DNA from: Epilithonimonas mollis
GTDB lineage: Bacteria; Bacteroidota; Bacteroidia; Flavobacteriales; Weeksellaceae
Direction of reading: 5' to 3'
Length of the DNA: 64,000 nt
Assembly: GCF_900142325.1 (NCBI RefSeq)
Contig: NZ_FRAM01000003.1
Location: forward strand, 186,001-250,000
Below the pieces are notes generated by a model. That model had not been told where the DNA came from and searched no databases. It worked only from the letters and a program-made list of their open reading frames with translations. Position 1 is the first letter of the stretch. Every line of letters begins with the position of its first letter. Shown here in pieces: positions 1 through 64,000 of this stretch. A program made the translations under genes and the position numbers.

Positions 1-129
1 GAAAAGATTGGGAGCGGAAGGCGGATTAAGCTGCCCAAATTATATTATTCTTTATCCAATTTGTTCCAATATTCTAAAATTTTATTTTTTATATTTTCTG
101 GTAACGTTTTTTTTATTCGGCTAAAATAA
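1..129 (+). other. Left edge: open frame cut by the window, unassigned
   Basis: Frame 1 stays open from the first base to a TAA at 127-129 (about 42 codons), so it could be the tail of a gene that begins outside the window. The translation is rich in Phe, Leu and Ile in its second half and resembles nothing I recognise. The first 36 bases are clearly richer in G and C than the rest, which could equally mark a dispersed intergenic element. I see no basis for choosing between these. Confidence 0.2.
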
Positions 130-130
130 A

Positions 131-162
131 AAATTGCAGTTGAAAAATTTCAACTGCAATTT
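131..162 (-). terminator. Intrinsic terminator of the S9 peptidase gene
   Basis: There is a perfect 15-bp inverted repeat (131-145 with 148-162) and a 2-base loop. Read on the minus strand it ends in a run of T, as expected for termination of the peptidase gene whose stop lies at 231. The structure is symmetrical and may also stop transcripts coming from the left. Confidence 0.75.
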
Positions 163-175
163 AAAATATTTTTAA

Positions 176-228
176 CCACCCCGTCAAAAATTTATAAAAT
201 TTTTGCCACCCCTTCGAAGAGGGGAATT
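176..228. repeat. REP-like dispersed intergenic element with two hairpins
   Basis: The segment has the pattern CCACCCCGTC, then an AT palindrome (AAAAATTTATAAAATTTTT), then GCCACCCC TTCGAAG AGGGG. I recall this arrangement as a recurring intergenic motif in flavobacterial genomes, but cannot confirm its copy number here. It sits between the stop codon of the S9 peptidase gene and that gene's terminator, a typical position for such elements. Confidence 0.45.
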
Positions 229-230
229 TT

Positions 231-2225
231 CTAAAGTGTTTCTTTTAGCCAATCAAAGAATTCTCTCTGCCAAACCAAACCATTCTGCGGATGAAGCACC
301 CAATGGTTTTCATTAGGGAAATAAAGAAATTTGGTTTTCAGACCTTTCAGCTTTGCAGCCTGGAACGCTTCCTGACCCTGCTCATAAGGAACACGGAAAT
401 CTATTCCGCCCTGGATAATCATAATCGGCTTATTCCATTTGTCCACAAAATTACTCGGATTAAATTCTGAATAGGCTTTCGGAGTAGGTTTTTGCCAATA
501 GCTTCCACCTAAATCCCAATTGGCAAACCAGAGTTCCTCTGTTGTTCCGTACCAGGATTTCATATCAAACAAACCATCGTGTGCAATAAACGTTTTGAAT
601 CTGTTTTCGTGAACACCAGCCAGCATAAATACGGAATAACCGCCGTAACTTGCGCCAACAGCCGCAACTCTATTTCCATCTACATATGGTAAAGTTTTTG
701 CAAAATCGGTTGCAGACAAATAATCTCTAATTGGTTGTCCGCCCCAGTCGCCGCTGATTTGTTCATTCCATTCAACACCCCAGCCTGGCATTCCGCGTCT
801 GTTTGGCGCCACTACAATATAACCATTAGCTGCCATCAAAGCGAAATTCCATCTTGTGGAGAAAAACTGTGTGAGTGCAGATTGCGGTCCTCCTTGACAA
901 TAAACCAAAGTCGGATACTTTTTATTCGGGTCAAAATTCGGCGGATAGTGGAACCAAACGCCCATTTCTTTTCCGTCCGTGGTTTTTACCATTTTCAGTT
1001 CGGATTTTCCAGGAATTAATTTTGAGTAATTCTCTTTATTGATATCAGTAATCTGCTTCAAAGAACCTTTTGCATCAACTTCGAACAAATCTGCATTATG
1101 ATTGATATCAGTTTTTGTGACCCAGAGCTTTCCTTTGTTTTCTAAAACAATATCGTTGATGTCAAAATCGCCTTTTGTCAATTGTTTTACTGATTTGTTC
1201 TTGACATCAACCGAAAACAATTGTTTTGTCCCTTTGAAAGCCGACGTGAAATAAATCAATTTGGAATCCGAAGCCCATTTTACATCGCCAGTTACACTTT
1301 CGTCCCAGGCTTTAGTCAAATTGGTTTTTGCTTTGGACTTCCAATCCATGATTACGATGTCATTTTTATCCGCTTCGTAACCATCTCTTTCCATAGAGTT
1401 CCAAAGCAGGAATTTCCCATCATTGCTGAATTTCGGATTCACGTCGTAACCCATCATTCCTTCTGTCAGATTAGTCGTTTTTCCGGAAGCAAGATTGTAA
1501 GCGAAAATATCTGTATTGGTACTTTGAGCGTATTCCGCACCAGATTTTGCTTTCGTTACATAAAGCAATTCCGAAGAATCCGGACTCCAGACAAAATCTT
1601 CTGCGCCACCAAATGGTTTCTGAGGTGAGTCAAAAGCTTTGCCTTCTAACAAGTCTTTAACCTTATCAGCAGATTCTGAAACATTCACCACAAAAACGTG
1701 ATTGTAAGAACCTTCATTCCAGGCGTCCCAGTGACGGTGATTCAGGTCTGTGTAGATCTGAGCGGTTGTTTTTGGTAAGTCTTTGTATTTATCCTTTCCA
1801 AGGAGATTCTCTATATGAACTGCTTTGCTAAAAGCAATTTTTTTCCCATCCGGAGAAATCACGATATTATCAACTTCGCCGACATTATAGAATTCTGACC
1901 AGGTTTTTCCGGAATCTTTTGACAAGAAAATCGTATTATTTTCAAGAGCATAAATGCCGGTAGTATCCCATTGAATAATGCTTTTCTTTCCTAAATCGAT
2001 TTTTGTAGATTTTCCTAAGACATCCAGCCAGAAAGCTTCGGAATTGGATTTTTCTGTTTTAAGGTCAGTTTTGCTGATTTTGTAAATCAGGGAAGATTGA
2101 TCCGGAGAAACGGACTGAACACCAAGCCGGTTGAGTGTCCACATGATTTCCGGTGTCATGACCTGTTGTGCATTCATCATAAAAGGCGCTGTTGCTGCTG
2201 CAACTATGAAATGTTTGATTTTCAT
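231..2225 (-). CDS. S9 family peptidase (prolyl oligopeptidase / dipeptidyl aminopeptidase type)
   Basis: This is a 664-residue serine peptidase. A signal peptide at residues 1-19 (ending MMNAQ) sends it out of the cytoplasm. The middle is a beta-propeller made of WD40-like PD40 repeats (patterns such as ISPDGKKIAFSK and WSPDSSELLY, roughly residues 30-400). The C-terminal 250 residues are an alpha/beta-hydrolase domain with the nucleophile motif GASYGGY (Ser526), Asp609 in GGIDFRVP and His641 in NENHW. By family it cleaves short peptides, releasing dipeptides or acylated residues, probably in the periplasm. The start is an ATG directly before the hydrophobic leader. It appears monocistronic, with its own terminator at 131-162. 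The exact specificity (DPP or acylaminoacyl peptidase) cannot be read from the sequence. Confidence 0.93.
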   Translation of the reverse strand: MKIKHFIVAAATAPFMMNAQQVMTPEIMWTLNRLGVQSVSPDQSSLIYKISKTDLKTEKSNSEAFWLDVLGKSTKIDLGKKSIIQWDTTGIYALENNTIFLSKDSGKTWSEFYNVGEVDNIVISPDGKKIAFSKAVHIENLLGKDKYKDLPKTTAQIYTDLNHRHWDAWNEGSYNHVFVVNVSESADKVKDLLEGKAFDSPQKPFGGAEDFVWSPDSSELLYVTKAKSGAEYAQSTNTDIFAYNLASGKTTNLTEGMMGYDVNPKFSNDGKFLLWNSMERDGYEADKNDIVIMDWKSKAKTNLTKAWDESVTGDVKWASDSKLIYFTSAFKGTKQLFSVDVKNKSVKQLTKGDFDINDIVLENKGKLWVTKTDINHNADLFEVDAKGSLKQITDINKENYSKLIPGKSELKMVKTTDGKEMGVWFHYPPNFDPNKKYPTLVYCQGGPQSALTQFFSTRWNFALMAANGYIVVAPNRRGMPGWGVEWNEQISGDWGGQPIRDYLSATDFAKTLPYVDGNRVAAVGASYGGYSVFMLAGVHENRFKTFIAHDGLFDMKSWYGTTEELWFANWDLGGSYWQKPTPKAYSEFNPSNFVDKWNKPIMIIQGGIDFRVPYEQGQEAFQAAKLKGLKTKFLYFPNENHWVLHPQNGLVWQREFFDWLKETL

Positions 2226-2278
2226 CTGTTTATAATTATCTTTTGAAAAAACTCGGACGAAGTTATTAAAATATTGTG

Positions 2279-2286
2279 TAAATTTG
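2279..2286 (+). promoter_or_regulatory. TAnnTTTG -7 box for the T9SS-sorted protein gene
   Basis: TAAATTTG matches the Bacteroidota sigma-ABfr -7 consensus and ends 27 bases before the ATG at 2314. It overlaps the upstream TTG at 2284, which argues against that codon being the true start. No clear -33 TTTG element is seen. Confidence 0.5.
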
Positions 2287-2313
2287 AAGGTAACCTATAT
2301 AAAACTAATTCTT

Positions 2314-3162
2314 ATGAAAAAACTTTTACTCTTTTCTTTGGTGATTGTGTTTCAATCATTTTTTGGACAAATCCAGTTTGAACCTTTTGTCAATCACGAT
2401 TATCAGCCTTATAAAGCAACTCTGCAAGGAAACGGAACAATTTTTTACACAACTGACGGATCAGACCCAACCACTAATTCTGCCTCGGGTTATCAAAAAG
2501 TAGAAATAACGATAAATCAAAATACGCTTATAAAAGCAATATTAAAAGATTATTCTGGCCAACTTTCTGACATTTTATCAAAGAATTTTTATTTTGGTGA
2601 ATTACCTTCTAAAACGGTTTATTTCAAACCACCATCATCCTGGAATCCAAATTTTGTATGTGTCTGGCCAATGAGAATTGATCCGGGGACATTAGTTGAT
2701 TATACCATGGCACAACCTATGACAAAAACAAACTGCGAAGGATGGTATAAGTATACTTATGGTTTTTATAAATCTGGATTTACATTTGATAATTGTAGAT
2801 TATCCGGCTTAGATCCTCTCCTCCAGAGTACTCCATATATTGCAACTGAGAATACAATTTATTACGATTTCACAGACGGACCAATCTCCAACCCGCCGGC
2901 TTGTCTTTTGGCGGTAAATGATCCATCAAAAAAAGTAGCTGTTGTAAAGATATTTCCAAATCCGGTTCAGGATTATGTTAATATAGAATCTGACAAAAGC
3001 TTTATCGCTTATGAGATCATTGACGGATCCGGAAAACTGATTCTTAGCAAGGATTTTAAATCCTCTAAAATTGATATTAGCAATTTGAAAGCAGGTGTTT
3101 ACTTCATCAAACTAAAATCATTAAATGACGTAACGAATGTTGTGAAATTTATTAAGAAATAA
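2314..3162 (+). CDS. Secreted T9SS type A sorted protein with chitobiase-like and starch-binding-like domains
   Basis: The protein has 282 residues. An ATG at 2314 gives a clean signal peptide (MKKLLLFSLVIVFQSFFGQ). The frame can be opened further upstream at a TTG (2284), but that codon lies inside the promoter box. Residues about 35-85 resemble the chitobiase C-terminal/Fn3-associated fold (GTIFYTTDGSDPT). Residues about 95-190 have the aromatic pattern of family 26 starch-binding modules (WYKYTYGFYKSGFTFDN). The last 75 residues are a Por-type sorting domain (VVKIFPNPVQDYVNI to VVKFIKK) for export by the type IX system. There is no catalytic domain, so it is probably a cell-surface glycan-binding or adhesive protein. 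The CBM26 call is inference. Confidence 0.8.
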   Translation: MKKLLLFSLVIVFQSFFGQIQFEPFVNHDYQPYKATLQGNGTIFYTTDGSDPTTNSASGYQKVEITINQNTLIKAILKDYSGQLSDILSKNFYFGELPSKTVYFKPPSSWNPNFVCVWPMRIDPGTLVDYTMAQPMTKTNCEGWYKYTYGFYKSGFTFDNCRLSGLDPLLQSTPYIATENTIYYDFTDGPISNPPACLLAVNDPSKKVAVVKIFPNPVQDYVNIESDKSFIAYEIIDGSGKLILSKDFKSSKIDISNLKAGVYFIKLKSLNDVTNVVKFIKK

Positions 3163-3188
3163 GTTTTCATTTATTGATTTATAATCCC

Positions 3189-3196
3189 TATATTTG
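3189..3196 (+). promoter_or_regulatory. TAnnTTTG -7 box for secG
   Basis: TATATTTG is an exact match to the -7 consensus and lies 30 bases before the secG ATG at 3227. A T-rich stretch near 3164-3167 could serve as a weak -33 element. Confidence 0.6.
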
Positions 3197-3226
3197 CGCT
3201 TCAAAATTTATTATTAAGACGATACT

Positions 3227-3565
3227 ATGAGCACAATATTTACGCTGTTTATGATTCTTATTATCATTGCTAGCATTCTATTAGTTATCATCATTATGGC
3301 ACAAAACCCGAAAGGCGGTGGTCTTTCCGGAACATTCGGAGGAACTTCTTCTGCAACATTTGGGGTTCAGAGAACCAACGATTTTATGGAAAAAGCAACC
3401 TGGACGTTGGGAACAACAATTGTTGTTTTGATCCTGCTTAGCATTATCCTTACAGGAAAACCTTCGCAAACAGCTCCGGGCATACCGACACCTGTGAAAA
3501 CTGAAGCACCTGTAAAACAAGCACCTGCTAACAATACGCCAGCTACACAGACTCCGGCAAAATAA
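3227..3565 (+). CDS. secG: Preprotein translocase subunit SecG
   Basis: The protein has 112 residues with two membrane helices (about 4-24 and 55-75) joined by the conserved Gly-rich cytosolic loop (QNPKGGGLSGTFGG). This is the signature of SecG, the small helper subunit of the SecYEG translocon. The C-terminal tail after the second helix is low complexity and rich in Pro, Ala and Thr, as is common in Bacteroidota SecG. The gene has its own promoter box and a strong terminator, so it is probably transcribed alone. Confidence 0.95.
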   Translation: MSTIFTLFMILIIIASILLVIIIMAQNPKGGGLSGTFGGTSSATFGVQRTNDFMEKATWTLGTTIVVLILLSIILTGKPSQTAPGIPTPVKTEAPVKQAPANNTPATQTPAK

Positions 3566-3586
3566 TTTAAATTATTAAAAATAAAG

Positions 3587-3617
3587 AAAACGCTTCCAAA
3601 TGATGGAAGCGTTTTTC
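3587..3617 (+). terminator. Bidirectional terminator between secG and the convergent HD gene
   Basis: A 12-bp perfect stem (3587-3598 with 3604-3615) closes a 5-base loop and has T-runs on both strands. It sits between convergent genes and can end both secG and the minus-strand pepE-HD operon. Confidence 0.85.
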
Positions 3618-3627
3618 TGTTGCAGCT

Positions 3628-4215
3628 CTAAGAAAACTTATTCTCATCAAAGCATTTTTTCATTAGTATCCGGAAGCATTCTTCCATCTCATCTGATGCC
3701 CTGCATATGGCATTCTCCAGCATATTCCTCACCTGTTTTTCTGTAACACCGGCTTCGGTCCAGCTTTTCCCGGCATTGTGAGAATTAAGAATAAAAGGCA
3801 TGATCCTGTCTATAGCGCATGCAAAGATGGCATCGGGCGTTTCTTCTTCTTCAAATTCTATCCAAAGCTTATAAAACTCTGACGAAAGCGGTTCATCCAA
3901 GATTCCGAAGATGTTCTTTGCTGCAAGCTTTTCCCTTTCGAATTTGCCTTTCATTCCTTCTTCATCGAAAAGAAACGTGTCGCCGGCATCGATCTCTACT
4001 AGATCATGAATGGATAACATCCTGATGACTCTCAGCAAATTGATATCTGCATTATTCTTAGCATAAGGATAAAGGATCTGAGCGAGGATGATGATCTGCC
4101 AGCTGTGTTCCGCAGTGTTTTCTCTTCTGGAGTCGTCTGCATTATAGTTTCTTCTCCGGACGTTTTTCAGGGCATCGACTGCGATGATGAAGTCTATTTC
4201 TTTCTGTATTTTCAT
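3628..4215 (-). CDS. HD domain phosphohydrolase, YfbR/HDDC2-like 5'-nucleotidase
   Basis: The protein has 195 residues with the metal-binding signature of the HD superfamily: His37 in TAEHSW, His70-Asp71 in SIHDLVEIDAGD, and a later Asp in CAIDRIMPF. The spacing and length match the HD_3 group, which contains YfbR-type deoxyribonucleoside 5'-monophosphatases. Activity on dNMPs is family knowledge and not visible here. It is cytoplasmic (no signal). It lies 9 bases downstream of pepE on the same strand and is probably cotranscribed. Confidence 0.82.
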   Translation of the reverse strand: MKIQKEIDFIIAVDALKNVRRRNYNADDSRRENTAEHSWQIIILAQILYPYAKNNADINLLRVIRMLSIHDLVEIDAGDTFLFDEEGMKGKFEREKLAAKNIFGILDEPLSSEFYKLWIEFEEEETPDAIFACAIDRIMPFILNSHNAGKSWTEAGVTEKQVRNMLENAICRASDEMEECFRILMKKCFDENKFS

Positions 4216-4224
4216 ATTACTAAT

Positions 4225-4917
4225 TTATAATTGTGTTCCGGGTTCTACCTCGCAGGGTTCTTTTCCTTTTTCGAAAATCCTTGTTTGTTCCGGGCCTTCT
4301 ATTGTGATCTTATTACCGGTTCTTCTTATCCAATTCCCTTCTCTAAGACCTATAACTTTGATATCATTCTGTGTGAGGAATTCCCTGATCCGGGTTTCGC
4401 GGGTTTCTCCGTTGTGTCTGATTTCCGGATTGTGGTCGAGGTAATGTGGATTGATATTGAAAGGAACAAGTGCCATACAGTCGAAACTTGGCGGATAAAC
4501 GATAGGCATATCGTTGGTGGTTTTCATGTTGATGCCCCCGATGTTGCTTCCTGCGCTGCAACCAAGATAGGGTTTGCCAGATTCTACGTTTTGTTTCAGA
4601 ACAGTCATTAATCCAGATTCGTGGAGGGTTTTCACTAACAGGAATGTGTTGCCACCGCCGGTGAAGAATGCCTGAGCGGAATTGATGGCTTCTGTTTTAT
4701 CTTCGAACTCGTGGAGACCTTTTATATTGATATTGATTGTTGAGAAGAAGTCTTTTGCTTTCCGGGTATAATCTTCGTGGGAGATGCCGCCGGGTCTGGC
4801 GAATGGGATGAAGATGATTTCTGTGATGTCTTTATATAGTAATTCTAATTCCGGTTTTAGATATTCGAGATATTTTCCGCCATAGAGCGTGGATGTGGAT
4901 GCGAGGATGATGTTCAT
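4225..4917 (-). CDS. pepE: Dipeptidase E (alpha-aspartyl dipeptidase, peptidase S51)
   Basis: The protein has 230 residues, almost the same length as E. coli PepE (229). The Ser nucleophile elbow is GCSAGSN (Ser121), followed by Asp136 and His158 at the spacing known for the S51 triad. The FTGGGNTF motif at 85-92 is also conserved. The enzyme hydrolyses dipeptides with N-terminal Asp in the cytoplasm. It is the first gene of a two-gene unit with the HD phosphohydrolase. Confidence 0.93.
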   Translation of the reverse strand: MNIILASTSTLYGGKYLEYLKPELELLYKDITEIIFIPFARPGGISHEDYTRKAKDFFSTININIKGLHEFEDKTEAINSAQAFFTGGGNTFLLVKTLHESGLMTVLKQNVESGKPYLGCSAGSNIGGINMKTTNDMPIVYPPSFDCMALVPFNINPHYLDHNPEIRHNGETRETRIREFLTQNDIKVIGLREGNWIRRTGNKITIEGPEQTRIFEKGKEPCEVEPGTQL

Positions 4918-5023
4918 ATTGATATAATTGACAGCAAATTTCGGGAAATGTTTTTTTTAATATGGAATAATCTCTGGAAGATTTAATTTAAATATTATCG
5001 TTTTATATTTTTTGAATTTGAAA

Positions 5024-5170
5024 TCACTGAATTATTTCGGATAAGACAGCATGGTTGCCAACAGTAAAATTATATTCTCCAACGCTAATTTTGAAACTGT
5101 CATCGGTAGTTTTGTCAAAGACATTGCTAGTGTTATAACTGTGATCGCTATGGGAGAATGGTTTATTCAT
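5024..5170 (-). CDS. Possible 48-residue small protein, unknown
   Basis: A minus-strand frame runs from ATG at 5170 to TGA at 5026-5024. The product is hydrophilic and balanced in composition (it begins MNKPFSHSDHSYNTSN and ends GNHAVLSEIIQ) with no signal peptide or known motif. Against it, a terminator-like hairpin with seven T residues ends only six bases before the ATG, so a transcript would need to start inside that hairpin. It could be the surviving 3' end of a decayed gene. Confidence 0.3.
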   Translation of the reverse strand: MNKPFSHSDHSYNTSNVFDKTTDDSFKISVGEYNFTVGNHAVLSEIIQ

Positions 5171-5175
5171 AAAAA

Positions 5176-5199
5176 AACCTGCAGAATTAATTGCAGGTT
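5176..5199 (-). terminator. Hairpin with T-run, minus strand
   Basis: AACCTGCA (5176-5183) pairs with TGCAGGTT (5192-5199). On the minus strand the stem is followed by seven T residues. It is the best intrinsic terminator for the TonB receptor/beta-helix lipoprotein unit. Confidence 0.6.
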
Positions 5200-5345
5200 C
5201 AAATAAATTTGATTTGATATGAAGAAAAAAGAAATTTTACTTTATTAAAACCTTACGTGACTTCTCATTAGATTTGAAAATATTTTCCTGAAAGCTAAAA
5301 AAAAGAATAAGAAGGTTTATTAGTTTAAAATACTAATAATTTAAG

Positions 5346-5372
5346 CTAAAGGCTATAAATAATAGCCTTTAG
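5346..5372 (-). terminator. Perfect 11-bp inverted repeat after the beta-helix lipoprotein gene
   Basis: CTAAAGGCTAT (5346-5356) pairs with ATAGCCTTTAG (5362-5372) around a 5-base loop, 14 bases after the stop codon. No T-run follows directly, so it may stabilise the 3' end of the mRNA while the hairpin at 5176-5199 terminates it. Confidence 0.5.
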
Positions 5373-5386
5373 TATGATTATTTATC

Positions 5387-6571
5387 TTAAAGTCCTGTCC
5401 AACCGTTAGCCCACAATGGCGTAGCAGTTCCGCTACCAGCGCCGGTAGCATTAGCGTTTTCTGTATATGTACCATCGGCAGCAGGCTGAGCAACAGAACC
5501 TGAGGCAGAAGTAATGGTTACTGCTTTTGCACCTACATTATCAAACTTTATGTTTGTAAATTTGCCTTTACCATTAAGATTTGCAATAGTTGTGTCGTGC
5601 TGAATAGTAATGGCCGTAGCCCAGCCAGAAAATACGACATTATCTAAGGTAGCTCCGGTTCCAACTCTGAATAAGTTAGTACCTGCTCCTTCGTTATCAG
5701 TTGTAGCATAACCGATGAATGTTGCGTTTTTTATTGTTGGGTTAGACATTGGAGTTGCTGTCTGTGTATTCGCATTGTTATCAGCTTCGATTCCTCTGTT
5801 TCCAACTGTTGCTGAGGTCCTTTTGCTGTAGATATTGGTTGCTGTACCATTCCAACCTTCTGTCCAGTCGAACCCGTCGTCATCATTATTGACAGAAACA
5901 ATATTGCTTACGTTAACGGTACCACCGAAAAATTCGATTCCATCATCTGCACCGTCTATTACCGCTACACCATCGATCTTGGTCTGATTACCAACCCCAA
6001 AAAGTGATAAACCGTTATATTCCTTGGTATCGCTGAATCTTGCTCCAGCCCATCTGATCTGAGTGTAAGAAATAATTCCGCTATTATCATTTGCAACTGT
6101 ACCGCCATAAGTTAAGCTGGCAACTTCAGAAGTTGCAGTTGCGCCTGCATTGATTGGGGCTTTACCACAAATTACAATACCGCCCCAATCTGCTTTTTTA
6201 GGTGTTGCAGAAGCCGATGAGAAAATCACGGGGTTTGCAGCTGTTCCATTTGAAAAAATCTTTCCGCCCTGTGCAACTGCAAGGTATGTAGAGGTTCCTC
6301 CCGAGCAAAGAATTTTAGTTCCTGCAGGAATGGTAAGCTCTGCTCCGTCATTAATGATAACTGCTCCTGTCATACGGTATGTAACTGAAGCATCAAGAAC
6401 CAATTTATCACCGGACTTCAAGGAAACTTTGAAGTCATTAGGATTGATAGTAACGTTACTAGGATTAGGTGTTATTGTTGTATCCTCATCAGAAGAACAA
6501 GAATTAATAACCGTAATTGTTGTTAGTGATAGTGTGCAAAGAACTAATGCACTAGAAATTAATTTTTTCAT
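5387..6571 (-). CDS. Surface lipoprotein with right-handed beta-helix repeats
   Basis: The protein has 394 residues. The N-terminus is a lipoprotein signal with Cys25 (VINSC) followed by SSDED; acidic residues directly after the Cys are typical of lipoproteins exported to the cell surface in this phylum. The rest consists of short Gly/Asn-rich strands (INDGAELTIPAGTKI, GGTVANDNSG, IDGADDGIEFFGG), the look of a parallel beta-helix. No pectate-lyase catalytic residues can be picked out. It lies 36 bases downstream of a TonB receptor and is almost certainly in its operon, so it may be the surface-exposed partner of that transporter. The substrate is unknown. Confidence 0.75.
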   Translation of the reverse strand: MKKLISSALVLCTLSLTTITVINSCSSDEDTTITPNPSNVTINPNDFKVSLKSGDKLVLDASVTYRMTGAVIINDGAELTIPAGTKILCSGGTSTYLAVAQGGKIFSNGTAANPVIFSSASATPKKADWGGIVICGKAPINAGATATSEVASLTYGGTVANDNSGIISYTQIRWAGARFSDTKEYNGLSLFGVGNQTKIDGVAVIDGADDGIEFFGGTVNVSNIVSVNNDDDGFDWTEGWNGTATNIYSKRTSATVGNRGIEADNNANTQTATPMSNPTIKNATFIGYATTDNEGAGTNLFRVGTGATLDNVVFSGWATAITIQHDTTIANLNGKGKFTNIKFDNVGAKAVTITSASGSVAQPAADGTYTENANATGAGSGTATPLWANGWTGL

Positions 6572-6607
6572 TTTTAGAAACTTTTTTATTTATTTTTTTT
6601 TTGTATG

Positions 6608-9148
6608 TTAAAATTTATACCCAACATTAACTCCTACTACACTGCCTCTTCTGAAATTATATGGTATATCATTATTAAGGTTTTCTTGTATTCTTTTTAT
6701 ATAAGGATTAAGAAGATTTTTTAGAGACAGTCCAACATTAATATTATTTTTGAAATTGATCTTGGCAGTGAAGTCTAACATATTGATTGGCTTTTGTACT
6801 ATATTTCCGATTTTACTGGTACTGATAGAGTATATATAATTACCTACATAGGAGTAAGAAATTACAATATCCATATCGCTGCTTTGCCCTAGTTTCTGAT
6901 TAAGTCCCAGATTGGCATTGGCCACAAAATCTGCTGCTCCCTGAAGCTTATCTTCTTTTTTGTCAAAATTCACAGAAAATACATCTAAGGTTTCTTTCTG
7001 CACCTTTTCTTTATCCAACTCCGCTTTAGAATCCATATATGTTGCGTTGACAAATGCATATAATTTTGACCCATTACTAAAACTGAAAATATCTTTTCTG
7101 ACTTCTGCTTCTAAGCCAAAGACATATGCCCATTTTCCGGCATTGAGATATGAGAAGTAAGGATCAGAAGAATTGATAAATGTTTTTGAGATAGGATCCT
7201 GAATATATTTTCCAAAAGCTGTTAAAGAAATAACTTCGCTTGATTTAGGAAAATATTCCCATTTCAAATCCAGATTATTGTTGTCAGATGGTTTTAAAAA
7301 AACATTTCCCTGGGTAGTCTCTGTGATGTCAATATAGATATAAGGCGCCATTTCTTTTAACTGAGGCAAAGTATAAGTTCTGGATGCCGCCAATCTTAGA
7401 TTTTGCTTATCGTTGATAGAGTATTTAATATTAAATGCTGGTAAAAATTTGTTATATTTTTTTTCAAGATTATTTAGTATATCACCTTTTACCACAGTTT
7501 CAAATTGAGACTGCCATTCTATGTACTGCCTGATACGGTCATATCTCACTCCTAATTGTACCAAGAATCTATCCGATAATTTATAATCAATATTGGCAAA
7601 TCCTGAATTTATATCCTGGTCGCCATTGTAGAGTATTGGCTTCATGACATCGGCTTGTCCAAAACTACTGGTTATGGAGAAGAAATTTTTGGAATAATTG
7701 TAAGCGTTGAAGACAGAGTCCAAATTGTTAGGATCAGAAACTATCGCAGGTGATGTAACTTCATTGTTCCATTTAAAATCTGCCTGTTTGGAATAAAAGG
7801 TTCTTGTCTTGAATCTTCCCTGATAACCGACTGCTATTTTGGATTGATCCGCAAAATTATAATTGAGCGTAACATTTCCCGTATATTCTTTATCATCCAG
7901 ATTATCATAATAACGGTTGTTAAATCCTGATTCTCGAGCAACAGTATATGTCCCGTCTCCATTCCCGAATAAGGTATTAGTGATTCTATCCGGTCTCTGA
8001 CTGTTGAGGTAATTGTAACCTGCAATCCAGTTAACAGAAAAGTTGTTTGTCAATTTGTGATCTCCTCCTATTTGGTTGACCAAGACGTTTGTCACTTTAT
8101 AATCTGCCCTTCTGACATATCCATTATTGGCTTCTGCATAATCTCTTATTTCACCTTCATAGATCTTTGCTTCTTGACTGGTTGAATGGATATAATTCGT
8201 AATTAGTTTTAACTGGTGATTTGGATTTATCCTATAGAATAAATTTAATAAACCTGTTGTATTGGTGTTATAAACATACTTCTGAACCTTGTCAAAATCC
8301 TTGAAAACAGTTTGCTCGCCAAATTGACCTTCTGCACCCTCTAAATAAGAAAAATTATTATTGAAACCGGCATAGGCAAATGTATTAAGTCTTCCTTGCC
8401 CGCCAATTCTGAAGGATTTACCTGCTTGTAAATTAAGTCCCGTATTAATTGGTGTCATCATTGATGGACTGAAAGTATCCTTGAAATTCCAACTGGTCTG
8501 ATAGTTATAGCCCGAAAGTGCATTTGCAGGAATTTTCTGAACCTTAGTTCCAAAAAAATCAGGCCCATCTTGTAATAAGAATTTATCTGCTTTGGTGTTC
8601 TGAAGGTTATAGCCGCTATCCGTTCCAAAAGCAATATATCCTTTACCAGAATATTCCTTTGATACGATATTGATATTGGCACCTCCAAAATCTCCCATTA
8701 ACCTAGGATTAAAAACTTTTTCCAGGGAGATATAATCTATAACATCTGTTTTCAGCAATGACAAATCGATATTCTTATTTTCAGGATCATCCGATGGCAT
8801 TACCAGACCATTTAGAGTTGTAGCATTGTAACGGTCAAGAAGTCCTCTTACAGAAATCGTGTTTCCTCCTTCCTGCTTTACCGTTCCTGTCGCTTTGGTC
8901 ACTGCCGTTGCAACATCACCAACACCCTGCTTGGATAACTGTGCTGCACCCACCCTTTCTATCATTTCGACAGATTTTTTCTGAACCTGGATAATGTTGG
9001 CTTCGGAACTTTTTTTAGTATTGCCGATGATTTTCACTTCATCGATTTTCTTTTCACCCTTTAGTGTATCGTGGGTAGATTGTGCCAACAAAACTGTGGT
9101 TGACATACAAAGAAACAAAGCACCGATGCTTACTGTTTTTGCTTTCAT
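6608..9148 (-). CDS. TonB-dependent outer-membrane receptor
   Basis: The protein has 846 residues. A signal peptide covers about residues 1-22, followed by a TonB-box-like segment (KIDEVKIIG). A plug domain spans about 45-170 (GNTISVRGLLDRYNATTLNG, GGANINIVSKEYSGKG), and a long beta-barrel ends in an aromatic C-terminal strand (VVGVNVGYKF). There is no N-terminal carboxypeptidase-like extension and no SusD neighbour, so it is not a SusC pair. It forms an operon with the beta-helix lipoprotein downstream. Candidate substrates include a siderophore, metal chelate, peptide or glycan; nothing in the sequence decides. No -7 box was found in the 285 bases upstream on this strand. Confidence 0.9.
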   Translation of the reverse strand: MKAKTVSIGALFLCMSTTVLLAQSTHDTLKGEKKIDEVKIIGNTKKSSEANIIQVQKKSVEMIERVGAAQLSKQGVGDVATAVTKATGTVKQEGGNTISVRGLLDRYNATTLNGLVMPSDDPENKNIDLSLLKTDVIDYISLEKVFNPRLMGDFGGANINIVSKEYSGKGYIAFGTDSGYNLQNTKADKFLLQDGPDFFGTKVQKIPANALSGYNYQTSWNFKDTFSPSMMTPINTGLNLQAGKSFRIGGQGRLNTFAYAGFNNNFSYLEGAEGQFGEQTVFKDFDKVQKYVYNTNTTGLLNLFYRINPNHQLKLITNYIHSTSQEAKIYEGEIRDYAEANNGYVRRADYKVTNVLVNQIGGDHKLTNNFSVNWIAGYNYLNSQRPDRITNTLFGNGDGTYTVARESGFNNRYYDNLDDKEYTGNVTLNYNFADQSKIAVGYQGRFKTRTFYSKQADFKWNNEVTSPAIVSDPNNLDSVFNAYNYSKNFFSITSSFGQADVMKPILYNGDQDINSGFANIDYKLSDRFLVQLGVRYDRIRQYIEWQSQFETVVKGDILNNLEKKYNKFLPAFNIKYSINDKQNLRLAASRTYTLPQLKEMAPYIYIDITETTQGNVFLKPSDNNNLDLKWEYFPKSSEVISLTAFGKYIQDPISKTFINSSDPYFSYLNAGKWAYVFGLEAEVRKDIFSFSNGSKLYAFVNATYMDSKAELDKEKVQKETLDVFSVNFDKKEDKLQGAADFVANANLGLNQKLGQSSDMDIVISYSYVGNYIYSISTSKIGNIVQKPINMLDFTAKINFKNNINVGLSLKNLLNPYIKRIQENLNNDIPYNFRRGSVVGVNVGYKF

Positions 9149-9310
9149 TTTTACTTTCCTTTTTTCTTCGTTGCCAAAGAAATGCTTTGGAGAGCAATCG
9201 GAATGTATAAGAATTTTTAAATAATCTTTAATTAAGCGTTACGAAAAATCATATTATATTAAATCAAGTTTAACAGATTAATAGGTTTTAAAAGTGTGTT
9301 CATTATTTGT

Positions 9311-9318
9311 TAAATTTG
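9311..9318 (+). promoter_or_regulatory. TAnnTTTG -7 box upstream of tsaC
   Basis: TAAATTTG has a T-run at 9286-9289 about 21 bases upstream as a poor -33 element. The implied 5' leader is about 110 bases long, so a closer promoter is possible. Confidence 0.4.
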
Positions 9319-9433
9319 CAGTAGATAATTTTTACTGAAAAAACTTTCCAAATCAATCAAATCGTGTGATATCAATGCTTTGCAGTTTTAATTAGTCCTT
9401 AACATTAGAAAACACCCAAAATCGACACTCAAA

Positions 9434-9988
9434 ATGGATTTTACCAAGGCCATAGAAATTTTACAATCCGGCGGAACAATTCTTTACCCGACTGATACCA
9501 TCTGGGGAATCGGTTGCGATGCGACAAATCCGGAAGCCATTAAAAAGATTTTCGACATCAAAAAAAGAGAGCAAAACAAGTCGCTTATTATATTAGTAGA
9601 CTCTGAAAAGCGATTACAGGATCTGGTGGACGTACCGGAAATGGCCTGGCAAATCATTGACCTCAGCGAAAAGCCTGTCACTATTGTTTACGAAAATCCG
9701 AAAAATCTCCCTAAAGAGCTATTAGCAGAAGACGGAAGCGTCGGCATCAGAATCGTAAAGAATGATAGCTGCAAAAAACTGATTACAAAACTTAACAGAC
9801 CTTTGGTTTCAACCTCAGCCAATCTCAGCGGGCAAAAGTCCCCAATGAAATTCAGTGACATCTCCGGTGACATCAAAAATTCTGTTGACTATATAGTAGA
9901 AGACAATCAAGATAAAGTCTCCGAGTTTTCCGGGTCGTCTGTTATCAAAGTCTGGAATGACAATCAGATCAAGATTCTGAGGGAATAA
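9434..9988 (+). CDS. tsaC: L-threonylcarbamoyladenylate synthase (Sua5/YciO/YrdC family)
   Basis: The protein has 184 residues, the compact TsaC form without the Sua5 C-terminal domain. Family motifs are present: GGTILYPTDTIWGIGCDA near the N-terminus, KKREQNKSLIILV for substrate binding and STSANLSG near residue 130. The enzyme makes threonylcarbamoyl-AMP from Thr, bicarbonate and ATP, the first step of t6A modification at position 37 of ANN-decoding tRNAs. It is followed by a GC-rich hairpin and is probably monocistronic. Confidence 0.92.
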   Translation: MDFTKAIEILQSGGTILYPTDTIWGIGCDATNPEAIKKIFDIKKREQNKSLIILVDSEKRLQDLVDVPEMAWQIIDLSEKPVTIVYENPKNLPKELLAEDGSVGIRIVKNDSCKKLITKLNRPLVSTSANLSGQKSPMKFSDISGDIKNSVDYIVEDNQDKVSEFSGSSVIKVWNDNQIKILRE

Positions 9989-9994
9989 AAAAAA

Positions 9995-10028
9995 CCGGCG
10001 GATGACCTTTTTCAAGATCATCCGCCGG
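9995..10028 (+). terminator. GC-rich hairpin after tsaC
   Basis: An 11-bp perfect stem (9995-10005 with 10018-10028) closes a 12-base loop. The T-run lies on the opposite strand (eight A before the stem on +), so by the usual rule it would terminate minus-strand transcripts better. On the plus strand it is followed by A residues. Confidence 0.6.
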
Positions 10029-10193
10029 AAAAATAAACTATGAAAAAAAACTACTTTTTGTATTTATCTTAATCTCAAAAAGAATACCCGCAGCTATTTC
10101 CATAGCAAAATGTCTTATTTTTTACTCTCTGAATAAAAACAAAAGACAAAAAGTCCTGATTATCAGAAAATAAGATAAAACTTTAAAAACAAT

Positions 10194-10201
10194 TATCTTT
10201 G
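10194..10201 (+). promoter_or_regulatory. TAnnTTTG -7 box for cca
   Basis: TATCTTTG lies 49 bases before the cca start. It is the only consensus box in the 260-base gap after tsaC. Confidence 0.55.
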
Positions 10202-10250
10202 CATCTTATTTAGAAGCCATATTTAATGGCCCACTTTCTTAATTTTAGCA

Positions 10251-11675
10251 ATGTTTATCAATCTCAAACAAAATAAAAACCTTAAACTTTTCAAAATCAT
10301 TTCTGAAGTCGCCGACAGAAACGGACAATCCGTTTACGCTGTGGGTGGATTCGTAAGAGACTTGCTGATGCAAAGAAAAGCACCAACCGACATCGATTTT
10401 GTAACGGAATCCAGCGGCATAGAACTCGCAGAGAGCATTGCGAAAGCAATTGATCCACAAACAAAAGTGACCGTTTTCAAAACTTACGGAACAGCAATGT
10501 TCAAGTACAGAGATCTGGAACTGGAGTTTGTAGGCGCAAGAAAAGAAAGCTACAGTGAAGATTCCAGAAAACCATCTGTAGAAAACGGTACGTTGGAAGA
10601 TGACCAGAAACGCAGGGATTTTACGATCAATGCGATGGCAATTTCTCTTAACAAAGATAATTTTGGGGAATTGATCGATCCATTTGGTGGAATGCAGGAT
10701 CTCTCCAACAAAATCCTTAAAACGCCTTTGGAACCTCATCAGACTTATTCTGACGATCCTCTGCGAATGATGAGAGCCATCAGATTTGCGGCAACTTTGG
10801 ATTTTGAAATCGAAGACAATTCTATGCAAGCTATTAAGGATGAAGCCGAGCGAATCAAGATCGTTTCGATGGAACGGATTATGGTCGAATTCAATAAAAT
10901 TATGCTTTCCGAACGACCTTCCAAAGGTCTAAAATTACTGGAAGAAACTTCACTTTTGCAATATATTTTACCCGAATTAACAGCCTTAAAAGGTATTGAA
11001 GACATCGACGGACAAACGCATAAAGATAATTTTTACCACACTCTGGAGGTGGTGGATAACATCTCTGAAAATACAGATAAGCTTTGGTTACGTTGGGCTG
11101 CTTTGCTCCACGATATTGGAAAAGCGCCAACCAAAAAGTTTGTTGAAGGAACAGGCTGGACTTTCCACGGACACGAATTTCTGGGTTCAAAAATGATAAA
11201 ATCTATTTTTAAACGATTAAAACTTCCGCTTGGACAGGAACAGAAATATGTCGAAAAATTAGTCAGAATGCACGCCAGACCAGTTTCATTGATTACAGAT
11301 GATGCTTCTGATTCGGCTTTGCGACGTCTGCTTTTTGATTCCGGTGAAGATCTGGAAGATCTTTTCACACTTTGCAAATCGGACATCACCACAAAAAATT
11401 ATTCTAAGCAAAGTCGATTCAAGAAAAACTTTGAATATGTGGCGCAGAAAATAAAGGAAGTCGAAGAAAAAGATCAGGTAAGAAATTTCCAGCCACCCAT
11501 TTCCGGAGAAGAGATTATGGAACTTTTCGGTTTGAAACCGGGACGAGAAATCGGGATTTTGAAAGAGAAAGTGAAAGAAGCGATTTTGGAAGGCGAGATC
11601 AAAAATGATAAAGATGAAGCCAGGGATTTTGTGATTTCGGAAGCAGAAAAATTGGGATTAACATTAGTAAACTAA
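10251..11675 (+). CDS. cca: CCA tRNA nucleotidyltransferase with HD domain
   Basis: The protein has 474 residues. The N-terminal head of class II nucleotidyltransferases is seen as VYAVGGFVRDLLM followed by the metal-binding pair in APTDIDFV. RRDFTINAMA, the DPFGG loop and the YSDDPLRMMRAIRFA motif then select ATP and CTP. An HD phosphohydrolase domain follows at about 255-330 (LLHDIGKAPTK). The enzyme builds or repairs the CCA end of tRNAs. The window's own tRNA-Leu lacks an encoded CCA, which fits a need for this enzyme. One base separates its stop from the downstream Gre-like gene, so the two are translationally close and cotranscribed. Confidence 0.94.
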   Translation: MFINLKQNKNLKLFKIISEVADRNGQSVYAVGGFVRDLLMQRKAPTDIDFVTESSGIELAESIAKAIDPQTKVTVFKTYGTAMFKYRDLELEFVGARKESYSEDSRKPSVENGTLEDDQKRRDFTINAMAISLNKDNFGELIDPFGGMQDLSNKILKTPLEPHQTYSDDPLRMMRAIRFAATLDFEIEDNSMQAIKDEAERIKIVSMERIMVEFNKIMLSERPSKGLKLLEETSLLQYILPELTALKGIEDIDGQTHKDNFYHTLEVVDNISENTDKLWLRWAALLHDIGKAPTKKFVEGTGWTFHGHEFLGSKMIKSIFKRLKLPLGQEQKYVEKLVRMHARPVSLITDDASDSALRRLLFDSGEDLEDLFTLCKSDITTKNYSKQSRFKKNFEYVAQKIKEVEEKDQVRNFQPPISGEEIMELFGLKPGREIGILKEKVKEAILEGEIKNDKDEARDFVISEAEKLGLTLVN

Positions 11676-11676
11676 A

Positions 11677-12117
11677 ATGAACAAAGCAGAATTGATAAAT
11701 CTTGTCCGACAGAGAGCATCGGAAAAAATCCGGAATTTTGAGAAACTAATCGCAGAAACTAGAGCGTCAAGCAACGACACCAAAAGTTCGATGGGCGATA
11801 AATACGAAACAGGAAGAGAAATGCTACAGCAGGAAATCAATAATTTGCAAGTTCAGCTGAATGAAGTTTTGAAGCAACAGGATTTTTTAAAGACAGTTCT
11901 CATAAAATCATCTGACAAGGCAGAAAAGGGAGCGATTGTAAAAACGGAAAAAGGTTTGTTTTTTATTTCAGTTTCTCTGGGCGAAATCACTTTTGAAAAT
12001 CAAAAAATCATTTGTATTTCTCCTGAATCTCCTTTAGCAAAAGCGATGAACCGGAAACAAAAGAATGAAGTCTTTTCGATAAACAACATCAATCAAAAAA
12101 TTGAAAATATCTGGTAA
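11677..12117 (+). CDS. GreA/GreB-like protein with coiled coil and FKBP-like tail
   Basis: The protein has 146 residues. The first 70 or so are strongly helical and include GDKYETGREMLQQE, which matches the acidic tip region of Gre coiled coils (GDxxE pattern). The C-terminal half ends in SPLAKAMNRKQKNEVFSI, close to the SPxARALxGKxxGD motif of the Gre FKBP-like domain that binds RNA polymerase. It is slightly shorter than GreA (158). The likely role is RNA polymerase secondary-channel binding, by transcript cleavage or competition. I recall orthologues often carrying a misleading oxoacyl-ACP synthase label. It is in one operon with cca, one base apart. Confidence 0.7.
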   Translation: MNKAELINLVRQRASEKIRNFEKLIAETRASSNDTKSSMGDKYETGREMLQQEINNLQVQLNEVLKQQDFLKTVLIKSSDKAEKGAIVKTEKGLFFISVSLGEITFENQKIICISPESPLAKAMNRKQKNEVFSINNINQKIENIW

Positions 12118-12126
12118 AAATTACCT

Positions 12127-12134
12127 TATTTTTG
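12127..12134 (+). promoter_or_regulatory. TAnnTTTG -7 box for thyA
   Basis: TATTTTTG lies 19 bases before the thyA ATG and directly after the stop of the Gre-like gene. It gives thyA its own promoter with a very short leader. Confidence 0.6.
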
Positions 12135-12153
12135 TAACTCACAAATCAACCTA

Positions 12154-12948
12154 ATGCAAAACTACCTCGATTTACTTCAGCATATTTTAGATAACGGAAC
12201 CGACAAAACCGACAGAACAGGAACGGGAACACGCAGTGTTTTTGGATATCAGCTGCGCTATGATTTGTCGAAAGGATTTCCTTTGGTGACAACAAAAAAG
12301 GTTCATTTGAAGTCTATTATTTATGAATTGCTTTGGTTCATCAAAGGTGATACGAATATCAAATATCTGACTGATAATGGCGTTTCAATCTGGAACGAAT
12401 GGGCCGATGAAAACGGAGATCTAGGACCTGTTTACGGAGCACAATGGAGAAGCTGGAGCGGAGCCGACGGAAAAGTGGTTGACCAGTTTTCGGAAGTGAT
12501 TGAGCAAATCAAGAAAAATCCGGATTCCAGAAGATTAATTGTTTCTGCCTGGAATGCTGCGGAAATCCCAAATATGGCTTTGGCACCCTGTCACGCTTTG
12601 TTTCAGTTTTATGTAGCAGATGGGAAATTGTCGCTTCAGTTGTATCAGAGAAGTGCCGATGTTTTTTTGGGAGTTCCTTTTAATATCGCAAGTTATGCGC
12701 TTCTTTTGATGATGGTTGCGCAGGTCACAGGGCTTGAAGTTGGCGATTATGTCCACACTTTTGGTGATGTTCATATTTATAACAATCATTTTGAGCAGGT
12801 TCTGAAACAGCTCTCAAGACAACCGAAACCTTTACCAATAATGAAACTAAATCCCGAAATCAAGGATATTTTTGACTTTGATTTTGAAGATTTTACGTTA
12901 GAAAATTATGATCCGCATCCTGGGATCAAAGCGCCCGTGGCGATATAA
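12154..12948 (+). CDS. thyA: Thymidylate synthase
   Basis: The protein has 264 residues, the same length as E. coli ThyA, and the sequence can be aligned nearly end to end. The catalytic Cys146 lies in [14 protein letters not shown], Arg21 lies in [14 protein letters not shown], and the dUMP/folate motif is [19 protein letters not shown]. It converts dUMP to dTMP using methylene-tetrahydrofolate in the cytoplasm. No folA follows; a strong terminator comes 5 bases after the stop codon. Confidence 0.97.
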
Positions 12949-12952
12949 AACC

Positions 12953-12977
12953 AAGTGGGACTTTCCCACTTTTTTTG
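12953..12977 (+). terminator. Intrinsic terminator of thyA
   Basis: AAGTGGGA (12953-12960) pairs with TCCCACTT (12964-12971) and is followed by a run of T. Confidence 0.85.
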
Positions 12978-13044
12978 TAACAATTTCACAAAACAAACTA
13001 CTTATCAAACTTTAAAATAAACAACGATACAAAAATTCGTAAGA

Positions 13045-15555
13045 ATGAAAAAAATACTGATTGCTGCACTTTTCTTGAGTGCAATTTTTAATTCAAATAT
13101 GACTTATGCGCAGACAGAAATTTCTGGCAGAACGATTCCTTACAGAGCAACTCACACTAAAACGACAGAACTGAAACACACCAAACTGAAAGTCAATTTC
13201 GATTATCAGAAAGAACAGATGAATGGCGAAGAATGGTTAACGGCAAGTCCGTTTTTCTATGCAACCAACGAATTGGTTCTTGACGCCAAAGGAATGTTGA
13301 TTCACGAAGTAGCTCTGGACAAAAACGGCTCTAAGTCGCCTTTGAAGTATGATTATAAGAACGATGTTCTGAAGATTACACTGGATAAAACCTATCAGAA
13401 GAATCAGGATTACACGGTTTATATTAAATATACAGCGCGCCCTAATGAAGTAAAACAGGAAGGAAGCGCGGCAATCAGTGATGCGAAGGGTCTTTACTTC
13501 ATTAATGCACAGGGCAAAGATCCGGACAAGCCTACTCAGATATGGACGCAGGGTGAGACCGAATCTTCTTCTGCCTGGTTCCCAACCATCGATAAATCCA
13601 ACCAGAAGACAACGCAGGAAATATATATGACAGTTCCTGATAAGTACGTCACGCTTTCCAACGGAATCCTGAAAGATTCTCAAAAGGAATCAGGAAACCT
13701 TAGAACCGACCATTGGGTGATGGATAAAAGACACTCGACTTACTTATTCTTTATGGGTGTTGGAGATTATGCGATTGTAAAGGACAAATGGAGAAATATC
13801 CCTGTTGACTATTACATCGAGAAAGAATATGAGCCTTACGCCAAACAAATCTATGGCAACACGCCGGAGATGATTGAGTTCTTCTCAAAAAGATTAGGCT
13901 ACGATTATCCTTGGGCAAAATACGCACAGATTTCCGGTAGAGATTATGTTTCCGGCGCCATGGAAAATACAACGGCAACACTTCACGGAAGTGACATTCT
14001 TCAAAAGCCAGGACAACTGATTGACGAAAATAAATGGGAAGATACCATTGCGCACGAGTTGTTCCACCATTGGTTTGGAGATCTAGTAACGGCAGAAAGC
14101 TGGAGTAACCTGACTGTGAATGAATCTTTTGCCAATTATTCAGAATATCTCTGGAACGAATATAAGTACGGGAAAGATCAGGCGGATTACCACCAAATGG
14201 AAGATGTGGATCATTACATTCATAATCCTGGAGATTTTAAAAAGGATTTGGTACGGTTTAATTACGCTTCCCGTGAAGATGTTTTTGATTTGGTAACCTA
14301 TCAGAAAGGTGGCGGGATTCTTCATATGCTGAGAAATTATTTGGGTGATGATGCTTTCTTTGCCGGAATGAATGACTATCTGAAAACTTACGAATACGGT
14401 AATGCAGAAGCTCATCAATTAAGATTAGCATTCGAAAAGGTGTCCGGGAAGGATTTGAACTGGTTCTTTAATCAATGGTATTTCGGAAGCGGACATCCGA
14501 AACTGAATTACACTTACACATTCGAGCCTGTTAAGAAACAAGTGACTGTGGCTATCAATCAGTCTCAGGATCAGCCTTTCGAATTTCCTTTGGCGATCGA
14601 TATCTATGACAACGGCAAGCCTGTGAGACAGAAGGTTTGGGTAGATGCCAAGGCGAAAAATACGTTTACTTTCGACGCTTCCAAGAATCCTGATCTGATC
14701 AATATCAATGCAGACGGAATCTTAGTAGCAGATGTTACAGAGACTAAAACACCTGAACAAAGTTTGCTACAGTTCACCGGTTCTAAAGAATACAAAAGCA
14801 AAGCTATCGCTCTAAGCAATATCAAAGAGGACGCCGGGAAAAACCCTGCAGCCATCAAATTGTTGGGTGCAGCAATAAAGGATCCTTTCTTCAGGATCAG
14901 AGAACAGGCTTTGGAATTGATAGATTTAACAAATCCGGATCAGATGAAAGCTTTGGGCACCGAGGTAGAAAAGTTAGCTGCCAACGATCCTAAAACACTG
15001 GTTCAGGCTGCGGCAATTTCCGCATTAGCGAAAACCAAAAATGCCAAATATTCGCCGGTTTTCGAGAAAGGTTTGAATGCCGTTTCCAATGCTGTGAAGG
15101 CTTCTTCCCTGGCAGGCATGGCAGAAATGGATCCGGCGAAAGCCGCCACTTCTATCGAGAAAATAGATTTGGATGGCGCATCGGATGATCTGATTTCAAA
15201 ACTGCTGCCGATCATTGTAAAGAACAAAATCGAGAAACAGATGCCGGCCATCGGGCAAACGGTTGCCTTCTACCCTTTCATCAAATTCCAGGATCCTGTT
15301 TTAGGAAAATCTGCCGAGGAGGGTTACAACTGGATCATGAGTTCTGATAATCTGAAAGCAACGGAGAAAATCACCAAAGTTTTGGTTCAGGCCAAATCTC
15401 AGATGCCGGACAATCCGCAGATCAAAATGATGATAGGCCAAATGCTGAAAGACGGTCTTGCCAAAAAAATGGAAGTTCTGAAAAACAACCCGAACAGTCC
15501 AACCATCCACCAGCAGATTGACGCCATCAACAAGTCTATTGAAGCTTTTAAATAG
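13045..15555 (+). CDS. M1 family metallopeptidase (large form)
   Basis: The protein has 836 residues with a signal peptide of about 22 residues (ending MTYAQ). The gluzincin core is complete: GAMEN at 304-308, HELFH at 337-341 and the third zinc ligand Glu360 in NESFANYSEY. The C-terminal 270 residues are helical and resemble HEAT/ARM repeats that cap the active site in M1 enzymes. It is an exported zinc aminopeptidase, probably periplasmic, since no sorting domain is visible. It is a different type from the T9SS-sorted M1 enzyme at 25.3-27.2 kb. A palindromic terminator follows. Confidence 0.93.
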   Translation: MKKILIAALFLSAIFNSNMTYAQTEISGRTIPYRATHTKTTELKHTKLKVNFDYQKEQMNGEEWLTASPFFYATNELVLDAKGMLIHEVALDKNGSKSPLKYDYKNDVLKITLDKTYQKNQDYTVYIKYTARPNEVKQEGSAAISDAKGLYFINAQGKDPDKPTQIWTQGETESSSAWFPTIDKSNQKTTQEIYMTVPDKYVTLSNGILKDSQKESGNLRTDHWVMDKRHSTYLFFMGVGDYAIVKDKWRNIPVDYYIEKEYEPYAKQIYGNTPEMIEFFSKRLGYDYPWAKYAQISGRDYVSGAMENTTATLHGSDILQKPGQLIDENKWEDTIAHELFHHWFGDLVTAESWSNLTVNESFANYSEYLWNEYKYGKDQADYHQMEDVDHYIHNPGDFKKDLVRFNYASREDVFDLVTYQKGGGILHMLRNYLGDDAFFAGMNDYLKTYEYGNAEAHQLRLAFEKVSGKDLNWFFNQWYFGSGHPKLNYTYTFEPVKKQVTVAINQSQDQPFEFPLAIDIYDNGKPVRQKVWVDAKAKNTFTFDASKNPDLININADGILVADVTETKTPEQSLLQFTGSKEYKSKAIALSNIKEDAGKNPAAIKLLGAAIKDPFFRIREQALELIDLTNPDQMKALGTEVEKLAANDPKTLVQAAAISALAKTKNAKYSPVFEKGLNAVSNAVKASSLAGMAEMDPAKAATSIEKIDLDGASDDLISKLLPIIVKNKIEKQMPAIGQTVAFYPFIKFQDPVLGKSAEEGYNWIMSSDNLKATEKITKVLVQAKSQMPDNPQIKMMIGQMLKDGLAKKMEVLKNNPNSPTIHQQIDAINKSIEAFK

Positions 15556-15610
15556 AAAACCGGATATATTAGAAATCAAGGTACCGGTTCCGCATCAGAT
15601 ATAGATATCG

Positions 15611-15641
15611 AAAAAGCCATCTCAGCTGAGATGGCTTTTTT
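15611..15641 (+). terminator. Palindromic terminator after the M1 peptidase gene
   Basis: A 30-bp perfect palindrome centred on CAG|CTG (15611-15640) starts with five A and ends with a T-run, so it can work on both strands. It lies between convergent genes. Confidence 0.8.
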
Positions 15642-15759
15642 AATTAACCCCTGATTTAAAAATCCCGCAGACCAAATAATAAAAACACAAATGATTATGA
15701 AAGTAATCCTACCAATCAGTAGTATAAGATCTACGGGAAATTATTAACCAAAAAAACAC

Positions 15760-16143
15760 CTAGCCCTTCTTCTGGAAAGTTGCCAGCTTCAGGGCATTCT
15801 TTATCATTATTCCGGGACGGAAAATAGCTTTCACGCTTTTGATACTTGCAGCCGTAACATTCTTTTCTTCAGCCTCACCTGTACTGGAGCCACTGGCCTG
15901 TAGCGTAAAATACTCACCTACATAGACGATCTTGCCATCGGCAATGTCCTGTGCAATTTTGTAAAATGTGGTTTCTAATACGGCCAGGATATCCGCCTTG
16001 GAAACAGTAGACATTTCAGCTGCATACTTTGCAAGATCTGCGAGTGTGGTTTTACCATCGCCAACGATGTTGGCATAATACTTTGCCTGCGCATTCAAAT
16101 CTCTTGGATTTTTACGTGGCACAACATTGAATTTAATAGACAT
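15760..16143 (-). CDS. HU-like DNA-binding protein, Bacteroidota histone-like family
   Basis: The protein has 127 residues and matches the divergent HU group of this phylum: a basic N-terminus (FNVVPRKNPRDLNA), a central helical dimer segment (SKADILAVLETTFYKIAQDI) and a beta-arm region (VYVGEYFTLQASG) before a variable tail. It is longer than canonical HU (about 90 residues). The expected role is nonspecific DNA bending as a nucleoid protein; regulatory roles are possible but unproven. The gene is transcribed alone. An array of 22-bp repeats starts 110 bases upstream of its start codon. Confidence 0.85.
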   Translation of the reverse strand: MSIKFNVVPRKNPRDLNAQAKYYANIVGDGKTTLADLAKYAAEMSTVSKADILAVLETTFYKIAQDIADGKIVYVGEYFTLQASGSSTGEAEEKNVTAASIKSVKAIFRPGIMIKNALKLATFQKKG

Positions 16144-16226
16144 TGATTTATGTTTTTTGTTGTTTATCGTGGTAAAAATAAAAACTTAAATCATATAAAC
16201 AAGCTAAATAAATTGATTTTTTTAAC

Positions 16227-16246
16227 TTGTAGATAAAAATCTACAA
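16227..16246. repeat. Perfect hairpin upstream of the HU-like gene
   Basis: TTGTAGAT (16227-16234) pairs with ATCTACAA (16239-16246) around a 4-base A loop. It lies between the HU-like start codon and the 22-bp array. It could be an operator or an mRNA leader hairpin. Confidence 0.5.
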
Positions 16247-16255
16247 ATTGATTTA

Positions 16256-16365
16256 AAAACATCAAGTTGTTTTCATTAAAACGCCTTGATCTCTTCATTA
16301 AAACAACTTGATGCTTTTTATAAAACGTCTTGATCTTTTTTGTAAAACATCAAGACGTTTTAGCC
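16256..16365. repeat. Tandem array of five 22-bp units
   Basis: Five units at exact 22-bp spacing each begin with AAAAC (at 16256, 16278, 16300, 16322 and 16344). Units 2-4 continue with nnCTTGAT. Units 1 and 5 carry the same core in the opposite orientation (ATCAAG). Units 1 and 3 can pair with each other (ACATCAAGTTGTTTT with AAAACAACTTGATG), as can units 4 and 5. The 22-bp period is close to two helical turns, as in iterons or multi-site operators. It lies in the 361-bp gap upstream of the HU-like gene. Confidence 0.7.
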
Positions 16366-16367
16366 TA

Positions 16368-16413
16368 CCTCTGCGACCGCCCTATCCATCGGCTTTGCAG
16401 AGGGGCATTTTTT
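16368..16413 (+). terminator. Possible plus-strand hairpin-T element after the array
   Basis: CCTCTGC (16368-16374) pairs with GCAGAGG (16397-16403), then six T at 16408-16413. If the 22-bp array is transcribed on the plus strand, this would end a short noncoding RNA. The loop of 22 bases is long, so the terminator call is weak. Confidence 0.3.
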
Positions 16414-16476
16414 GAGCCGATTTTATTGATGCCGATGTGCAAAAATCACGTCACAAAAAAAAGTCATTAATAAAAA

Positions 16477-16496
16477 AACCATCAGATCTGATGGTT
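16477..16496 (-). terminator. Terminator of the MGMT-like gene
   Basis: A 20-bp perfect palindrome is followed on the minus strand by a T-run, 8 bases after the stop codon at 16505. Confidence 0.75.
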
Positions 16497-16504
16497 CTTG
16501 TAAG

Positions 16505-16804
16505 TTATAATTCCTGCAAAGGATCCCAGTAAAGTTTCTTAAAATCCCGGATCATCCCGCTGTCCTGTATGGTCACATTTTCCTTTTCCAGCCTTTCCCT
16601 GAAAGAAGAAACCGATAGCCTGCCGCCGGCGCCCACTACCCTGTGTGCGGGGACATCCTTCGGACACCCGCCCATGGCTTTCCCTACATGGCGGGAATGG
16701 TTGGGATAGCCGATGGCTTTTGCAATGGAACCATAGGTCGTGACTCTCCCCTTGGGGATGAGCCTGGTGATCTCATAGACCTGTTGTATAAATAAATTGT
16801 TCAT
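16505..16804 (-). CDS. Alkyltransferase-like (ATL) protein, MGMT fold without catalytic Cys
   Basis: The protein has 99 residues from the ATG at 16804. The frame also opens at a TTG (16819), but the ATG lies 4 bases after the end of the upstream gene and is the natural start. The sequence has the MGMT DNA-binding helix-turn-helix (GRVTTYGSIAKAIGYPNHSRHVGKAMGG). The active-site motif reads PAHRV where the methyltransferase has PCHRV, so the methyl-accepting Cys is replaced by Ala. ATL proteins of this kind bind O6-alkylguanine without repairing it and flag the lesion for nucleotide excision repair. The length is also right for ATL proteins (about 100). It is in the DUF5686 operon. Confidence 0.88.
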   Translation of the reverse strand: MNNLFIQQVYEITRLIPKGRVTTYGSIAKAIGYPNHSRHVGKAMGGCPKDVPAHRVVGAGGRLSVSSFRERLEKENVTIQDSGMIRDFKKLYWDPLQEL

Positions 16805-16808
16805 CTTA

Positions 16809-19271
16809 TCAGAATCCAAGAACCTTAAGCTTCAGCTGAATGGCAAAGTTATCTGCAAACTTATTGGTAGAATAATAGCCTACCCTGTAGAACAGCCCTA
16901 GATTGAACTTAGAACTCAGGAAATTGTTATTCTCCAGGCCGATCTCCTGATAAAGATGATCCAGCGGGCTGAACTCGAATTTGTGATACTCCGGGTTTTT
17001 CATATTCCCGATGATACCTTTATAAACAACATCGAAGCTGGAGGTATTCTTTCCTATACTTTTAAAATACCATGGTATGCGGTGGGTAAAGTAATAGCCG
17101 GCAAACTGGTCATTAAAGTATTTGCCGGAGGTCATCGTTGCAAAGCCAAGATAAGTCGTCAGGTTAAAGTTTGAGAATATGCTGTTTTCTCTGCTGGAGT
17201 CCAGGCCACCCATCTCGAACTGATGCCAAACGGGTGCATTCCCGGTGAAATAACCGCCATAGGCTCTTGTCCCTGTAACCCCGAGAACCGTGCGGAACTG
17301 ATGGGTGTACAGAACATCGAAGCGGCTGTAATTGAGCTCGCCACCGAGACTTTTATAACCCTGCTCATAGTTAAGATAGACTTCCGGAAAATTCTGATCG
17401 AAGGTATATTTTCCGGATGGCGTCATGATATTTTTACTGTTTGGCGAGAACTTGATGGTTGCCAGTGAGCTGAAGTTATCAAAGCGGCCGGCACGGTTCA
17501 TGAATTCATAATCAAAAACGGCTTCTTCCTTCTGCTTTTTTGCAGAAACATTGAGTGTGAGCGAATTGCTGAGGTCGATCTCATAGCCTGCCCGGAGTCC
17601 TTCATATTTATAATATTTATCATTCTGGATGGACATCCCGGAGTTCATTATAGTCATCCTTGCATTCCAAAGAAACTGACTGAACCGCCCTGAAGCTGCC
17701 ACATCATTAAAATACTCAACCCGGAAGAACGAGTTGCGCTCCAGCGTGGTGCGCACATCCACACCGGCTCCGTATTTCCAGCCTCTGTCCTTGAAGCCAT
17801 AAGCCACGTAAACATCCGGAGAGATGTACTTGTTGAATCTCTCATTCAGCTTAAAACCAGCGCCCAACCGGAATCCCTCGTACCGGTTATATTTGGTCTG
17901 CATAGGATCGATATCTACCATTCCTACCCTGATCTTGCCTCTCAGCAAGCCTGTAATAACCTTGGCTTTCTGATCGAGCTTGTACTTCTTCCCGATGCTG
18001 TCGATCTTTGTATAGGTCATTTTTTCACGCAGCGTGAGGCTGTCTGTCCTGTACTGATCCAGAAGTGAACCGTCGGCATTCTTTACACTCATCGTATAAC
18101 CGCTGAATTGACTGGCCTGCAGCTCTACCGGTGTCTGGAAATCAAAATAGTCAGCCTTCATGTAAGCATAGTTCCCGAATTTTTTAATCTTATCCAGACG
18201 TGCCTTTTTCTCTTCTGCCGTTTCGTTTTCTTTCTTCTCCACTGTATCGAACGTAGAGGTTCCCATTTTTATCTTGAGGTTTTCGGATTTCAGGAACCAT
18301 TTGTTATCGATCGGGATCCAGATGGAAGTGATGCTTCCGTCTGATTTTACTTTGCTGTTGCTCTCGATCTTTTTGATGGCATAGGTCTCTTTGTCAATAT
18401 AGAGATATCCGTTATATTTTCTTCTGTTCACTGGTATTTTATAATCCACCTGCCTGAATCTGATGACATAGTTATCCCTTCCGTCTATATTGATCGAGTC
18501 GGTGAGAAAATATCTGTAAAGGCTTCTGTTCTCCGGTAAAACTTCTCTTGGAACTTTGTTCCTGTTCGATCTCAGAGTTATCATTTCATAGATCGGTTCC
18601 TTCAGTCCGGATATTCTGTTGTCCAATACATTGATCTTCTCACCATATTTTTTAGAATAAAGAAACTGTGTGGCACGCTCCCATAGAAACATTTTGCTTT
18701 CTGCAAAAACGCTCATGGATTTCTCACCTTCTACGGAATCTTTTTTTTCCTTTTCTTTTACAGGAAGCGTGCGGTTCGGAAGCTTTGCCAGGGAATCCTT
18801 TCTTGCCGTCATGAATCTCTTATAGTCATTTATACTATCCTGATCCAGATCAAATGACATCTTTTCATAAGACTTGTAGGAGTAAGAATCCAAAGCGTTG
18901 GGAGAATTCTGCCTGAAGTTTCTGAAAACTTTATCCAGGATTGCCAAAGCTTTCGGATCGCTTTCGTTGGTAAGTGTTACAGCCTCTATCTCTCTCGTCT
19001 TTGAATTTTCCTTGTCCAGGCTAATTTCCATGTTTTTGTCAACCACCACCTCATCACCGATAAAATGGCTGGCTTCCACATCTACTTTGCTACATCGGGT
19101 GGTAAAACTGGCCACACCGTTCTCATCGGTATGGGCGAGAAGTTTATCATTGCAATATATTTTTGCACCTTTGACAGGTCTATTGTCGTCTGATCTGTAA
19201 ACCCGGATTGTGCTTTGTGAAAAGAACAGGGACGTATAAAAAAGAAATAAGGTAAAGTAGATTCTCATCAT
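16809..19271 (-). CDS. DUF5686 outer-membrane protein with carboxypeptidase-regulatory-like domain
   Basis: The protein has 820 residues with a signal peptide of about 19 residues. Residues 20-95 form a CarboxypepD-regulatory-like beta-sandwich (TIRVYRSDDNRPVKGAKIYC). The remainder matches the large DUF5686 family with an outer-membrane beta-barrel at its C-terminus, seen as alternating aromatic strands and an ending in AIQLKLKVLGF. No TonB box or plug is visible, so it is not a classic TonB receptor. The function is unknown; a surface or assembly role is inferred. Two ATG codons in tandem (19271 and 19268) are equally possible starts. The ATL gene follows 4 bases after its stop codon. Confidence 0.82.
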   Translation of the reverse strand: MMRIYFTLFLFYTSLFFSQSTIRVYRSDDNRPVKGAKIYCNDKLLAHTDENGVASFTTRCSKVDVEASHFIGDEVVVDKNMEISLDKENSKTREIEAVTLTNESDPKALAILDKVFRNFRQNSPNALDSYSYKSYEKMSFDLDQDSINDYKRFMTARKDSLAKLPNRTLPVKEKEKKDSVEGEKSMSVFAESKMFLWERATQFLYSKKYGEKINVLDNRISGLKEPIYEMITLRSNRNKVPREVLPENRSLYRYFLTDSINIDGRDNYVIRFRQVDYKIPVNRRKYNGYLYIDKETYAIKKIESNSKVKSDGSITSIWIPIDNKWFLKSENLKIKMGTSTFDTVEKKENETAEEKKARLDKIKKFGNYAYMKADYFDFQTPVELQASQFSGYTMSVKNADGSLLDQYRTDSLTLREKMTYTKIDSIGKKYKLDQKAKVITGLLRGKIRVGMVDIDPMQTKYNRYEGFRLGAGFKLNERFNKYISPDVYVAYGFKDRGWKYGAGVDVRTTLERNSFFRVEYFNDVAASGRFSQFLWNARMTIMNSGMSIQNDKYYKYEGLRAGYEIDLSNSLTLNVSAKKQKEEAVFDYEFMNRAGRFDNFSSLATIKFSPNSKNIMTPSGKYTFDQNFPEVYLNYEQGYKSLGGELNYSRFDVLYTHQFRTVLGVTGTRAYGGYFTGNAPVWHQFEMGGLDSSRENSIFSNFNLTTYLGFATMTSGKYFNDQFAGYYFTHRIPWYFKSIGKNTSSFDVVYKGIIGNMKNPEYHKFEFSPLDHLYQEIGLENNNFLSSKFNLGLFYRVGYYSTNKFADNFAIQLKLKVLGF

Positions 19272-19332
19272 GATATGGATTAGTTTTGTATAGCAATAAG
19301 CATATATAATGACGCTTATTGTTATTGTTTTA

Positions 19333-19340
19333 CAAACTTA
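19333..19340 (-). promoter_or_regulatory. TAnnTTTG -7 box for the DUF5686-ATL operon
   Basis: On the minus strand this reads TAAGTTTG, about 60 bases upstream of the DUF5686 start and just downstream of the GH5 terminator. Confidence 0.5.
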
Positions 19341-19357
19341 AAACTTATATCAATAAA

Positions 19358-19385
19358 AAACATTCCAAAATGACCTGGAATGTTT
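19358..19385 (-). terminator. Terminator of the GH5 gene
   Basis: AAACATTCCA (19358-19367) pairs with TGGAATGTTT (19376-19385). On the minus strand six T follow. Confidence 0.75.
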
Positions 19386-19414
19386 AAAAAATAAAATAAT
19401 GTTAAATTTGATAA

Positions 19415-21145
19415 TTATTTCAATTCAAAGAAATTGATATTTGTATTACCATTTTCGAAATAAAGTCTGAGTTTGTTCTGACCTTTTGAGAGGTTGATGC
19501 CGTCTGCTGAAACAGTCTTCCAGTATTTCCCTGTTGGCGGCAATGCGATTGCAGACAATGTTTCTCCTGACTCTGATTTCAATTTTATCTGAGCGTTTTC
19601 ATTAGAGTCATTATTATATCTGATTTCAATTTTATATTTTTTGCTCTGATTAACATTTAGCGTGTATTGCAGCCATTCCCCTTTTTCCGTTTTTCCTACA
19701 AAATAGCCGTTGCTGATTTTATCATCACAAGCAAAGATATCAACACCGTCGTTTCTCATTTTATTTCCCGAGTTCCATTCTGTATGTTTTCCGGAGCTTA
19801 CCCACAGATTTTGATAGTCATTATCCAGATAAGCTTTTCCCATTCTTCCTAGGTCATATTCCGTTGCAAAAATCCGTCCGGGAGCCTTGTGATTTTTGTA
19901 AGGTTTCGTGGTATCGTCATTCACCTGCCGGAACATAGCGTCTATTACATCTTTCTTGACTTCTACATTTTCTATTTTGTAATTGTCAGCGATCTTCAGC
20001 AAAGCTTTTTTAGCCAGATCTTTACCCGGCTTTTCACCGCCATTTTTCCAGTAATCGAGAAGTTTCTGATATTCCGGGGTGATTTTCACACTTGTGACGC
20101 CTGCAATGTTGTCAATCTTCTTCATCGGCCAATAAGCATAACCTATGTTATTTTTCAATAACAACTGATTAAGTTCCGTAAACCACACATTGGAATTTTC
20201 TCCCGTTTCGCCCAACCAAACCGGAACATTAAGCTTGTGACGGATATCCAGAATATTCTGAATCGCTTCTGTTGAATTGTTTGTCCAATACTTATGAAAA
20301 CTCAGAACCATACTATCATCCCAAAGCGGGATCAAACCATTATAGTTATTCCCCCATCCGTTTCCTTCTATAATGATAATGTGATTCTTGTCGACCTGCC
20401 TGATGGCTTCTGTGATATCTTTTTGCAGCTTCCAAAGCGGTGCATTGGACATCTCATCTGTTCCGTTCGGATTTTTCCCTGTGAATGGATAGTTGGGCTC
20501 ATTGATCAGATCATAGCCGCCGATCCATTCTTTATCTTTATACCTTTCTGCGAGCTTTTTCCAGAGAGCAACTGTCTTTTTCTGATTGTCTTCATTTTCC
20601 CAAAGCGATGGCTTTGACTTGTCGTTATCAGAAATATTTTCGTCATTCCCTTGCCCGCCAGGCGCAGCATGAAGATCCAGGATGAGATAAATTTTGTTGT
20701 CCTCGCACCATTTCAGGAGATTGTCCGTCATCACAAAACCTTCCTCCAGCCAGGTATTTTGTCCTTTTACAGGTTCTTTTTCTATCGGCAAAGTGTAGAG
20801 ATCATAATGCATCGGAAGTCTGATAGAATTGAAACCCCATTTTGCAAGGGAATCAATATCTTTTTTTGTGACACCGTTTTTCAGATATGCTTTGTAAAAC
20901 TCATTTTTACCCTCTTCACCAGCCACTTCTGAGATTTTTTCCTTGATCTTGTATTGCGGTCCGGCAAAGTCAGCTGTTTTCAGCATATAACCTTCCTGTA
21001 GCATCCATCCTCCCAGACCAAGTCCCTTCAGATAGACATTGTCTCCTTTCTGATTTACAATTTTCTGTCCCTGAGACTTTAAAAAACCCTGAGCTGTCCC
21101 AAATTGAGACAATAAAAAAGCGCAAAATACGGCAGTTCTTATCAT
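19415..21145 (-). CDS. Secreted GH5 family glycoside hydrolase with C-terminal CBM6-like module
   Basis: The protein has 576 residues. A signal peptide covers residues 1-18. The GH5 barrel spans about 20-370 with the acid/base Glu216 in YDLINEPN and the nucleophile Glu313 in WLGETGE, the standard strand 4 and strand 7 pair. Residues about 440-576 resemble a CBM6/CBM35 beta-sandwich (GEWLQYTLNVNQSKKYKIEIRY, ending INFFELK). The substrate is a beta-1,4- or beta-1,3-glucan or mannan by family; the subfamily cannot be set by eye. No T9SS sorting domain is present, so it is probably periplasmic or outer-membrane associated. It is transcribed alone and lies far from the mannose PUL at 45-63 kb. Confidence 0.88.
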   Translation of the reverse strand: MIRTAVFCAFLLSQFGTAQGFLKSQGQKIVNQKGDNVYLKGLGLGGWMLQEGYMLKTADFAGPQYKIKEKISEVAGEEGKNEFYKAYLKNGVTKKDIDSLAKWGFNSIRLPMHYDLYTLPIEKEPVKGQNTWLEEGFVMTDNLLKWCEDNKIYLILDLHAAPGGQGNDENISDNDKSKPSLWENEDNQKKTVALWKKLAERYKDKEWIGGYDLINEPNYPFTGKNPNGTDEMSNAPLWKLQKDITEAIRQVDKNHIIIIEGNGWGNNYNGLIPLWDDSMVLSFHKYWTNNSTEAIQNILDIRHKLNVPVWLGETGENSNVWFTELNQLLLKNNIGYAYWPMKKIDNIAGVTSVKITPEYQKLLDYWKNGGEKPGKDLAKKALLKIADNYKIENVEVKKDVIDAMFRQVNDDTTKPYKNHKAPGRIFATEYDLGRMGKAYLDNDYQNLWVSSGKHTEWNSGNKMRNDGVDIFACDDKISNGYFVGKTEKGEWLQYTLNVNQSKKYKIEIRYNNDSNENAQIKLKSESGETLSAIALPPTGKYWKTVSADGINLSKGQNKLRLYFENGNTNINFFELK

Positions 21146-21248
21146 AATTTCATTTTGAACTAAGATAAGACTATTTTCTAAGCAGGCAAGTGATTTATAA
21201 AATAATATTGCAGATAAGAATTATAATAAGGAATTTTGCTGAACCGAA

Positions 21249-23195
21249 TCAAACGAACTTCATGTTCTGAATCCGGACAGCATTCAGTATTGCGAGCAAA
21301 GCCACACCTACATCTGCAAAAACAGCTTCCCACATATTAGCCAGTCCGCCGGCTCCCAATATCAAAACAATTACTTTGACACCGAAAGCCAAACCTATAT
21401 TCTGATAAACGATTTTTTTAGTTTCCTTTCCTATATTGATGGCGGTTGAGATTTTGGAAGGCTGATCGGTCTGGATTATGACATCCGCTGTTTCGATTGC
21501 CGCATCAGAACCGAGACCGCCCATCGCAATTCCAACATCGCTTAACGCAAGAACAGGCGCATCATTGATACCGTCTCCTACAAAAGCGACGATCTCTTTC
21601 GGGTTTTTTTTCAGACTTTCAAGCTTTTCAACTTTCCCTTCCGGAAGCAATCCGCCAAAAGCTACATCAACAGCTAACTTTTTAGCAATATTTTGAGTCA
21701 ATGCATCTTTATCGCCGCTCAGCATCATTGTTTTGATTTGCTTTACTTTCAGGTTGCTGATTGCAACTTCTGCATCATGTTTTACTTCATCAGAAATTGT
21801 AAGGAAACCTTTGTATTCCTTATCAATTGCAAGAACAACAGTCGTTTCCACAATTTTATCCAATTCTTCGGGATATGGGATATCAAAACTTTTCAATAAA
21901 CTTGTGTTTCCTGCAAGCACCTGCCTGCCATCAATTCTAGCTTTGATTCCTTTTCCGGAAATCTCTTCAACAGATTCAGGTGATTTGCTGGAAGGATAAT
22001 ACTGGGAAATTGCCTTTGCAATAGGATGTGTAGAATGACTCTCGAGTGATGATAAGACCGACAGAAACTCTTCTTTCGAAATATTGTCAGGAATAATGTC
22101 CTGCACTTTGAAAACACCTTTGGTTAAAGTTCCGGTCTTGTCCATCACCACAGTTGTAACGTTGGCAATAATGTCCAAAAAGTTGGATCCTTTGAACAAA
22201 ATCCCGTTCCGGGAGGCGGCTCCGATTCCGCCAAAATAACCCAAAGGAATCGAGATCACCAAAGCACAAGGACAGGAAATCACAAGAAAAACCAATCCTC
22301 TGTAGAGCCATTCTTTGAAAATATAATTTTCTACGAATAAATAGGGGATCAATGTTATCAGGACTGCGAGAAAAAAAACAACCGGTGTATAAACTTTTGC
22401 AAATCTTCTGATGAACAGCTCGGTTCTAGCTTTTCTGGAACTTGCATCCTGAACCATTTGCAGAATCCTTACAATCGAACTGTTTTCGAACAGCTTTGTT
22501 GTTTCAACTTCTATAACCTGATCCAGATTCAGCATTCCGGCAAGGACTTCTTCTGATTTCTGAATCGATGACGGTCTACTTTCGCCGGTTAAAGCAGAGG
22601 TGTTGATACTTGCTTTCTCTGACAGCAAAATTCCATCCAGCGGAATTTTTTCTCCGGCTTTAACTTGAATCTTTTCTCCGATTTTAACATCTTCCGGAGC
22701 TATTGTCTTCCAGTTTCCTTCCTGAAAAACCGTGGCTTCTCTCGGACGGACATCCAGTAAGGATTTGATATTATTTCTTGCCCTGCTCACGGCAGATTCC
22801 TGGAACATTTCTCCTATTGTATAAAACAACATAACAGCGACACCTTCGGGAAATTCGCCTAATGCGAATGCGCCTATTGTAGCAATTCCCATTAACGAAA
22901 ACTCATTGAAAAAATCCAGTTTCCCGGCTAATTCAAATGCTTCCCTGAACACTGAAAAGGCAACTAATATATAAGACACAAAATACCAGCCCAACCGAAG
23001 CCAAACATTACCTGTAAACCAGTCTGCCTTGATCCAGAAATCCAAAATCAATCCTGAGAAAAAAATGACGAGACTGATTATTAAACCGATTTTCGAACTG
23101 CCATGATTATGGTTGTGCTCTTCGTTATTATGCTGATGAGAATGTTGTTGTTTTTTAGTATCCGTTTCGCAACATCCGCTGCTACAATTCGCCAT
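21249..23195 (-). CDS. P1B-type heavy-metal ATPase (Zn/Cd/Pb type)
   Basis: The protein has 648 residues from the ATG at 23195. The frame stays open a further 66 codons upstream, but those run through the promoter box and look noncoding. The N-terminus lacks an HMA fold. Instead it has a Cys cluster (MANCSSGCCETD) and a His-rich stretch (QQHSHQHNNEEHNHNHGSS), suited to binding Zn or similar ions. The TGES actuator loop is at about 203. The membrane metal site is CPC (Cys308, Cys310 in SCPCALVIS), and the phosphorylated Asp352 lies in DKTGTLT. The enzyme expels toxic divalent metal from the cytoplasm. CPC plus SIPLGY fits the Zn/Cd/Pb group better than the Cu group. No MerR or ArsR regulator is adjacent. 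Confidence 0.92.
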   Translation of the reverse strand: MANCSSGCCETDTKKQQHSHQHNNEEHNHNHGSSKIGLIISLVIFFSGLILDFWIKADWFTGNVWLRLGWYFVSYILVAFSVFREAFELAGKLDFFNEFSLMGIATIGAFALGEFPEGVAVMLFYTIGEMFQESAVSRARNNIKSLLDVRPREATVFQEGNWKTIAPEDVKIGEKIQVKAGEKIPLDGILLSEKASINTSALTGESRPSSIQKSEEVLAGMLNLDQVIEVETTKLFENSSIVRILQMVQDASSRKARTELFIRRFAKVYTPVVFFLAVLITLIPYLFVENYIFKEWLYRGLVFLVISCPCALVISIPLGYFGGIGAASRNGILFKGSNFLDIIANVTTVVMDKTGTLTKGVFKVQDIIPDNISKEEFLSVLSSLESHSTHPIAKAISQYYPSSKSPESVEEISGKGIKARIDGRQVLAGNTSLLKSFDIPYPEELDKIVETTVVLAIDKEYKGFLTISDEVKHDAEVAISNLKVKQIKTMMLSGDKDALTQNIAKKLAVDVAFGGLLPEGKVEKLESLKKNPKEIVAFVGDGINDAPVLALSDVGIAMGGLGSDAAIETADVIIQTDQPSKISTAINIGKETKKIVYQNIGLAFGVKVIVLILGAGGLANMWEAVFADVGVALLAILNAVRIQNMKFV

Positions 23196-23459
23196 ATTTA
23201 TAATGTTTCTAAACAAAGTTACGATTTTATTAAATGTGCTGTCCCATTTCCGGATATGATTTTTGTGCCAAAACATGATTACTGGCGCAGTTACATAAGG
23301 GATAGTAACGGAAATTTTTTTAGGGGAATGGCAAAATCGCCAGGAAAAAAAGATTGTAGTGGATAGCCCGGACCCGAGGTGTGGAAAAAGCACTGGCGAG
23401 AGATACGCCCAAAAATGAAATTAATTCTGAGATTGTATTGCAGTTATGAAAATTATTTT
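23196..23459. other. Intergenic region with a GC-richer, structured segment (about 23282-23410)
   Basis: The 346-bp gap between the divergent ATPase and rplS genes holds a stretch with base composition unlike its AT-rich surroundings. CTGGCG at 23282-23287 can pair with CGCCAG at 23338-23343, and GGCG at 23395-23398 with CGCC further on. A 264-base plus-strand frame ending at 23366 and the upstream extension of the ATPase frame both cross it. Neither has a credible start or protein features. It may be a structured RNA, a dispersed element or a gene remnant. Confidence 0.4.
23214..23221 (-). promoter_or_regulatory. TAnnTTTG -7 box for the metal ATPase
   Basis: On the minus strand this reads TAACTTTG, 18 bases upstream of the ATG at 23195. 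This supports the short form of the protein. Confidence 0.55.
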
Positions 23460-23467
23460 TATTTTTG
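23438..23467 (+). promoter_or_regulatory. Promoter of rplS with -33 TTG and -7 TAnnTTTG
   Basis: TTG at 23438-23440 and TATTTTTG at 23460-23467 are 19 bases apart, the best two-element match to the Bacteroidota housekeeping promoter in this window. The leader to the rplS ATG is about 70 bases and may carry a ribosomal-protein autoregulatory structure, though none is obvious by eye. Confidence 0.65.
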
Positions 23468-23541
23468 CAACCTGTTAATCAACCTCTGACGAAAGACGTG
23501 AACGTTGTTTAGCTAGGCAAAACAAATTTTTTTTATAAAAA

Positions 23542-23898
23542 ATGGATTTAGTTAAGTACGTACAGGACAAGTACATTACAAAAAAAGAATTCCCAGAATT
23601 CAAAGCAGGTGACACGATCACTGTTTACACAGAAATTAAAGAAGGTAACAAAACCAGAACACAGTTTTTCAAAGGAACTGTGATCCAACTAAGAGGAACT
23701 GGTGCTACAAAAACTTTCACTATCAGAAAAATGAGCGGTGATGTTGGTGTAGAAAGAGTTTTTCCAATCAACATGCCTGCGCTTCAGAAAATAGAAGTGA
23801 ACAGACAAGGTAAAGTGAGAAGAGCGAGAATCTACTATTTCAGAGACCTTAGAGGGAAGAAAGCTAGAATCAAGGATAAGTCTTACGCTAAGAAATAA
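23542..23898 (+). CDS. rplS: 50S ribosomal protein L19
   Basis: The protein has 118 residues. L19 hallmarks are present: GDTITVYTEIKEGNKTRTQFFKGTVI, then TKTFTIRKMSGDVGVERVFPI and the basic tail RRARIYYFRDLRGKKARIKD. It sits at the interface of the two ribosomal subunits. It stands alone here, without rpsP, rimM or trmD neighbours as in many other bacteria. It has its own promoter and terminator. Confidence 0.97.
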   Translation: MDLVKYVQDKYITKKEFPEFKAGDTITVYTEIKEGNKTRTQFFKGTVIQLRGTGATKTFTIRKMSGDVGVERVFPINMPALQKIEVNRQGKVRRARIYYFRDLRGKKARIKDKSYAKK

Positions 23899-23922
23899 TC
23901 CTGAGCCATCTCAGAAAAATAT

Positions 23923-23950
23923 AAAACCAGCAATATTTGCTGGTTTTTTT
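23923..23950 (+). terminator. Terminator of rplS
   Basis: AAAACCAGCAA (23923-23933) pairs with TTGCTGGTTTT (23937-23947), followed by more T. It is between convergent genes and symmetrical, so it may also end kbl. Confidence 0.85.
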
Positions 23951-23974
23951 GTTTTTAGAATGTTAAGGTTTAAA

Positions 23975-25168
23975 TTAAATAACGCCCAGATCTTTTCCAA
24001 CTTTCTCAAAAGCTCCAATCGCTTTATCCAGATGTTCCCTTGTATGCGCTGCGGAAAGCTGAACCCTGATCCGAGCTTTACCTTTCGGAACAACAGGATA
24101 AAAGAATCCAATAACATAAATACCTTCTGACAAAAGTTTTTCTGCCATTTCCTGTGCCAATTTTGCGTCGTATAACATGACCGGAACGATCGCAGCATCA
24201 CCATCCGGAATATCAAAACCTTTTGCTTTCATTTCCTTTCGGAAATAGTCTGCATTTTGCATTACTTTATCTCTCAGGGACGTATCTTCTGAAATCATAT
24301 CCAAAACTTTGGAAGCCGCACCCACAATTCCCGGAGCAAGTGAATTGGAGAAAAGATATGGACGGGAACGTTGTCTAAGCATATCAATGATTTCCCTTTT
24401 GCCGGAAGTGAATCCACCTAATGCGCCACCTAAAGCTTTTCCTAAAGTTGATGTGATAATGTCTACTCTACCGATAACGCCATTGGCTTCGTGTGTTCCT
24501 CGTCCTGTTTTACCGATAAATCCCGTTGCATGCGAATCATCAACCATGACCAAAGCATCATATTTATCCGCTAGATCACAAACACCTTTCAAATCTGCAA
24601 CGATGCCGTCCATAGAAAAAACGCCGTCGGTAACGATGATTCTGAACCTGTGCTTTTTTTCGGAAGCGGCAATTAGCTGAGTTTCCAAATCCTTCATATT
24701 GTTGTTTTTATAGCGGTAACGGGCAGCTTTGCAAAGACGTACACCATCGATAATGGAAGCATGGTTCAGCTCATCAGAAATGATCGCGTCTTCTTCTGAA
24801 AACAAAGGTTCGAAAACACCGCCATTTGCATCAAAACAAGCTGCATACAGAATAGTGTCTTCCATTCCGAGGAATTTGGAAATTTTTTCTTCCAGATTTT
24901 TATGAATATCCTGGGTTCCACAAATAAAACGAACCGACGACATCCCATAACCATGAGAAGCTATTGCATCCTGTGAGGCTTTAATAACTGCAGAATGATT
25001 GGACAATCCCAGATAGTTATTCGCACAAAAATTTAGAAGCTTTTTCCCTGAGACTTCTATCTCTGCACTTTGCTGCGATATGATAATTCTTTCTTTTTTA
25101 TAAAGACCTTCGTTTTCTATGTTGGTGAGTTCATTCTGAATGTTCTCAAGAAATTTTTGTGATATCAT
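23975..25168 (-). CDS. kbl: Glycine C-acetyltransferase (2-amino-3-ketobutyrate CoA ligase)
   Basis: The protein has 397 residues from the ATG at 25168, matching E. coli Kbl (398). A longer frame exists upstream but crosses the promoter box. It is a PLP fold-type I enzyme of the alpha-oxoamine synthase family. Signatures are [45 protein letters not shown] and the PLP lysine in [14 protein letters not shown]. It splits 2-amino-3-ketobutyrate with CoA into glycine and acetyl-CoA, completing threonine breakdown. No threonine dehydrogenase gene is adjacent. Close similarity through the Kbl-specific motifs makes serine palmitoyltransferase or BioF unlikely. Confidence 0.93.
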
Positions 25169-25189
25169 TTTATTGAATTTCGATTTTAA

Positions 25190-25197
25190 CAAAAATA
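25190..25197 (-). promoter_or_regulatory. TAnnTTTG -7 box for kbl
   Basis: On the minus strand this reads TATTTTTG, 21 bases upstream of the kbl ATG. It abuts the terminator of the upstream M1 peptidase gene. Confidence 0.55.
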
Positions 25198-25227
25198 AAA
25201 AAAGCACATCAATTGAGTGCTTTTTTT
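25197..25227 (-). terminator. Terminator of the T9SS-sorted M1 peptidase gene
   Basis: AAAAAAAGCAC (25197-25207) pairs with GTGCTTTTTTT (25217-25227), with T-runs on both strands. It directly precedes the kbl promoter box. Confidence 0.75.
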
Positions 25228-25256
25228 AACTTTTTTATGTTTTGGTTATATTGAAT

Positions 25257-27197
25257 TTATTCTTTAATGATTTTAAAAGACTGGTCATTAAATTTCAAAA
25301 TATAATTTCCTTTAGCAAAATTTGAAATACTGATTTCAGAATCTTTATTTGCAGTTCCTTTCTTGATTAATTTACCATCAACAGAAAATATTTCGTAGTC
25401 TGTAGCTTTTTCCAAACCTGTAATTTTGATGAATGATTTTGCCGGATTTGGATAAACATTCAGCTTTTCTTTGCTGATATCAGTCACGGCTAATGTATTA
25501 TCTTTTGTAACGGTAGAACCTTTTGTAATGATTTGATTTTCATAATTGAATGTTACATTGGTCACGGTAAACCCAACGTCTTGCGTAAAATACTGATTGT
25601 TGGACGTATGATTTAATACAAAATAAGCGGTCTGACCACCTGAACCTGAAACCCTGATCGGAAGCGGCATTTCAAAAAAACTAACAGTAGAGCTACTTCT
25701 TGTCTGCCCAACCCGGAAAGTCAATTTTTTAGAAGCCGAATTCTGGGTCCATCTGATCTGGTAACTGGGATAACCTTCTCCATAGATCCAGTCTTTGAAA
25801 AACTCTGTAAAATCTTTTCCGGTATAGGCGCTTAGAAAATCTCTAAAATCATTAGTTTTGACATAATTGTAGGCAAAGGCCGGATTGTCTTGGTATGCTT
25901 TAATAGCCGAATAGAATTGGTCTTCACCAAGAATCCATTTGATCATTCGTAAAACAAATCCACCTTTAGCATAAGTTAATCTACCATCAAAAACTCTCCC
26001 TATATTACTCAACCCAGAATCAGGTACATAAACACTTCCACCTGGGTCACTGGTAATATCACTAATTTCGCCTGCGAGATAATTTTGAAACTGAGCAGGA
26101 CTCATCAATAATTTTTCATAAGTCAAATGTTCTCCGAATGTCGCAAAACCTTCGTTGAGCCAGATATCGTTCCACGCTCCACACGTCAGCTTGTCACCGA
26201 ACCATTGATGCGCCAACTCATGGCATATAAGCCCTTCGCCAAAATTGACCATCGAGGTCATTGTAGCATGCTCCATACCTCCACCCCAATTGAATTGCAT
26301 GTGCCCGTACTTCTCATTCCTGTACGGATAAAGCCCGAATTTATCTTCAAAATTCTGCATGCAGCTTGTCGTCCAGTCCAGGCTTGCCTGTGTATTTGCA
26401 GTTGCATATTCGGGGTATACATAATTCAGGAAAGGAAAAGAACTGCCTGTAGTGGTAATGGTAGAATTCATCTTTGTATAATTCGCAATTCCTAAAGCAA
26501 AAAGATAGGCCGGAATTGGGTAATTGGTTTGCCAATAGGTAAGTTTTTTACCATTAGATAAAATAGTTTCAGACATCAGCTTTCCATTTGACCCTACAGT
26601 ATACTCAGAAGGCGTGGTCACCTTGACGTCCATCTTTTCTATTTTGTCATTCATGCTTTGTTTTGTTGGCCACCAGCCTTTTGCACCATAAGGCTCAGAT
26701 AAAGTTGCCAATACAGGATCGCCAGCAGGTGTAAATCCAGCTTCAAAACTGGCGAATGCACCACTGCTATCAGGAACGCCACTATAAGTGATAGCCAAGG
26801 AGTCTTTTACATTGGCAGCGATTGGTACAGGAAAATTAATTTTAATTTCATCTGTATTTAACTGCTGAAAAGTCAGATTCTGACCATGATATTTAACATT
26901 AGAAACCGTAAGGTTCTTTGCGAGATCAAAATAAATACTACTGGAATTTGATAACATCTTGAAATGTGAAGTCATCGTTCCAGAGACAAACTGCTCTGTG
27001 GGATCAAGATCCAATTCCATTCTTACATACTGTAAATCATAATTCAATGTGTTGGGATTAACATTATAATCAAGGATTGATCGGGAAGCTGCTTTTTTTT
27101 CAGATTCTATCAGCCCTTTTCTGTCAATATTATGATTCTGACCAAATAAGTTACCAATTGTTACAAACAAAACCAGTAAATTATAAAATTGTTTCAT
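25257..27197 (-). CDS. Secreted M1 family metallopeptidase with T9SS type A sorting domain
   Basis: The protein has 646 residues with a signal peptide of about 19 residues (ending NLFGQ). The M1 core has GGMEH (306-310), HELAH (His326, Glu327, His330) and the third ligand Glu349 in WLNEGFATFGEH. The C-terminal 80 residues form a Por sorting domain (KLNVYPNPAKSFIKITGLE to SFKIIKE). This shows export through the type IX system and cell-surface attachment or release. It is shorter than the M1 enzyme at 13.0-15.6 kb because the helical C-terminal domain is absent. The probable role is extracellular aminopeptidase in peptide nutrition. Confidence 0.93.
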   Translation of the reverse strand: MKQFYNLLVLFVTIGNLFGQNHNIDRKGLIESEKKAASRSILDYNVNPNTLNYDLQYVRMELDLDPTEQFVSGTMTSHFKMLSNSSSIYFDLAKNLTVSNVKYHGQNLTFQQLNTDEIKINFPVPIAANVKDSLAITYSGVPDSSGAFASFEAGFTPAGDPVLATLSEPYGAKGWWPTKQSMNDKIEKMDVKVTTPSEYTVGSNGKLMSETILSNGKKLTYWQTNYPIPAYLFALGIANYTKMNSTITTTGSSFPFLNYVYPEYATANTQASLDWTTSCMQNFEDKFGLYPYRNEKYGHMQFNWGGGMEHATMTSMVNFGEGLICHELAHQWFGDKLTCGAWNDIWLNEGFATFGEHLTYEKLLMSPAQFQNYLAGEISDITSDPGGSVYVPDSGLSNIGRVFDGRLTYAKGGFVLRMIKWILGEDQFYSAIKAYQDNPAFAYNYVKTNDFRDFLSAYTGKDFTEFFKDWIYGEGYPSYQIRWTQNSASKKLTFRVGQTRSSSTVSFFEMPLPIRVSGSGGQTAYFVLNHTSNNQYFTQDVGFTVTNVTFNYENQIITKGSTVTKDNTLAVTDISKEKLNVYPNPAKSFIKITGLEKATDYEIFSVDGKLIKKGTANKDSEISISNFAKGNYILKFNDQSFKIIKE

Positions 27198-27213
27198 TAT
27201 TATAAATTTGATT

Positions 27214-27221
27214 CAAATCTA
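27214..27221 (-). promoter_or_regulatory. TAnnTTTG -7 box for the T9SS-sorted M1 peptidase
   Basis: On the minus strand this reads TAGATTTG, 16 bases upstream of the ATG. It sits just downstream of the dacB terminator. Confidence 0.55.
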
Positions 27222-27226
27222 CAAAA

Positions 27227-27253
27227 AAAACTCATCCCGGCGAGATGAGTTTT
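27227..27253 (-). terminator. Terminator of dacB
   Basis: AAAACTCATC (27227-27236) pairs with GATGAGTTTT (27244-27253). On the minus strand further T residues follow. Confidence 0.8.
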
Positions 27254-27274
27254 AAATTTATAAAAGATTGACTA

Positions 27275-28729
27275 TTACAAATCTAAAGTCGGATCCAGCA
27301 ATTGCTCCATTCTGTCTTTCACCTGACTTACAGATCCCGAGAATTTGTTGATTAGTAAAGAAAAGGCAAGTGTCCTGTTATTTCTGGTTTTGATATATCC
27401 GGCAAGACATTTCACACCGTTTAGCGTCCCTGTTTTGGCAAAAATCTGTCCGTTGGAATTCAGAAGAAACATATGTTTCAAAGTTCCAGATTGTCCTGCG
27501 ATTGGCAAAGATTCGAAATATTCTTTGTAATAGGGCGACTTCATCATTTTAGCCAAAAACTTAACCTGCGAAATTGGTGTCACGGTATGGGCCTTTGATA
27601 ATCCGCTTCCGTCCATATAGTTAAGACCGTTCAGATCAAAACCGATGGATTGCAAATGATCTTTCACAACGGTTCTTCCTGATTCTATCGTCTGATCTCC
27701 TAACTTATGAAAACCGTTAGCTTTTAACAATGCTTCCGCATAGTTGTTATCACTTCTTTGATTGGTATAATTGATTATCTCTGTCAGAGTTGGAGATTTG
27801 TAAACCGTAAGCACTTCTCTGGGTTCCGGTTCTCTGTCGACTATTTTCGGCGCAACTTTTCCAGAAACGGTAATCTTATTTTTCACCAGACTTTCTCTTA
27901 GCTTATTGGCTAAAAAAGCAGGTGGTTCAGCTACTTTTGTCGTTACCCAGCTTCCTTCAAACTTATCGGCGTAAACCAGTTTGTTAGCATATGGCGAAAC
28001 ATAAAAATACTTTTTTTGCTGATTAAAAGGATTATTGGATTGGTTAATAATCAGTTTTTCATTCCTCGGGTCGATATCCTTTGTGGTTCCTACAGGAAGA
28101 AAATAATTTTTTTGCTCCAGCCAGACTATATTCTGTGGAAGTTCGGTTTTATTCTCCTTGAAGATTGCAGTCTGAATAATGATATCACCAGTAATTTTTT
28201 TAATTCCTTTCTCCCGGATTGCATCCAGATATTGGCTGACAATCTGTGTATAGCTGGCGGCACCACCTCTGTTTCCGCCCAAAGAAGGATCACCGCTTCC
28301 TACAATATAAAGATTCCCTGTAAGGATGCCGTCTGCGTCTATACTGCCCGAGTATTCCAGTTGTGTGTTCCATCTGTACTGCGTCCCTAATAGAGAAAAT
28401 GCCGTTTCCGTCGTTAATAATTTAGTTGTAGAAGCCGGGATCAACGGAGCTGTTTCGTTATAAGCCGTCACAATTTTTTCAGTTTTTGGATCATAAACTA
28501 CAAATCCCCAGTTGGCATTCCTCAGAACCGGGTCTGTAAACATCTTATTGATATTGAATTCAATTTGATCTTTCGGAGAAAGCAGCGCCTTTTCTGCCGT
28601 TATATCTTTTACAAGCCCCTGATTTTCTGAAACCTGAGGAAAACTTGAAACTGCGACGCTTCCTTGCGAAAAAATAACTGAGGAAATACCAATCGTGATG
28701 ATTGAAAAGTAATTTCTTAATTTATTCAT
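27275..28729 (-). CDS. dacB: D-alanyl-D-alanine carboxypeptidase/endopeptidase (PBP4, peptidase S13)
   Basis: The protein has 484 residues from the ATG at 28729; a TTG two codons upstream is less likely. A signal peptide of about 21 residues leads into the penicillin-binding fold with the three S13 motifs: SxxK in PASTTKLLTTE (Ser100, Lys103), SDN in RSDNNYAEALL and KTG in AKTGTLNGV. The long insert between SxxK and SDN is typical of PBP4. The enzyme trims D-Ala from peptidoglycan stem peptides and cuts cross-links in the periplasm. It is transcribed alone. Confidence 0.93.
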   Translation of the reverse strand: MNKLRNYFSIITIGISSVIFSQGSVAVSSFPQVSENQGLVKDITAEKALLSPKDQIEFNINKMFTDPVLRNANWGFVVYDPKTEKIVTAYNETAPLIPASTTKLLTTETAFSLLGTQYRWNTQLEYSGSIDADGILTGNLYIVGSGDPSLGGNRGGAASYTQIVSQYLDAIREKGIKKITGDIIIQTAIFKENKTELPQNIVWLEQKNYFLPVGTTKDIDPRNEKLIINQSNNPFNQQKKYFYVSPYANKLVYADKFEGSWVTTKVAEPPAFLANKLRESLVKNKITVSGKVAPKIVDREPEPREVLTVYKSPTLTEIINYTNQRSDNNYAEALLKANGFHKLGDQTIESGRTVVKDHLQSIGFDLNGLNYMDGSGLSKAHTVTPISQVKFLAKMMKSPYYKEYFESLPIAGQSGTLKHMFLLNSNGQIFAKTGTLNGVKCLAGYIKTRNNRTLAFSLLINKFSGSVSQVKDRMEQLLDPTLDL

Positions 28730-28879
28730 TCTCAAAAGAATTAGAATTTTGTTGAATTATTTTTAATAAAGGGTGTTGAATAAGCAACCTTACTCTCAAA
28801 ACGTAGTAAAATTAGAGATTATTGCTATAGATTTTACGGTTAACCGTAATAAAAGATTCAAAATTCAGTTAAAAAAAAG

Positions 28880-31330
28880 TTAAAAATCAACAAACACATC
28901 TTTCTTTACGGATTTATAAGCTGTAATTTCATCAAATTCATCAAATGATTTCAGGAGTAATTCTTTATAGATTCTGTAGTTTCTGTTTTTTGGAAATTTT
29001 AGAAGAACCTGATACTGATAAAGGTTATTAAGCCTTGCTATAGGGGATTTTTCAGGCCCGAGAATGCATTCTTCCGGAATATATTTTCTGAAAATCGATC
29101 CGAGAAACTGCGATGCACGGTTGACTTTATCTTCTTTTCTGTGTTTCAGCTCGATCATTATCAATTTCACAAAAGGCGGATAAAGGAATTTTTTTCTTTC
29201 ATCAAGAAAATACTGATAAGTCTCTTTAATATTCTGATTTTTAATCAACTCAAAAACCGAGTGCAGCGGATTATAAGTCTGAATCAGAATTTTTCCTTTC
29301 CCGGAAATGCGCCCTGCTCGTCCTGCAACTTGAGTGATCAACTGATAAGCCCTTTCCTCTGCACGGAAATCCTGAACATGAATCATAGAATCTGCCTTTG
29401 GAATCGCGACCAATTCTATATTGTCAAAATCCAGGCCTTTGGAAATCATCTGTGTTCCGACCAGGATGTCCGTTTCCCCATTTTCCAGCTTTTCATAGAG
29501 TTTTTCGTAGGCAAATTTCTTACGCATCGAGTCCACATCCATCCTGTCCACTTCCGAATCAGAAAAAATTTTCTGCACTTCTTCCTCGATTTGTTCCACA
29601 CCGATTCCTCTTGTATTCAGATTATCACTGTTACAGCTTGGGCAGGAGATCGGTTTGGAAGCACGGTGTCCGCAGTAATGGCATTTGAGTTCGTTGGAAG
29701 CTTTGTGATACGTCATCACGACATCACAATTACTGCAATAAGTCACATGGCCGCAGGTTTCACATTCGACAACATTGGCATATCCACGCCGGTTGTGAAG
29801 TATAATGGTTTGTTTTCTTTCTTCTAGCTGACGGTTGATTTCGTCAATCATTGTCTGACTGAAATTTCCGACGATTTTCTTCTGGTTTTGCGCTTCCTTG
29901 ATATCAATAATTTTGAATTCCGGCAAATCAACTTCCCCAAATCTTTCGTTCAGAACCACATAACGCAGCTTATCTTTCATCGCCAGATCATAGCTTTCCA
30001 AAGAAGGTGTTGCCGAACCAAGAATCAATCTGGATTGATAAAACTCCGCAAGCATCATCGCAGAATCTTTGGCATTGAAAAAGAAGCTCTGATCACGTTG
30101 TCGGTAAGCCGAATCGTGCTCCTCATCGACAATAATCAATCCCAGATTTTCATAAGGCAAAAACAAAGAATTCCTTGTCCCAATCAATATTTGAAGTTCA
30201 TTATTTTTGATTTTTTTCCAGACTTCTACCCTTTCAAAATCCGTCAGTTTATTATGATAAAATCCGAGTTTCTTGCCATATTTTTTCTCGAGTCGGATGG
30301 TGATTTGTTTAGTCAACGCAATCTCCGGCAACAGCAAAAGCACATTTTCTCCCGCAATTACGCAATCTTCAATTTTCTCAAGATAGATATGCGTTTTTCC
30401 CGATGAAGTCACGCCATGAAGCAACACATTTTTATCCTCTTCAAAAGCCTGATTAATTTCTAAAATCGCAGTTTTCTGAATATCCGTCAGTTCTTCAATC
30501 TCCTCGATTTTGCCTTCGTAAGATTCGATTCTGTATTTTTCAAGATAATATTCCTGAATCAATTTTTTTTCAATCAGAAGTTTAACCTGCGATTGATTAA
30601 AATTTCCTTCGTCAAAAATATCGGATTTTCTGACGGGTTTATCAGGATTTTCGGTTTCCTTATCCAAGAGCAATAGAAACAATTCCTGCTGTTTCTTTGC
30701 CTTTTTCAGACTTGAAATCACTTCCGCTAGATGAATTTTAATATTTAATTCGTCTCGGTTGATTCGCAAATACGCAACTTCTTTCGCCTTATATTTTTCA
30801 GTTATTTTTTCATCTACTGAAATATATCGTTCATCAATAAGTGCATTGATAGTTTTGATGATTTCTTTTTTGGGGATGAAAGCTTCAATCTCCTGCAAAT
30901 TCAGCATTTGTCGAACTTCCAAAGCTTGGAGAAGATAAGTTTCGTTCGCATCCAGATTTTGCCAGTCAATCGTTCTTTCGGATAATAACCGGACGTAAGT
31001 TTCGCTTTCTAATTTCAAAGAAGACGGAAACGCCAAACGGTAAATTTCGCCGAGATTACAGAGATAATAAGAGCTGAGCCAATTCCAGAATTCCAGTTGC
31101 TGTTGTGGAACAATCGGTTGATTATCCAATAAATTGATGATTTCTTTAGGAACAAAAGTTTCTTCAAAATCATTGAAAAGTTCTGCAACAATTCCTGTGT
31201 AAATTTTCTTCCCACGAAACGGAACCAAAACCCGCATTCCGACTTCAATTTTATCCAAAAAATCTGCTGGAACTTTGTACGTAAAAGTTCCTTTGAGATT
31301 GAGCGGAAGGATAATTTGAGCGAATTGCAA
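28880..31330 (-). CDS. priA: Primosomal protein N' (PriA helicase)
   Basis: The protein has 816 residues. Order of domains: N-terminal DNA-binding domain (FAQIILPLNLKGTFTYKVP), winged helix, DEAH-type helicase (Walker A in LLHGVTSSGKTHIYLE, Walker B in IIVDEEHDSAYRQ), the PriA-specific Cys cluster for two zinc ions (VECETCGHVTYCSNCDV and CHYCGHRASKPISCPSC), and helicase motif VI (ITQVAGRAGR). PriA reloads the replisome at stalled forks. The start appears to be a TTG at 31330: an in-frame stop lies 11 codons upstream and no ATG falls between, while the N-terminal motif begins immediately after. It lies 13 bases downstream of an uncharacterised gene on the same strand. Confidence 0.95.
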   Translation of the reverse strand: MQFAQIILPLNLKGTFTYKVPADFLDKIEVGMRVLVPFRGKKIYTGIVAELFNDFEETFVPKEIINLLDNQPIVPQQQLEFWNWLSSYYLCNLGEIYRLAFPSSLKLESETYVRLLSERTIDWQNLDANETYLLQALEVRQMLNLQEIEAFIPKKEIIKTINALIDERYISVDEKITEKYKAKEVAYLRINRDELNIKIHLAEVISSLKKAKKQQELFLLLLDKETENPDKPVRKSDIFDEGNFNQSQVKLLIEKKLIQEYYLEKYRIESYEGKIEEIEELTDIQKTAILEINQAFEEDKNVLLHGVTSSGKTHIYLEKIEDCVIAGENVLLLLPEIALTKQITIRLEKKYGKKLGFYHNKLTDFERVEVWKKIKNNELQILIGTRNSLFLPYENLGLIIVDEEHDSAYRQRDQSFFFNAKDSAMMLAEFYQSRLILGSATPSLESYDLAMKDKLRYVVLNERFGEVDLPEFKIIDIKEAQNQKKIVGNFSQTMIDEINRQLEERKQTIILHNRRGYANVVECETCGHVTYCSNCDVVMTYHKASNELKCHYCGHRASKPISCPSCNSDNLNTRGIGVEQIEEEVQKIFSDSEVDRMDVDSMRKKFAYEKLYEKLENGETDILVGTQMISKGLDFDNIELVAIPKADSMIHVQDFRAEERAYQLITQVAGRAGRISGKGKILIQTYNPLHSVFELIKNQNIKETYQYFLDERKKFLYPPFVKLIMIELKHRKEDKVNRASQFLGSIFRKYIPEECILGPEKSPIARLNNLYQYQVLLKFPKNRNYRIYKELLLKSFDEFDEITAYKSVKKDVFVDF

Positions 31331-31343
31331 TGTTGTGATATTT

Positions 31344-31928
31344 TTAAATGACTAAATGACCAGATTTTATGTAGGTCAATTCAGAACGTTTAATAAATTC
31401 TTCTAATGATGTTTTTTTATTTGCATTTTTATTAGTCAATTCAAAATAATACACTTGTGGATTTGCAAATCCAGAACGAAAATTCCAAAATCTAAATCTC
31501 TTAATTGTAGGATTTTTATTTAAAAACTTAAGTTCCTCTAGATTTGAAATATTGAATGAATCATTTTTCTGAAGATTATAGAAAAACTTTTTCTCATCTG
31601 TTAATTTATCAAATTCATCTTTGGAAAAAATTTCATTATTTTCTCCAGTTCCTATCAATAATTGTGGATAAAAAATCCCTAACGTAAAAATAGGTAGATA
31701 ATCAGAAGAGCAATAAACTATTAATGTTTTATTATCGAAAAGAATTTCTGAATTACTTTTTACTAAAATTTCGGAATTAAATCTTGAATAATTTTCTTTC
31801 TTATATTTTTTTTCAAAAATTTGTTCAGCCCAATAATTTTCTTGCTCTCCTTGATTTTTAAATTCTCTTTTTTGAGAAAAACCAATGAAAAACATTAAGA
31901 GAAAAAGTAATATAAAAAATCTTTTCAT
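31344..31928 (-). CDS. Exported protein of unknown function
   Basis: The protein has 194 residues. The first 18 form a clear signal peptide (MKRFFILLFLLMFFIGFSQ). The mature part is rich in Asn, Lys, Phe and Glu, with no motif I recognise. The gene is visibly more AT-rich than its neighbours. It is wedged 8 bases downstream of the ABC ATPase gene and 13 bases upstream of priA, so it is cotranscribed with both, although none of the three has an obvious shared task. It may be a lineage-specific insertion into an older operon. Confidence 0.7.
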   Translation of the reverse strand: MKRFFILLFLLMFFIGFSQKREFKNQGEQENYWAEQIFEKKYKKENYSRFNSEILVKSNSEILFDNKTLIVYCSSDYLPIFTLGIFYPQLLIGTGENNEIFSKDEFDKLTDEKKFFYNLQKNDSFNISNLEELKFLNKNPTIKRFRFWNFRSGFANPQVYYFELTNKNANKKTSLEEFIKRSELTYIKSGHLVI

Positions 31929-31936
31929 CTCAATAA

Positions 31937-32632
31937 CTAACCCGTATAACTCTGGAAAGCCTCTTCCAAGCTTCCAAACTTCCCTTTGAACTCAGAAATT
32001 GGAGAATCCTGTAATATTTTTCCTTGATGAATCAAAATCACACGCGAACAAAGTGCTTCGACTTCCTGCATAATATGCGTGGACAAAATCACAGTTTTTT
32101 CTTTTCCGATTTCTTTGATCACATTTCGGATTTCTACGATTTGATTGGGGTCGAGTCCATTTGTTGGTTCATCGAGAATCAATAAATCCGGTTCGTGAAG
32201 AATGGCTTGAGCCAAACCAACTCTTTGTTTGTAACCTTTGGAAAGTTGCAGGATTTTCTTTGACTTTTCAGGTGTAATCCCAACCAAACCGATTACTTCT
32301 TCCACTCTTTCTTTTCTGATATGATGAAGATTCGCCACAAACTGCAGGTATTCTTTCACAAACATCTCATTATAGAGCGGATTATTTTCCGGCAGGAAAC
32401 CGATTTTCTTTTTGGATTCGATATCGTTTTCTGTAATGTTTTTGTCGTCCAGAAGAATTTCGCCTTCATCGATTTTCAGGACACCTGTGATGGATTTCAT
32501 CAGCGTAGATTTTCCTGCACCATTGGGGCCGAGTAGTCCGATAATTTCATTATTTGAAATCGTGATATTGATACCGTCGAGCGCAATCTGCTCTCCGAAT
32601 TTCTTGGTAAGTCCTGAGATTTTTAAAGACAT
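31937..32632 (-). CDS. ABC transporter ATP-binding protein (GldA-like)
   Basis: The protein has 231 residues with a complete nucleotide-binding domain: Walker A GPNGAGKST (36-44), Q-loop-type region in GFLPENNPLY, signature LSKGYKQRVGLAQ, Walker B LLILDEPTNGLDPNQ and the switch His in LSTHIMQEVEAL. The sequence closely resembles ATPases of ABC-2 exporters such as GldA of the gliding machinery, from which it differs by a shorter C-terminus. No permease gene is adjacent, so its membrane partner is encoded elsewhere. It might also energise the orphan ABC-2 permease at 38.3-39.5 kb, which lacks an ATPase; that is speculation. Confidence 0.88.
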   Translation of the reverse strand: MSLKISGLTKKFGEQIALDGINITISNNEIIGLLGPNGAGKSTLMKSITGVLKIDEGEILLDDKNITENDIESKKKIGFLPENNPLYNEMFVKEYLQFVANLHHIRKERVEEVIGLVGITPEKSKKILQLSKGYKQRVGLAQAILHEPDLLILDEPTNGLDPNQIVEIRNVIKEIGKEKTVILSTHIMQEVEALCSRVILIHQGKILQDSPISEFKGKFGSLEEAFQSYTG

Positions 32633-32675
32633 TGATTGTGTTATAAATGATCATTAATAATTGACAATTGATTTA

Positions 32676-32683
32676 CAAAAATA
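32676..32683 (-). promoter_or_regulatory. TAnnTTTG -7 box for the ABC ATPase-priA unit
   Basis: On the minus strand this reads TATTTTTG, about 43 bases upstream of the ABC ATPase start. Confidence 0.5.
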
Positions 32684-32716
32684 TGAAAATTGATTGGTTT
32701 TATTTTAATGTAATGT

Positions 32717-32810
32717 GTAACAGTCTGTGTAGACCTCTTATTGTCTACTTAGCTGGGGTAACAGTTTGCTCAATTAGGGTTATTCACTATTCTTCGGATT
32801 TTTTGTAACA
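32717..32810 (+). promoter_or_regulatory. Candidate regulatory region of the ECF sigma gene: GTAACA repeats and an inverted repeat
   Basis: GTAACAGT occurs at 32717-32724 and 32758-32765, and GTAACA at 32805-32810. Between the first two lies an inverted repeat GTAGAC-N8-GTCTAC (32729-32748). No TAnnTTTG box precedes the sigma gene. GTAAC-like -35 elements are used by ECF sigma factors in other bacteria, so autoregulated transcription is plausible but inferred. Confidence 0.4.
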
Positions 32811-32851
32811 AATTTTATTTATTATTACTAACCCAACAGAGTTAAACAATA

Positions 32852-33349
32852 ATGCAGTCATCTGAGAAAGAATTTTTAGCGAAAATCGAGAAACATAAAG
32901 GGATCATCTTCAAGATTTCCAAGATGTATATGGATAATCGTGATGACCAGAACGACCTTTTTCAGGAGATTGTCTATCAGGTGTGGAAGTCTTTTTCAAG
33001 CTTCGAAGGGAAAAGTGAATTCTCGACCTGGCTATATAGAATTGCGCTCAACACTGCAATTATATTCCTGAAATCTGAAAAACGACGGAACTTCATCCAG
33101 AATGATGATGTCTCGCTGTATAAAATCAAAGAAGAAGAATACAACCACGAAGACGAGCAAAAACTGAAAGTCATGTACGAATCCATCCAAAAACTGAATC
33201 CCATTGACAAAGCTCTAATCTTCTATTATCTGGAAGACTTTTCCGGAAGAGAAATGGCGGAACAGATGGGAATATCGGAGGGAAACGCCAGAGTAAAGCT
33301 GAACCGTGCAAAAGAGAAATTAAAAGAGTTAATTCAAGACAAAAGATAA
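32852..33349 (+). CDS. RNA polymerase ECF-type sigma factor
   Basis: The protein has 165 residues. Region 2 appears as DLFQEIVYQVWKSFSSFEGKSEFSTWLYRIALN and region 4 as LEDFSGREMAEQMGISEGNARVKLNRAKEKL; regions 1.1 and 3 are absent, as in ECF sigma factors. It would direct RNA polymerase to a small regulon. The next gene on the strand encodes a membrane protein and may be its antagonist, but the two are separated by a 116-base gap filled mainly by a 7-bp repeat. The start ATG at 32852 gives the normal N-terminus. Confidence 0.93.
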   Translation: MQSSEKEFLAKIEKHKGIIFKISKMYMDNRDDQNDLFQEIVYQVWKSFSSFEGKSEFSTWLYRIALNTAIIFLKSEKRRNFIQNDDVSLYKIKEEEYNHEDEQKLKVMYESIQKLNPIDKALIFYYLEDFSGREMAEQMGISEGNARVKLNRAKEKLKELIQDKR

Positions 33350-33378
33350 AACCCCTCGACTCCACTCAGACTGACAGC
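33350..33378. repeat. Short dispersed-type intergenic motif
   Basis: The stretch after the sigma factor stop reads ACCCCTCGACTCCACTCAGA followed by CTGACAG. I recall closely related strings (CTCGACTCCGCTC...TGACA) as common intergenic repeats in flavobacteria, but its copy number in this genome is not visible. It directly abuts the 7-bp microsatellite. Confidence 0.35.
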
Positions 33379-33461
33379 CATCAACTATCAACCATCAACT
33401 ATCAACTATCAACTATCAACTATCAACTATCAACTATCAACTATCAACTATCAACTATCAA
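33379..33461. repeat. Heptanucleotide microsatellite, (TATCAAC)n
   Basis: There are eleven tandem 7-bp units from 33379 to 33455 (nine TATCAAC and two CATCAAC) plus a partial twelfth unit ending just before the ATG at 33466. It occupies the leader of the membrane protein gene. A unit of 7 bp is prone to slippage in multiples that change spacing, so copy number is likely to differ among strains. Confidence 0.9.
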
Positions 33462-33465
33462 AGAT

Positions 33466-34062
33466 ATGGACTTAGATAATCTCAAATCATTATGGAATAA
33501 AGAAGATGTTTCCGAAACACCGGAGATCTCGCCGGAAAAACAGGGACAAATCCACCATCCTCTGGAAAGAATCCGTAAAAATATGCGTTATGAATTTTGG
33601 TCGACAATTGTGTTGCTTCCCATAATTTTGGTTGTCATTTGGTTTTTTCCAATTCCGTTCCGTTTCAGGCTCTATATAGATGTTCTGGTGGCATCTATGG
33701 CATTAGTGACTGCTTTTTTCTTCAGCAAGTTTTTTAAATTGTATAAGGAAATCAGCAACCCGACCTTAGGAACTTTGGACTCTCTGAAAGATCTGTTACA
33801 TCAATTTGAATTGAATAAACAATATTATTTGTCTTTCTATCTAAGTTTTGTGCCGTTTTTTGTCTGCGAAATCATCATCATTACAGAATCAATCCCATAC
33901 AGCCACGACTATACAGATGGACTTTTAGCTTTCAAATTCCTGCTTTCTATTCTGTTTGGTTTGTTTGCACTTTACTTCGCCGGAAACTGGTGGTTCAAAC
34001 ATTTCTACGGAAAATACATTGATAAAATTGAAAGTCTTGTAAAAGAAATGAAACAGAATTAA
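33466..34062 (+). CDS. Membrane protein following the ECF sigma gene, possible anti-sigma partner
   Basis: The protein has 198 residues. The N-terminal 40 residues are soluble and begin MDLDNLKSLWNKED, a start often seen in small Bacteroidota proteins encoded after ECF sigma genes. Four hydrophobic helices follow at about 45-62, 68-86, 120-140 and 150-170, then a basic C-terminal tail. No zinc-binding anti-sigma motif (HxxxCxxC) is present. A role in holding the sigma factor at the membrane is inferred only from position. The ATG lies 4 bases after the 7-bp repeat tract. Confidence 0.75.
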   Translation: MDLDNLKSLWNKEDVSETPEISPEKQGQIHHPLERIRKNMRYEFWSTIVLLPIILVVIWFFPIPFRFRLYIDVLVASMALVTAFFFSKFFKLYKEISNPTLGTLDSLKDLLHQFELNKQYYLSFYLSFVPFFVCEIIIITESIPYSHDYTDGLLAFKFLLSILFGLFALYFAGNWWFKHFYGKYIDKIESLVKEMKQN

Positions 34063-34071
34063 TATGGAAAT

Positions 34072-34098
34072 ACCTCGCAAAAAAATGCGGGGTTTTTA
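34072..34098 (+). terminator. Terminator of the sigma factor/membrane protein unit
   Basis: ACCTCGCA (34072-34079) pairs with TGCGGGGT (34086-34093, one G-U), followed by a T-run. Confidence 0.75.
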
Positions 34099-34130
34099 CT
34101 TTAAAATTCTTAAATTAGAAAAACTTCTCT

Positions 34131-34997
34131 ATGAAAAAATTATATAATATTCTTTTTCTCTTTTTTCTCACAACAGGAATTTCTGCCCAGAATTTAGAAA
34201 AAATAGCACAAGAAATAACAGATGAGGGAATAATGCTTTACAGAAGCGAAATGGCAAGTTGGTATGGAACAGACATTTTTCTTGCTAATTATAAGAACCG
34301 AGAAAATATTGGAGGATACTTCTCGTATATAGATGATGGAATCCCAAAATGTATATTTTTCTCAAAAAGTAAACGCGTGATTGGAACCATCGCTTTCCCA
34401 ACAAACTATAAGCCCGAAAATGCCAATATTGATTTGTCTGAACGAGATTTTACAAGTACCGAAAATGAATATGCAACAATTAGACATGCAGCCTTAGAAA
34501 GAGTAAAAAAAGATACAATATTCAAATATTATAATAATACAGACTTTAATTTAATTCCTATTATAAAAAAAGATGTCAGAAAGGTTTATGTTTTAACCGG
34601 ACCAAAACAAAACAATATCGTTCTTTTCGGAAATGATTATCTAATTGACTTTAATAAAAAAAATGAAATTAAAAAAGTTCAACGTTTACACAAATCACTT
34701 ATTACTCAAAAAATAACAGACGAAAAAGTAGGCAAAACTGTGTCTGGTATACATTCTCATATACTGGAAGATTGGCCATACATGACACCGACAGATATTT
34801 GTACTTTGATGCTATATCAGAATCTCACCAATTGGGAAAGCTATAATGTGGTTAACAAAAAATATTTAAGTATTTGGAATAATAAAACCAATCAATTAGT
34901 TATAATGTTAACCGATGTGGTAAGAAAAATCAACGATGATCAGAAGAATGGACATCCGGAAAACCAAAATCCAGACAACAATAATATAGAAAAGTAA
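34131..34997 (+). CDS. Exported protein of unknown function with a JAMM-like His/Asp motif
   Basis: The protein has 288 residues with a signal peptide of 20 residues (ending GISAQ). The body has no domain that I recognise with confidence. Residues 207-222 read IHSHILEDWPYMTPTD, giving His208-x-His210-x8-Thr219-x2-Asp222, which resembles the H-x-H-x7-S-x2-D zinc site of JAB/MPN metalloproteases with Thr in place of Ser. A matching upstream Glu cannot be assigned. The C-terminus is Asn/Gln/Pro-rich and low complexity. The gene is AT-rich and stands alone between a terminator and ruvX. Confidence 0.7.
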   Translation: MKKLYNILFLFFLTTGISAQNLEKIAQEITDEGIMLYRSEMASWYGTDIFLANYKNRENIGGYFSYIDDGIPKCIFFSKSKRVIGTIAFPTNYKPENANIDLSERDFTSTENEYATIRHAALERVKKDTIFKYYNNTDFNLIPIIKKDVRKVYVLTGPKQNNIVLFGNDYLIDFNKKNEIKKVQRLHKSLITQKITDEKVGKTVSGIHSHILEDWPYMTPTDICTLMLYQNLTNWESYNVVNKKYLSIWNNKTNQLVIMLTDVVRKINDDQKNGHPENQNPDNNNIEK

Positions 34998-35125
34998 TAT
35001 GATTTTTGAATATTCTGAATCCTTTTTTAAGTCTGTTTAAAGATGATAAACCTAATAAACCAGCCAAAAAAATAACTTCAAAATCAATATCCCGATTATC
35101 AATTTCCATAAGCTGAATTTTTTTG

Positions 35126-35133
35126 TAAATTTG
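35126..35133 (+). promoter_or_regulatory. TAnnTTTG -7 box for ruvX-def, very close to the start codon
   Basis: TAAATTTG ends only 7 bases before the ruvX ATG at 35141. With the usual spacing to the transcription start, the mRNA would begin at or next to the ATG, which suggests a leaderless message. Confidence 0.55.
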
Positions 35134-35140
35134 CAGACTT

Positions 35141-35554
35141 ATGGGACAAATCCTGGCCATCGACTACGGAAAAGCAAGAACGGGAATCGCTGCGACTGAC
35201 GATATGCAAATTATTGCAAGCGGACTGACGACAGTAGAAACACCAAAACTTGTAGATTTTCTGAAAAAATATTTTTCCGAAAACGGCGTGGACGAGATTG
35301 TCGTCGGACTTCCCACAGATTTGAAAGGAAATATGTCCGACATCGAAACTGAAATTCAGAAATTCATTTCGGTGTTTGAAAAAGAATTTCCAAATCAGAA
35401 AATCAATCGTCTGGATGAACGTTTCACTTCCAAAATGGCTTCTTTTTTTATCAGCCAAAGCGGAAAAAACAAAAAACAGAGACAGGAAAAAGGATTGATT
35501 GATAAAGTGAGCGCAACGATATTGTTGCAGAATTTTTTAGACCAGAAAAGATGA
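35141..35554 (+). CDS. ruvX: RuvX/YqgF-family pre-16S rRNA nuclease
   Basis: The protein has 137 residues with an RNase H-like fold. The first catalytic Asp lies in ILAIDYGKARTGIA, the Glu in EIVVGLPTDLKG and the second acidic cluster in NRLDERFTSKMA. It is the YqgF/RuvX family, annotated as a putative Holliday junction resolvase and shown in E. coli to process the 5' end of 16S rRNA. It overlaps def by 4 bases (ATGA), so the two are translationally coupled. Confidence 0.93.
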   Translation: MGQILAIDYGKARTGIAATDDMQIIASGLTTVETPKLVDFLKKYFSENGVDEIVVGLPTDLKGNMSDIETEIQKFISVFEKEFPNQKINRLDERFTSKMASFFISQSGKNKKQRQEKGLIDKVSATILLQNFLDQKR

Positions 35555-36123
35555 TTCTACCAATTAGAGCCTTTGGCGACAGCGTTTTGAGAAAAAAAGC
35601 TCACGAAATCGAGAAAGATTATCCCGAGCTGCAAACCCTTATCGATAATATGTTTGAAACCATGTATGGTGCGAACGGAATCGGTTTGGCTGCGCCTCAG
35701 ATCGGTCTGGATATCAGGCTTTTCATTGTAGATGTTTCACCGCTTTCTGATGACGAAGATTATGAAAACATAGCGGATGAGCTGAAGGATTTCAAAAAAG
35801 TTTTCATCAATGCCAAGATCCTGGAGGAATCCGGTGAAGAATGGAAATTCAACGAAGGTTGCCTTAGTATTCCTGAAGTCCGTGAAGATGTTAAGCGTAA
35901 GTCGACCATCAAAATAGAGTATCACGATGAAAATTTCGTTAAACATACCGATACATTCTCGGACATCAGAGCAAGAGTGATTCAACATGAATATGACCAT
36001 ATTGAAGGTATTCTTTTCACGGATCACCTTAGTGCTTTGAAGAAAAAGATCGTGAAAGGAAAACTTCAGAAGATTGCAAACGGCGATGTGAGCGTAAGCT
36101 ATAAAATGAGGTTTCCGAAATAG
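35551..36123 (+). CDS. def: Peptide deformylase
   Basis: The protein has 190 residues. The three PDF motifs are intact: GANGIGLAAPQIG, EGCLSIPEV (metal Cys) and QHEYDHIEGILF (HExxH-type metal site). It removes the formyl group from nascent proteins in the cytoplasm and is usually essential. Its ATG overlaps the ruvX stop codon. Confidence 0.96.
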   Translation: MILPIRAFGDSVLRKKAHEIEKDYPELQTLIDNMFETMYGANGIGLAAPQIGLDIRLFIVDVSPLSDDEDYENIADELKDFKKVFINAKILEESGEEWKFNEGCLSIPEVREDVKRKSTIKIEYHDENFVKHTDTFSDIRARVIQHEYDHIEGILFTDHLSALKKKIVKGKLQKIANGDVSVSYKMRFPK

Positions 36124-36226
36124 GCAAGAAGCTGAATGTTAGAAATTACAAGTAAAAACTAACTCTTACCCCCAACTTAAAACCTCTCACAAAAAAATAT
36201 AACATTACTAAAGAAAAAATATTAAA

Positions 36227-36820
36227 ATGCAGTTAGAAAAAATTATTTCAATCTCCGGAAAACCGGGACTTTTCAAATTGGTTTCTCAGCTTAAAAACGG
36301 TTTTATCGTTGAAGATATCACTACCAAGAAAAAAGCAAGCATCTCGAACTCAAGCCAGGTAAGTCTTCTTGACAATATCGCGATGTTCACATTTGATAAA
36401 GAAGTTCCTTTGTTTGAAGTCTTTGAAAATATTGCAAAAAAATACGACTACAAGCCGACTATCAGTCACAAATCTTCCAGCGAGGAATTGAGAGCTTTTA
36501 TGTCCGAATCTCTACCAAATTATGACGTGGAAAGAGTATATGAGTCCGATATCAAAAAATTGGCTCAATGGTATAACTTGCTTCAGAAAGCAGGCTACAT
36601 CACGGCGGAAAGTTTTGTGAAACCGGAAGCGCCGGCTGTGGAAGTGGCTGAAGAAACTAAGACTGAGGAAAAAGCAGAGAAGGCAGAGAAGAAACCTGCT
36701 GCGAAAAAAGCGCCAGCAAAAAAAACTGCTGAAAAAACAGAAAAAGAAACTGAGGCAAAAGCTGAAAAACCTGCAGCAAAAAAAGCGCCGACAAAAAAAA
36801 CGACAAAGAAAGAAGATTAA
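36227..36820 (+). CDS. DUF5606 protein with Lys/Ala-rich histone H1-like tail
   Basis: The protein has 197 residues. Residues 1-130 form the conserved DUF5606 domain found throughout Bacteroidota (it begins MQLEKIISISGKPGLFKLV). From about residue 145 the sequence changes to a low-complexity tail of repeated AAKKAPAKKT-type blocks with Glu-rich spacers, much like eukaryotic H1 and bacterial HC1 tails. The tail suggests binding to nucleic acid; the function of the domain is unknown. It lies downstream of def after a 103-base gap and is followed by a terminator. Confidence 0.85.
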   Translation: MQLEKIISISGKPGLFKLVSQLKNGFIVEDITTKKKASISNSSQVSLLDNIAMFTFDKEVPLFEVFENIAKKYDYKPTISHKSSSEELRAFMSESLPNYDVERVYESDIKKLAQWYNLLQKAGYITAESFVKPEAPAVEVAEETKTEEKAEKAEKKPAAKKAPAKKTAEKTEKETEAKAEKPAAKKAPTKKTTKKED

Positions 36821-36851
36821 TAGTCAGTTATTAATTGTAAATCTTAAAATG

Positions 36852-36888
36852 CTCTCTCAGAAATGTTTATTTTTGAGAGAGTTTTTTT
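36852..36888 (+). terminator. Terminator of the DUF5606 gene, overlapping the next promoter
   Basis: CTCTCTCA (36852-36859) pairs with TGAGAGAG (36874-36881), then eight T. The loop and right arm contain the TAnnTTTG box of the following gene. Confidence 0.75.
36868..36875 (+). promoter_or_regulatory. TAnnTTTG -7 box for the BtuF-like gene, inside the terminator
   Basis: TATTTTTG lies 17 bases before the ATG at 36893. It uses bases that also form the terminator loop and right arm. Confidence 0.55.
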
Positions 36889-36892
36889 TATT

Positions 36893-37627
36893 ATGAGAGT
36901 TATTTCATTGGTTCCCTCGATTACGGAAAGTCTGTTCGATCTGGATTTATCGACCGACGAAATTGTTGGTCGGACTAAGTTCTGTATCCATCCAAAAGAT
37001 TGCGTTGATAAGGTTGAGGTCATCGGCGGAACAAAAAACCTGAACATCGATAAAATAAAATCTCTGAAACCTGACCTAATCATCGCTAACAAAGAAGAAA
37101 ACGTCAAAGAACAGGTTGAAGAATTGATGAAGGATTTCAACATTCTGGTAACGAATGTGGAGACATTGGAAGATAATTATTATTTAATCAAACAACTCGG
37201 ACACATATTTGGAAAAGAAGAAAAAGCACAGTTTTATAATCTGAAAACTTATGAAGTCTTTGACATTCCGGAATCTGAAAAACGGCTGAAAGCAGCTTAT
37301 CTCATTTGGAAAAATCCTTATATGACGGTTGGTGGCGATACTTTTATTTCGAGGATTATGGAAGAATTAGGATTTGAGAATTTGTTTAAAAACGAGAAAC
37401 GTTATCCGGAAATTCAGCTGGAAGATTTGAAAGAAAGCGATTTGATCTTGCTTTCATCAGAACCTTTTCCTTTTAAAGAAAAACATATTGTTGAGATCCA
37501 GGAAGTTTGTCTGAATCAGAAAATTAAAATTGTTGACGGCGAAGCATTTTCCTGGTATGGAACGCACCTAGCGAAATGTGGAGCGTATTACCGTGAATTG
37601 CTGGATGAAATCAAATTTCACTTCTGA
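36893..37627 (+). CDS. BtuF-like helical-backbone metal/cobalamin-binding protein without signal peptide
   Basis: The protein has 244 residues from the ATG at 36893. The frame can be opened 10 codons earlier, but that would run through the terminator. It has the type III periplasmic-binding fold: RVISLVPSITESLFDL, a connecting helix, and WYGTHLAKCGAYYRELL at the end. Homologues bind cobalamin or iron-siderophore for ABC importers. The protein lacks any N-terminal signal, so it is predicted to be cytoplasmic, and no BtuCD genes are adjacent. Its 3' end overlaps the convergent Crp/Fnr gene by 17 bases. Confidence 0.82.
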   Translation: MRVISLVPSITESLFDLDLSTDEIVGRTKFCIHPKDCVDKVEVIGGTKNLNIDKIKSLKPDLIIANKEENVKEQVEELMKDFNILVTNVETLEDNYYLIKQLGHIFGKEEKAQFYNLKTYEVFDIPESEKRLKAAYLIWKNPYMTVGGDTFISRIMEELGFENLFKNEKRYPEIQLEDLKESDLILLSSEPFPFKEKHIVEIQEVCLNQKIKIVDGEAFSWYGTHLAKCGAYYRELLDEIKFHF

Positions 37628-38171
37628 TTCTGCTTAGTGTTTCCTGCGAAATTCCCAGATATGAAGCAACCATTCCGAGAGGTGCGCGCAGAATTATATC
37701 TGGATTTTCTTCTAAAAAATGTCTGTATTTTTCCTTGGCAGTCATATGCTGTAGCGATACAATTCTCCCCAGCATCTGCGTCATCAGATTCCCAAGAATA
37801 TATCTGCTGAAGTTAGCTGCTGGGAGTGAGACTGAACATAATTTTTCTAATTTATCATAATTACAGGTGATAATGACTGATTTTTCTATCGCCTCAATAT
37901 TGTTCTTGGAAGGTTCATTTTTAAAAATTGTGTCAATATTGGCGGTAATTTTTCCTTCGGGATAAAAATTAGTTGTTATATCTTTTCCGTTTTCGTAGTA
38001 AAACATCCGCAATAAACCTTGGTCTACAAAGAAAATAGTTTTGTTATAATAATTTTGATGGCTCAGAAGACTGCCTTTTTCGAAAGTGTGGCTTTCGCAT
38101 TCTTCATAAAAAAACGTTTCTATCTCGTCATCTATCTTTAGATATTTTTTTAGTTCCAGAAGGATTTTCAT
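37611..38171 (-). CDS. Crp/Fnr family transcriptional regulator
   Basis: The protein has 186 residues. A cyclic-nucleotide-binding-like beta-roll covers residues about 20-110 (GSLLSHQNYYNKTIFFVDQGLLRMFY), a dimer helix follows, and a C-terminal helix-turn-helix (GMVASYLGISQETLSRIRSEI) ends the protein. The beta-roll lacks the canonical cAMP phosphate-binding motif, as is common in this Bacteroidota subgroup. It lies 87 bases downstream of the export operon on the same strand and may regulate it. Confidence 0.88.
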   Translation of the reverse strand: MKILLELKKYLKIDDEIETFFYEECESHTFEKGSLLSHQNYYNKTIFFVDQGLLRMFYYENGKDITTNFYPEGKITANIDTIFKNEPSKNNIEAIEKSVIITCNYDKLEKLCSVSLPAANFSRYILGNLMTQMLGRIVSLQHMTAKEKYRHFLEENPDIILRAPLGMVASYLGISQETLSRIRSEI

Positions 38172-38258
38172 CGGTTATTTTTCTGTAAAAATACGAAAAA
38201 TGGGCATTCCAAAATAATTTGAAACGCCCACTAACAAACATTAAAATAAAATGAAAAC

Positions 38259-39461
38259 TTATGAAGAGCCTGTTTTCTGGTCTTCATAATTCTCTGCGAT
38301 ATGATAAGCCTTGAACAAGAAATGAATCTTGATCTTCAAAGCAATCCATCCTAAAATAAAATAGACCCAACCCAGAATAAATAAATGCCAAAAATATCTA
38401 TACGTCAGATAATCAGAACCTTTCTCCACCACCATTATTTTCAACGCCTCCAAATATGGCGTTAGCGGAATAATATTGGTGAATTTGGAGATAAATTCGG
38501 GCATTGCATAAGTTGGCCAGGTAAATCCACTGATGATGAATGCAGGTGAAGCAATCACCATAAGAATCTGCGTAGCTTTCAGTGCGTCCGGAATAATGAT
38601 GCTTACGAGAACACCCAAATTGGTTGCAGCAACTACGAATATTGCGGTCACTAAAAAGAAATTAATCACATTTTCCGGTGCAGGGATTTTGAAATAAATG
38701 CTGCACAGGTAGAAAATCAAAATATTGAAATTAGAAAAAATCCAGACAGGAAGACATTTGATTGCCATTACCAAAACCGCATGCTTATGCTTGCCGGCAA
38801 AATCCTTTATGAAAGACTCCCTTTTAAACTCCTCGGAAAATGTAACTGCCATTGCCAGCAGAATCACTTGTTGCAAAACGACCGCCATCAGAGCCGGCCA
38901 CATAAAAATAAGATAATTACTGGTAGTATTGAATAGCGTAATGTAATTGGCTTTGAAAGGCTCAATATTCATTTTTGCCTGCTCTGCATTCATTCCTTTC
39001 TTTTGCAAAGCCTTCATCTCTGCACCGGCAGAAAAAGTACCCAGAGTCAACTGAATGGCTTTTGATGCAAAATTAGCGGTCAGGACATTGGATGTATTGA
39101 TATAGACATTAATTTCCGGATACTTTTTCTGAAGAATGCTGGCTTCAAATCTTTCCGGGATGATAACCACAGCACCTGCTTCTGTTTTTATGACTTCATC
39201 TTTTACGATAGCTGGTTCTTCTACATAATTCAAAACTTTGATCGACTTGTTATCTCTCAGCATATCAATTACCTGGTAAGATAATGGCGTTTTATCATGA
39301 TTGACTACAATGACCGGGATATCCGTTACCTTCCCGTTTTTGTATGTGAATCCCATCAGAAGCGCATAAAAAACAGGTGCTATAAAAAAAACAGACAGCA
39401 TCGTTTTGTTAGTTAAAAACAACCGAAACTCTCTTTTTAAAAGGTATCTTAACTGTTTCAT
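38259..39461 (-). CDS. ABC-2 type permease (YhhJ-like exporter subunit)
   Basis: The protein has 400 residues: one N-terminal helix (about 18-36), a periplasmic domain of 130 residues (VTDIPVIVVNHDKTPLSYQV), then five helices at about 180-380. This is the ABC-2 layout of YhhJ/YbhR exporters. It is the last of a TolC-HlyD-permease series with gaps of 20-23 bases. Unusually, no ATPase and no second permease gene is present in the operon, so it must work as a homodimer with an ATPase from elsewhere. Confidence 0.88.
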   Translation of the reverse strand: MKQLRYLLKREFRLFLTNKTMLSVFFIAPVFYALLMGFTYKNGKVTDIPVIVVNHDKTPLSYQVIDMLRDNKSIKVLNYVEEPAIVKDEVIKTEAGAVVIIPERFEASILQKKYPEINVYINTSNVLTANFASKAIQLTLGTFSAGAEMKALQKKGMNAEQAKMNIEPFKANYITLFNTTSNYLIFMWPALMAVVLQQVILLAMAVTFSEEFKRESFIKDFAGKHKHAVLVMAIKCLPVWIFSNFNILIFYLCSIYFKIPAPENVINFFLVTAIFVVAATNLGVLVSIIIPDALKATQILMVIASPAFIISGFTWPTYAMPEFISKFTNIIPLTPYLEALKIMVVEKGSDYLTYRYFWHLFILGWVYFILGWIALKIKIHFLFKAYHIAENYEDQKTGSS

Positions 39462-39484
39462 TTTTTATTTTTTAAAAGTTAAGA

Positions 39485-40444
39485 TTACTTCAAAGTAACA
39501 CTGGAATTCACCAAAAGCTTATTGACCTTGGCTCTGTCTATGGGAATAACTTTGATTTCATAAACGGCATCTTCAGGCTGATAATCCGGGAAAGCTGTCG
39601 TAATATCAGCATACTTGGTCAGTTGTTTTACAGAAACTATTTTTCCTTCAAACTCCTGATTACCATAAGTTGACTTCATACTGACCGGTGATCCTTTCTG
39701 AAATCTGGAGATTTCACTTTCCGGGATCGTAAAACGAAAGTAAGTTGTATTCGGTATATAACCGTTGAATAATGCATAGCCGGCAGTTGCCAGTTCTCCG
39801 ACATTCAGAGAAATCGTTTCAATTTCCATATCATTGGTTGCGATGATATATCTTTCAGAATAGGCGACATTAGCTTCCTGCAAAGCTCCTTTAGCCTGAT
39901 TTTCCTGCCCTGTTGCCATTTCGATTTTTTCGATTCTGGTTCCCAGCTCCACATCATGTAACTCTGCATTTGCAGCATCCAGTTGTGCTTTTGCACCCTG
40001 GTATTTAGCAAAAATTTCATCGTAATTTTGGGGTGACATTAGGCTGTCTCTGAACATATTTGTGGCTCTTTTGTAAGATTTCTGAGCGAATTCATATTGT
40101 TCCGCAAGTCCTTTCTGCTTGGCTCTCAACTGTCGGAGCTGGTCTGCAGTTGCACCATTTTTCGCCATTTGTGCCTGAGCTGCTGCGGCTGTAGTTGCAC
40201 CTTTGGCCTGAGCAATTTTTGCAGAAACCTCCGGAACGTCAAGCATCGCAAGAGTATCTCCTGTTTTTACCGTCTCTCCTTCTTCTACATAGATTTTCAA
40301 AATTCTACCGGTGACTTTTGGCGCAAAGGATACAATTTCTTTTTTTGTCTTTCCTTCGATGAGTTTATCTTGTTTTTCATTTTTACAGGCTATTAAAGAG
40401 AATAGCACTAGAATAGCCGATGATTTTAAAATATAGGTTTTCAT
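39485..40444 (-). CDS. HlyD-family periplasmic adaptor lipoprotein
   Basis: The protein has 319 residues with a lipoprotein signal (LFSLIAC, Cys20). It shows the split biotinyl-lipoyl domain at either end of a coiled coil (ILKIYVEEGETVKTGDTLAML near residue 50), helical hairpin at about 75-190 and beta-barrel domain after. It bridges the inner-membrane permease and the outer-membrane TolC channel. The substrate cannot be told; YhhJ-type systems export drugs or lipophilic compounds. It is the middle gene of the operon. Confidence 0.9.
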   Translation of the reverse strand: MKTYILKSSAILVLFSLIACKNEKQDKLIEGKTKKEIVSFAPKVTGRILKIYVEEGETVKTGDTLAMLDVPEVSAKIAQAKGATTAAAAQAQMAKNGATADQLRQLRAKQKGLAEQYEFAQKSYKRATNMFRDSLMSPQNYDEIFAKYQGAKAQLDAANAELHDVELGTRIEKIEMATGQENQAKGALQEANVAYSERYIIATNDMEIETISLNVGELATAGYALFNGYIPNTTYFRFTIPESEISRFQKGSPVSMKSTYGNQEFEGKIVSVKQLTKYADITTAFPDYQPEDAVYEIKVIPIDRAKVNKLLVNSSVTLK

Positions 40445-40464
40445 TTTATGTTGAATGTTTGTTG

Positions 40465-41868
40465 TTAAAGTTTATCGACAGACAGATTTTGTGTAGATTT
40501 CATAAGTTCTACAGCAGCTCTTCTTTGGTTAAAAATGGCAGTTTGATAGTCTAATTCTGCAGTTTCCAAGTCATTTTCCGCTTCTATCAGTTGGGAAGAT
40601 TTTATCAAACCATACCTGAATTCTTTCTCAGCCTGGATTAATGCATTTTTAGCAATTTGTCTTGCTTTAGCTTTCATTTCTATCTGAGAATCAGCGATAT
40701 TGTAGTTAGTCTGATTGTTGGCGAGATTCAGTTGAAGTTTTCTTTCGGTATCAGATTTTTTGCTTTCCAGAATTTCTTTTTCGATTTTGGCTTTTTCGAT
40801 TTCATGTTTCCCTTCATTCCCATCAAAAATATCCCATTTGAAACCAATTCCCGCCTGGAAGATTGGAAACAGGTTTAAATTGGTTAAATCATAATCCAGT
40901 TTAGTTCCTGAACCCGGTATCAACGCTTTGGATGAGGAAAGATTGGTATTATAAAATCCCAGGTATGATAATGATGTAGAAGCCTGCACTTTCGGAATCC
41001 ACCATGTTTTTTCTGCTTTTATTTTGGCATCAATAGCTTTCATCCCAAAGTCTAAAGCCTTTAATTCTGCCCTATTTTCTATGGTTTTATCCACAAAATA
41101 TTCGATTTTTTCCAGATTCGGGTTGATGAGTTCAATTCTCTCCTTCCCAATTCCTGTCAGAACATTCAGTTGTGTAATCAACAATTCTCTTTTTCCTTCA
41201 TATTCCACCATTTTAGAATCCAAAGTGGCCTGAGCCAGTTCTATTTTCTTATAATCATAAGGCGTAATTAATCCATAACCAAGCGCTTTCTCGGCAGTTT
41301 TCTTATTTGCATCCAGTCTTCTTTTACTTTCATCCAGCACTTTCTTGCTTTCTGCGACTAATGCAAACTGATCATAAGCTTTAGAAATCTGAGTGATTAC
41401 TTCATCCTGATTTTTTGCCTGCAAAGCTTGACTGGCATTATTTTTCTCCACTAAAGCCTGTTTCAGATATTTGACTTTACCGCCAGAATAAATCAATACT
41501 TTGGCTTCTGCTTTCGCAGCAGCTTCAAATCCGGACAAAGTAAAATTATTATTAAAAGCACCTTCCTGAAAAACCGCTCCAGGAAAAATGGGCTTAATCG
41601 CAGGAATAGTAATTTCTGGAGAAATGAGTCTGGCTGTTGCGTTGATGTAACCGGTTTTTCCTGATATCTCCAATTTTGGAAGAAAAACATCTTTCAGTTT
41701 TTGCTGATCCAGCAGATTAGATTTAGAGTCTAAATTTTGTTGTTCAATTGCGGCATCTTTTGTCATTGCTGCATCTATAAGCTCCTGAAGTGTGGGAGCA
41801 GACTGTGCCTGCAAAATCAAAGGAAAACCAATAATTGCAAAAGAGACAATTTTCTTTAATGTTTTCAT
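40465..41868 (-). CDS. TolC-family outer-membrane efflux protein
   Basis: The protein has 467 residues from the ATG at 41868, which begins the signal peptide MKTLKKIVSFAIIGFPLILQAQ. An ATG-less extension upstream is less likely. Long amphipathic helices with two OEP repeats and conserved Gly/Pro turns are visible (LGYGLITPYDYKKIELAQATLDSK and FRYGLIKSSQLIEAENDLETAE, each shortened here to its key part). It provides the outer-membrane duct for the HlyD-ABC permease unit and is the first gene of the operon. Confidence 0.9.
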   Translation of the reverse strand: MKTLKKIVSFAIIGFPLILQAQSAPTLQELIDAAMTKDAAIEQQNLDSKSNLLDQQKLKDVFLPKLEISGKTGYINATARLISPEITIPAIKPIFPGAVFQEGAFNNNFTLSGFEAAAKAEAKVLIYSGGKVKYLKQALVEKNNASQALQAKNQDEVITQISKAYDQFALVAESKKVLDESKRRLDANKKTAEKALGYGLITPYDYKKIELAQATLDSKMVEYEGKRELLITQLNVLTGIGKERIELINPNLEKIEYFVDKTIENRAELKALDFGMKAIDAKIKAEKTWWIPKVQASTSLSYLGFYNTNLSSSKALIPGSGTKLDYDLTNLNLFPIFQAGIGFKWDIFDGNEGKHEIEKAKIEKEILESKKSDTERKLQLNLANNQTNYNIADSQIEMKAKARQIAKNALIQAEKEFRYGLIKSSQLIEAENDLETAELDYQTAIFNQRRAAVELMKSTQNLSVDKL

Positions 41869-42043
41869 TTTTGATGTTCTGTTTGTTGACACAAATTTCC
41901 GAAAGGAAAACATTGTTTCCTTTGACATTTATCAAAAAATGAAAAGTAAAACTAATAATTGAAAATAGAATTTTTATAAGAAACGCATCTGGTCGTGGGA
42001 AATATTATCGGAAGTTGATGAATAATGTTTAAAAAACTCAAAA

Positions 42044-42084
42044 ACCACAAAGCTTTAACTTCATCTTTTGTGACCTTGTGGTTG
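42044..42084 (-). terminator. Terminator of the GAF domain gene
   Basis: AACCACAA (42044-42051) pairs with TTGTGGTT (42077-42084) and a T-run follows on the minus strand. The 25-base loop contains a second short pairing. Confidence 0.6.
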
Positions 42085-42096
42085 TATAATTTAATA

Positions 42097-42543
42097 TTAT
42101 AAAATCTTCGCAACCTCCTCGCAAAGCCAGTTCAGCATTTCCTCATCTTCTTTTGTGAACGGATCAATTGTATGAGAGTCGATATCAATCTGTCCGATAT
42201 TTTCTCCATTTTTAAAAATTGGAACCACGATCTCCGCTTTTGTATCGATGGAACAGGACAAATAATTATCCTGAGCATGAACATCCGGAACGACGAAGGT
42301 TTCGCCGGACTCAGCAACCTGACCACAAATACCCTTACCGAAAGGAATAATCACATGATCCGTAACTGCGCCAACATAAGGCCCGAGAACCAGCTCATCC
42401 TTATCTCCATTTTTGAAATAGAAACCTGTCCAGTTGTAATAAGAAATTTCTTTATCCAAAAGCTGACAGATTTTCAGAAGTTTTACGTTTGTATCTTGCG
42501 GACTTTCCAGGATAACCGAAAGTCTTTTTTTTAATTCTACCAT
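42097..42543 (-). CDS. GAF domain protein related to free methionine-(R)-sulfoxide reductase
   Basis: The protein has 148 residues and is one GAF domain. It aligns with fRMsr (YebR) through YNWTGFYF, FGKGICGQVAESGE, VVPDVHAQDNYLSCSIDTKAEIVVPI and GQIDIDS. Cys73 (GICG) and Cys97 (LSCS) are kept at positions corresponding to two of the three redox cysteines of E. coli fRMsr. The third, in the ACG motif of E. coli, appears to be Thr here. Activity as a reductase is therefore uncertain. Confidence 0.8.
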   Translation of the reverse strand: MVELKKRLSVILESPQDTNVKLLKICQLLDKEISYYNWTGFYFKNGDKDELVLGPYVGAVTDHVIIPFGKGICGQVAESGETFVVPDVHAQDNYLSCSIDTKAEIVVPIFKNGENIGQIDIDSHTIDPFTKEDEEMLNWLCEEVAKIL

Positions 42544-42606
42544 TTTTAATTATTTAATTCAAGATCTGAATATCTTTTAAAAGTCGATTTGTTTAAAAAG
42601 CTATGA

Positions 42607-44034
42607 TTAATTCAGGCCATCAAAAGTCAATTGTTTGTAACCGAACATCTGTCGGTCTTTTATCATCTCCGAAACGCCTTGCGGAAGTTCTTCTTCCCAA
42701 CCCATTTCCTGCGTAACTATTTTTTTCAGGATCTCTCTGGAATAGATTTCCAGGAACTTCGGGTTGAAATCCGTGATGTCCACAATCCGTTTGTTGAGCT
42801 TAAAATATTTATACAATTCCTTCAGATTATCATTAACTTTCAGGTTGTCAGAAGTCAGCAATTCTCCGGTATTAGGATCTTTGTATGGATATAGATAAAC
42901 CCGCATATCTTTCTTGAAAAACTTCCCGAATGCTTCCAGAATTCCGCCAGGGAGATTCTTATAATACTCTTCATCAAAGACATCTAAAAGGTTATTAACA
43001 CCCATCGCCACACCGATATGCTGATTTGTAAATGTCGAAAAATAATCAACCATTCTGTAATATTCGGAGAAGTTGGAGATCATTACTGTATATCCCAATT
43101 TCCCGAGAATATCAACCCTGTCGAGGAAATCCCTTTCGTTGATATCACCATCTGCGCGCAGATTTGAAATCGTGATTTCAAAAAGGATCTGCGTGTTATC
43201 GCTGTCACAGGCATTATCCTGATTAAACATTTGTAATCCGTGCTCGAACATATCGATATTCACCCTTGTTACAGGACGGAAACTTCCCCTCACAGCAAAA
43301 ATATTCTTTTTGTAAAGAATGTCGGCAGGCAGCATATTATTTCCCTGAGAATTGAAAATCACAGCATCGGTCATCCCCAGTTTCACCAGCTGAAGACTCA
43401 TCAGACGATTGTCTACATACTGGAATGCTGGACCGCTGAAATCTATCATATCAATTTCCAGTCTGTCTGTGGACAGATCGTCATACAGAGATTCGATGAG
43501 AATTCTTGGATTATCTGCGTAGAAGTAAGCACCATAAATCAAATTAACACCAAGACTCCCGAGTGTTTCCTGCTGAAGTGTCGCATTTGTCTCCTTGAAC
43601 TTGACATGAATAACGATCTCGTTAAAATCTTCATTCTCATTATTCTGATATCGAATCCCTACCCAGCCATGGCCTTTTGAAGTTTTATCAAAATTGATCG
43701 TTGTAACGGTATTGGCATAGGAAAAGAATTTTTTTCCGGGATTTTTCTCTCTTGGAATTCTTTCTTCTATCAGCGCCATTTCATAACGCAACATCTTTCT
43801 GAGCCGGTTCTGCGTGACGTAACGGTTCTTCGCCTCCTTACCATAGATGGCATCTGAAAAGTCTTTGTCATAAGCAGACATCGCTTTTGCAATGGTCTGC
43901 GATGCACCGCCGGCACGAAAAAAATGGCGGACAGTTTCCTGGCCTGCACCGATTTCCGCAAAAGTTCCGTAGATAGAAGAATCGAGATTAATAGCTAAAG
44001 CTTTCTGTTTTGGGGTAAGTTTTGGCTTTATCAC
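42607..44034 (-). CDS. Conserved cytoplasmic protein of unknown function
   Basis: The protein has 475 residues with no signal peptide. It begins MIKPKLTPKQKALAINLDSS and contains TFAEIGAGQETVRHFFRAGG. I recall this as a widely conserved family that carries misleading labels (TonB receptor or nicotinate-nucleotide adenylyltransferase); neither fits, since there is no barrel, plug or HIGH motif. The start codon is a GTG at 44034. It is transcribed divergently from the MBL hydrolase gene with a 51-base shared upstream region. Confidence 0.75.
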   Translation of the reverse strand: MIKPKLTPKQKALAINLDSSIYGTFAEIGAGQETVRHFFRAGGASQTIAKAMSAYDKDFSDAIYGKEAKNRYVTQNRLRKMLRYEMALIEERIPREKNPGKKFFSYANTVTTINFDKTSKGHGWVGIRYQNNENEDFNEIVIHVKFKETNATLQQETLGSLGVNLIYGAYFYADNPRILIESLYDDLSTDRLEIDMIDFSGPAFQYVDNRLMSLQLVKLGMTDAVIFNSQGNNMLPADILYKKNIFAVRGSFRPVTRVNIDMFEHGLQMFNQDNACDSDNTQILFEITISNLRADGDINERDFLDRVDILGKLGYTVMISNFSEYYRMVDYFSTFTNQHIGVAMGVNNLLDVFDEEYYKNLPGGILEAFGKFFKKDMRVYLYPYKDPNTGELLTSDNLKVNDNLKELYKYFKLNKRIVDITDFNPKFLEIYSREILKKIVTQEMGWEEELPQGVSEMIKDRQMFGYKQLTFDGLN

Positions 44035-44085
44035 AAAGAATTAGATTTATTTTGTAAATTTACCAAAAACAGCGCAATTACGAAA

Positions 44086-44853
44086 ATGCTTTTGAAATTT
44101 TTAGGAACCGGAACATCACAGGGGATTCCCGTTATTGGCAGCCATCATCCGGTTTGCTTGTCGGATAATCCAAAAGATAAAAGACTGCGAACCTCAGCTT
44201 TGGTAACGACAGATTCCGGAAAAAAGATCCTGATAGACTGCGGTCCCGATTTTCGCCAGCAGATGCTGATGAATAAGGAAGAACAGATCGACGCGGTTCT
44301 GATTACCCATGAACATAACGATCATATTATCGGCCTGGACGACCTGCGACCTTTGATCTTCAAGAATAAAGCATCTATGACGATCTATTGTAATTTGCGG
44401 GTGGCTAATGAAATAAGGGAACGTTTTCCATATGCTTTTATTGAGCAACGATATCCTGGTGCGCCAAGTTTTGATCTTTTCGAAATTGATGATAAATTCA
44501 GGTTGTTCGATGAAATTGATATTATTCCTATCGATATCATCCATTCTGAAATTAATATTCTCGGATTCAAATTTAAGAATCTTGCTTATATTACCGATGC
44601 AAGCAAGATTGATGAAAAAGAGAAGGAAAAGCTTAAAAACCTTGATTTTTTTATCATCAACTGCCTCAGAAAAACCGAACCTCATCATTCACATTTTATT
44701 CTTCCACAGGTTTTGGAACTCGTGGAAGAGCTGAAACCAAAGAAAACTTACCTTATCCATATCAGTCATCATTTAGGTTTTCATGATGAAGTGGAACTTG
44801 AACTTCCTGATAATGTACACCTTGCTTTCGATGGATTGGAAATTGAATTTTAA
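44086..44853 (+). CDS. MBL-fold metallo-hydrolase (PhnP-like phosphodiesterase)
   Basis: The protein has 255 residues. The metallo-beta-lactamase metal motif is THEHNDHIIGLDDLR, with later ligands in ISHHLGFHDEVE. The start FLGTGTSQGIPVIGSHHPVC matches the PhnP/lipoate-synthase-neighbour group, whose members hydrolyse cyclic phosphodiesters such as phosphoribosyl 1,2-cyclic phosphate. No phn genes are near, so the physiological substrate is unknown. It is cytoplasmic. Confidence 0.88.
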   Translation: MLLKFLGTGTSQGIPVIGSHHPVCLSDNPKDKRLRTSALVTTDSGKKILIDCGPDFRQQMLMNKEEQIDAVLITHEHNDHIIGLDDLRPLIFKNKASMTIYCNLRVANEIRERFPYAFIEQRYPGAPSFDLFEIDDKFRLFDEIDIIPIDIIHSEINILGFKFKNLAYITDASKIDEKEKEKLKNLDFFIINCLRKTEPHHSHFILPQVLELVEELKPKKTYLIHISHHLGFHDEVELELPDNVHLAFDGLEIEF

Positions 44854-44900
44854 TTCTAAAAAAAGTTGAAAAAAATTTCCAGAATAATGATTTTTTGAAT

Positions 44901-44908
44901 TATATTTG
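44901..44908 (+). promoter_or_regulatory. TAnnTTTG -7 box for tRNA-Leu
   Basis: TATATTTG lies 18 bases before the first base of the tRNA. Confidence 0.65.
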
Positions 44909-44926
44909 CACACCAATTTAAAAGCA

Positions 44927-45006
44927 GCCCAGGTGGCGGAATTGGTAGACGCGCTGGTCTCAAACACCAGTTCTTAGGAGTACCGGTTCGATCCCGGTCC
45001 TGGGTA
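44927..45006 (+). tRNA. tRNA-Leu (anticodon CAA)
   Basis: The 80 bases fold as a class II tRNA: acceptor stem GCCCAGG with CCTGGGT (first pair G-U), D arm with GGTAG, anticodon stem CTGGT/ACCAG with loop CTCAAAC (anticodon 44961-44963, reading UUG), an 11-base variable arm typical of Leu, and T stem ACCGG/CCGGT with TTCGATC. Discriminator base A. The CCA end is not encoded. Confidence 0.96.
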
Positions 45007-45009
45007 CAG

Positions 45010-45046
45010 AAAATCCTCTGAAACTATTGTTATCAGAGGATTTTTA
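45010..45046 (+). terminator. Terminator of the tRNA-Leu transcript
   Basis: AAAATCCTCTGA (45010-45021) pairs with TCAGAGGATTTT (45033-45044), followed by T residues. Confidence 0.85.
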
Positions 45047-45090
45047 TTTTAAAGGGTAGTGAGTTAATAATGTTTAACAGACGAATTAGA

Positions 45091-45132
45091 AAAACTGCCC
45101 AATCAAAACATTGCGGTTGACAGAGCAGTTTT
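45091..45132 (-). terminator. Terminator at the end of the mannose PUL
   Basis: AAAACTGC (45091-45098) pairs with GCAGTTTT (45125-45132). On the minus strand the stem ends in five T. It lies 31 bases beyond the stop of the last PUL gene. Confidence 0.6.
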
Positions 45133-45162
45133 GAATTCTTTAAAATGAAATATCAGTTTATT

Positions 45163-45660
45163 TTACCTTCCAAAATCGTCCTGAACTCTTACGATGTCTT
45201 CCTCATCAGAAGGATTTGAATCATCTGTATGTTGCCAGATTTCTGCAACTATTCCCCAATTGTCTAGTCCGATCAAGCGGTGTCTTTCTTCCTGTTTCAG
45301 CCTGATCTGATTTTTTGGTCTATACTCCTTCATCTCACCTTCCTCGTCTGTATTGCTGATTTTGATGCCTACTATGCCTTCCAGCACTTGCCATATCTCA
45401 GCTCTCCTGTGATGATATTGCCAGCTTAGTCTGGCATTGGGAGCAACAATAAGAATTTTCGGGCTCAGTTTTCCTCCTATTTTCAAATTTTTAACATCAA
45501 TACCGTCAAAATATTGATCTGCAAATGCCTGTGCCTGGGTTTCATCAATAACAAAAAAACCGCCCCATGGTTTTTCGTCATTTTTCGCAGCAATATTAAA
45601 ACCTTGTGAGGAAAGTAATGTTTCCATTCTCTCGAAAATCTCTATTTTCTCTGTGTTCAT
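45163..45660 (-). CDS. Cupin-domain sugar-phosphate isomerase-like protein
   Basis: The protein has 165 residues and a single cupin barrel. KPWGGFFVIDE near residue 30 and SWQYHHRRAEIWQVLEG (metal-binding His cluster) at about 98-114 match the mannose-6-phosphate isomerase type II group. I recall relatives labelled phosphoheptose isomerase. A mannose-6-phosphate to fructose-6-phosphate role would fit its position as last gene of the mannoside locus, 62 bases after the GH92 gene; this is inference. Confidence 0.72.
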   Translation of the reverse strand: MNTEKIEIFERMETLLSSQGFNIAAKNDEKPWGGFFVIDETQAQAFADQYFDGIDVKNLKIGGKLSPKILIVAPNARLSWQYHHRRAEIWQVLEGIVGIKISNTDEEGEMKEYRPKNQIRLKQEERHRLIGLDNWGIVAEIWQHTDDSNPSDEEDIVRVQDDFGR

Positions 45661-45722
45661 AATTTTTTATTAAATCAATTTTATTAGATTGAAATTTCAC
45701 CTTTCAAAATAAACCACAATAT

Positions 45723-47990
45723 TTATTCCCTGGACATCGAATATGGAAAATCTTTTTCATCCGAACCTCGTTCCTTATTGGGCTTATCATTCATGTTAAA
45801 CTCAAGGATGCTTCCTTTGATCAGTTCCTTATGGCTTAACCAATTTTTTGAATACGGCTGCAAATTTACATTTAATGCTGTTACATAAATGTTTTTAAGG
45901 CTATTTTTCTGTGCTTTTATTTGGATCTTTTTTCCATTTTCCAAATGTATTGTTGCTTCCTTAAAAAGTGGAGTGCCTAAAACATACTGATCTGTTGCAG
46001 GTGTGACCGGATAAAATCCTAAAGCAGAGAAAACATACCATGCAGAAGTCTGTCCGTTATCCTCATCTCCACAATACCCGTCAGGTGTTGGCAAATATAA
46101 CTTATCCATCACCTGTCTAACCCAGTATTGTGTTTTGTAAGGCGAACCCGCATAGTTGTAGAGATAAATCATATGCTGTATCGGCTGATTTCCGTGGGCA
46201 TATTGACCCATATTCATAATCTGCATTTCTCGAATCTCATGGATCACTCCACCATAATAGCTGTCATCAAAAACAGGCGGTAGTAAAAAAACTTCATCTA
46301 ATCTGGCCTCAAAATTCTTTTTGCCTCCCATCAGTTTTGCCAATCCGTCCACATCCTGAAAGACCGACCAGCTATAATGCCAACTATTACCTTCTGTGAA
46401 TGCATCACCCCATTTGAACGGGTTAAAATTTTTCTGGAAACTTCCATCTTTATTTTTCCCACGCATTAAACCTGTTTCTTTATCAAAAAGATGTTTGTAA
46501 TTGTATGCTCTTTTTTTATAGATATCAATCTCTGCAGCAGGCTTGCCAAGTGCTCTTCCTAACTGGTAGATGGCAAAATCATCATAGGCATATTCCAAAG
46601 TTCTAGCCGCATTTTCATTAATTTTAACATTATAGGGAACATAGCCGAGTTTGTTATAATATTCTACACCTCTTCTTCCAACTGCATCCATTGGGCCTTC
46701 GTTGTTTGCTCCATGCAGGACTGCTGTCCAAAGGGTTTCTATATCATAACCACGCAATCCTTTTATGTACGCATCTGCTACGACAGAGGCAGAATTGTTA
46801 CCTATCATAATATTGGAATATCCCGGGCTGCTCCATTCCGGCAAGAAACCGCCCTCCTTGTAAGCATTCACTAAACCTTCCTGCATCTCTGAATTCATAC
46901 TCGGGTAGACCAGATTAAGAAAAGGATACAATGCACGGAAGGTATCCCAAAATCCCGTGCCAGCAAATATCTTTCCATCTTCTATCTTTCCGTTGTAAGG
47001 ACTCCAGTGTTTTATTTTGTTCTGTGCATCTATCTCGTATAGTTTCTGGGGAAAAAATAAGGTTCTATACATAGCGGAGTAAAAAGTTTTGACTTGTTGC
47101 TCTGTACCGCCCTTTACTTCAATTCTACTCAGATGTTTATTCCATATATCTTTGGCCTGGGTTTTTATCTCTTCAAAATTTTTATTTCCTATTTCCCTTT
47201 TAAGATTCAGTTCTGCCTGTTCAAAACTGATGAATGAAGAAGCTATCTTTGCATAAACAGATTCTTTATTTCTAAGTTTAAAACTTATAATCGCTCCCAC
47301 ATGGTCGCTCATAATCTCTAACTGGTCTTTTACAAAACGATCATCTTTCCAGCCTGTCGTAGCATCAAAACTTCTGTCGAACTGGATGATAAAATAATTT
47401 TTAAAATTCTCATATTTCCCTCTCGCATATTTCGTTGTGTAGCCAATAATTCTTCTTTCTTTTGGTAGAATTTTGATATAAGAGCCTTTATCCAAAGCAT
47501 CAATGACAACATAAGCACTATCGGTTTTAGGAAAATCAAATTTAAAAAATGCCGCTCTCTCAGTTGGTGTAAATTCTGTGGTTACATTGAAATCAGCCAA
47601 ATAAACGCTGTAATAATAAGGCTTTGCTACTTCGGCCTTATGACTGAACCAACTTGCCCGCTCATCTTCTTTGAATTTTATTTTGCCGATGCCTGGCATT
47701 ATTGCAAATGCTCCATAGTCATTCATCCAGGGAGACGGCTGATGTGTCTGTTTGAATCCGTTGATTTTATCTGCATCATAAGTATAAGCCCAACCATCGC
47801 CCATCTTGCCGGTCTGTGGAGTCCAGATGTTCATTCCCCAAGGAAGTCCTATTGCGGGATATGTATTCCCGTTTGAAAGAGAGGGCTTTGACTGGGTTCC
47901 CATTAATGGATTCACATAATCTGCAGGTAAAAATTCTTGGCCAAATAATAAACTGCTGAATAAAATAAAAGCTAAAAATATGGACTTCAT
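45723..47990 (-). CDS. GH92 alpha-mannosidase (second copy of the PUL)
   Basis: The protein has 755 residues with a signal peptide of 18 residues. The GH92 signature begins at VNPLMGTQSKPSLSNGNTYP and continues with WTPQTGKMGDGWAYTYD. The C-terminal catalytic half has GFWDTFRALYPF, GYCGDEDNGQTSAWYVFSALGFYPV and the calcium/sugar-binding loops of the family. GH92 enzymes are calcium-dependent inverting exo-alpha-mannosidases. The N-terminal motif differs clearly from the other GH92 here (GTGGHGHTFPG type), so the two probably cut different alpha linkages. It is probably periplasmic or outer-membrane bound. Confidence 0.92.
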   Translation of the reverse strand: MKSIFLAFILFSSLLFGQEFLPADYVNPLMGTQSKPSLSNGNTYPAIGLPWGMNIWTPQTGKMGDGWAYTYDADKINGFKQTHQPSPWMNDYGAFAIMPGIGKIKFKEDERASWFSHKAEVAKPYYYSVYLADFNVTTEFTPTERAAFFKFDFPKTDSAYVVIDALDKGSYIKILPKERRIIGYTTKYARGKYENFKNYFIIQFDRSFDATTGWKDDRFVKDQLEIMSDHVGAIISFKLRNKESVYAKIASSFISFEQAELNLKREIGNKNFEEIKTQAKDIWNKHLSRIEVKGGTEQQVKTFYSAMYRTLFFPQKLYEIDAQNKIKHWSPYNGKIEDGKIFAGTGFWDTFRALYPFLNLVYPSMNSEMQEGLVNAYKEGGFLPEWSSPGYSNIMIGNNSASVVADAYIKGLRGYDIETLWTAVLHGANNEGPMDAVGRRGVEYYNKLGYVPYNVKINENAARTLEYAYDDFAIYQLGRALGKPAAEIDIYKKRAYNYKHLFDKETGLMRGKNKDGSFQKNFNPFKWGDAFTEGNSWHYSWSVFQDVDGLAKLMGGKKNFEARLDEVFLLPPVFDDSYYGGVIHEIREMQIMNMGQYAHGNQPIQHMIYLYNYAGSPYKTQYWVRQVMDKLYLPTPDGYCGDEDNGQTSAWYVFSALGFYPVTPATDQYVLGTPLFKEATIHLENGKKIQIKAQKNSLKNIYVTALNVNLQPYSKNWLSHKELIKGSILEFNMNDKPNKERGSDEKDFPYSMSRE

Positions 47991-48061
47991 TATTTGATGT
48001 TAAAGGTTAGGATTAATTATATTCAAATCCTGAATTTATGATTTTTTTGAATACAATCTGT

Positions 48062-48928
48062 CTATTGATCTTTTACTTTTTTCAAAGCGTAACTTGCTGC
48101 TCCCAAAATAGCAGCATCTTCAAATATTTCTGAAATTTTCACTTGAAGAAAAATATTATTTTTGATTAAATTTTCATTAAATCTCTTCTCAAAATGAGGA
48201 TATGCTTTTGTGATATTTCCGCCAATAACTAAAACTTCAGGGTTGTATGGTTTAACATATTTTGCTATAAACTCGGCAAAAGAATCTGCAAATTCTTCAA
48301 ATATTCTGGATTGAATTTCTTTCGACTTCAACTGTAAATCTTTGCTTCCTGATATGGTTTTTCCTGTTAAATCTGCATATCGTTTAACAAACCATCTTGT
48401 AGCAAGATAATCTTCTGATATAGAGTCCTTCATAGGTTTATTCCAGAGATTTTCGTCTGTAGCAAAAGTCGAATTGAAAAATGTGGTGCCTAAACCTGTA
48501 CCCAGAGTCACTCCAAATATTTTTTGAAATCCACCGACACAGCCACCGTAAACTTCGCCTTCCAGAAACGCTACGGCATCATTTAAAAAATGAATTTGCT
48601 GAGTAGAAATACACAATCGTTTTGCCAGCTCTTCTTTTATATTAACTTTATAAATATCGATGAATTTTCCTTGCAGCATCAATGAAATGCCATTTTCATA
48701 ATCGAAAGATCCAGGCATTGCAATCCCAATCAAAAGATTATTAAAATTCAATTTTTTTGCTGCCTTCTCTATTGCAGAAACCCAGACAGAAAGTATTTTA
48801 TCTTGTTTATCTAATGAATCTACAGTATCCCTTACATAAGTGGATGAAATAACTTTACGATTCTTGGGATCCACTTGAGCCAAAGTGATATGTGAACCAC
48901 CAATATCTATTCCTATTATATTCTGCAT
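48062..48928 (-). CDS. ROK family sugar kinase lacking the zinc motif
   Basis: The protein has 288 residues from the ATG at 48928; a TTG 7 codons upstream is less likely. The phosphate-binding motif GIDIGGSHITLAQV and the catalytic Asp in FLNDAVAFLEGE are present, followed by GVTLGTGLGTTFF. The CxCGxxGCxE zinc-binding motif of classical ROK kinases is absent. The expected substrate is GlcNAc, glucosamine or mannose released by the PUL enzymes. It feeds either the NagB-LmbE fusion or the cupin isomerase. Confidence 0.85.
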   Translation of the reverse strand: MQNIIGIDIGGSHITLAQVDPKNRKVISSTYVRDTVDSLDKQDKILSVWVSAIEKAAKKLNFNNLLIGIAMPGSFDYENGISLMLQGKFIDIYKVNIKEELAKRLCISTQQIHFLNDAVAFLEGEVYGGCVGGFQKIFGVTLGTGLGTTFFNSTFATDENLWNKPMKDSISEDYLATRWFVKRYADLTGKTISGSKDLQLKSKEIQSRIFEEFADSFAEFIAKYVKPYNPEVLVIGGNITKAYPHFEKRFNENLIKNNIFLQVKISEIFEDAAILGAASYALKKVKDQ

Positions 48929-49053
48929 TATTTTAATATTATATACCAATCAATCCTATTTTTTGAAAATCAATTTATAAATATTAACCAACAAATATCG
49001 TTAGTTTAAAAAATTAAATTGACCGTTTTTAATTTAAACGACTCATAAATATT

Positions 49054-51378
49054 TTAAGGAATACCTTGCGTAGACCTCTCCAATTCCCTTGCAGATCGAA
49101 GAAACTCATCTACACTCATTTCTCTGAAAAACAGCAGTCCATGGGTTGCCCTCAGGCGGGGACTTTGATTATCATAGAAGTATGCTTTTCCCAATATCAG
49201 CTGGATATCCTGCAACTGCTCTACCCAAGTCTTGATAGATAAGTGACTGAACTTTCCATTATACCTGTAGCTCGGGAAAGAAGCTTCTACCTGACTAAGA
49301 TAAGAATTGGTAAAACTCTCGTCCATAGTGGTCATTGCATTCAGTGAAATCGGGAAAATATGGCTGGAATCTGCAACATGAAACTGATACCAAACATTTC
49401 TGTAACCCCATATCTTCAATTCTGACAGGTCTTTTTCCTTGGCCCATTCTCTCACAGCTTCAGCAATGGCCTGCAGAACTTTGTAATGTGTGTCCGGGCC
49501 ACTGCCTTCCGGATCAAAAGCCAGGCTGATGACTGTAGGATTAATCTCTCTTAACTGTTTCAAAATTGGCAAAACATCCCTTTCTTTAATTGGTTTTTCT
49601 GTAAAAATTGCTCCGGTGTAGAATCCTAACCGCAGATGATGAACATGATCGCCCATCACACCAAAATGTGCCCACACCAACTCTTCTTCATATTCCCGAA
49701 GCATACCTTTGAGGGTCTGAATTTTTGGTTCGGGATTTTGCCCTGTATAACTGCCTTTTATAGCAAAAATTATTTCCAGAATTTGATTTTCTAACTCTGT
49801 TCTATGATTAACATCCCAAAGTTCTGCAATATTCCTTACGATCCTGTGAGATAAAGCTCTGTTTCTCTGATAGGTATCTCTAGAAGCAATATGTATGAGA
49901 TAATGATAGACATCTTTATCTTTTTTGTTCCGGAATCCAGTTTCAAAAAAATCAGGATAAACCAACATTTGAATCTCTCCTTTTCTAATAAAAACAAGTG
50001 CGTCTTCCAAACTTTTTAATAGGAACTTGTTCGTTACAGCTGTAAAACCAGATGTAAGAACAGAATAATGAGACTGATTCGATTCATTTCTGGACTGATA
50101 GTTGATGTAAGGCAATAGTCCAAGAGAAATATCATCGTGATGAGGACCAGTATGATAAAACACTTCATTTTCTAGTTTTTCAATACCTTTAATAATTTTG
50201 CTCTCCATAGAATCCATAACACTTTTGACGGTATTTTCACCAAGGCCTGGAATTAGTTTTGTATAACAGTCATTCTGCAAATCCTGCAAGGTGAGGTGTT
50301 CTGCATATCTATTAAGCTTTTTTGTCAGTGCCATTACAGCTTTGTCTGTTTTGTCCTGATTCCATTTCCCAGAATTATAAAAATTATCAATACAATCCTT
50401 TAGCATACTTGCTGCGCCAGCAGTCAAATAAAATCTTCCGAAAGGAAGCTTCGCCAGGACAGACGCTGGATATAGATTAGAGGGAAAAAACTCCTGCGCA
50501 TCCTTTATCATAGGCGCTTTTGCTTCTCCTGCAGCAAAAATAATGGCAACAGCATCTTTATTATAAGTGATCGTTTCCAAGCCGATGGTGATTACCAGAC
50601 GTTCTTTGGAAACTTCTATACCACCAAGATCTCCGGCTGCAACCGCCTGTGTTTCAAAATTTGTAGCGGTGAGTCTGGTGGTGGAAAGTGCATCGGAACC
50701 CCGTGTGTTGAAAGCAATATGACCATCGGGACCTATACCGCCAAGGAAAAAACCAATGCCGCCTAAGTCACGGATTTTTTGTTCATAATCAGAACACCAT
50801 TGATCGATAAGAAAAATGGATTTCTGCTGAATTTCCTCAGTTATGTTTTTTGGTGTTTCATAACGTAGATTGAGGTTTACAATATTATCAGGGAAGACCT
50901 GTTGATAAGTTTTACCTTCTGCAAGAGGGATTTCGTCACAGTTAATAAGTATAGCCTTTTCCCGGTTCAACCCCAGTCCTTCTATATAATACTGGTTGAC
51001 ATAATGGAAAAAACTATTACCCTGAGTAGATTTTATTGGGTAAAACTCATCGATCTGAACAAAATGAAGCCCATCCAGAGCAGGCTTTTCATCAAAGATT
51101 ATCAAGTGTTTCTTTCTAATTTCTATGACATCATCTCTTTCCCAATTCTGCAAAATATGTTTGGTCCAGGAAATAAAATATTCTGGAGTTTTTCCTGTTG
51201 GCAGACTTATGACACCATTTGGATTTTCATGAGCCCATTCCAGAAAACGCAACGCAGTAAGTAAACCTAGATTAGGAAAATTATCTACAACTATGTAAGG
51301 AACGTTGGTTCTGTTTTTTCTCTCAATATTATCAAAAAAAGATTTTTCTACCGGTGTAAAGTTTTTTAACTTTTTCAT
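49054..51378 (-). CDS. nagB: NagB-LmbE fusion: glucosamine-6-phosphate deaminase with PIG-L deacetylase-like domain
   Basis: The protein has 774 residues, three times a normal NagB. Residues about 25-330 form the deaminase/isomerase domain (SLPTGKTPEYF at 58-68, QIDEFYP at 108-114, GGIGPDGHIAFN at 213-224). From about residue 400 a PIG-L/LmbE domain starts with HTGPHHDDISLG (409-420), the zinc-binding HxxDD motif of N-acetylglucosamine deacetylases. One polypeptide may thus remove acetate from GlcNAc-6-phosphate and then deaminate it to fructose-6-phosphate. No separate nagA is present here. Similar fused forms exist in Bacteroides. Cytoplasmic. Confidence 0.88.
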   Translation of the reverse strand: MKKLKNFTPVEKSFFDNIERKNRTNVPYIVVDNFPNLGLLTALRFLEWAHENPNGVISLPTGKTPEYFISWTKHILQNWERDDVIEIRKKHLIIFDEKPALDGLHFVQIDEFYPIKSTQGNSFFHYVNQYYIEGLGLNREKAILINCDEIPLAEGKTYQQVFPDNIVNLNLRYETPKNITEEIQQKSIFLIDQWCSDYEQKIRDLGGIGFFLGGIGPDGHIAFNTRGSDALSTTRLTATNFETQAVAAGDLGGIEVSKERLVITIGLETITYNKDAVAIIFAAGEAKAPMIKDAQEFFPSNLYPASVLAKLPFGRFYLTAGAASMLKDCIDNFYNSGKWNQDKTDKAVMALTKKLNRYAEHLTLQDLQNDCYTKLIPGLGENTVKSVMDSMESKIIKGIEKLENEVFYHTGPHHDDISLGLLPYINYQSRNESNQSHYSVLTSGFTAVTNKFLLKSLEDALVFIRKGEIQMLVYPDFFETGFRNKKDKDVYHYLIHIASRDTYQRNRALSHRIVRNIAELWDVNHRTELENQILEIIFAIKGSYTGQNPEPKIQTLKGMLREYEEELVWAHFGVMGDHVHHLRLGFYTGAIFTEKPIKERDVLPILKQLREINPTVISLAFDPEGSGPDTHYKVLQAIAEAVREWAKEKDLSELKIWGYRNVWYQFHVADSSHIFPISLNAMTTMDESFTNSYLSQVEASFPSYRYNGKFSHLSIKTWVEQLQDIQLILGKAYFYDNQSPRLRATHGLLFFREMSVDEFLRSARELERSTQGIP

Positions 51379-51521
51379 TTTTCAAGAGTTATTAAATGTA
51401 TCAGTTATTAGCCCGGCCAAATATTTATTTTTTAGCATGACTTTCCATATAGCCCATTTGGAAACCTATAAATAAATTCCGATAAAATGCTTATCATTTA
51501 AATTTTATGAGATTATCAAGT

Positions 51522-52949
51522 TTAATACAATAATTCGGGATGTTCATTGAAGGTTTTCCAAAGCAGTTCGCCAAACAATGTGTTTACCCATGCAAACCAG
51601 GATCTGGTAAATTTCTTGGGATCATCTTTATGAAAAGACTCATGCATAAAACCAGTCCCGCCATGTGTTTTCTGCAGGACTTCTATACACCATCTGATTT
51701 CTTTTTTATCCTCAGAAGTCAGTGCCTTCATAATGATACTCATTGGCCATATCATATCGAGTCCGATGTGTGGGCCGCCAATTCCTTCTGCCACTTTCCC
51801 CCTGAAGAAAAAAGGATTGGCTTCCGACCACACATATTTTCTAGTATTGATGTAAATAGGATCATCAGCCGCCAAAGCTTCCAGATAAGGAAGTCCCAAG
51901 AGGCTTGGACAATTTGCATCATCCATCAGATTATAGCTTCCAAATCCGTTGGTTTCAAAAGCATATATTTTTCCATATTCGGGGTGTTCGTAGATGCCAT
52001 ATTTTTTAACTGCAGCTTCTATCTCATCAGCCAAGCGATTAAGTTCATGAGCCAATGTTGTCTCATTTCTTATTTTTGAAACCATTTCTGCGACTTGACG
52101 CAGACTAACCACAGCAAATAAATTTGAAGGAATAAGGAAAGCATAAATAGTTGCATCATCACTTGGGCGAAACATAGAATTGATGAGTCCTACGGGTTCT
52201 GTCGGATAGCCATAACCTCCCATCGGGATTCCGTCGGTAGCCCATGCCGTTGTACGTTCAAATTTGTAGGGACCAAGATTTGTTTTCCGTTGTTGCTCGA
52301 TAAAAGTCTGTAGAGTAAGCCTAATACCCTTAAGCCAGTCATTGTCAAAAGGTTTTGTATCTCCTGTTGTTTTCCAAAAATGATATGCGAGGCGAATTGG
52401 ATAACACAAAGAATCTATTTCCCATTTTCGTTCATGTATTCCCGGTTTCATATCGGTATGATCAAACTGTTTCCATTCGCTTATTTTATTTTCATCATTA
52501 TAGAATGCGTTGGCATAAGGATCTTTCAGGATGAAATCTGTTTGTTTATAAATAATTCCTGAGATAAGCCTGTGCAGTTTATGATCCTTGTTTGCAAACT
52601 GCAGGTATGGAAAAACCTGGGCAGAGCTGTCACGCAGCCACATAGCATCAATATCACCTGTAATTACATAAGTATCCGGATCTCCATCATTGTTTTTGTA
52701 GTAAACCGTTGTATCTAATGTATTTGGAAAGCAATTCTCAAAAAGCCATGCCAATTCTTTATTCCTGACCTTTTTCTTAAATGCAGAAATCGCATTTTCC
52801 ACTGCTTCGCTGGTAAAATGTCTTTTATCCCTGGACACACGCACCACGGGAAATTCTTCAGCAATAAAGCTCTTCGAAAAGATATTCTGAGTAAAGAATA
52901 ATCCTGCTCCGGCCAGGGTACTTGTTTTTATAAATTTTCTTCTTTCCAT
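51522..52949 (-). CDS. GH125 exo-alpha-1,6-mannosidase with Tat signal
   Basis: The protein has 475 residues. The N-terminus has a twin-arginine motif (ERRKFIKTSTLAGAGLFF), so it is likely exported folded by the Tat system. Family GH125 landmarks are TGDIDAMWLRDSSAQVFPY near residue 100, TTAWATDGIPMGGYGYP, RPSDDATIYAFLIPSN and GGTGFMHESFHKDD near the end. Known GH125 enzymes remove alpha-1,6-linked mannose by an inverting, metal-independent route. This would clear the alpha-1,6 arm of the trimannosyl core of N-glycans. It is 30 bases downstream of the GH92 gene. Confidence 0.92.
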   Translation of the reverse strand: MERRKFIKTSTLAGAGLFFTQNIFSKSFIAEEFPVVRVSRDKRHFTSEAVENAISAFKKKVRNKELAWLFENCFPNTLDTTVYYKNNDGDPDTYVITGDIDAMWLRDSSAQVFPYLQFANKDHKLHRLISGIIYKQTDFILKDPYANAFYNDENKISEWKQFDHTDMKPGIHERKWEIDSLCYPIRLAYHFWKTTGDTKPFDNDWLKGIRLTLQTFIEQQRKTNLGPYKFERTTAWATDGIPMGGYGYPTEPVGLINSMFRPSDDATIYAFLIPSNLFAVVSLRQVAEMVSKIRNETTLAHELNRLADEIEAAVKKYGIYEHPEYGKIYAFETNGFGSYNLMDDANCPSLLGLPYLEALAADDPIYINTRKYVWSEANPFFFRGKVAEGIGGPHIGLDMIWPMSIIMKALTSEDKKEIRWCIEVLQKTHGGTGFMHESFHKDDPKKFTRSWFAWVNTLFGELLWKTFNEHPELLY

Positions 52950-52979
52950 TACTACTATTTGTTTAGATTCTCTGTGTTT

Positions 52980-55205
52980 TTATTTTACAGGTTTGCTGCC
53001 CATTACAAATTTCAGTTCACCACCATTCATAATATCCTTGTGATTAAGCTCCCACCCAATTAATTTTTTGCCATTAAGGTATATTTTCTGGACGTAAATA
53101 TTTTTCTCAGAGAGTTTATTGGCAATAACTGTGAATATTTTTCCGTTTTCGAGTTTTAGAGATGCTTTTGGGAATTGCGGAGCACCAATGGAATAAACAG
53201 GTTTACCTGGCGTTATGGGATAAAAGCCAAGTGATGAGAATATGTACCAGGCAGACATCTGCCCGCAGTCTTCATTGTTAACAATCCCTTCTGGTTTTGA
53301 AGAATACATATTATCCCGGATAAATTTTACCATTTTTTGAGTTTTATGAGGTGTTCCGGAAAAGTTATAAAGATATGGAACCGAATGCCCCGGCTCATCA
53401 CCAAATCCTAAAGAGCCAATAAATCCGGAGATATCAGCATGTTGTTCACCTTTCATTTTTAAAGGTTCCGTAAAGGTGTTATCGATTTTTTTTTCGAAAC
53501 TTTTCTTCCCGCCATACAGGTCCATTAGCTTGTCTATATCGTGTGGAACAAAAAAATCATAAGCCCATATATTTCCCGAAATCCAGTGTGGTTGAAGGTT
53601 TTTCCAATCATTAAGGATAAAATCTTCTATGAAACCCCCATCTTTTTTTCTTGGCCAGAAATGCTTATTTCCTCTATTAAATATATTTAAGAAATTCTGA
53701 GAACGTTTTTTATACACTTTAGCATCTTCCATTTTCCCTAATTTTTCTGCTAATTGTGCTATGCACCAATCGTCATACGCATACTCCAAAGTTGCAGACA
53801 CCGATGCACCTTTTTCCGCAGGAGAATATCCCAATTGCATATAATCATTTAACCCGCCTCCAACATCGCTACTGCTCATTTTGTCAGTGAGAGATGCATC
53901 TTTCATGGCCGCAAAAGCTTGTTCATAATCTATACCCGGAACATCTTTTGAAATTGCATCCCAAATTACAGAAACGCTGTGATATCCGAGCATACAAAGA
54001 TTGTCATATCCACAAAGCTCCCATATTGGCATATGGTCTTTTCTGTCGGTATACCTGCTAATAAGGGAATTTGCAAATTCTTTCGTATGTTTCTGGTCCA
54101 TAATTGTAAAAAGTGGGTGTGTAGCCCGGAATCCATCCCAATAAGAATAGGTGGAATAATTGGTAAACCATTTTGCATTCAGATTTTCTTCTGAAGCCAC
54201 GTAATTACCATTGGTATCCATATACAAGTTGGGAGCTATGTTTGCATGATAAACACTGGTATAGAAAATTTTTCGCTGGTCTTTCGTTCCACCGGATATT
54301 TCGTAACGATTGAGCAGATCCCTCCAGATAATTTGTGCATTTTTTCTGGCTTTTTCAAAATCAACATTTGCGGCTTCAAGATTAAAATTTTCCTGAGCAC
54401 CTTCGAGACTTACAGGAGAAAGGGAAACTTTCACCTCTATAGCCTCACAATTATTTGTATCGAATCTAACCCAGGCTTTGGCATCTTTGCCCAGTGCAGA
54501 CTTTTTATTCTGAATGGTACCATTAACATAAGTACCGGAGGATTTGAAAGGTGTGGAAAATTCTATCACAAAATAAGAAAAACGCTTTCCACCCCAGCCT
54601 TTACTGTAGCAATAACCTGTAATTTTTTTGTTGCTGTCTATATTAACATTGGTATGATAAACAGTTCCGAAAATTTTATTGGTAGGATCGACAATGATAT
54701 TGGCTTCGTTCGTTTGTGGGAATGTATATTTATGGAAGCCAACTCTCTGAGAGGCTGTCAGTTCTACCTTCACACCATAGCTGTCCAGAACTACGGAATA
54801 ATATCCAGGCGAAGCATATTCTTTGTCATGGCTGAACGCCGAGCGGTAAGTTCCTTCAGTATTTTTTTCGGTTCCGGGAAGCATATTTATCTTCCCAACA
54901 GTCGGCATTACCAGAATATCTCCTAGATCTGCCCATCCTGTTCCGCTCAGGTGATTGTGACTAAAACCCATGATGGTTTTACTGGAGTAATGATAGCCCG
55001 AGCACCAATCCCAGTCTCCGGATTTTGTATTTTGATCAGGACTGAGCTGGATCATACCAAAAGGCATGGCAGCACCTGGAAATGTGTGGCCGTGTCCGCC
55101 GGTTCCAATGAACGGATCTACTTCCGAAAGTATATCGTATTTATTTTTTTGTGCATTGATCACTTGCGTGAAAGCCAAACAAAATATTAAACCAATTTTT
55201 TTCAT
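52980..55205 (-). CDS. GH92 alpha-mannosidase (first copy of the PUL)
   Basis: The protein has 741 residues with a signal peptide of 18 residues (ending VINAQ). It has the classical GH92 N-terminal block VDPFIGTGGHGHTFPGAAMPFG, then SGYHYSSKTIMGFSHNHLSG, and the catalytic half with SYWDGFRATHPLFT, GNIWAYDFFVPHDID and NNEDCGQMSAWYIFSSLGFYPI. This group includes alpha-1,2- and alpha-1,3-mannosidases that trim high-mannose N-glycan. It acts upstream of GH125 and GH130 in the predicted pathway. Confidence 0.94.
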   Translation of the reverse strand: MKKIGLIFCLAFTQVINAQKNKYDILSEVDPFIGTGGHGHTFPGAAMPFGMIQLSPDQNTKSGDWDWCSGYHYSSKTIMGFSHNHLSGTGWADLGDILVMPTVGKINMLPGTEKNTEGTYRSAFSHDKEYASPGYYSVVLDSYGVKVELTASQRVGFHKYTFPQTNEANIIVDPTNKIFGTVYHTNVNIDSNKKITGYCYSKGWGGKRFSYFVIEFSTPFKSSGTYVNGTIQNKKSALGKDAKAWVRFDTNNCEAIEVKVSLSPVSLEGAQENFNLEAANVDFEKARKNAQIIWRDLLNRYEISGGTKDQRKIFYTSVYHANIAPNLYMDTNGNYVASEENLNAKWFTNYSTYSYWDGFRATHPLFTIMDQKHTKEFANSLISRYTDRKDHMPIWELCGYDNLCMLGYHSVSVIWDAISKDVPGIDYEQAFAAMKDASLTDKMSSSDVGGGLNDYMQLGYSPAEKGASVSATLEYAYDDWCIAQLAEKLGKMEDAKVYKKRSQNFLNIFNRGNKHFWPRKKDGGFIEDFILNDWKNLQPHWISGNIWAYDFFVPHDIDKLMDLYGGKKSFEKKIDNTFTEPLKMKGEQHADISGFIGSLGFGDEPGHSVPYLYNFSGTPHKTQKMVKFIRDNMYSSKPEGIVNNEDCGQMSAWYIFSSLGFYPITPGKPVYSIGAPQFPKASLKLENGKIFTVIANKLSEKNIYVQKIYLNGKKLIGWELNHKDIMNGGELKFVMGSKPVK

Positions 55206-55344
55206 ATTGACAAGCGATATAGTTTTTTTGATAATTAAACTTTCATTTTATGTAGCCCGACCTGAGTGAACATCTTTTATTTGTGGATTGGAAAGGCTGA
55301 TAAAAAAGATTAGGAACGGAGACCGGATCAGTTGCCATAAAAAA

Positions 55345-56316
55345 TCACAGAGCATTTTTTTTCATAAAATCTATAATTTCGGAAATATAACCGAAAGCTA
55401 TAGCAACACAAGTATCGGCAGCGCCATAATAAACTGCTACTTTATCACCTTCATAAAGAGCTGCGCAAGGGAAAATAACATTGGGGACATCACCTGTTGT
55501 TTCATACAATTCTGCAGGTGCTATCAAGTAAGATTTGTTTCTGTAAAGTACTTTTCCGGGATTTTCCAGATCCAGCAGAGCCGCTCCCATTGAATATCTG
55601 AATCCGTTGCAGGTGCTGATTACCCCGTGGTAAAACATTAGCCATCCTTCTTCTGTTTTTATAGGAACAGAGCCGGCACCTATCTTTGTGCATTGCCAGG
55701 CACTTTCTGCGAATGGGGCTATCTTCATCACACATCGATGTTCACCCCAGTATTTCATATCCGGACTATAGCTGATATAGATATCACCAAAAGGCGTATG
55801 TCCATTATCGCTGGGTCTGCTCAGCATTAGGTACTTTCCGTTGATTCTTTCCGGGAACAAGACACCATTTCTGTTGAATGGCAGAAAGGCATTTTCACAT
55901 TGAAAAAACTCCTTGAAATCAAATGTATAATCAATTCCAATTGTTGGTCCATTATAACCATTGCACCATGTAATCCAATATCTATCATCTATGAATGTAA
56001 CTCTCGGATCATATTTATAATCAGAATCTATCATTTCTGTATTTCCTGTCTTGAAATCAATGGGACTATGTTCTATGTTCCAATGGAGTCCATCTTTACT
56101 AAAACCTACAAAAATATTCATCTGAACAGACTTGCTGTCGCAACGGAAAACACCTGCAAAACCTTCTCCAAAAGCGACAACTGCGCTATTAAATATGCTA
56201 TTGGAGCCAGGAATATCGTAGCGGTGTATAATCGGATTTGCAGAATACCTCCACATTATATCTTTGAAATGTTCCGGACGGTCCTGCCAAGGGATTGATT
56301 TTTTATCAATTATCAT
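55345..56316 (-). CDS. GH130 phosphorylase, probably beta-1,4-mannosyl-N-acetylglucosamine phosphorylase
   Basis: The protein has 323 residues, no signal peptide, so it is cytoplasmic. It is a five-bladed propeller with the catalytic Asp103 in [14 protein letters not shown] and the phosphate-binding residues expected in [21 protein letters not shown] and [16 protein letters not shown]. By length and motifs it belongs near subfamily GH130_2, which splits Man-beta-1,4-GlcNAc into mannose-1-phosphate and GlcNAc, the core of N-glycans. The adjacent MFS permease would deliver the substrate. Precise subfamily and substrate are inferred. Confidence 0.88.
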
Positions 56317-56429
56317 TATTGCTTATAGTTTTTATTTTTAATCTCATTACTATTTTTAAACACATTTAAGAATGTCTGAAGTTGAACAATCAATGTCAAT
56401 GCGACATTAATGACTGAGATAAATATTAA

Positions 56430-57707
56430 TTATTTTTGACTATCAGGGTAGCTGAAAGGAACGAATATACTGACAAGAAAAGCCGGTATAGTGGCAACCA
56501 AAACCCATATAAAGAACATTCTGTATCCTAACCAATCGCTTAACAAACCACTTAGCATGCCAGGGATCATTACTCCAAGATTCATGATTCCTGTTGCAAA
56601 TGCATAATGTGCAGTGGCATTTTTGCCGGGTGCTACCTGCTGCATCATATATAAAATGAGTGCGACAAAGCCAAATCCATAACCAAAATATTCAAAAATC
56701 ACGGCACTGCTGATTGTAGCTATATCTGTGGGCTGGAATATCGCAAGGACAGCATAAACCGCAAAAGGAATATTAAAAATAGCGCATAGCCAAAGTAGTG
56801 ATTTTTTCAGGCCTTTTTTTGAAATGAAATATCCGGCGAGAACAGAACCAAAAATAAATGCGGCAGAACCATAAGTTCCATAAATAAGTCCAATCTGTGA
56901 TGTTGAAAGCCCCAGACCCCCGTCTTCTCGGGCTGCCTTGAAGAACAAAGGGGCGATTTTCATAGCAAATCCTTCTGCAAACCGGTACAATATAATGAAT
57001 GTAATTGACCATACAATATTTCGTTTTGTAAAGAATGATGAAATCACTTCCCATAGCTCACGGAAAATTTGTTCTGAAGATACAGCTCTTTGTAATTCTG
57101 GTTGATCTTTTGGCAATATAAGATGATGATATACGGATAAGATAATCATCACTATACTATACATGAACATGATGCAGATCCAGCATTTAGTAACCCCATA
57201 CTGTTTCTCAAGGATACCAGCGATATAGACTAAAAAACCAATACTGAAAATTTTTGCGAGGTTGTAGAAAGCACCTTGCCAACCCACATACTTAGCCTGC
57301 TGACCATTGGAAAGAGAATGAATGTAAATACCGTCCGCAGCAATATCATGTGTGGCTCCGCAAAATGCAATCAGACTTAATATCGCAATAGATTTGCTGA
57401 AAAAATCAGCTAAAGGTAATGTTACAGTCAGTAATGCAAAAAGTATCCCACATGCTAACTGGGTTGTTATTGCGAAGAACCTTTTGGTCATATATATTTC
57501 CAGAAAAGGACTCCATAATGGCTTCAAAGTCCAGGGTAATATTATAAAAGCTGTCCAGAAAGCAATTTTAGCATCTGAAACGCCCATGTTTTTGAACATA
57601 ATCCCAGATGTTGCATTGATTGTTACAAAAGGTAATCCCATTGCAAAATATAAAGTTGGAATCCATAGAAGTGGTCTTGCACCACCTGCTTTTGTTTTTA
57701 TTTTCAT
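56430..57707 (-). CDS. MFS transporter, AmpG-like, probable disaccharide importer of the PUL
   Basis: The protein has 425 residues from the ATG at 57707; the frame also opens at a TTG one codon earlier. About 12 membrane helices are visible, beginning with LLWIPTLYFAMGLPFV, and the AmpG-like segment GATHDIAADGIYIHSL follows near residue 115. In N-glycan PULs of Bacteroides a permease of this sort sits next to GH130 and is thought to import Man-beta-GlcNAc across the inner membrane. It lies between SusD and GH130. Confidence 0.88.
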   Translation of the reverse strand: MKIKTKAGGARPLLWIPTLYFAMGLPFVTINATSGIMFKNMGVSDAKIAFWTAFIILPWTLKPLWSPFLEIYMTKRFFAITTQLACGILFALLTVTLPLADFFSKSIAILSLIAFCGATHDIAADGIYIHSLSNGQQAKYVGWQGAFYNLAKIFSIGFLVYIAGILEKQYGVTKCWICIMFMYSIVMIILSVYHHLILPKDQPELQRAVSSEQIFRELWEVISSFFTKRNIVWSITFIILYRFAEGFAMKIAPLFFKAAREDGGLGLSTSQIGLIYGTYGSAAFIFGSVLAGYFISKKGLKKSLLWLCAIFNIPFAVYAVLAIFQPTDIATISSAVIFEYFGYGFGFVALILYMMQQVAPGKNATAHYAFATGIMNLGVMIPGMLSGLLSDWLGYRMFFIWVLVATIPAFLVSIFVPFSYPDSQK

Positions 57708-57726
57708 CAATAGATGATTTTTTAAA

Positions 57727-57755
57727 GATAGAGCACGTTACTACTGTGCTCTATC
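57727..57755 (-). promoter_or_regulatory. Perfect 10-bp hairpin between SusD and the MFS gene
   Basis: GATAGAGCAC (57727-57736) pairs with GTGCTCTATC (57746-57755) around a 9-base loop. No strong T-run follows on the minus strand, so it is more likely a processing/stability or partial-termination element that keeps susCD mRNA above that of downstream genes. Confidence 0.5.
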
Positions 57756-57782
57756 AATTGAGAAAATGATATAATTATGAAT

Positions 57783-59405
57783 TTATTGTTTTTTATCCCA
57801 CCATAGTTTTGTGCCTCCATTGTCTGCGCCGCCTAGCTGCTGTAATGCCTGTGCATAGTTGAACAATGAGTTTTTAGTACTGTTGGTATAAGGGATTCTG
57901 CGTATCATAATATTTGTATCAATGAGATTACCGCTGTCATTTTGTTTTATCTTGAATAAGATTGGATAACCTGTTCTTCTTTGTTCTGCCCAAGCTTCTG
58001 GTCCGTTCGGATACAGAGACAGCCATTTTTGTGTAATGATTCTTTCTAATTTCCTTTCATTAGAATCAGTGGTGTTCCAGGCGATTGTAATTGTACTCAA
58101 TTGTGGGTCGCCGGAGGCAATGTTATTGGCTGTATTTTTTGGATCCACATAGGGTGCTTCTATTGACGTATTATCAGCCAGATAATTAGTAATATTTGTG
58201 TTTTTGCCCCATTCTCCAAAAGACTGCGTAATACCTGTTGTATAGTTTGTCTGGATATCTCCCGCACCGGAGTAACCTCTCAGAGATGCTTCTGCCTTTA
58301 AGAACCAAGTTTCTGCAGCTGTAAATAATTTGAATTTACCATCTGTTCCGGAAAAATAATCGCCGTTGGCAGATTTTGCCTGTGGCTGAGAATATCCTCC
58401 ATAAGTGCTTTTCCCATTAAGAAGATCTATGCCTTGGCGAATCCCAATATATTGACCACTCACTGCGGCATCAGTTGCTGGTAAAACATAGGCAGAAAGC
58501 CGTGGATCATTATACCCTTTCAGATATGTTACTAAAGGGGCTCCAATTAAACAATCTCCCCATTCATAAATAATGAAGCTGAATTCGTGCTTGGTAACAC
58601 TGATCAGTGCGTTATCTGTATTATTAGTTATCAGACCCGCAGAAGATGTAAGAGCTTGTTCAGAATACTGTTTGGATTTTACCGGGTCTGCATAGCTCAT
58701 GCGCATAGCAAGTCTGAGTTTCAGAGAGTTTGCCAACTTTGCCCATTTTGCAAGATCTCCTCCATATACAAGATCAGCTCTTTTCAGTGCGGACTTATCT
58801 TCTGCATTTTGAGTTGATGAATTGATTCTTTGTAAATCTGCAATAACAGCAGTGAGATCCGAAATGAAGTAATTGTATGCATCCTGCTGAGAGTCAAAAT
58901 CTGTTGTTCCGTTAGAATTCGGTTTTTCATATTTGCTGTAAACAACCGGACCGTGGGAATCGGAAACCCTGCTTGCAACAAAAATTTTTAATATTTTTTT
59001 AACTGCAAGTGTAGCTGTAAAGTCTACTCCCGGATAATAGTTTTTTGCAGCATTGTCAATAATAATAGAAGCATTAAACATAGATTGTTGTTCAGACATA
59101 ATTGTTGAGTTCCATCCATCTATCATATTATAGGTAAGATTGTTTTTTCCGCCTGCAAAAGGGGTCGCTGTACTGAACATTCCACTATACATATCTGCAT
59201 TCAAATTATACCTTATCTGATAGTTTGCCTGGAAGTTTCTTTGCAGAGTCTGCAAAGGATTAACAATTGCAGTATAATCTGCGAGAAAATTTTCCGGGCT
59301 ACCATTATTTTGCTGGTTGATCTCTTCAAAATCATTAGTACAGTTTGAGGCAGAAAACATTAGTCCAGCACTAAGCATCCATATTTTAATATTATTTATT
59401 TTCAT
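57783..59405 (-). CDS. SusD/RagB-family glycan-binding lipoprotein (SusD-like_2 type)
   Basis: The protein has 540 residues. The lipoprotein signal ends SASNC (Cys22). The sequence belongs to the SusD-like_2 group, seen in FEEINQQNNGSPENFLADYTAIVNPLQTLQ and the C-terminal RIITQKWLSLYPNGPEAWAEQRRTGYP block (each quoted in part). It forms the lid on the SusC barrel and binds the incoming glycan at the cell surface. It follows SusC by 16 bases and should be translated from the same message. Confidence 0.93.
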   Translation of the reverse strand: MKINNIKIWMLSAGLMFSASNCTNDFEEINQQNNGSPENFLADYTAIVNPLQTLQRNFQANYQIRYNLNADMYSGMFSTATPFAGGKNNLTYNMIDGWNSTIMSEQQSMFNASIIIDNAAKNYYPGVDFTATLAVKKILKIFVASRVSDSHGPVVYSKYEKPNSNGTTDFDSQQDAYNYFISDLTAVIADLQRINSSTQNAEDKSALKRADLVYGGDLAKWAKLANSLKLRLAMRMSYADPVKSKQYSEQALTSSAGLITNNTDNALISVTKHEFSFIIYEWGDCLIGAPLVTYLKGYNDPRLSAYVLPATDAAVSGQYIGIRQGIDLLNGKSTYGGYSQPQAKSANGDYFSGTDGKFKLFTAAETWFLKAEASLRGYSGAGDIQTNYTTGITQSFGEWGKNTNITNYLADNTSIEAPYVDPKNTANNIASGDPQLSTITIAWNTTDSNERKLERIITQKWLSLYPNGPEAWAEQRRTGYPILFKIKQNDSGNLIDTNIMIRRIPYTNSTKNSLFNYAQALQQLGGADNGGTKLWWDKKQ

Positions 59406-59421
59406 TTTTGTTTTGTTAAGA

Positions 59422-60645
59422 TTAGAAATTGGCTTTTAAAGATAACCCGACAGATCTTGTAATCGGGATTCCAAATGAATCTACCCCTACACCTCCTGGT
59501 GTGTTTCCGGATACTTGCTCCGGATCAAAAGGTGCTTTTTTGTAGAAGAAAAATAAGTTGGTTCCAATAAGACTTACTGATACATTCTTCATATATCTGG
59601 AATCAAGATCAAAAGTGTAGGCAACAGATGCTTGACGCAAGCGAACAGTCGTAGCACTATATATATAAGCTTCGTCTATTCCTGAATTATTATTAAACCC
59701 TCCCACTCTTCCATAATAAGCTTTGGAATCTGACAGGCCGGTGTATGAAGCTCCAGCATTTGGTGTACCTGATGCGTAAACTGCATTTGCAATGGATACA
59801 CCTCCTGCATCGCGTGAGCTTCCGGTGGTTTGGCTCACACCGTACAGATCATTGGCTTTTTCTGTAAGTGATAAAACCTGACCTCCAAATTTACCATCAA
59901 CAAGAAAGGAAACATCCAATCTGCCAATCCTAAAAGTATTGGCAAAACCTAACATAAATTTAGGATTTGGATTGCCCAGATATCCAATTTCTTTGGTTGC
60001 TAAAGGAAGACCATCTGCATCTACCAAAATCCTTCCTTGATCATCCCTCTGGTACCGGAATCCATAAATATCTCCGAAAGAACCTCCCAGTTTTAATTTT
60101 GTATAGTTCCCTCCTCCTGAAAGAGAAAGAAGTAGTTTTTCGTCGATATTCAGACTATTTGGAAATAATTCTGTTATTGTATTTTTGTTTGTAGAACCAT
60201 TCAAAGTAGTTGTCCAACCAAATTTTTCTGAAGTCAAAACTTTGTAAGATAATGATGATTCAAAACCTGTATTTTTTATCTTACCGGTATTTACATAATA
60301 AGAACCAGATGGCAATCCGCCTAAATTTGAAGAAATCGAAAGTGGCAAAAGCTGATTGGTAGCATTTGAATTATAATATGTAAAATCAAATGATAATTTA
60401 TTTTTAAACAATCTTAATTCTGTTCCGGCTTCAAACGTTTTATTGAGTTCTGCCTTTGGAAATAACTGGCTGAAATTAGGGTCTGTCACCATTGAATGGG
60501 TAGGATACACAATATTTCCTGCATCTACAATATATGTATAGGTTCCATTAACATTTTCAACTGTATTGGTTCCATTCGGTGGCAGCCCTATTCCTACAGT
60601 TGCATAAGAACCCCTCACCTTCCAAAAGCTTATAGATTCCGGCAA
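59422..60645 (-). CDS. SusC C-terminal beta-barrel part (downstream of the frameshift)
   Basis: This frame encodes about 407 residues, beginning LPESISFWKVRGSYATVG and ending with the aromatic last strand of an outer-membrane barrel (VGLSLKANF). It contains the typical late SusC blocks TFEAGTELRLFKNKLSFDFTYY and LGNPNPKFMLGFANTF. It has no ATG; the TTG at 60645 is an unlikely natural start. It is only useful joined to the upstream part. Confidence 0.6.
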   Translation of the reverse strand: MPESISFWKVRGSYATVGIGLPPNGTNTVENVNGTYTYIVDAGNIVYPTHSMVTDPNFSQLFPKAELNKTFEAGTELRLFKNKLSFDFTYYNSNATNQLLPLSISSNLGGLPSGSYYVNTGKIKNTGFESSLSYKVLTSEKFGWTTTLNGSTNKNTITELFPNSLNIDEKLLLSLSGGGNYTKLKLGGSFGDIYGFRYQRDDQGRILVDADGLPLATKEIGYLGNPNPKFMLGFANTFRIGRLDVSFLVDGKFGGQVLSLTEKANDLYGVSQTTGSSRDAGGVSIANAVYASGTPNAGASYTGLSDSKAYYGRVGGFNNNSGIDEAYIYSATTVRLRQASVAYTFDLDSRYMKNVSVSLIGTNLFFFYKKAPFDPEQVSGNTPGGVGVDSFGIPITRSVGLSLKANF

Positions 60646-60659
60646 CTTAAAAATAGTTG

Positions 60660-62372
60660 TTAAATGGCATTGGCACCTAGTGATTCATAGTCGTAGCCGC
60701 CAGCCTGAGAGTTTGCCAAAGAGCTATCCCAATCATTCCTGAAAGTCATATCAACATATAACATTTCCTTGTATCCAACTGATGCACTTGTAAATACAGA
60801 CTGTACCTGTTGTTTTCTGCTATAATATATATTGTGATATCCGTCTCTTGGACTTCCGCCCATCCATAAAAGATTGTTCGCAGTAAACAAATTGGGTGCA
60901 GATAAATAAGAATTGTCAATCTGGGTTACATTGTTTCTTGTGGTGCTAATACTTCCTCCCAATGTAAAATCTAAAGAAAAGTCATCACTTAATTTCGGGT
61001 TACCAATCAAAAGTGCATCACCATATGTAGAAGAAGTTTCGTATATATTCTGAAGAAGTCTACCATTGTTACCGCCAGCCAGCATATTCGGATCAGAATA
61101 TGCAGAGATATGCCTTTGTGTATTTGAATTAACCCAGCTATAATTCCCTCTGATTCTAGCAGATAGCCACGGATTGATCTGATATGCCAGAGAAACTGAG
61201 GTATAAACATTTTTGTTTTTGCTTGTTACCCTGTTTCTGTTCAGTATCCAATACGGATTTTGTGTTGCAGGATTACCTTTAAATTTTCCATCTGCTCCTA
61301 TTTCCCACCAGTTTTGGGCAGGCAAAAGTCTATCTTTATTAAGATATGAATAATTATCCTCTGTAAATTTGTCAAAATCTACACCCCTTGGAAGCCAGTA
61401 CAGGCTTAAAAGCGGATTAAATGACGCACCTGGTGTTTGCCGGTTAACACTATTCTGCAGAGATCCGATAAAATTAGCATCCAGGGTTAATTTATCATCC
61501 AGTAGCTTACTGGAGTTTCTAAACGAAAGATTATACTGATCAAAAGCAGATGTCGGTACAATTCCTTTATTAGTCGTATTTCCCAGAGAAAAATAATTAG
61601 TTGATTTTTCATTTCCGGATTGAAAACTGAGACTATTAACCCAAGTCGTTCCGTTTTGTAAAAAACTTTTCAGATAATCATTTGAGCTGCCTTTCGCACC
61701 CCAGCTTTCTATAGTTTCTCCAGGCATCTGACCTGCAACTGAAGGATCAAATGACAGATAACTATGCTGCAGTTTTGGAAGACTGTACGCTTGATCTACA
61801 GTTAAACTTGTACTATAGGAAATAGAACTTTTACCGGCACGACCTTTTTTAGTAGTAATCAGAATTACTCCGTTTCCGCCAGCAGATCCGTACAAAGCAG
61901 ATGCAGAAGCTCCCTTCAGGAAGTTGATGCTTTCTATATCATCTGGATTGATTGAGCTTAATACATCTCCGGAATCCGGCATACTGGAATACTGACTAAT
62001 GTCTGGTGCTTTTCCCGCTCCGTTGATAATAGGTATACCATCTATAACGTACAATGGCTGGCTACTGGAAACCGATTTGTTTCCTCTCATTAAGACTCTT
62101 ACGGAACTGCCAACGCCATTGGTTCTATTGATTTGTACGTTTGACACCTTTCCATTGATAGCGTTTAAAAAATTAGGTGTTTTTACCTCTGTCAACTCAT
62201 CTCCGCCAATCTGCTGTGCGGAATACGTGAGTGACTTAGCTTGTCTTTTAATGCCTAATGCAGTAACCATAACCTCTTCTATATTAGATGTTTTGGTGGT
62301 GTCCTGTAATGTTTCCTGAGCATTAGAACAAAAAGAATAAGCCAGAAAAATTGGAATAATTGCTTTTTTCAT
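60660..62372 (-). CDS. SusC N-terminal part: signal, TonB box, plug and first barrel strands
   Basis: This frame encodes 570 residues: signal peptide (1-18), TonB-box region IEEVMVTALGIKRQAKSLTY, plug domain with VRVLMRGNKSVSSSQPLYVIDGIP and SALYGSAGGNGVILITTKKG, then about half of the barrel up to FRNDWDSSLANSQ. It ends early at the TAA described for the whole gene. A truncated product would lack the closing strands and should not form a channel. Confidence 0.75.
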   Translation of the reverse strand: MKKAIIPIFLAYSFCSNAQETLQDTTKTSNIEEVMVTALGIKRQAKSLTYSAQQIGGDELTEVKTPNFLNAINGKVSNVQINRTNGVGSSVRVLMRGNKSVSSSQPLYVIDGIPIINGAGKAPDISQYSSMPDSGDVLSSINPDDIESINFLKGASASALYGSAGGNGVILITTKKGRAGKSSISYSTSLTVDQAYSLPKLQHSYLSFDPSVAGQMPGETIESWGAKGSSNDYLKSFLQNGTTWVNSLSFQSGNEKSTNYFSLGNTTNKGIVPTSAFDQYNLSFRNSSKLLDDKLTLDANFIGSLQNSVNRQTPGASFNPLLSLYWLPRGVDFDKFTEDNYSYLNKDRLLPAQNWWEIGADGKFKGNPATQNPYWILNRNRVTSKNKNVYTSVSLAYQINPWLSARIRGNYSWVNSNTQRHISAYSDPNMLAGGNNGRLLQNIYETSSTYGDALLIGNPKLSDDFSLDFTLGGSISTTRNNVTQIDNSYLSAPNLFTANNLLWMGGSPRDGYHNIYYSRKQQVQSVFTSASVGYKEMLYVDMTFRNDWDSSLANSQAGGYDYESLGANAI

Positions 62373-62455
62373 AGAATTTATTGTTTTTTGATCAGAGATT
62401 TAAAATTTTTATTATCATTATTATTAATAATTCATTAATACTTAATTAATAATGA

Positions 62456-62463
62456 CAAATCTA
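62456..62463 (-). promoter_or_regulatory. TAnnTTTG -7 box for the mannose PUL
   Basis: On the minus strand this reads TAGATTTG, 84 bases upstream of the SusC start. A 10-bp palindrome ATCAGCTGAT (62530-62539) lies 67 bases further upstream and could be a regulator site or part of the AraC gene's 3' end. Confidence 0.5.
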
Positions 62464-62580
62464 AATTTTGTTACTGATGTGATGTAATACTATTTTGTCA
62501 AAAAAACATATTATTTTTCCCTGTCACAGATCAGCTGATATAATTTTAATATAATAACCCTGAAAAAGCAGAATAAAGAT

Positions 62581-63459
62581 CTATTGGATTTTCTTCACAC
62601 CATTGAACTGTTGTTTAAAAACCGTAGGTGTAACTTTTTTTATCGACTTAAAAGTTTTATTGAAATTAGCAATATTATTAAAGCCCGCTCTGAAGGCTAT
62701 TTCAGAAATCGTCAGATTATTCTCCAAAAGCCAGCGTGTCACATAGCTGACTCTGATCTCATTGATATAGTTGATAAACGTTTTTCCACAACGTTTCTTG
62801 ATAAACCTGTTGAATGTAACAGTGCTCATATTCACCAATGCTGCACCGTCTTCCAAAGTGATCTTATCCCCGAAGTTTTTATGCGCATAATCATGAATTA
62901 TTTTCATTTTATCGTTATCTCCAAAATTTTCATTTTCAACACTATAAGAAGATAGAGGTTTCCTATTTTCCGCTGTGGACAATTCATAAAGAATTTTCAT
63001 AATCTCAATAAAAGAGTCGAAACCCCGCAGGTCGGAAAGATTAAGAAACGATTGCTTCAGCTTCTCAGCCGTACTTTCTGTAAATAAAATGCCAAGATTA
63101 GATTCTTTTAATAAACTATTGATGGACTTGAAAATATTTTTATCCATCAGGCTTTGGCTGAAAAAATCCTGGTTAAACTGTACGGTAATCTCGTGTGTTT
63201 TCTTGTGTTGGCATTCATGATTTGCCCAGCAATGAGGGAGATTCGGACCTATAAGCACCAATTCTATATCCTCAATAATACCTATGTGGTCGCCAACCAA
63301 TCTTTGATATCCTTTTCCCTTTAATATAAAATTGATCTCTACCTCCGAATGAAAATGGTATGGATAATCAAAAGATTTTTTTACACGGTCGAACACAAGA
63401 AAGCTGTCTTGTGGAGAAAGCGGAGTTATTTCTCTTAGAATGTTTTCTAAATTATGCAT
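62581..63459 (-). CDS. AraC family regulator of the PUL
   Basis: The protein has 292 residues. The N-terminal cupin-like sensor (FHSEVEINFILKGKGYQRLVG) would bind a sugar; the C-terminal 100 residues have two helix-turn-helix motifs (KITLEDGAALVNMSTVTFNRFIKKRCG and the signature NLTISEIAFRAGFNNIANFNKTFK, each quoted in part). Its layout matches AraC regulators of sugar use and not the HTCS or ECF/anti-sigma systems common in PULs. It is upstream of susC, same strand, and probably activates that operon. Confidence 0.92.
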   Translation of the reverse strand: MHNLENILREITPLSPQDSFLVFDRVKKSFDYPYHFHSEVEINFILKGKGYQRLVGDHIGIIEDIELVLIGPNLPHCWANHECQHKKTHEITVQFNQDFFSQSLMDKNIFKSINSLLKESNLGILFTESTAEKLKQSFLNLSDLRGFDSFIEIMKILYELSTAENRKPLSSYSVENENFGDNDKMKIIHDYAHKNFGDKITLEDGAALVNMSTVTFNRFIKKRCGKTFINYINEIRVSYVTRWLLENNLTISEIAFRAGFNNIANFNKTFKSIKKVTPTVFKQQFNGVKKIQ

Positions 63460-63979
63460 ATATCTCTTTTAATGTTAATAAATCAACTATTATAACATCT
63501 AGAATCTGTGAAAAAAAGCATAATCCTTGAACAAACGGTTTGGAAATTAAAGATTTTAAGGACAATCATATTAATATTTGTGTTTTTATTGATACTATAC
63601 CATAAGAAAAATAAAATTATGAAAAAATTAATTAAGAGATTTATTTTTTTGCATCAATTAAACGATTGGATTTAAAATAAATATTTCTAATTACGTTTTT
63701 ATCGATCCGGAAACACATTGCCATTTAGAAATAAGTTATAACTGTCAGATTAAATTTCTGTTAACAAATCAGTCAGAATCAAAAATGCGCATACCATCAC
63801 CATTACATTTAAAATACTAATATTCAATCAATTGAATTTAAAATTAAATTATATCAGATGTGTGACTGATTAAAAAATAATAGCTTATTATTAAAAATTT
63901 TGAACTAACATTCAATTATTTTAATAATACATTCAAATATTAACAAAATAAATGTAAATTTGCACAAACCACAAACCTC
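63460..63979. other. 520-bp AT-rich intergenic region upstream of the AraC gene
   Basis: No gene of useful length is seen. A tiny plus-strand frame (63619-63675, 18 codons) starts with ATG but has no supporting features. The stretch separates the AraC gene (minus) from the gene beginning at 63980 (plus) and must hold both promoters. No clear repeat was found. Confidence 0.5.
63955..63962 (+). promoter_or_regulatory. TAnnTTTG -7 box for the gene at the right edge
   Basis: TAAATTTG ends 17 bases before the ATG at 63980, a spacing like that of thyA. Confidence 0.55.
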
Positions 63980-64000
63980 ATGATGATAAAAAATAACAGG
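63980..64000 (+). CDS. Start of a gene cut by the right edge
   Basis: Seven codons are visible (MMIKNNR), beginning with two tandem ATG codons behind a consensus -7 box. Nothing can be said about the product. Confidence 0.4.

Follow-up and report, generated by a model that had tools for sequence, protein, structure and literature searches.

PUL72 of Bacteroides thetaiotaomicron (BT3983-BT3994), as outlined in PMC11180146, is a close described counterpart of the locus analysed here. Like PUL72 in that account, the locus encodes a SusC/SusD system and GH92 enzymes including a BT3990-like α-1,2-mannosidase, and its intact Chryseobacterium relatives also encode a GH18 endoglycosidase; the copy in the window, which is the whole stretch of 64,000 nucleotides that we analysed, is without GH18 and its SusC is split. 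The two systems differ in their regulator, as the first-pass annotation had said of gut Bacteroides in general: PUL72 has an ECF sigma factor in the description given by PMC11180146, whereas here an AraC-type gene adjoins SusC in 35 of the 35 named Chryseobacterium loci among the matches listed. They also differ in the later steps, since GH125, GH130, an MFS permease and sugar-entry genes are built into this locus, whereas PUL72 is described as leaving the last trisaccharide to genes elsewhere (PMC11180146). In papers on GH92 (e.g. PMC12858847, PMC10167667) the passages on catalysis present the acid Glu as the family's shared engine, with mutants dead or much impaired. Taken as a whole, our data are probably best explained by a PUL for high-mannose N-glycans whose copy in the window has no Endo H and a split SusC, and in which one of the GH92 proteins, GH92-B, is under selection though it has no general acid.

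All ORFs of the locus lie on the minus strand, and neighbouring ones are spaced 14-208 bases apart. The AraC-type regulator of 292 aa (62581..63459; PF12833, 66.9 bits) has an ortholog in all 35 named Chryseobacterium loci among the matches listed. It is followed by two pieces of SusC, by a SusD-like lipoprotein of 540 aa (57783..59405; PF12741, 474 bits) whose best solved relative is 8j0p, a chitin-binding SusD-like protein, and by an AmpG-like MFS permease of 426 aa (56430..57710), which scores 77 bits against PF07690 and 139 bits against the AmpG family model, below the cut-off of 350 set for the latter. Further along are GH130 (55345..56316), GH92-B (52980..55205, 741 aa), a GH125 α-1,6-mannosidase of 475 aa (51522..52949; PF06824, 566 bits with a cut-off of 23.4; 608 bits to 3p2c), a NagB-LmbE fusion (49054..51378, 774 aa), a ROK sugar kinase of 295 aa with an uncertain start codon (48062..48949), GH92-A (45723..47990, 755 aa) and a cupin of the mannose-6-phosphate isomerase type (45163..45660, 165 aa; PF01050, 35 bits, cut-off 23.6). 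The shared direction and short gaps that had been reported for the SusD, GH92, GH125, GH130, MFS, NagB-LmbE, ROK and cupin genes are present, and so is the AraC gene.

A search for the same gene order in Chryseobacterium recovered this gene set, with its order unchanged, in 35 of 35 named loci, which are the closest among the matches listed, and the same operon is present in 15 of 49 family genomes. The DNA itself had been assigned to Chryseobacterium; this is correct for the named relatives and incorrect for the window's genome, as the kinship labels place the ortholog carriers in another genus of the same family. In the window the locus adjoins a tRNA-Leu (caa) gene (44927..45007, plus strand) in a variable region. 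The same tRNA occurs in five of five congener stretches examined, and the locus is absent from all seven congeners sampled. Because of this tRNA border and the absence in congeners we considered a recent transfer from Chryseobacterium, and we rejected it. The identity of the window's GH92-B to the others (0.776-0.80) is similar to the values obtained when an orphan GH92 is compared across these genera (0.759-0.775 for five sequences), the GC content of the locus is not odd, and the 20 kb examined on the far side yielded no repeat of the tRNA end. The distribution is equally well accounted for if the locus arrived long ago or if the congeners lost it.

The window contains no intact SusC/SusD pair. 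SusC had been taken for a single gene, and we found two ORFs in different frames: a first piece of 570 aa with a TonB plug (60660..62372; PF07715, 55 bits), at the end of which the frame stops, and a second piece of 407 aa (59422..60645) with no Pfam match. SusC is continuous in all 35 named Chryseobacterium relatives among the matches listed, and in that same set every locus has one or two GH18 genes. Four of five GH18 proteins tested from the relatives scored above the Pfam cut-off, and one that was scored against the NCBI Endo H model reached 379 bits (cut-off 300). No endoglycosidase or Endo H gene was found in the window's locus, and a PF00704 search of the window's genome, run without an Endo H positive control, gave 0 hits for GH18. 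At a distance of about 96 kb from the locus, the same contig carries a PNGase F-type gene. Since Endo H is absent and SusC is split, the window's locus as sequenced should not import glycans by itself. The earlier statement that each step has a candidate gene thus fails for import and for release, because SusC is split and the locus has no endoglycosidase, and perhaps also for α-1,3-mannose removal, because GH92-B is without its catalytic acid. It may be that an error in sequencing or assembly produced the split in SusC and that the locus otherwise works, fed by the PNGase F-type enzyme encoded on its contig. The other ORFs of the locus are uninterrupted, and GH130, GH125 and the MFS permease have few changes at family-wide columns. 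However, the missing Endo H and a changed His608 in GH92-B fit decay, and we regard such an error as a serious possibility that falls somewhat short of an even chance.

GH92-B matches the GH92 family profile over positions 1-464 (511 bits, cut-off 24.6). Its general-base Asp is kept as Asp646; the general-acid Glu is absent and Ser543 stands there. We found Ser at the acid position in all close GH92-B relatives (44 distinct sequences) and Glu in 46 of 46 other GH92 proteins compared; both counts cover proteins whose frame is complete and whose base motif is unchanged. The GH92-B group in this alignment was picked by a string that includes the Ser and is circular on that point. Independently of the string, Ser is present in 35 of the 35 named loci among the matches listed and in 15 of 15 close genome matches, which include the window and may overlap with the 35. 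In the alignment, proteins outside the group are at most 46% identical to the window's GH92-B. The position of His608 is changed in this copy alone and is His in 89 of 89 other GH92 proteins compared. Several further invariant site columns are altered in GH92-B and most other family-wide columns are kept, while invariant Lys/Arg residues (e.g. K207, R388, K389) and, near the site, the invariant acidic residues Asp603 and Asp550 have been gained. With a median dN/dS of 0.031, GH92-B is under strong selection, equal to that on GH130 and GH125.

The closest folds to GH92-B are BT3130 and BT3965, followed by the α-1,3 enzyme 7ZGM. The protein has the NED triad, which is tied to α-1,3-mannosidases in the relevant part of PMC12858847, and it is the sole α-1,3 candidate within the locus. 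An AlphaFold model of GH92-B has a sound fold (pTM 0.87); some loops of the active site, among them 397-403, 538-547, 589-599 and 643-645, are predicted with low confidence, so the model points to no new acid. Our guess is that GH92-B is most likely an α-1,3-mannosidase with a moved proton donor, for which Asp603 and Asp550 would be candidates. The broader proposal is that GH92-B founds a GH92 clade acting without the family's general acid, by a moved donor or on a leaving group that needs none, and that it works, under selection, alongside Endo H, GH125 and GH130 in a Chryseobacterium N-glycan pathway; here the chances seem to us evenly balanced.

GH92-B could instead be noncutting, a selected mannan-binding or regulatory protein, while another enzyme, such as the orphan GH92 encoded elsewhere in the genome on contig C5, removes α-1,3-mannose. 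That orphan has Glu at the acid position, several invariant site columns of GH92-B besides the acid are altered, and replacing the acid Glu with Gln or Ala killed AnGH92A in the mutants described in PMC12858847. However, acid mutants of BT3990 are reported in PMC10167667 as impaired and not fully dead, and GH92-B keeps its base Asp and most family-wide columns under selection equal to that on GH130 and GH125. On balance we find a noncutting role doubtful.

We regard as unlikely a role for GH92-B as a phosphodiester mannosidase that would remove Man-α-1-phosphate caps from phosphorylated high-mannose glycans, the phosphate leaving without acid help. CcMan5 (PDB 2xsg), a GH92 enzyme acting on mannose-phosphate-mannose, presumably has Gln at the acid position, which we count in favour of such a role; it may be an earlier example of a GH92 whose acid position holds a non-acidic residue. 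The loss of the acid with retention of the base Asp agrees with this chemistry, as do the gained K207, R388 and K389, which may lie in the site, and the existence of GH92 activity on mannose-phosphate-mannose, as noted in PMC9522356. Nevertheless, CcMan5 is distant from GH92-B (23% identity), no phosphatase was found among the locus genes, and the NED triad and nearest relatives of GH92-B indicate α-1,3.

As a strongly selected part of a defined pathway, the acid-less GH92-B ortholog group offers a natural experiment in how the chemistry of an inverting glycosidase can change, and the enzyme could become a new glycan-trimming tool. A search of the open literature by title returned no acid-less GH92 and no N-glycan locus of Chryseobacterium.

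The NagB-LmbE fusion of the first-pass annotation stands as an ORF with DGH and metal motifs, and is less secure in its LmbE half, which misses the Pfam PIG-L cut-off (21.8 vs 28.2 bits). This half contains PHHDD at 412 and DHVHH at 577, matching the LmbE-like deacetylase motif of HXDD and a later His as given in PMC4101496. The curated NagB cut-offs were missed (TIGR00502, 75.5 vs 236.9 bits; NF002557, 170.7 vs 384 bits). The ROK protein passes its Pfam cut-off (PF00480, 59.9 vs 22.9 bits) and misses the GlcNAc kinase model NF009835 (50 vs 380 bits). These weak family matches of NagB-LmbE and ROK count against our overall explanation. Close NagB-LmbE copies (75-77%) occur in four of the 49 family genomes, the window's included, and all four carry the locus; six further genomes of the 49 have weak partial matches (28-37%). 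A role of the fusion as a NagA stand-in was tried and rejected. TIGR00221 finds no nagA in any of the 49 family genomes at 1e-20, but the control B. subtilis, which we take to have nagA, was likewise unlisted, so this absence proves little.

The nearest solved relative of GH130 by sequence is UhgbMP (482 bits). GH130 keeps the catalytic Asp103 and three basic residues, Arg149, Arg167 and Lys211, which would correspond to the basic phosphate ligands of UhgbMP. The protein is a candidate UhgbMP-like Man-GlcNAc phosphorylase (GH130 subfamily 2), with no sign of the other linkage that had been set beforehand as refuting. GH92-A is closest to BT3990 (1098 bits to its structures), its acid and base motifs are intact, and the His-Glu pair of BT3990 is present in its sequence. 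Together with Endo H-type GH18 in 35 of 35 named relatives among the matches listed, these two proteins back the high-mannose N-glycan target that the first-pass annotation had proposed. Judged by its sequence, the locus is likely to be a PUL for such glycans, of a type conserved in Chryseobacterium; this kind of locus is already known, and the novelty lies in the acid-less GH92 clade. A yeast α-mannan or algal glucuronomannan target is very improbable, for although the loci described in PMC10154615, PMC6298971 and PMC9723552 also contain GH92 and GH125, no GH76, GH99, GH38, GH88 or sulfatase was found among the ORFs scanned, the GH130 is of the Man-GlcNAc type, and every named relative listed has the Endo H-type GH18.

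From the observed gene content, families, key residues, conservation and selection we infer a substrate, compartments, an order of steps and regulation as follows. In relatives with an intact locus, the glycan would be freed from glycoprotein by secreted GH18 enzymes of the Endo H type and imported by SusC/SusD. Trimming would be carried out by GH92-A (α-1,2), GH92-B (presumably α-1,3) and GH125 (α-1,6). Man-β-1,4-GlcNAc would then reach the cytoplasm through the MFS permease, where GH130 and phosphate would convert it to Man-1-P and GlcNAc. Passing on these sugars would fall to the kinase and the cupin isomerase, joined in some loci by NagB-LmbE, and regulation probably to the AraC protein. 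Such a locus represents a non-gut N-glycan pathway packed in one operon, from release through sugar entry. The window's split SusC, its missing Endo H, and a GH92-B with no acid and a changed His608 are points against this overall explanation.

Compared with described enzymes, GH130 shares the catalytic Asp and basic residues of UhgbMP (PMC10619541), with no difference of note at the level of sequence. GH92-B resembles BT3130, BT3965 and 7ZGM, members of an α-1,3/α-1,4 clade as treated in PMC5930347 and PMC9522356, in its fold and most family-wide columns, and differs from them in having Ser for the acid Glu and in T358G, H601F, N603D, G643N and Y599L. The mannose-rich PULs of marine Flavobacteriia (PMC6298971) have GH92, GH125 and GH130 in common with the locus. 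Those with GH125 are likened in that report to yeast-mannan PULs, and its passages on them name no Endo H-type GH18, the enzyme that all the named Chryseobacterium relatives listed here encode.

The window, positions 186001-250000 of contig C9 in a 3.70 Mb genome of 13 contigs, holds on its minus strand, from 63459 down to 45163, genes for an AraC regulator, SusC (in two pieces), SusD, an AmpG-like MFS permease, GH130, the GH92 protein GH92-B (52980-55205), GH125, a NagB-LmbE fusion, a ROK kinase, a second GH92 protein, GH92-A (45723-47990), and a phosphomannose-isomerase-type cupin, with gaps of 14-208 bases. The genes and coordinates of the first-pass annotation, which described a compact mannose-rich N-glycan PUL, were correct for all but SusC. 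SusC had been read as a single gene and lies in two frames, with a stop at 60660-60662 after 570 codons and the remaining 407 codons in a different frame; it is uninterrupted in all 35 named Chryseobacterium loci. The ROK kinase, NagB and LmbE all scored under the cut-offs of their curated models, and a search for solved relatives of the cupin gave none. The NagB half of the fusion (whole fusion gene 49054-51378) reads DGHIAFNTRG versus DGHIAFNEPG in aligned solved NagB proteins.

When GH92-B was aligned with solved GH92 proteins, we found a serine, Ser543, at the TEG-motif glutamate of BT3130, 7ZGM, BT2199 and BT3990. This glutamate is described as the general acid (BT3130 Glu535, BT3965 Glu531, BT3990 Glu533; PMC5930347). 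AnGH92A is reported to be killed by E598Q and E598A (PMC12858847), and BT3990 with its acid changed to Ala or Gln to be badly impaired, not wholly dead (PMC10167667). Read locus by locus, serine occupies the acid position in 35/35 named Chryseobacterium loci, and also in 15/15 close genome hits, the window's included. We then aligned 44 distinct GH92-B sequences with 46 GH92 proteins outside that group, all taken from loci retrieved up to that point, and each of the 46 has Glu here. Further changes in GH92-B are T358G, N603D and G643N, each against a residue shared by 46/46 others, H601F (against 45/46) and Y599L (41/46); it retains Trp356, Asp357, Trp395, Met405 and the base Asp646. The closest protein outside the GH92-B group stands at 46%. 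Across 395 genomes drawn evenly from the phylum, the matches listed at 1e-190 stood either at 78% and above (three) or at 47% and below, and Glu was present in 7/7 fetched proteins of the lower group.

A GH130 scan of named genomes gave at least 582 confirmed relatives, of which the best 80 were kept; the 35 Chryseobacterium loci among these are the closest matches and hence no fair sample. AraC, SusC, SusD, MFS, GH130, GH92-B and GH125 are present in all 35. ROK is seen in 31, GH92-A in 28, and the cupin in 5, with flanking sequence that often stops short of these three genes; NagB-LmbE lies inside the locus in 6. When 296 genomes were drawn evenly across the order, those listed included 49 from the window's family, and 15 of the 49 have a close GH92-B (78-80%) together with a close GH130 (82-85%): the window's own and 14 of 28 from one other genus. 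That genus is probably Chryseobacterium; in the tree, some carriers sit next to named loci. The pair was found in 0/7 sampled congeners, four of which show only a weak GH130 match (37%). In L081, a MAG labelled Paenibacillus, a GH92 (59% to GH92-A), MFS, GH130, two further GH92 and GH125 occur together, and because of this grouping its label or bin may be wrong.

The locus starts beside tRNA-Leu(caa) (44927-45007). Five congeners (of the seven; those with the stretch fetched) share this tRNA and its three neighbour genes with the window, followed by other content. At 44086-45007 a metallo-beta-lactamase-fold gene and this tRNA mark a site beyond which the content varies in each of the five; in one (L158, 824-9305) it holds Wadjet JetA, JetB and JetC and a PDC-S06 candidate defence gene. 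Sequence identities showed no sign of recent transfer.

Median dN/dS over pairs from 13 of the 35 named loci was 0.031 for GH92-B (68 pairs), compared with 0.036 for GH130 (75), 0.039 for GH125 (72), 0.046 for MFS (54), 0.089 for SusD (50), 0.075 for the first SusC piece (49) and 0.022 for AraC (27). The median for GH92-B is low, and therefore GH92-B is maintained by selection. Its nearest folds are BT3130 and BT3965, then 7ZGM, with CcMan5 distant; the active-site loops of the structure model have low confidence. GH92-A (1098 bits to BT3990) would act on alpha-1,2 and GH125 (566 bits) on alpha-1,6 linkages, which would leave alpha-1,3 for GH92-B, a place suggested by this elimination, its clade and its NED triad. 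A third GH92 of the genome (L121 5054-7396, contig C5) lies outside any visible PUL with its acid Glu intact; its relatives within the family stand at 76-94%.

The GH130 protein scored 482 bits to UhgbMP, 437 to 5ayd and 411 to 1vkd, 157 to Lin0857 and 71-89 to mannosylglucose phosphorylases. Since 5ayd, a beta-1,4-mannooligosaccharide phosphorylase, scores close behind UhgbMP, the exact substrate is not fixed by sequence. Arg149, Arg167 and Lys211 match the phosphate ligands of UhgbMP. Asp103 is the counterpart of the UhgbMP catalytic Asp104 (PMC10619541), and phosphate is described as bound by three basic residues (PMC4599007).

All 35 loci have one or two extra genes past GH125 that are missing from the window. 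Five of these (two from L004, one each from L009, L014 and L023) were put to Pfam and scored 25-44 bits for GH18, where the cut-off is 29.6; the L009 gene falls short of it. A type IX secretion tail ends all five, and the one scored with the NCBIfam Endo H model reached 379 bits against a cut-off of 300. These relatives' Endo H-type GH18 genes are the best evidence for high-mannose N-glycans as the likely target. One Chryseobacterium locus of the 35 has a GH29 fucosidase gene where the second Endo H gene would sit (L023 17376-18710). A search for an Endo H counterpart across the window and the neighbouring stretches used for comparison gave weak matches to the secretion tail only, and PF00704, searched without an Endo H as control, had no match in the whole genome. 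Contig C9 also carries, outside the window and some 96 kb from the locus, a PNGase F-type gene at about 133.3-134.9 kb (L120 5290-6939; PF09113, 105 bits); the end of this gene is similar to the secretion tail on the Endo H of the relatives.

We also compared the window's copy with its relatives. His608 of GH92-B is Ser in the window, the sole change among 40 columns identical in 89 other GH92. In the other genes, counted after dropping any row that contained a stop or fell below 90% length, window-only changes numbered 1/170 columns in GH130 (80 others), 2/170 in GH125 (38), 3/110 in MFS (57), 8/181 in SusD (34), 7/349 in GH92-A (13), 30/200 in AraC (35) and 72/594 in NagB-LmbE (6 others only). 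Early decay of the window's locus fits these changes, together with the split SusC, the missing Endo H and His608Ser. Sequencing error combined with the missing Endo H, in place of decay, also fits.

Judging by title, we found no account of an acid-less GH92 clade in the open-access literature searched, and this clade appears to be the new part of the locus. N-glycan PULs are on record from Bacteroides (PMC10154615, PMC11180146), and marine Flavobacteriia are known to carry mannose-rich PULs that combine GH92, GH125 and GH130 (PMC6298971). From these known systems the locus differs modestly, in its AraC regulator and its built-in genes for sugar entry.
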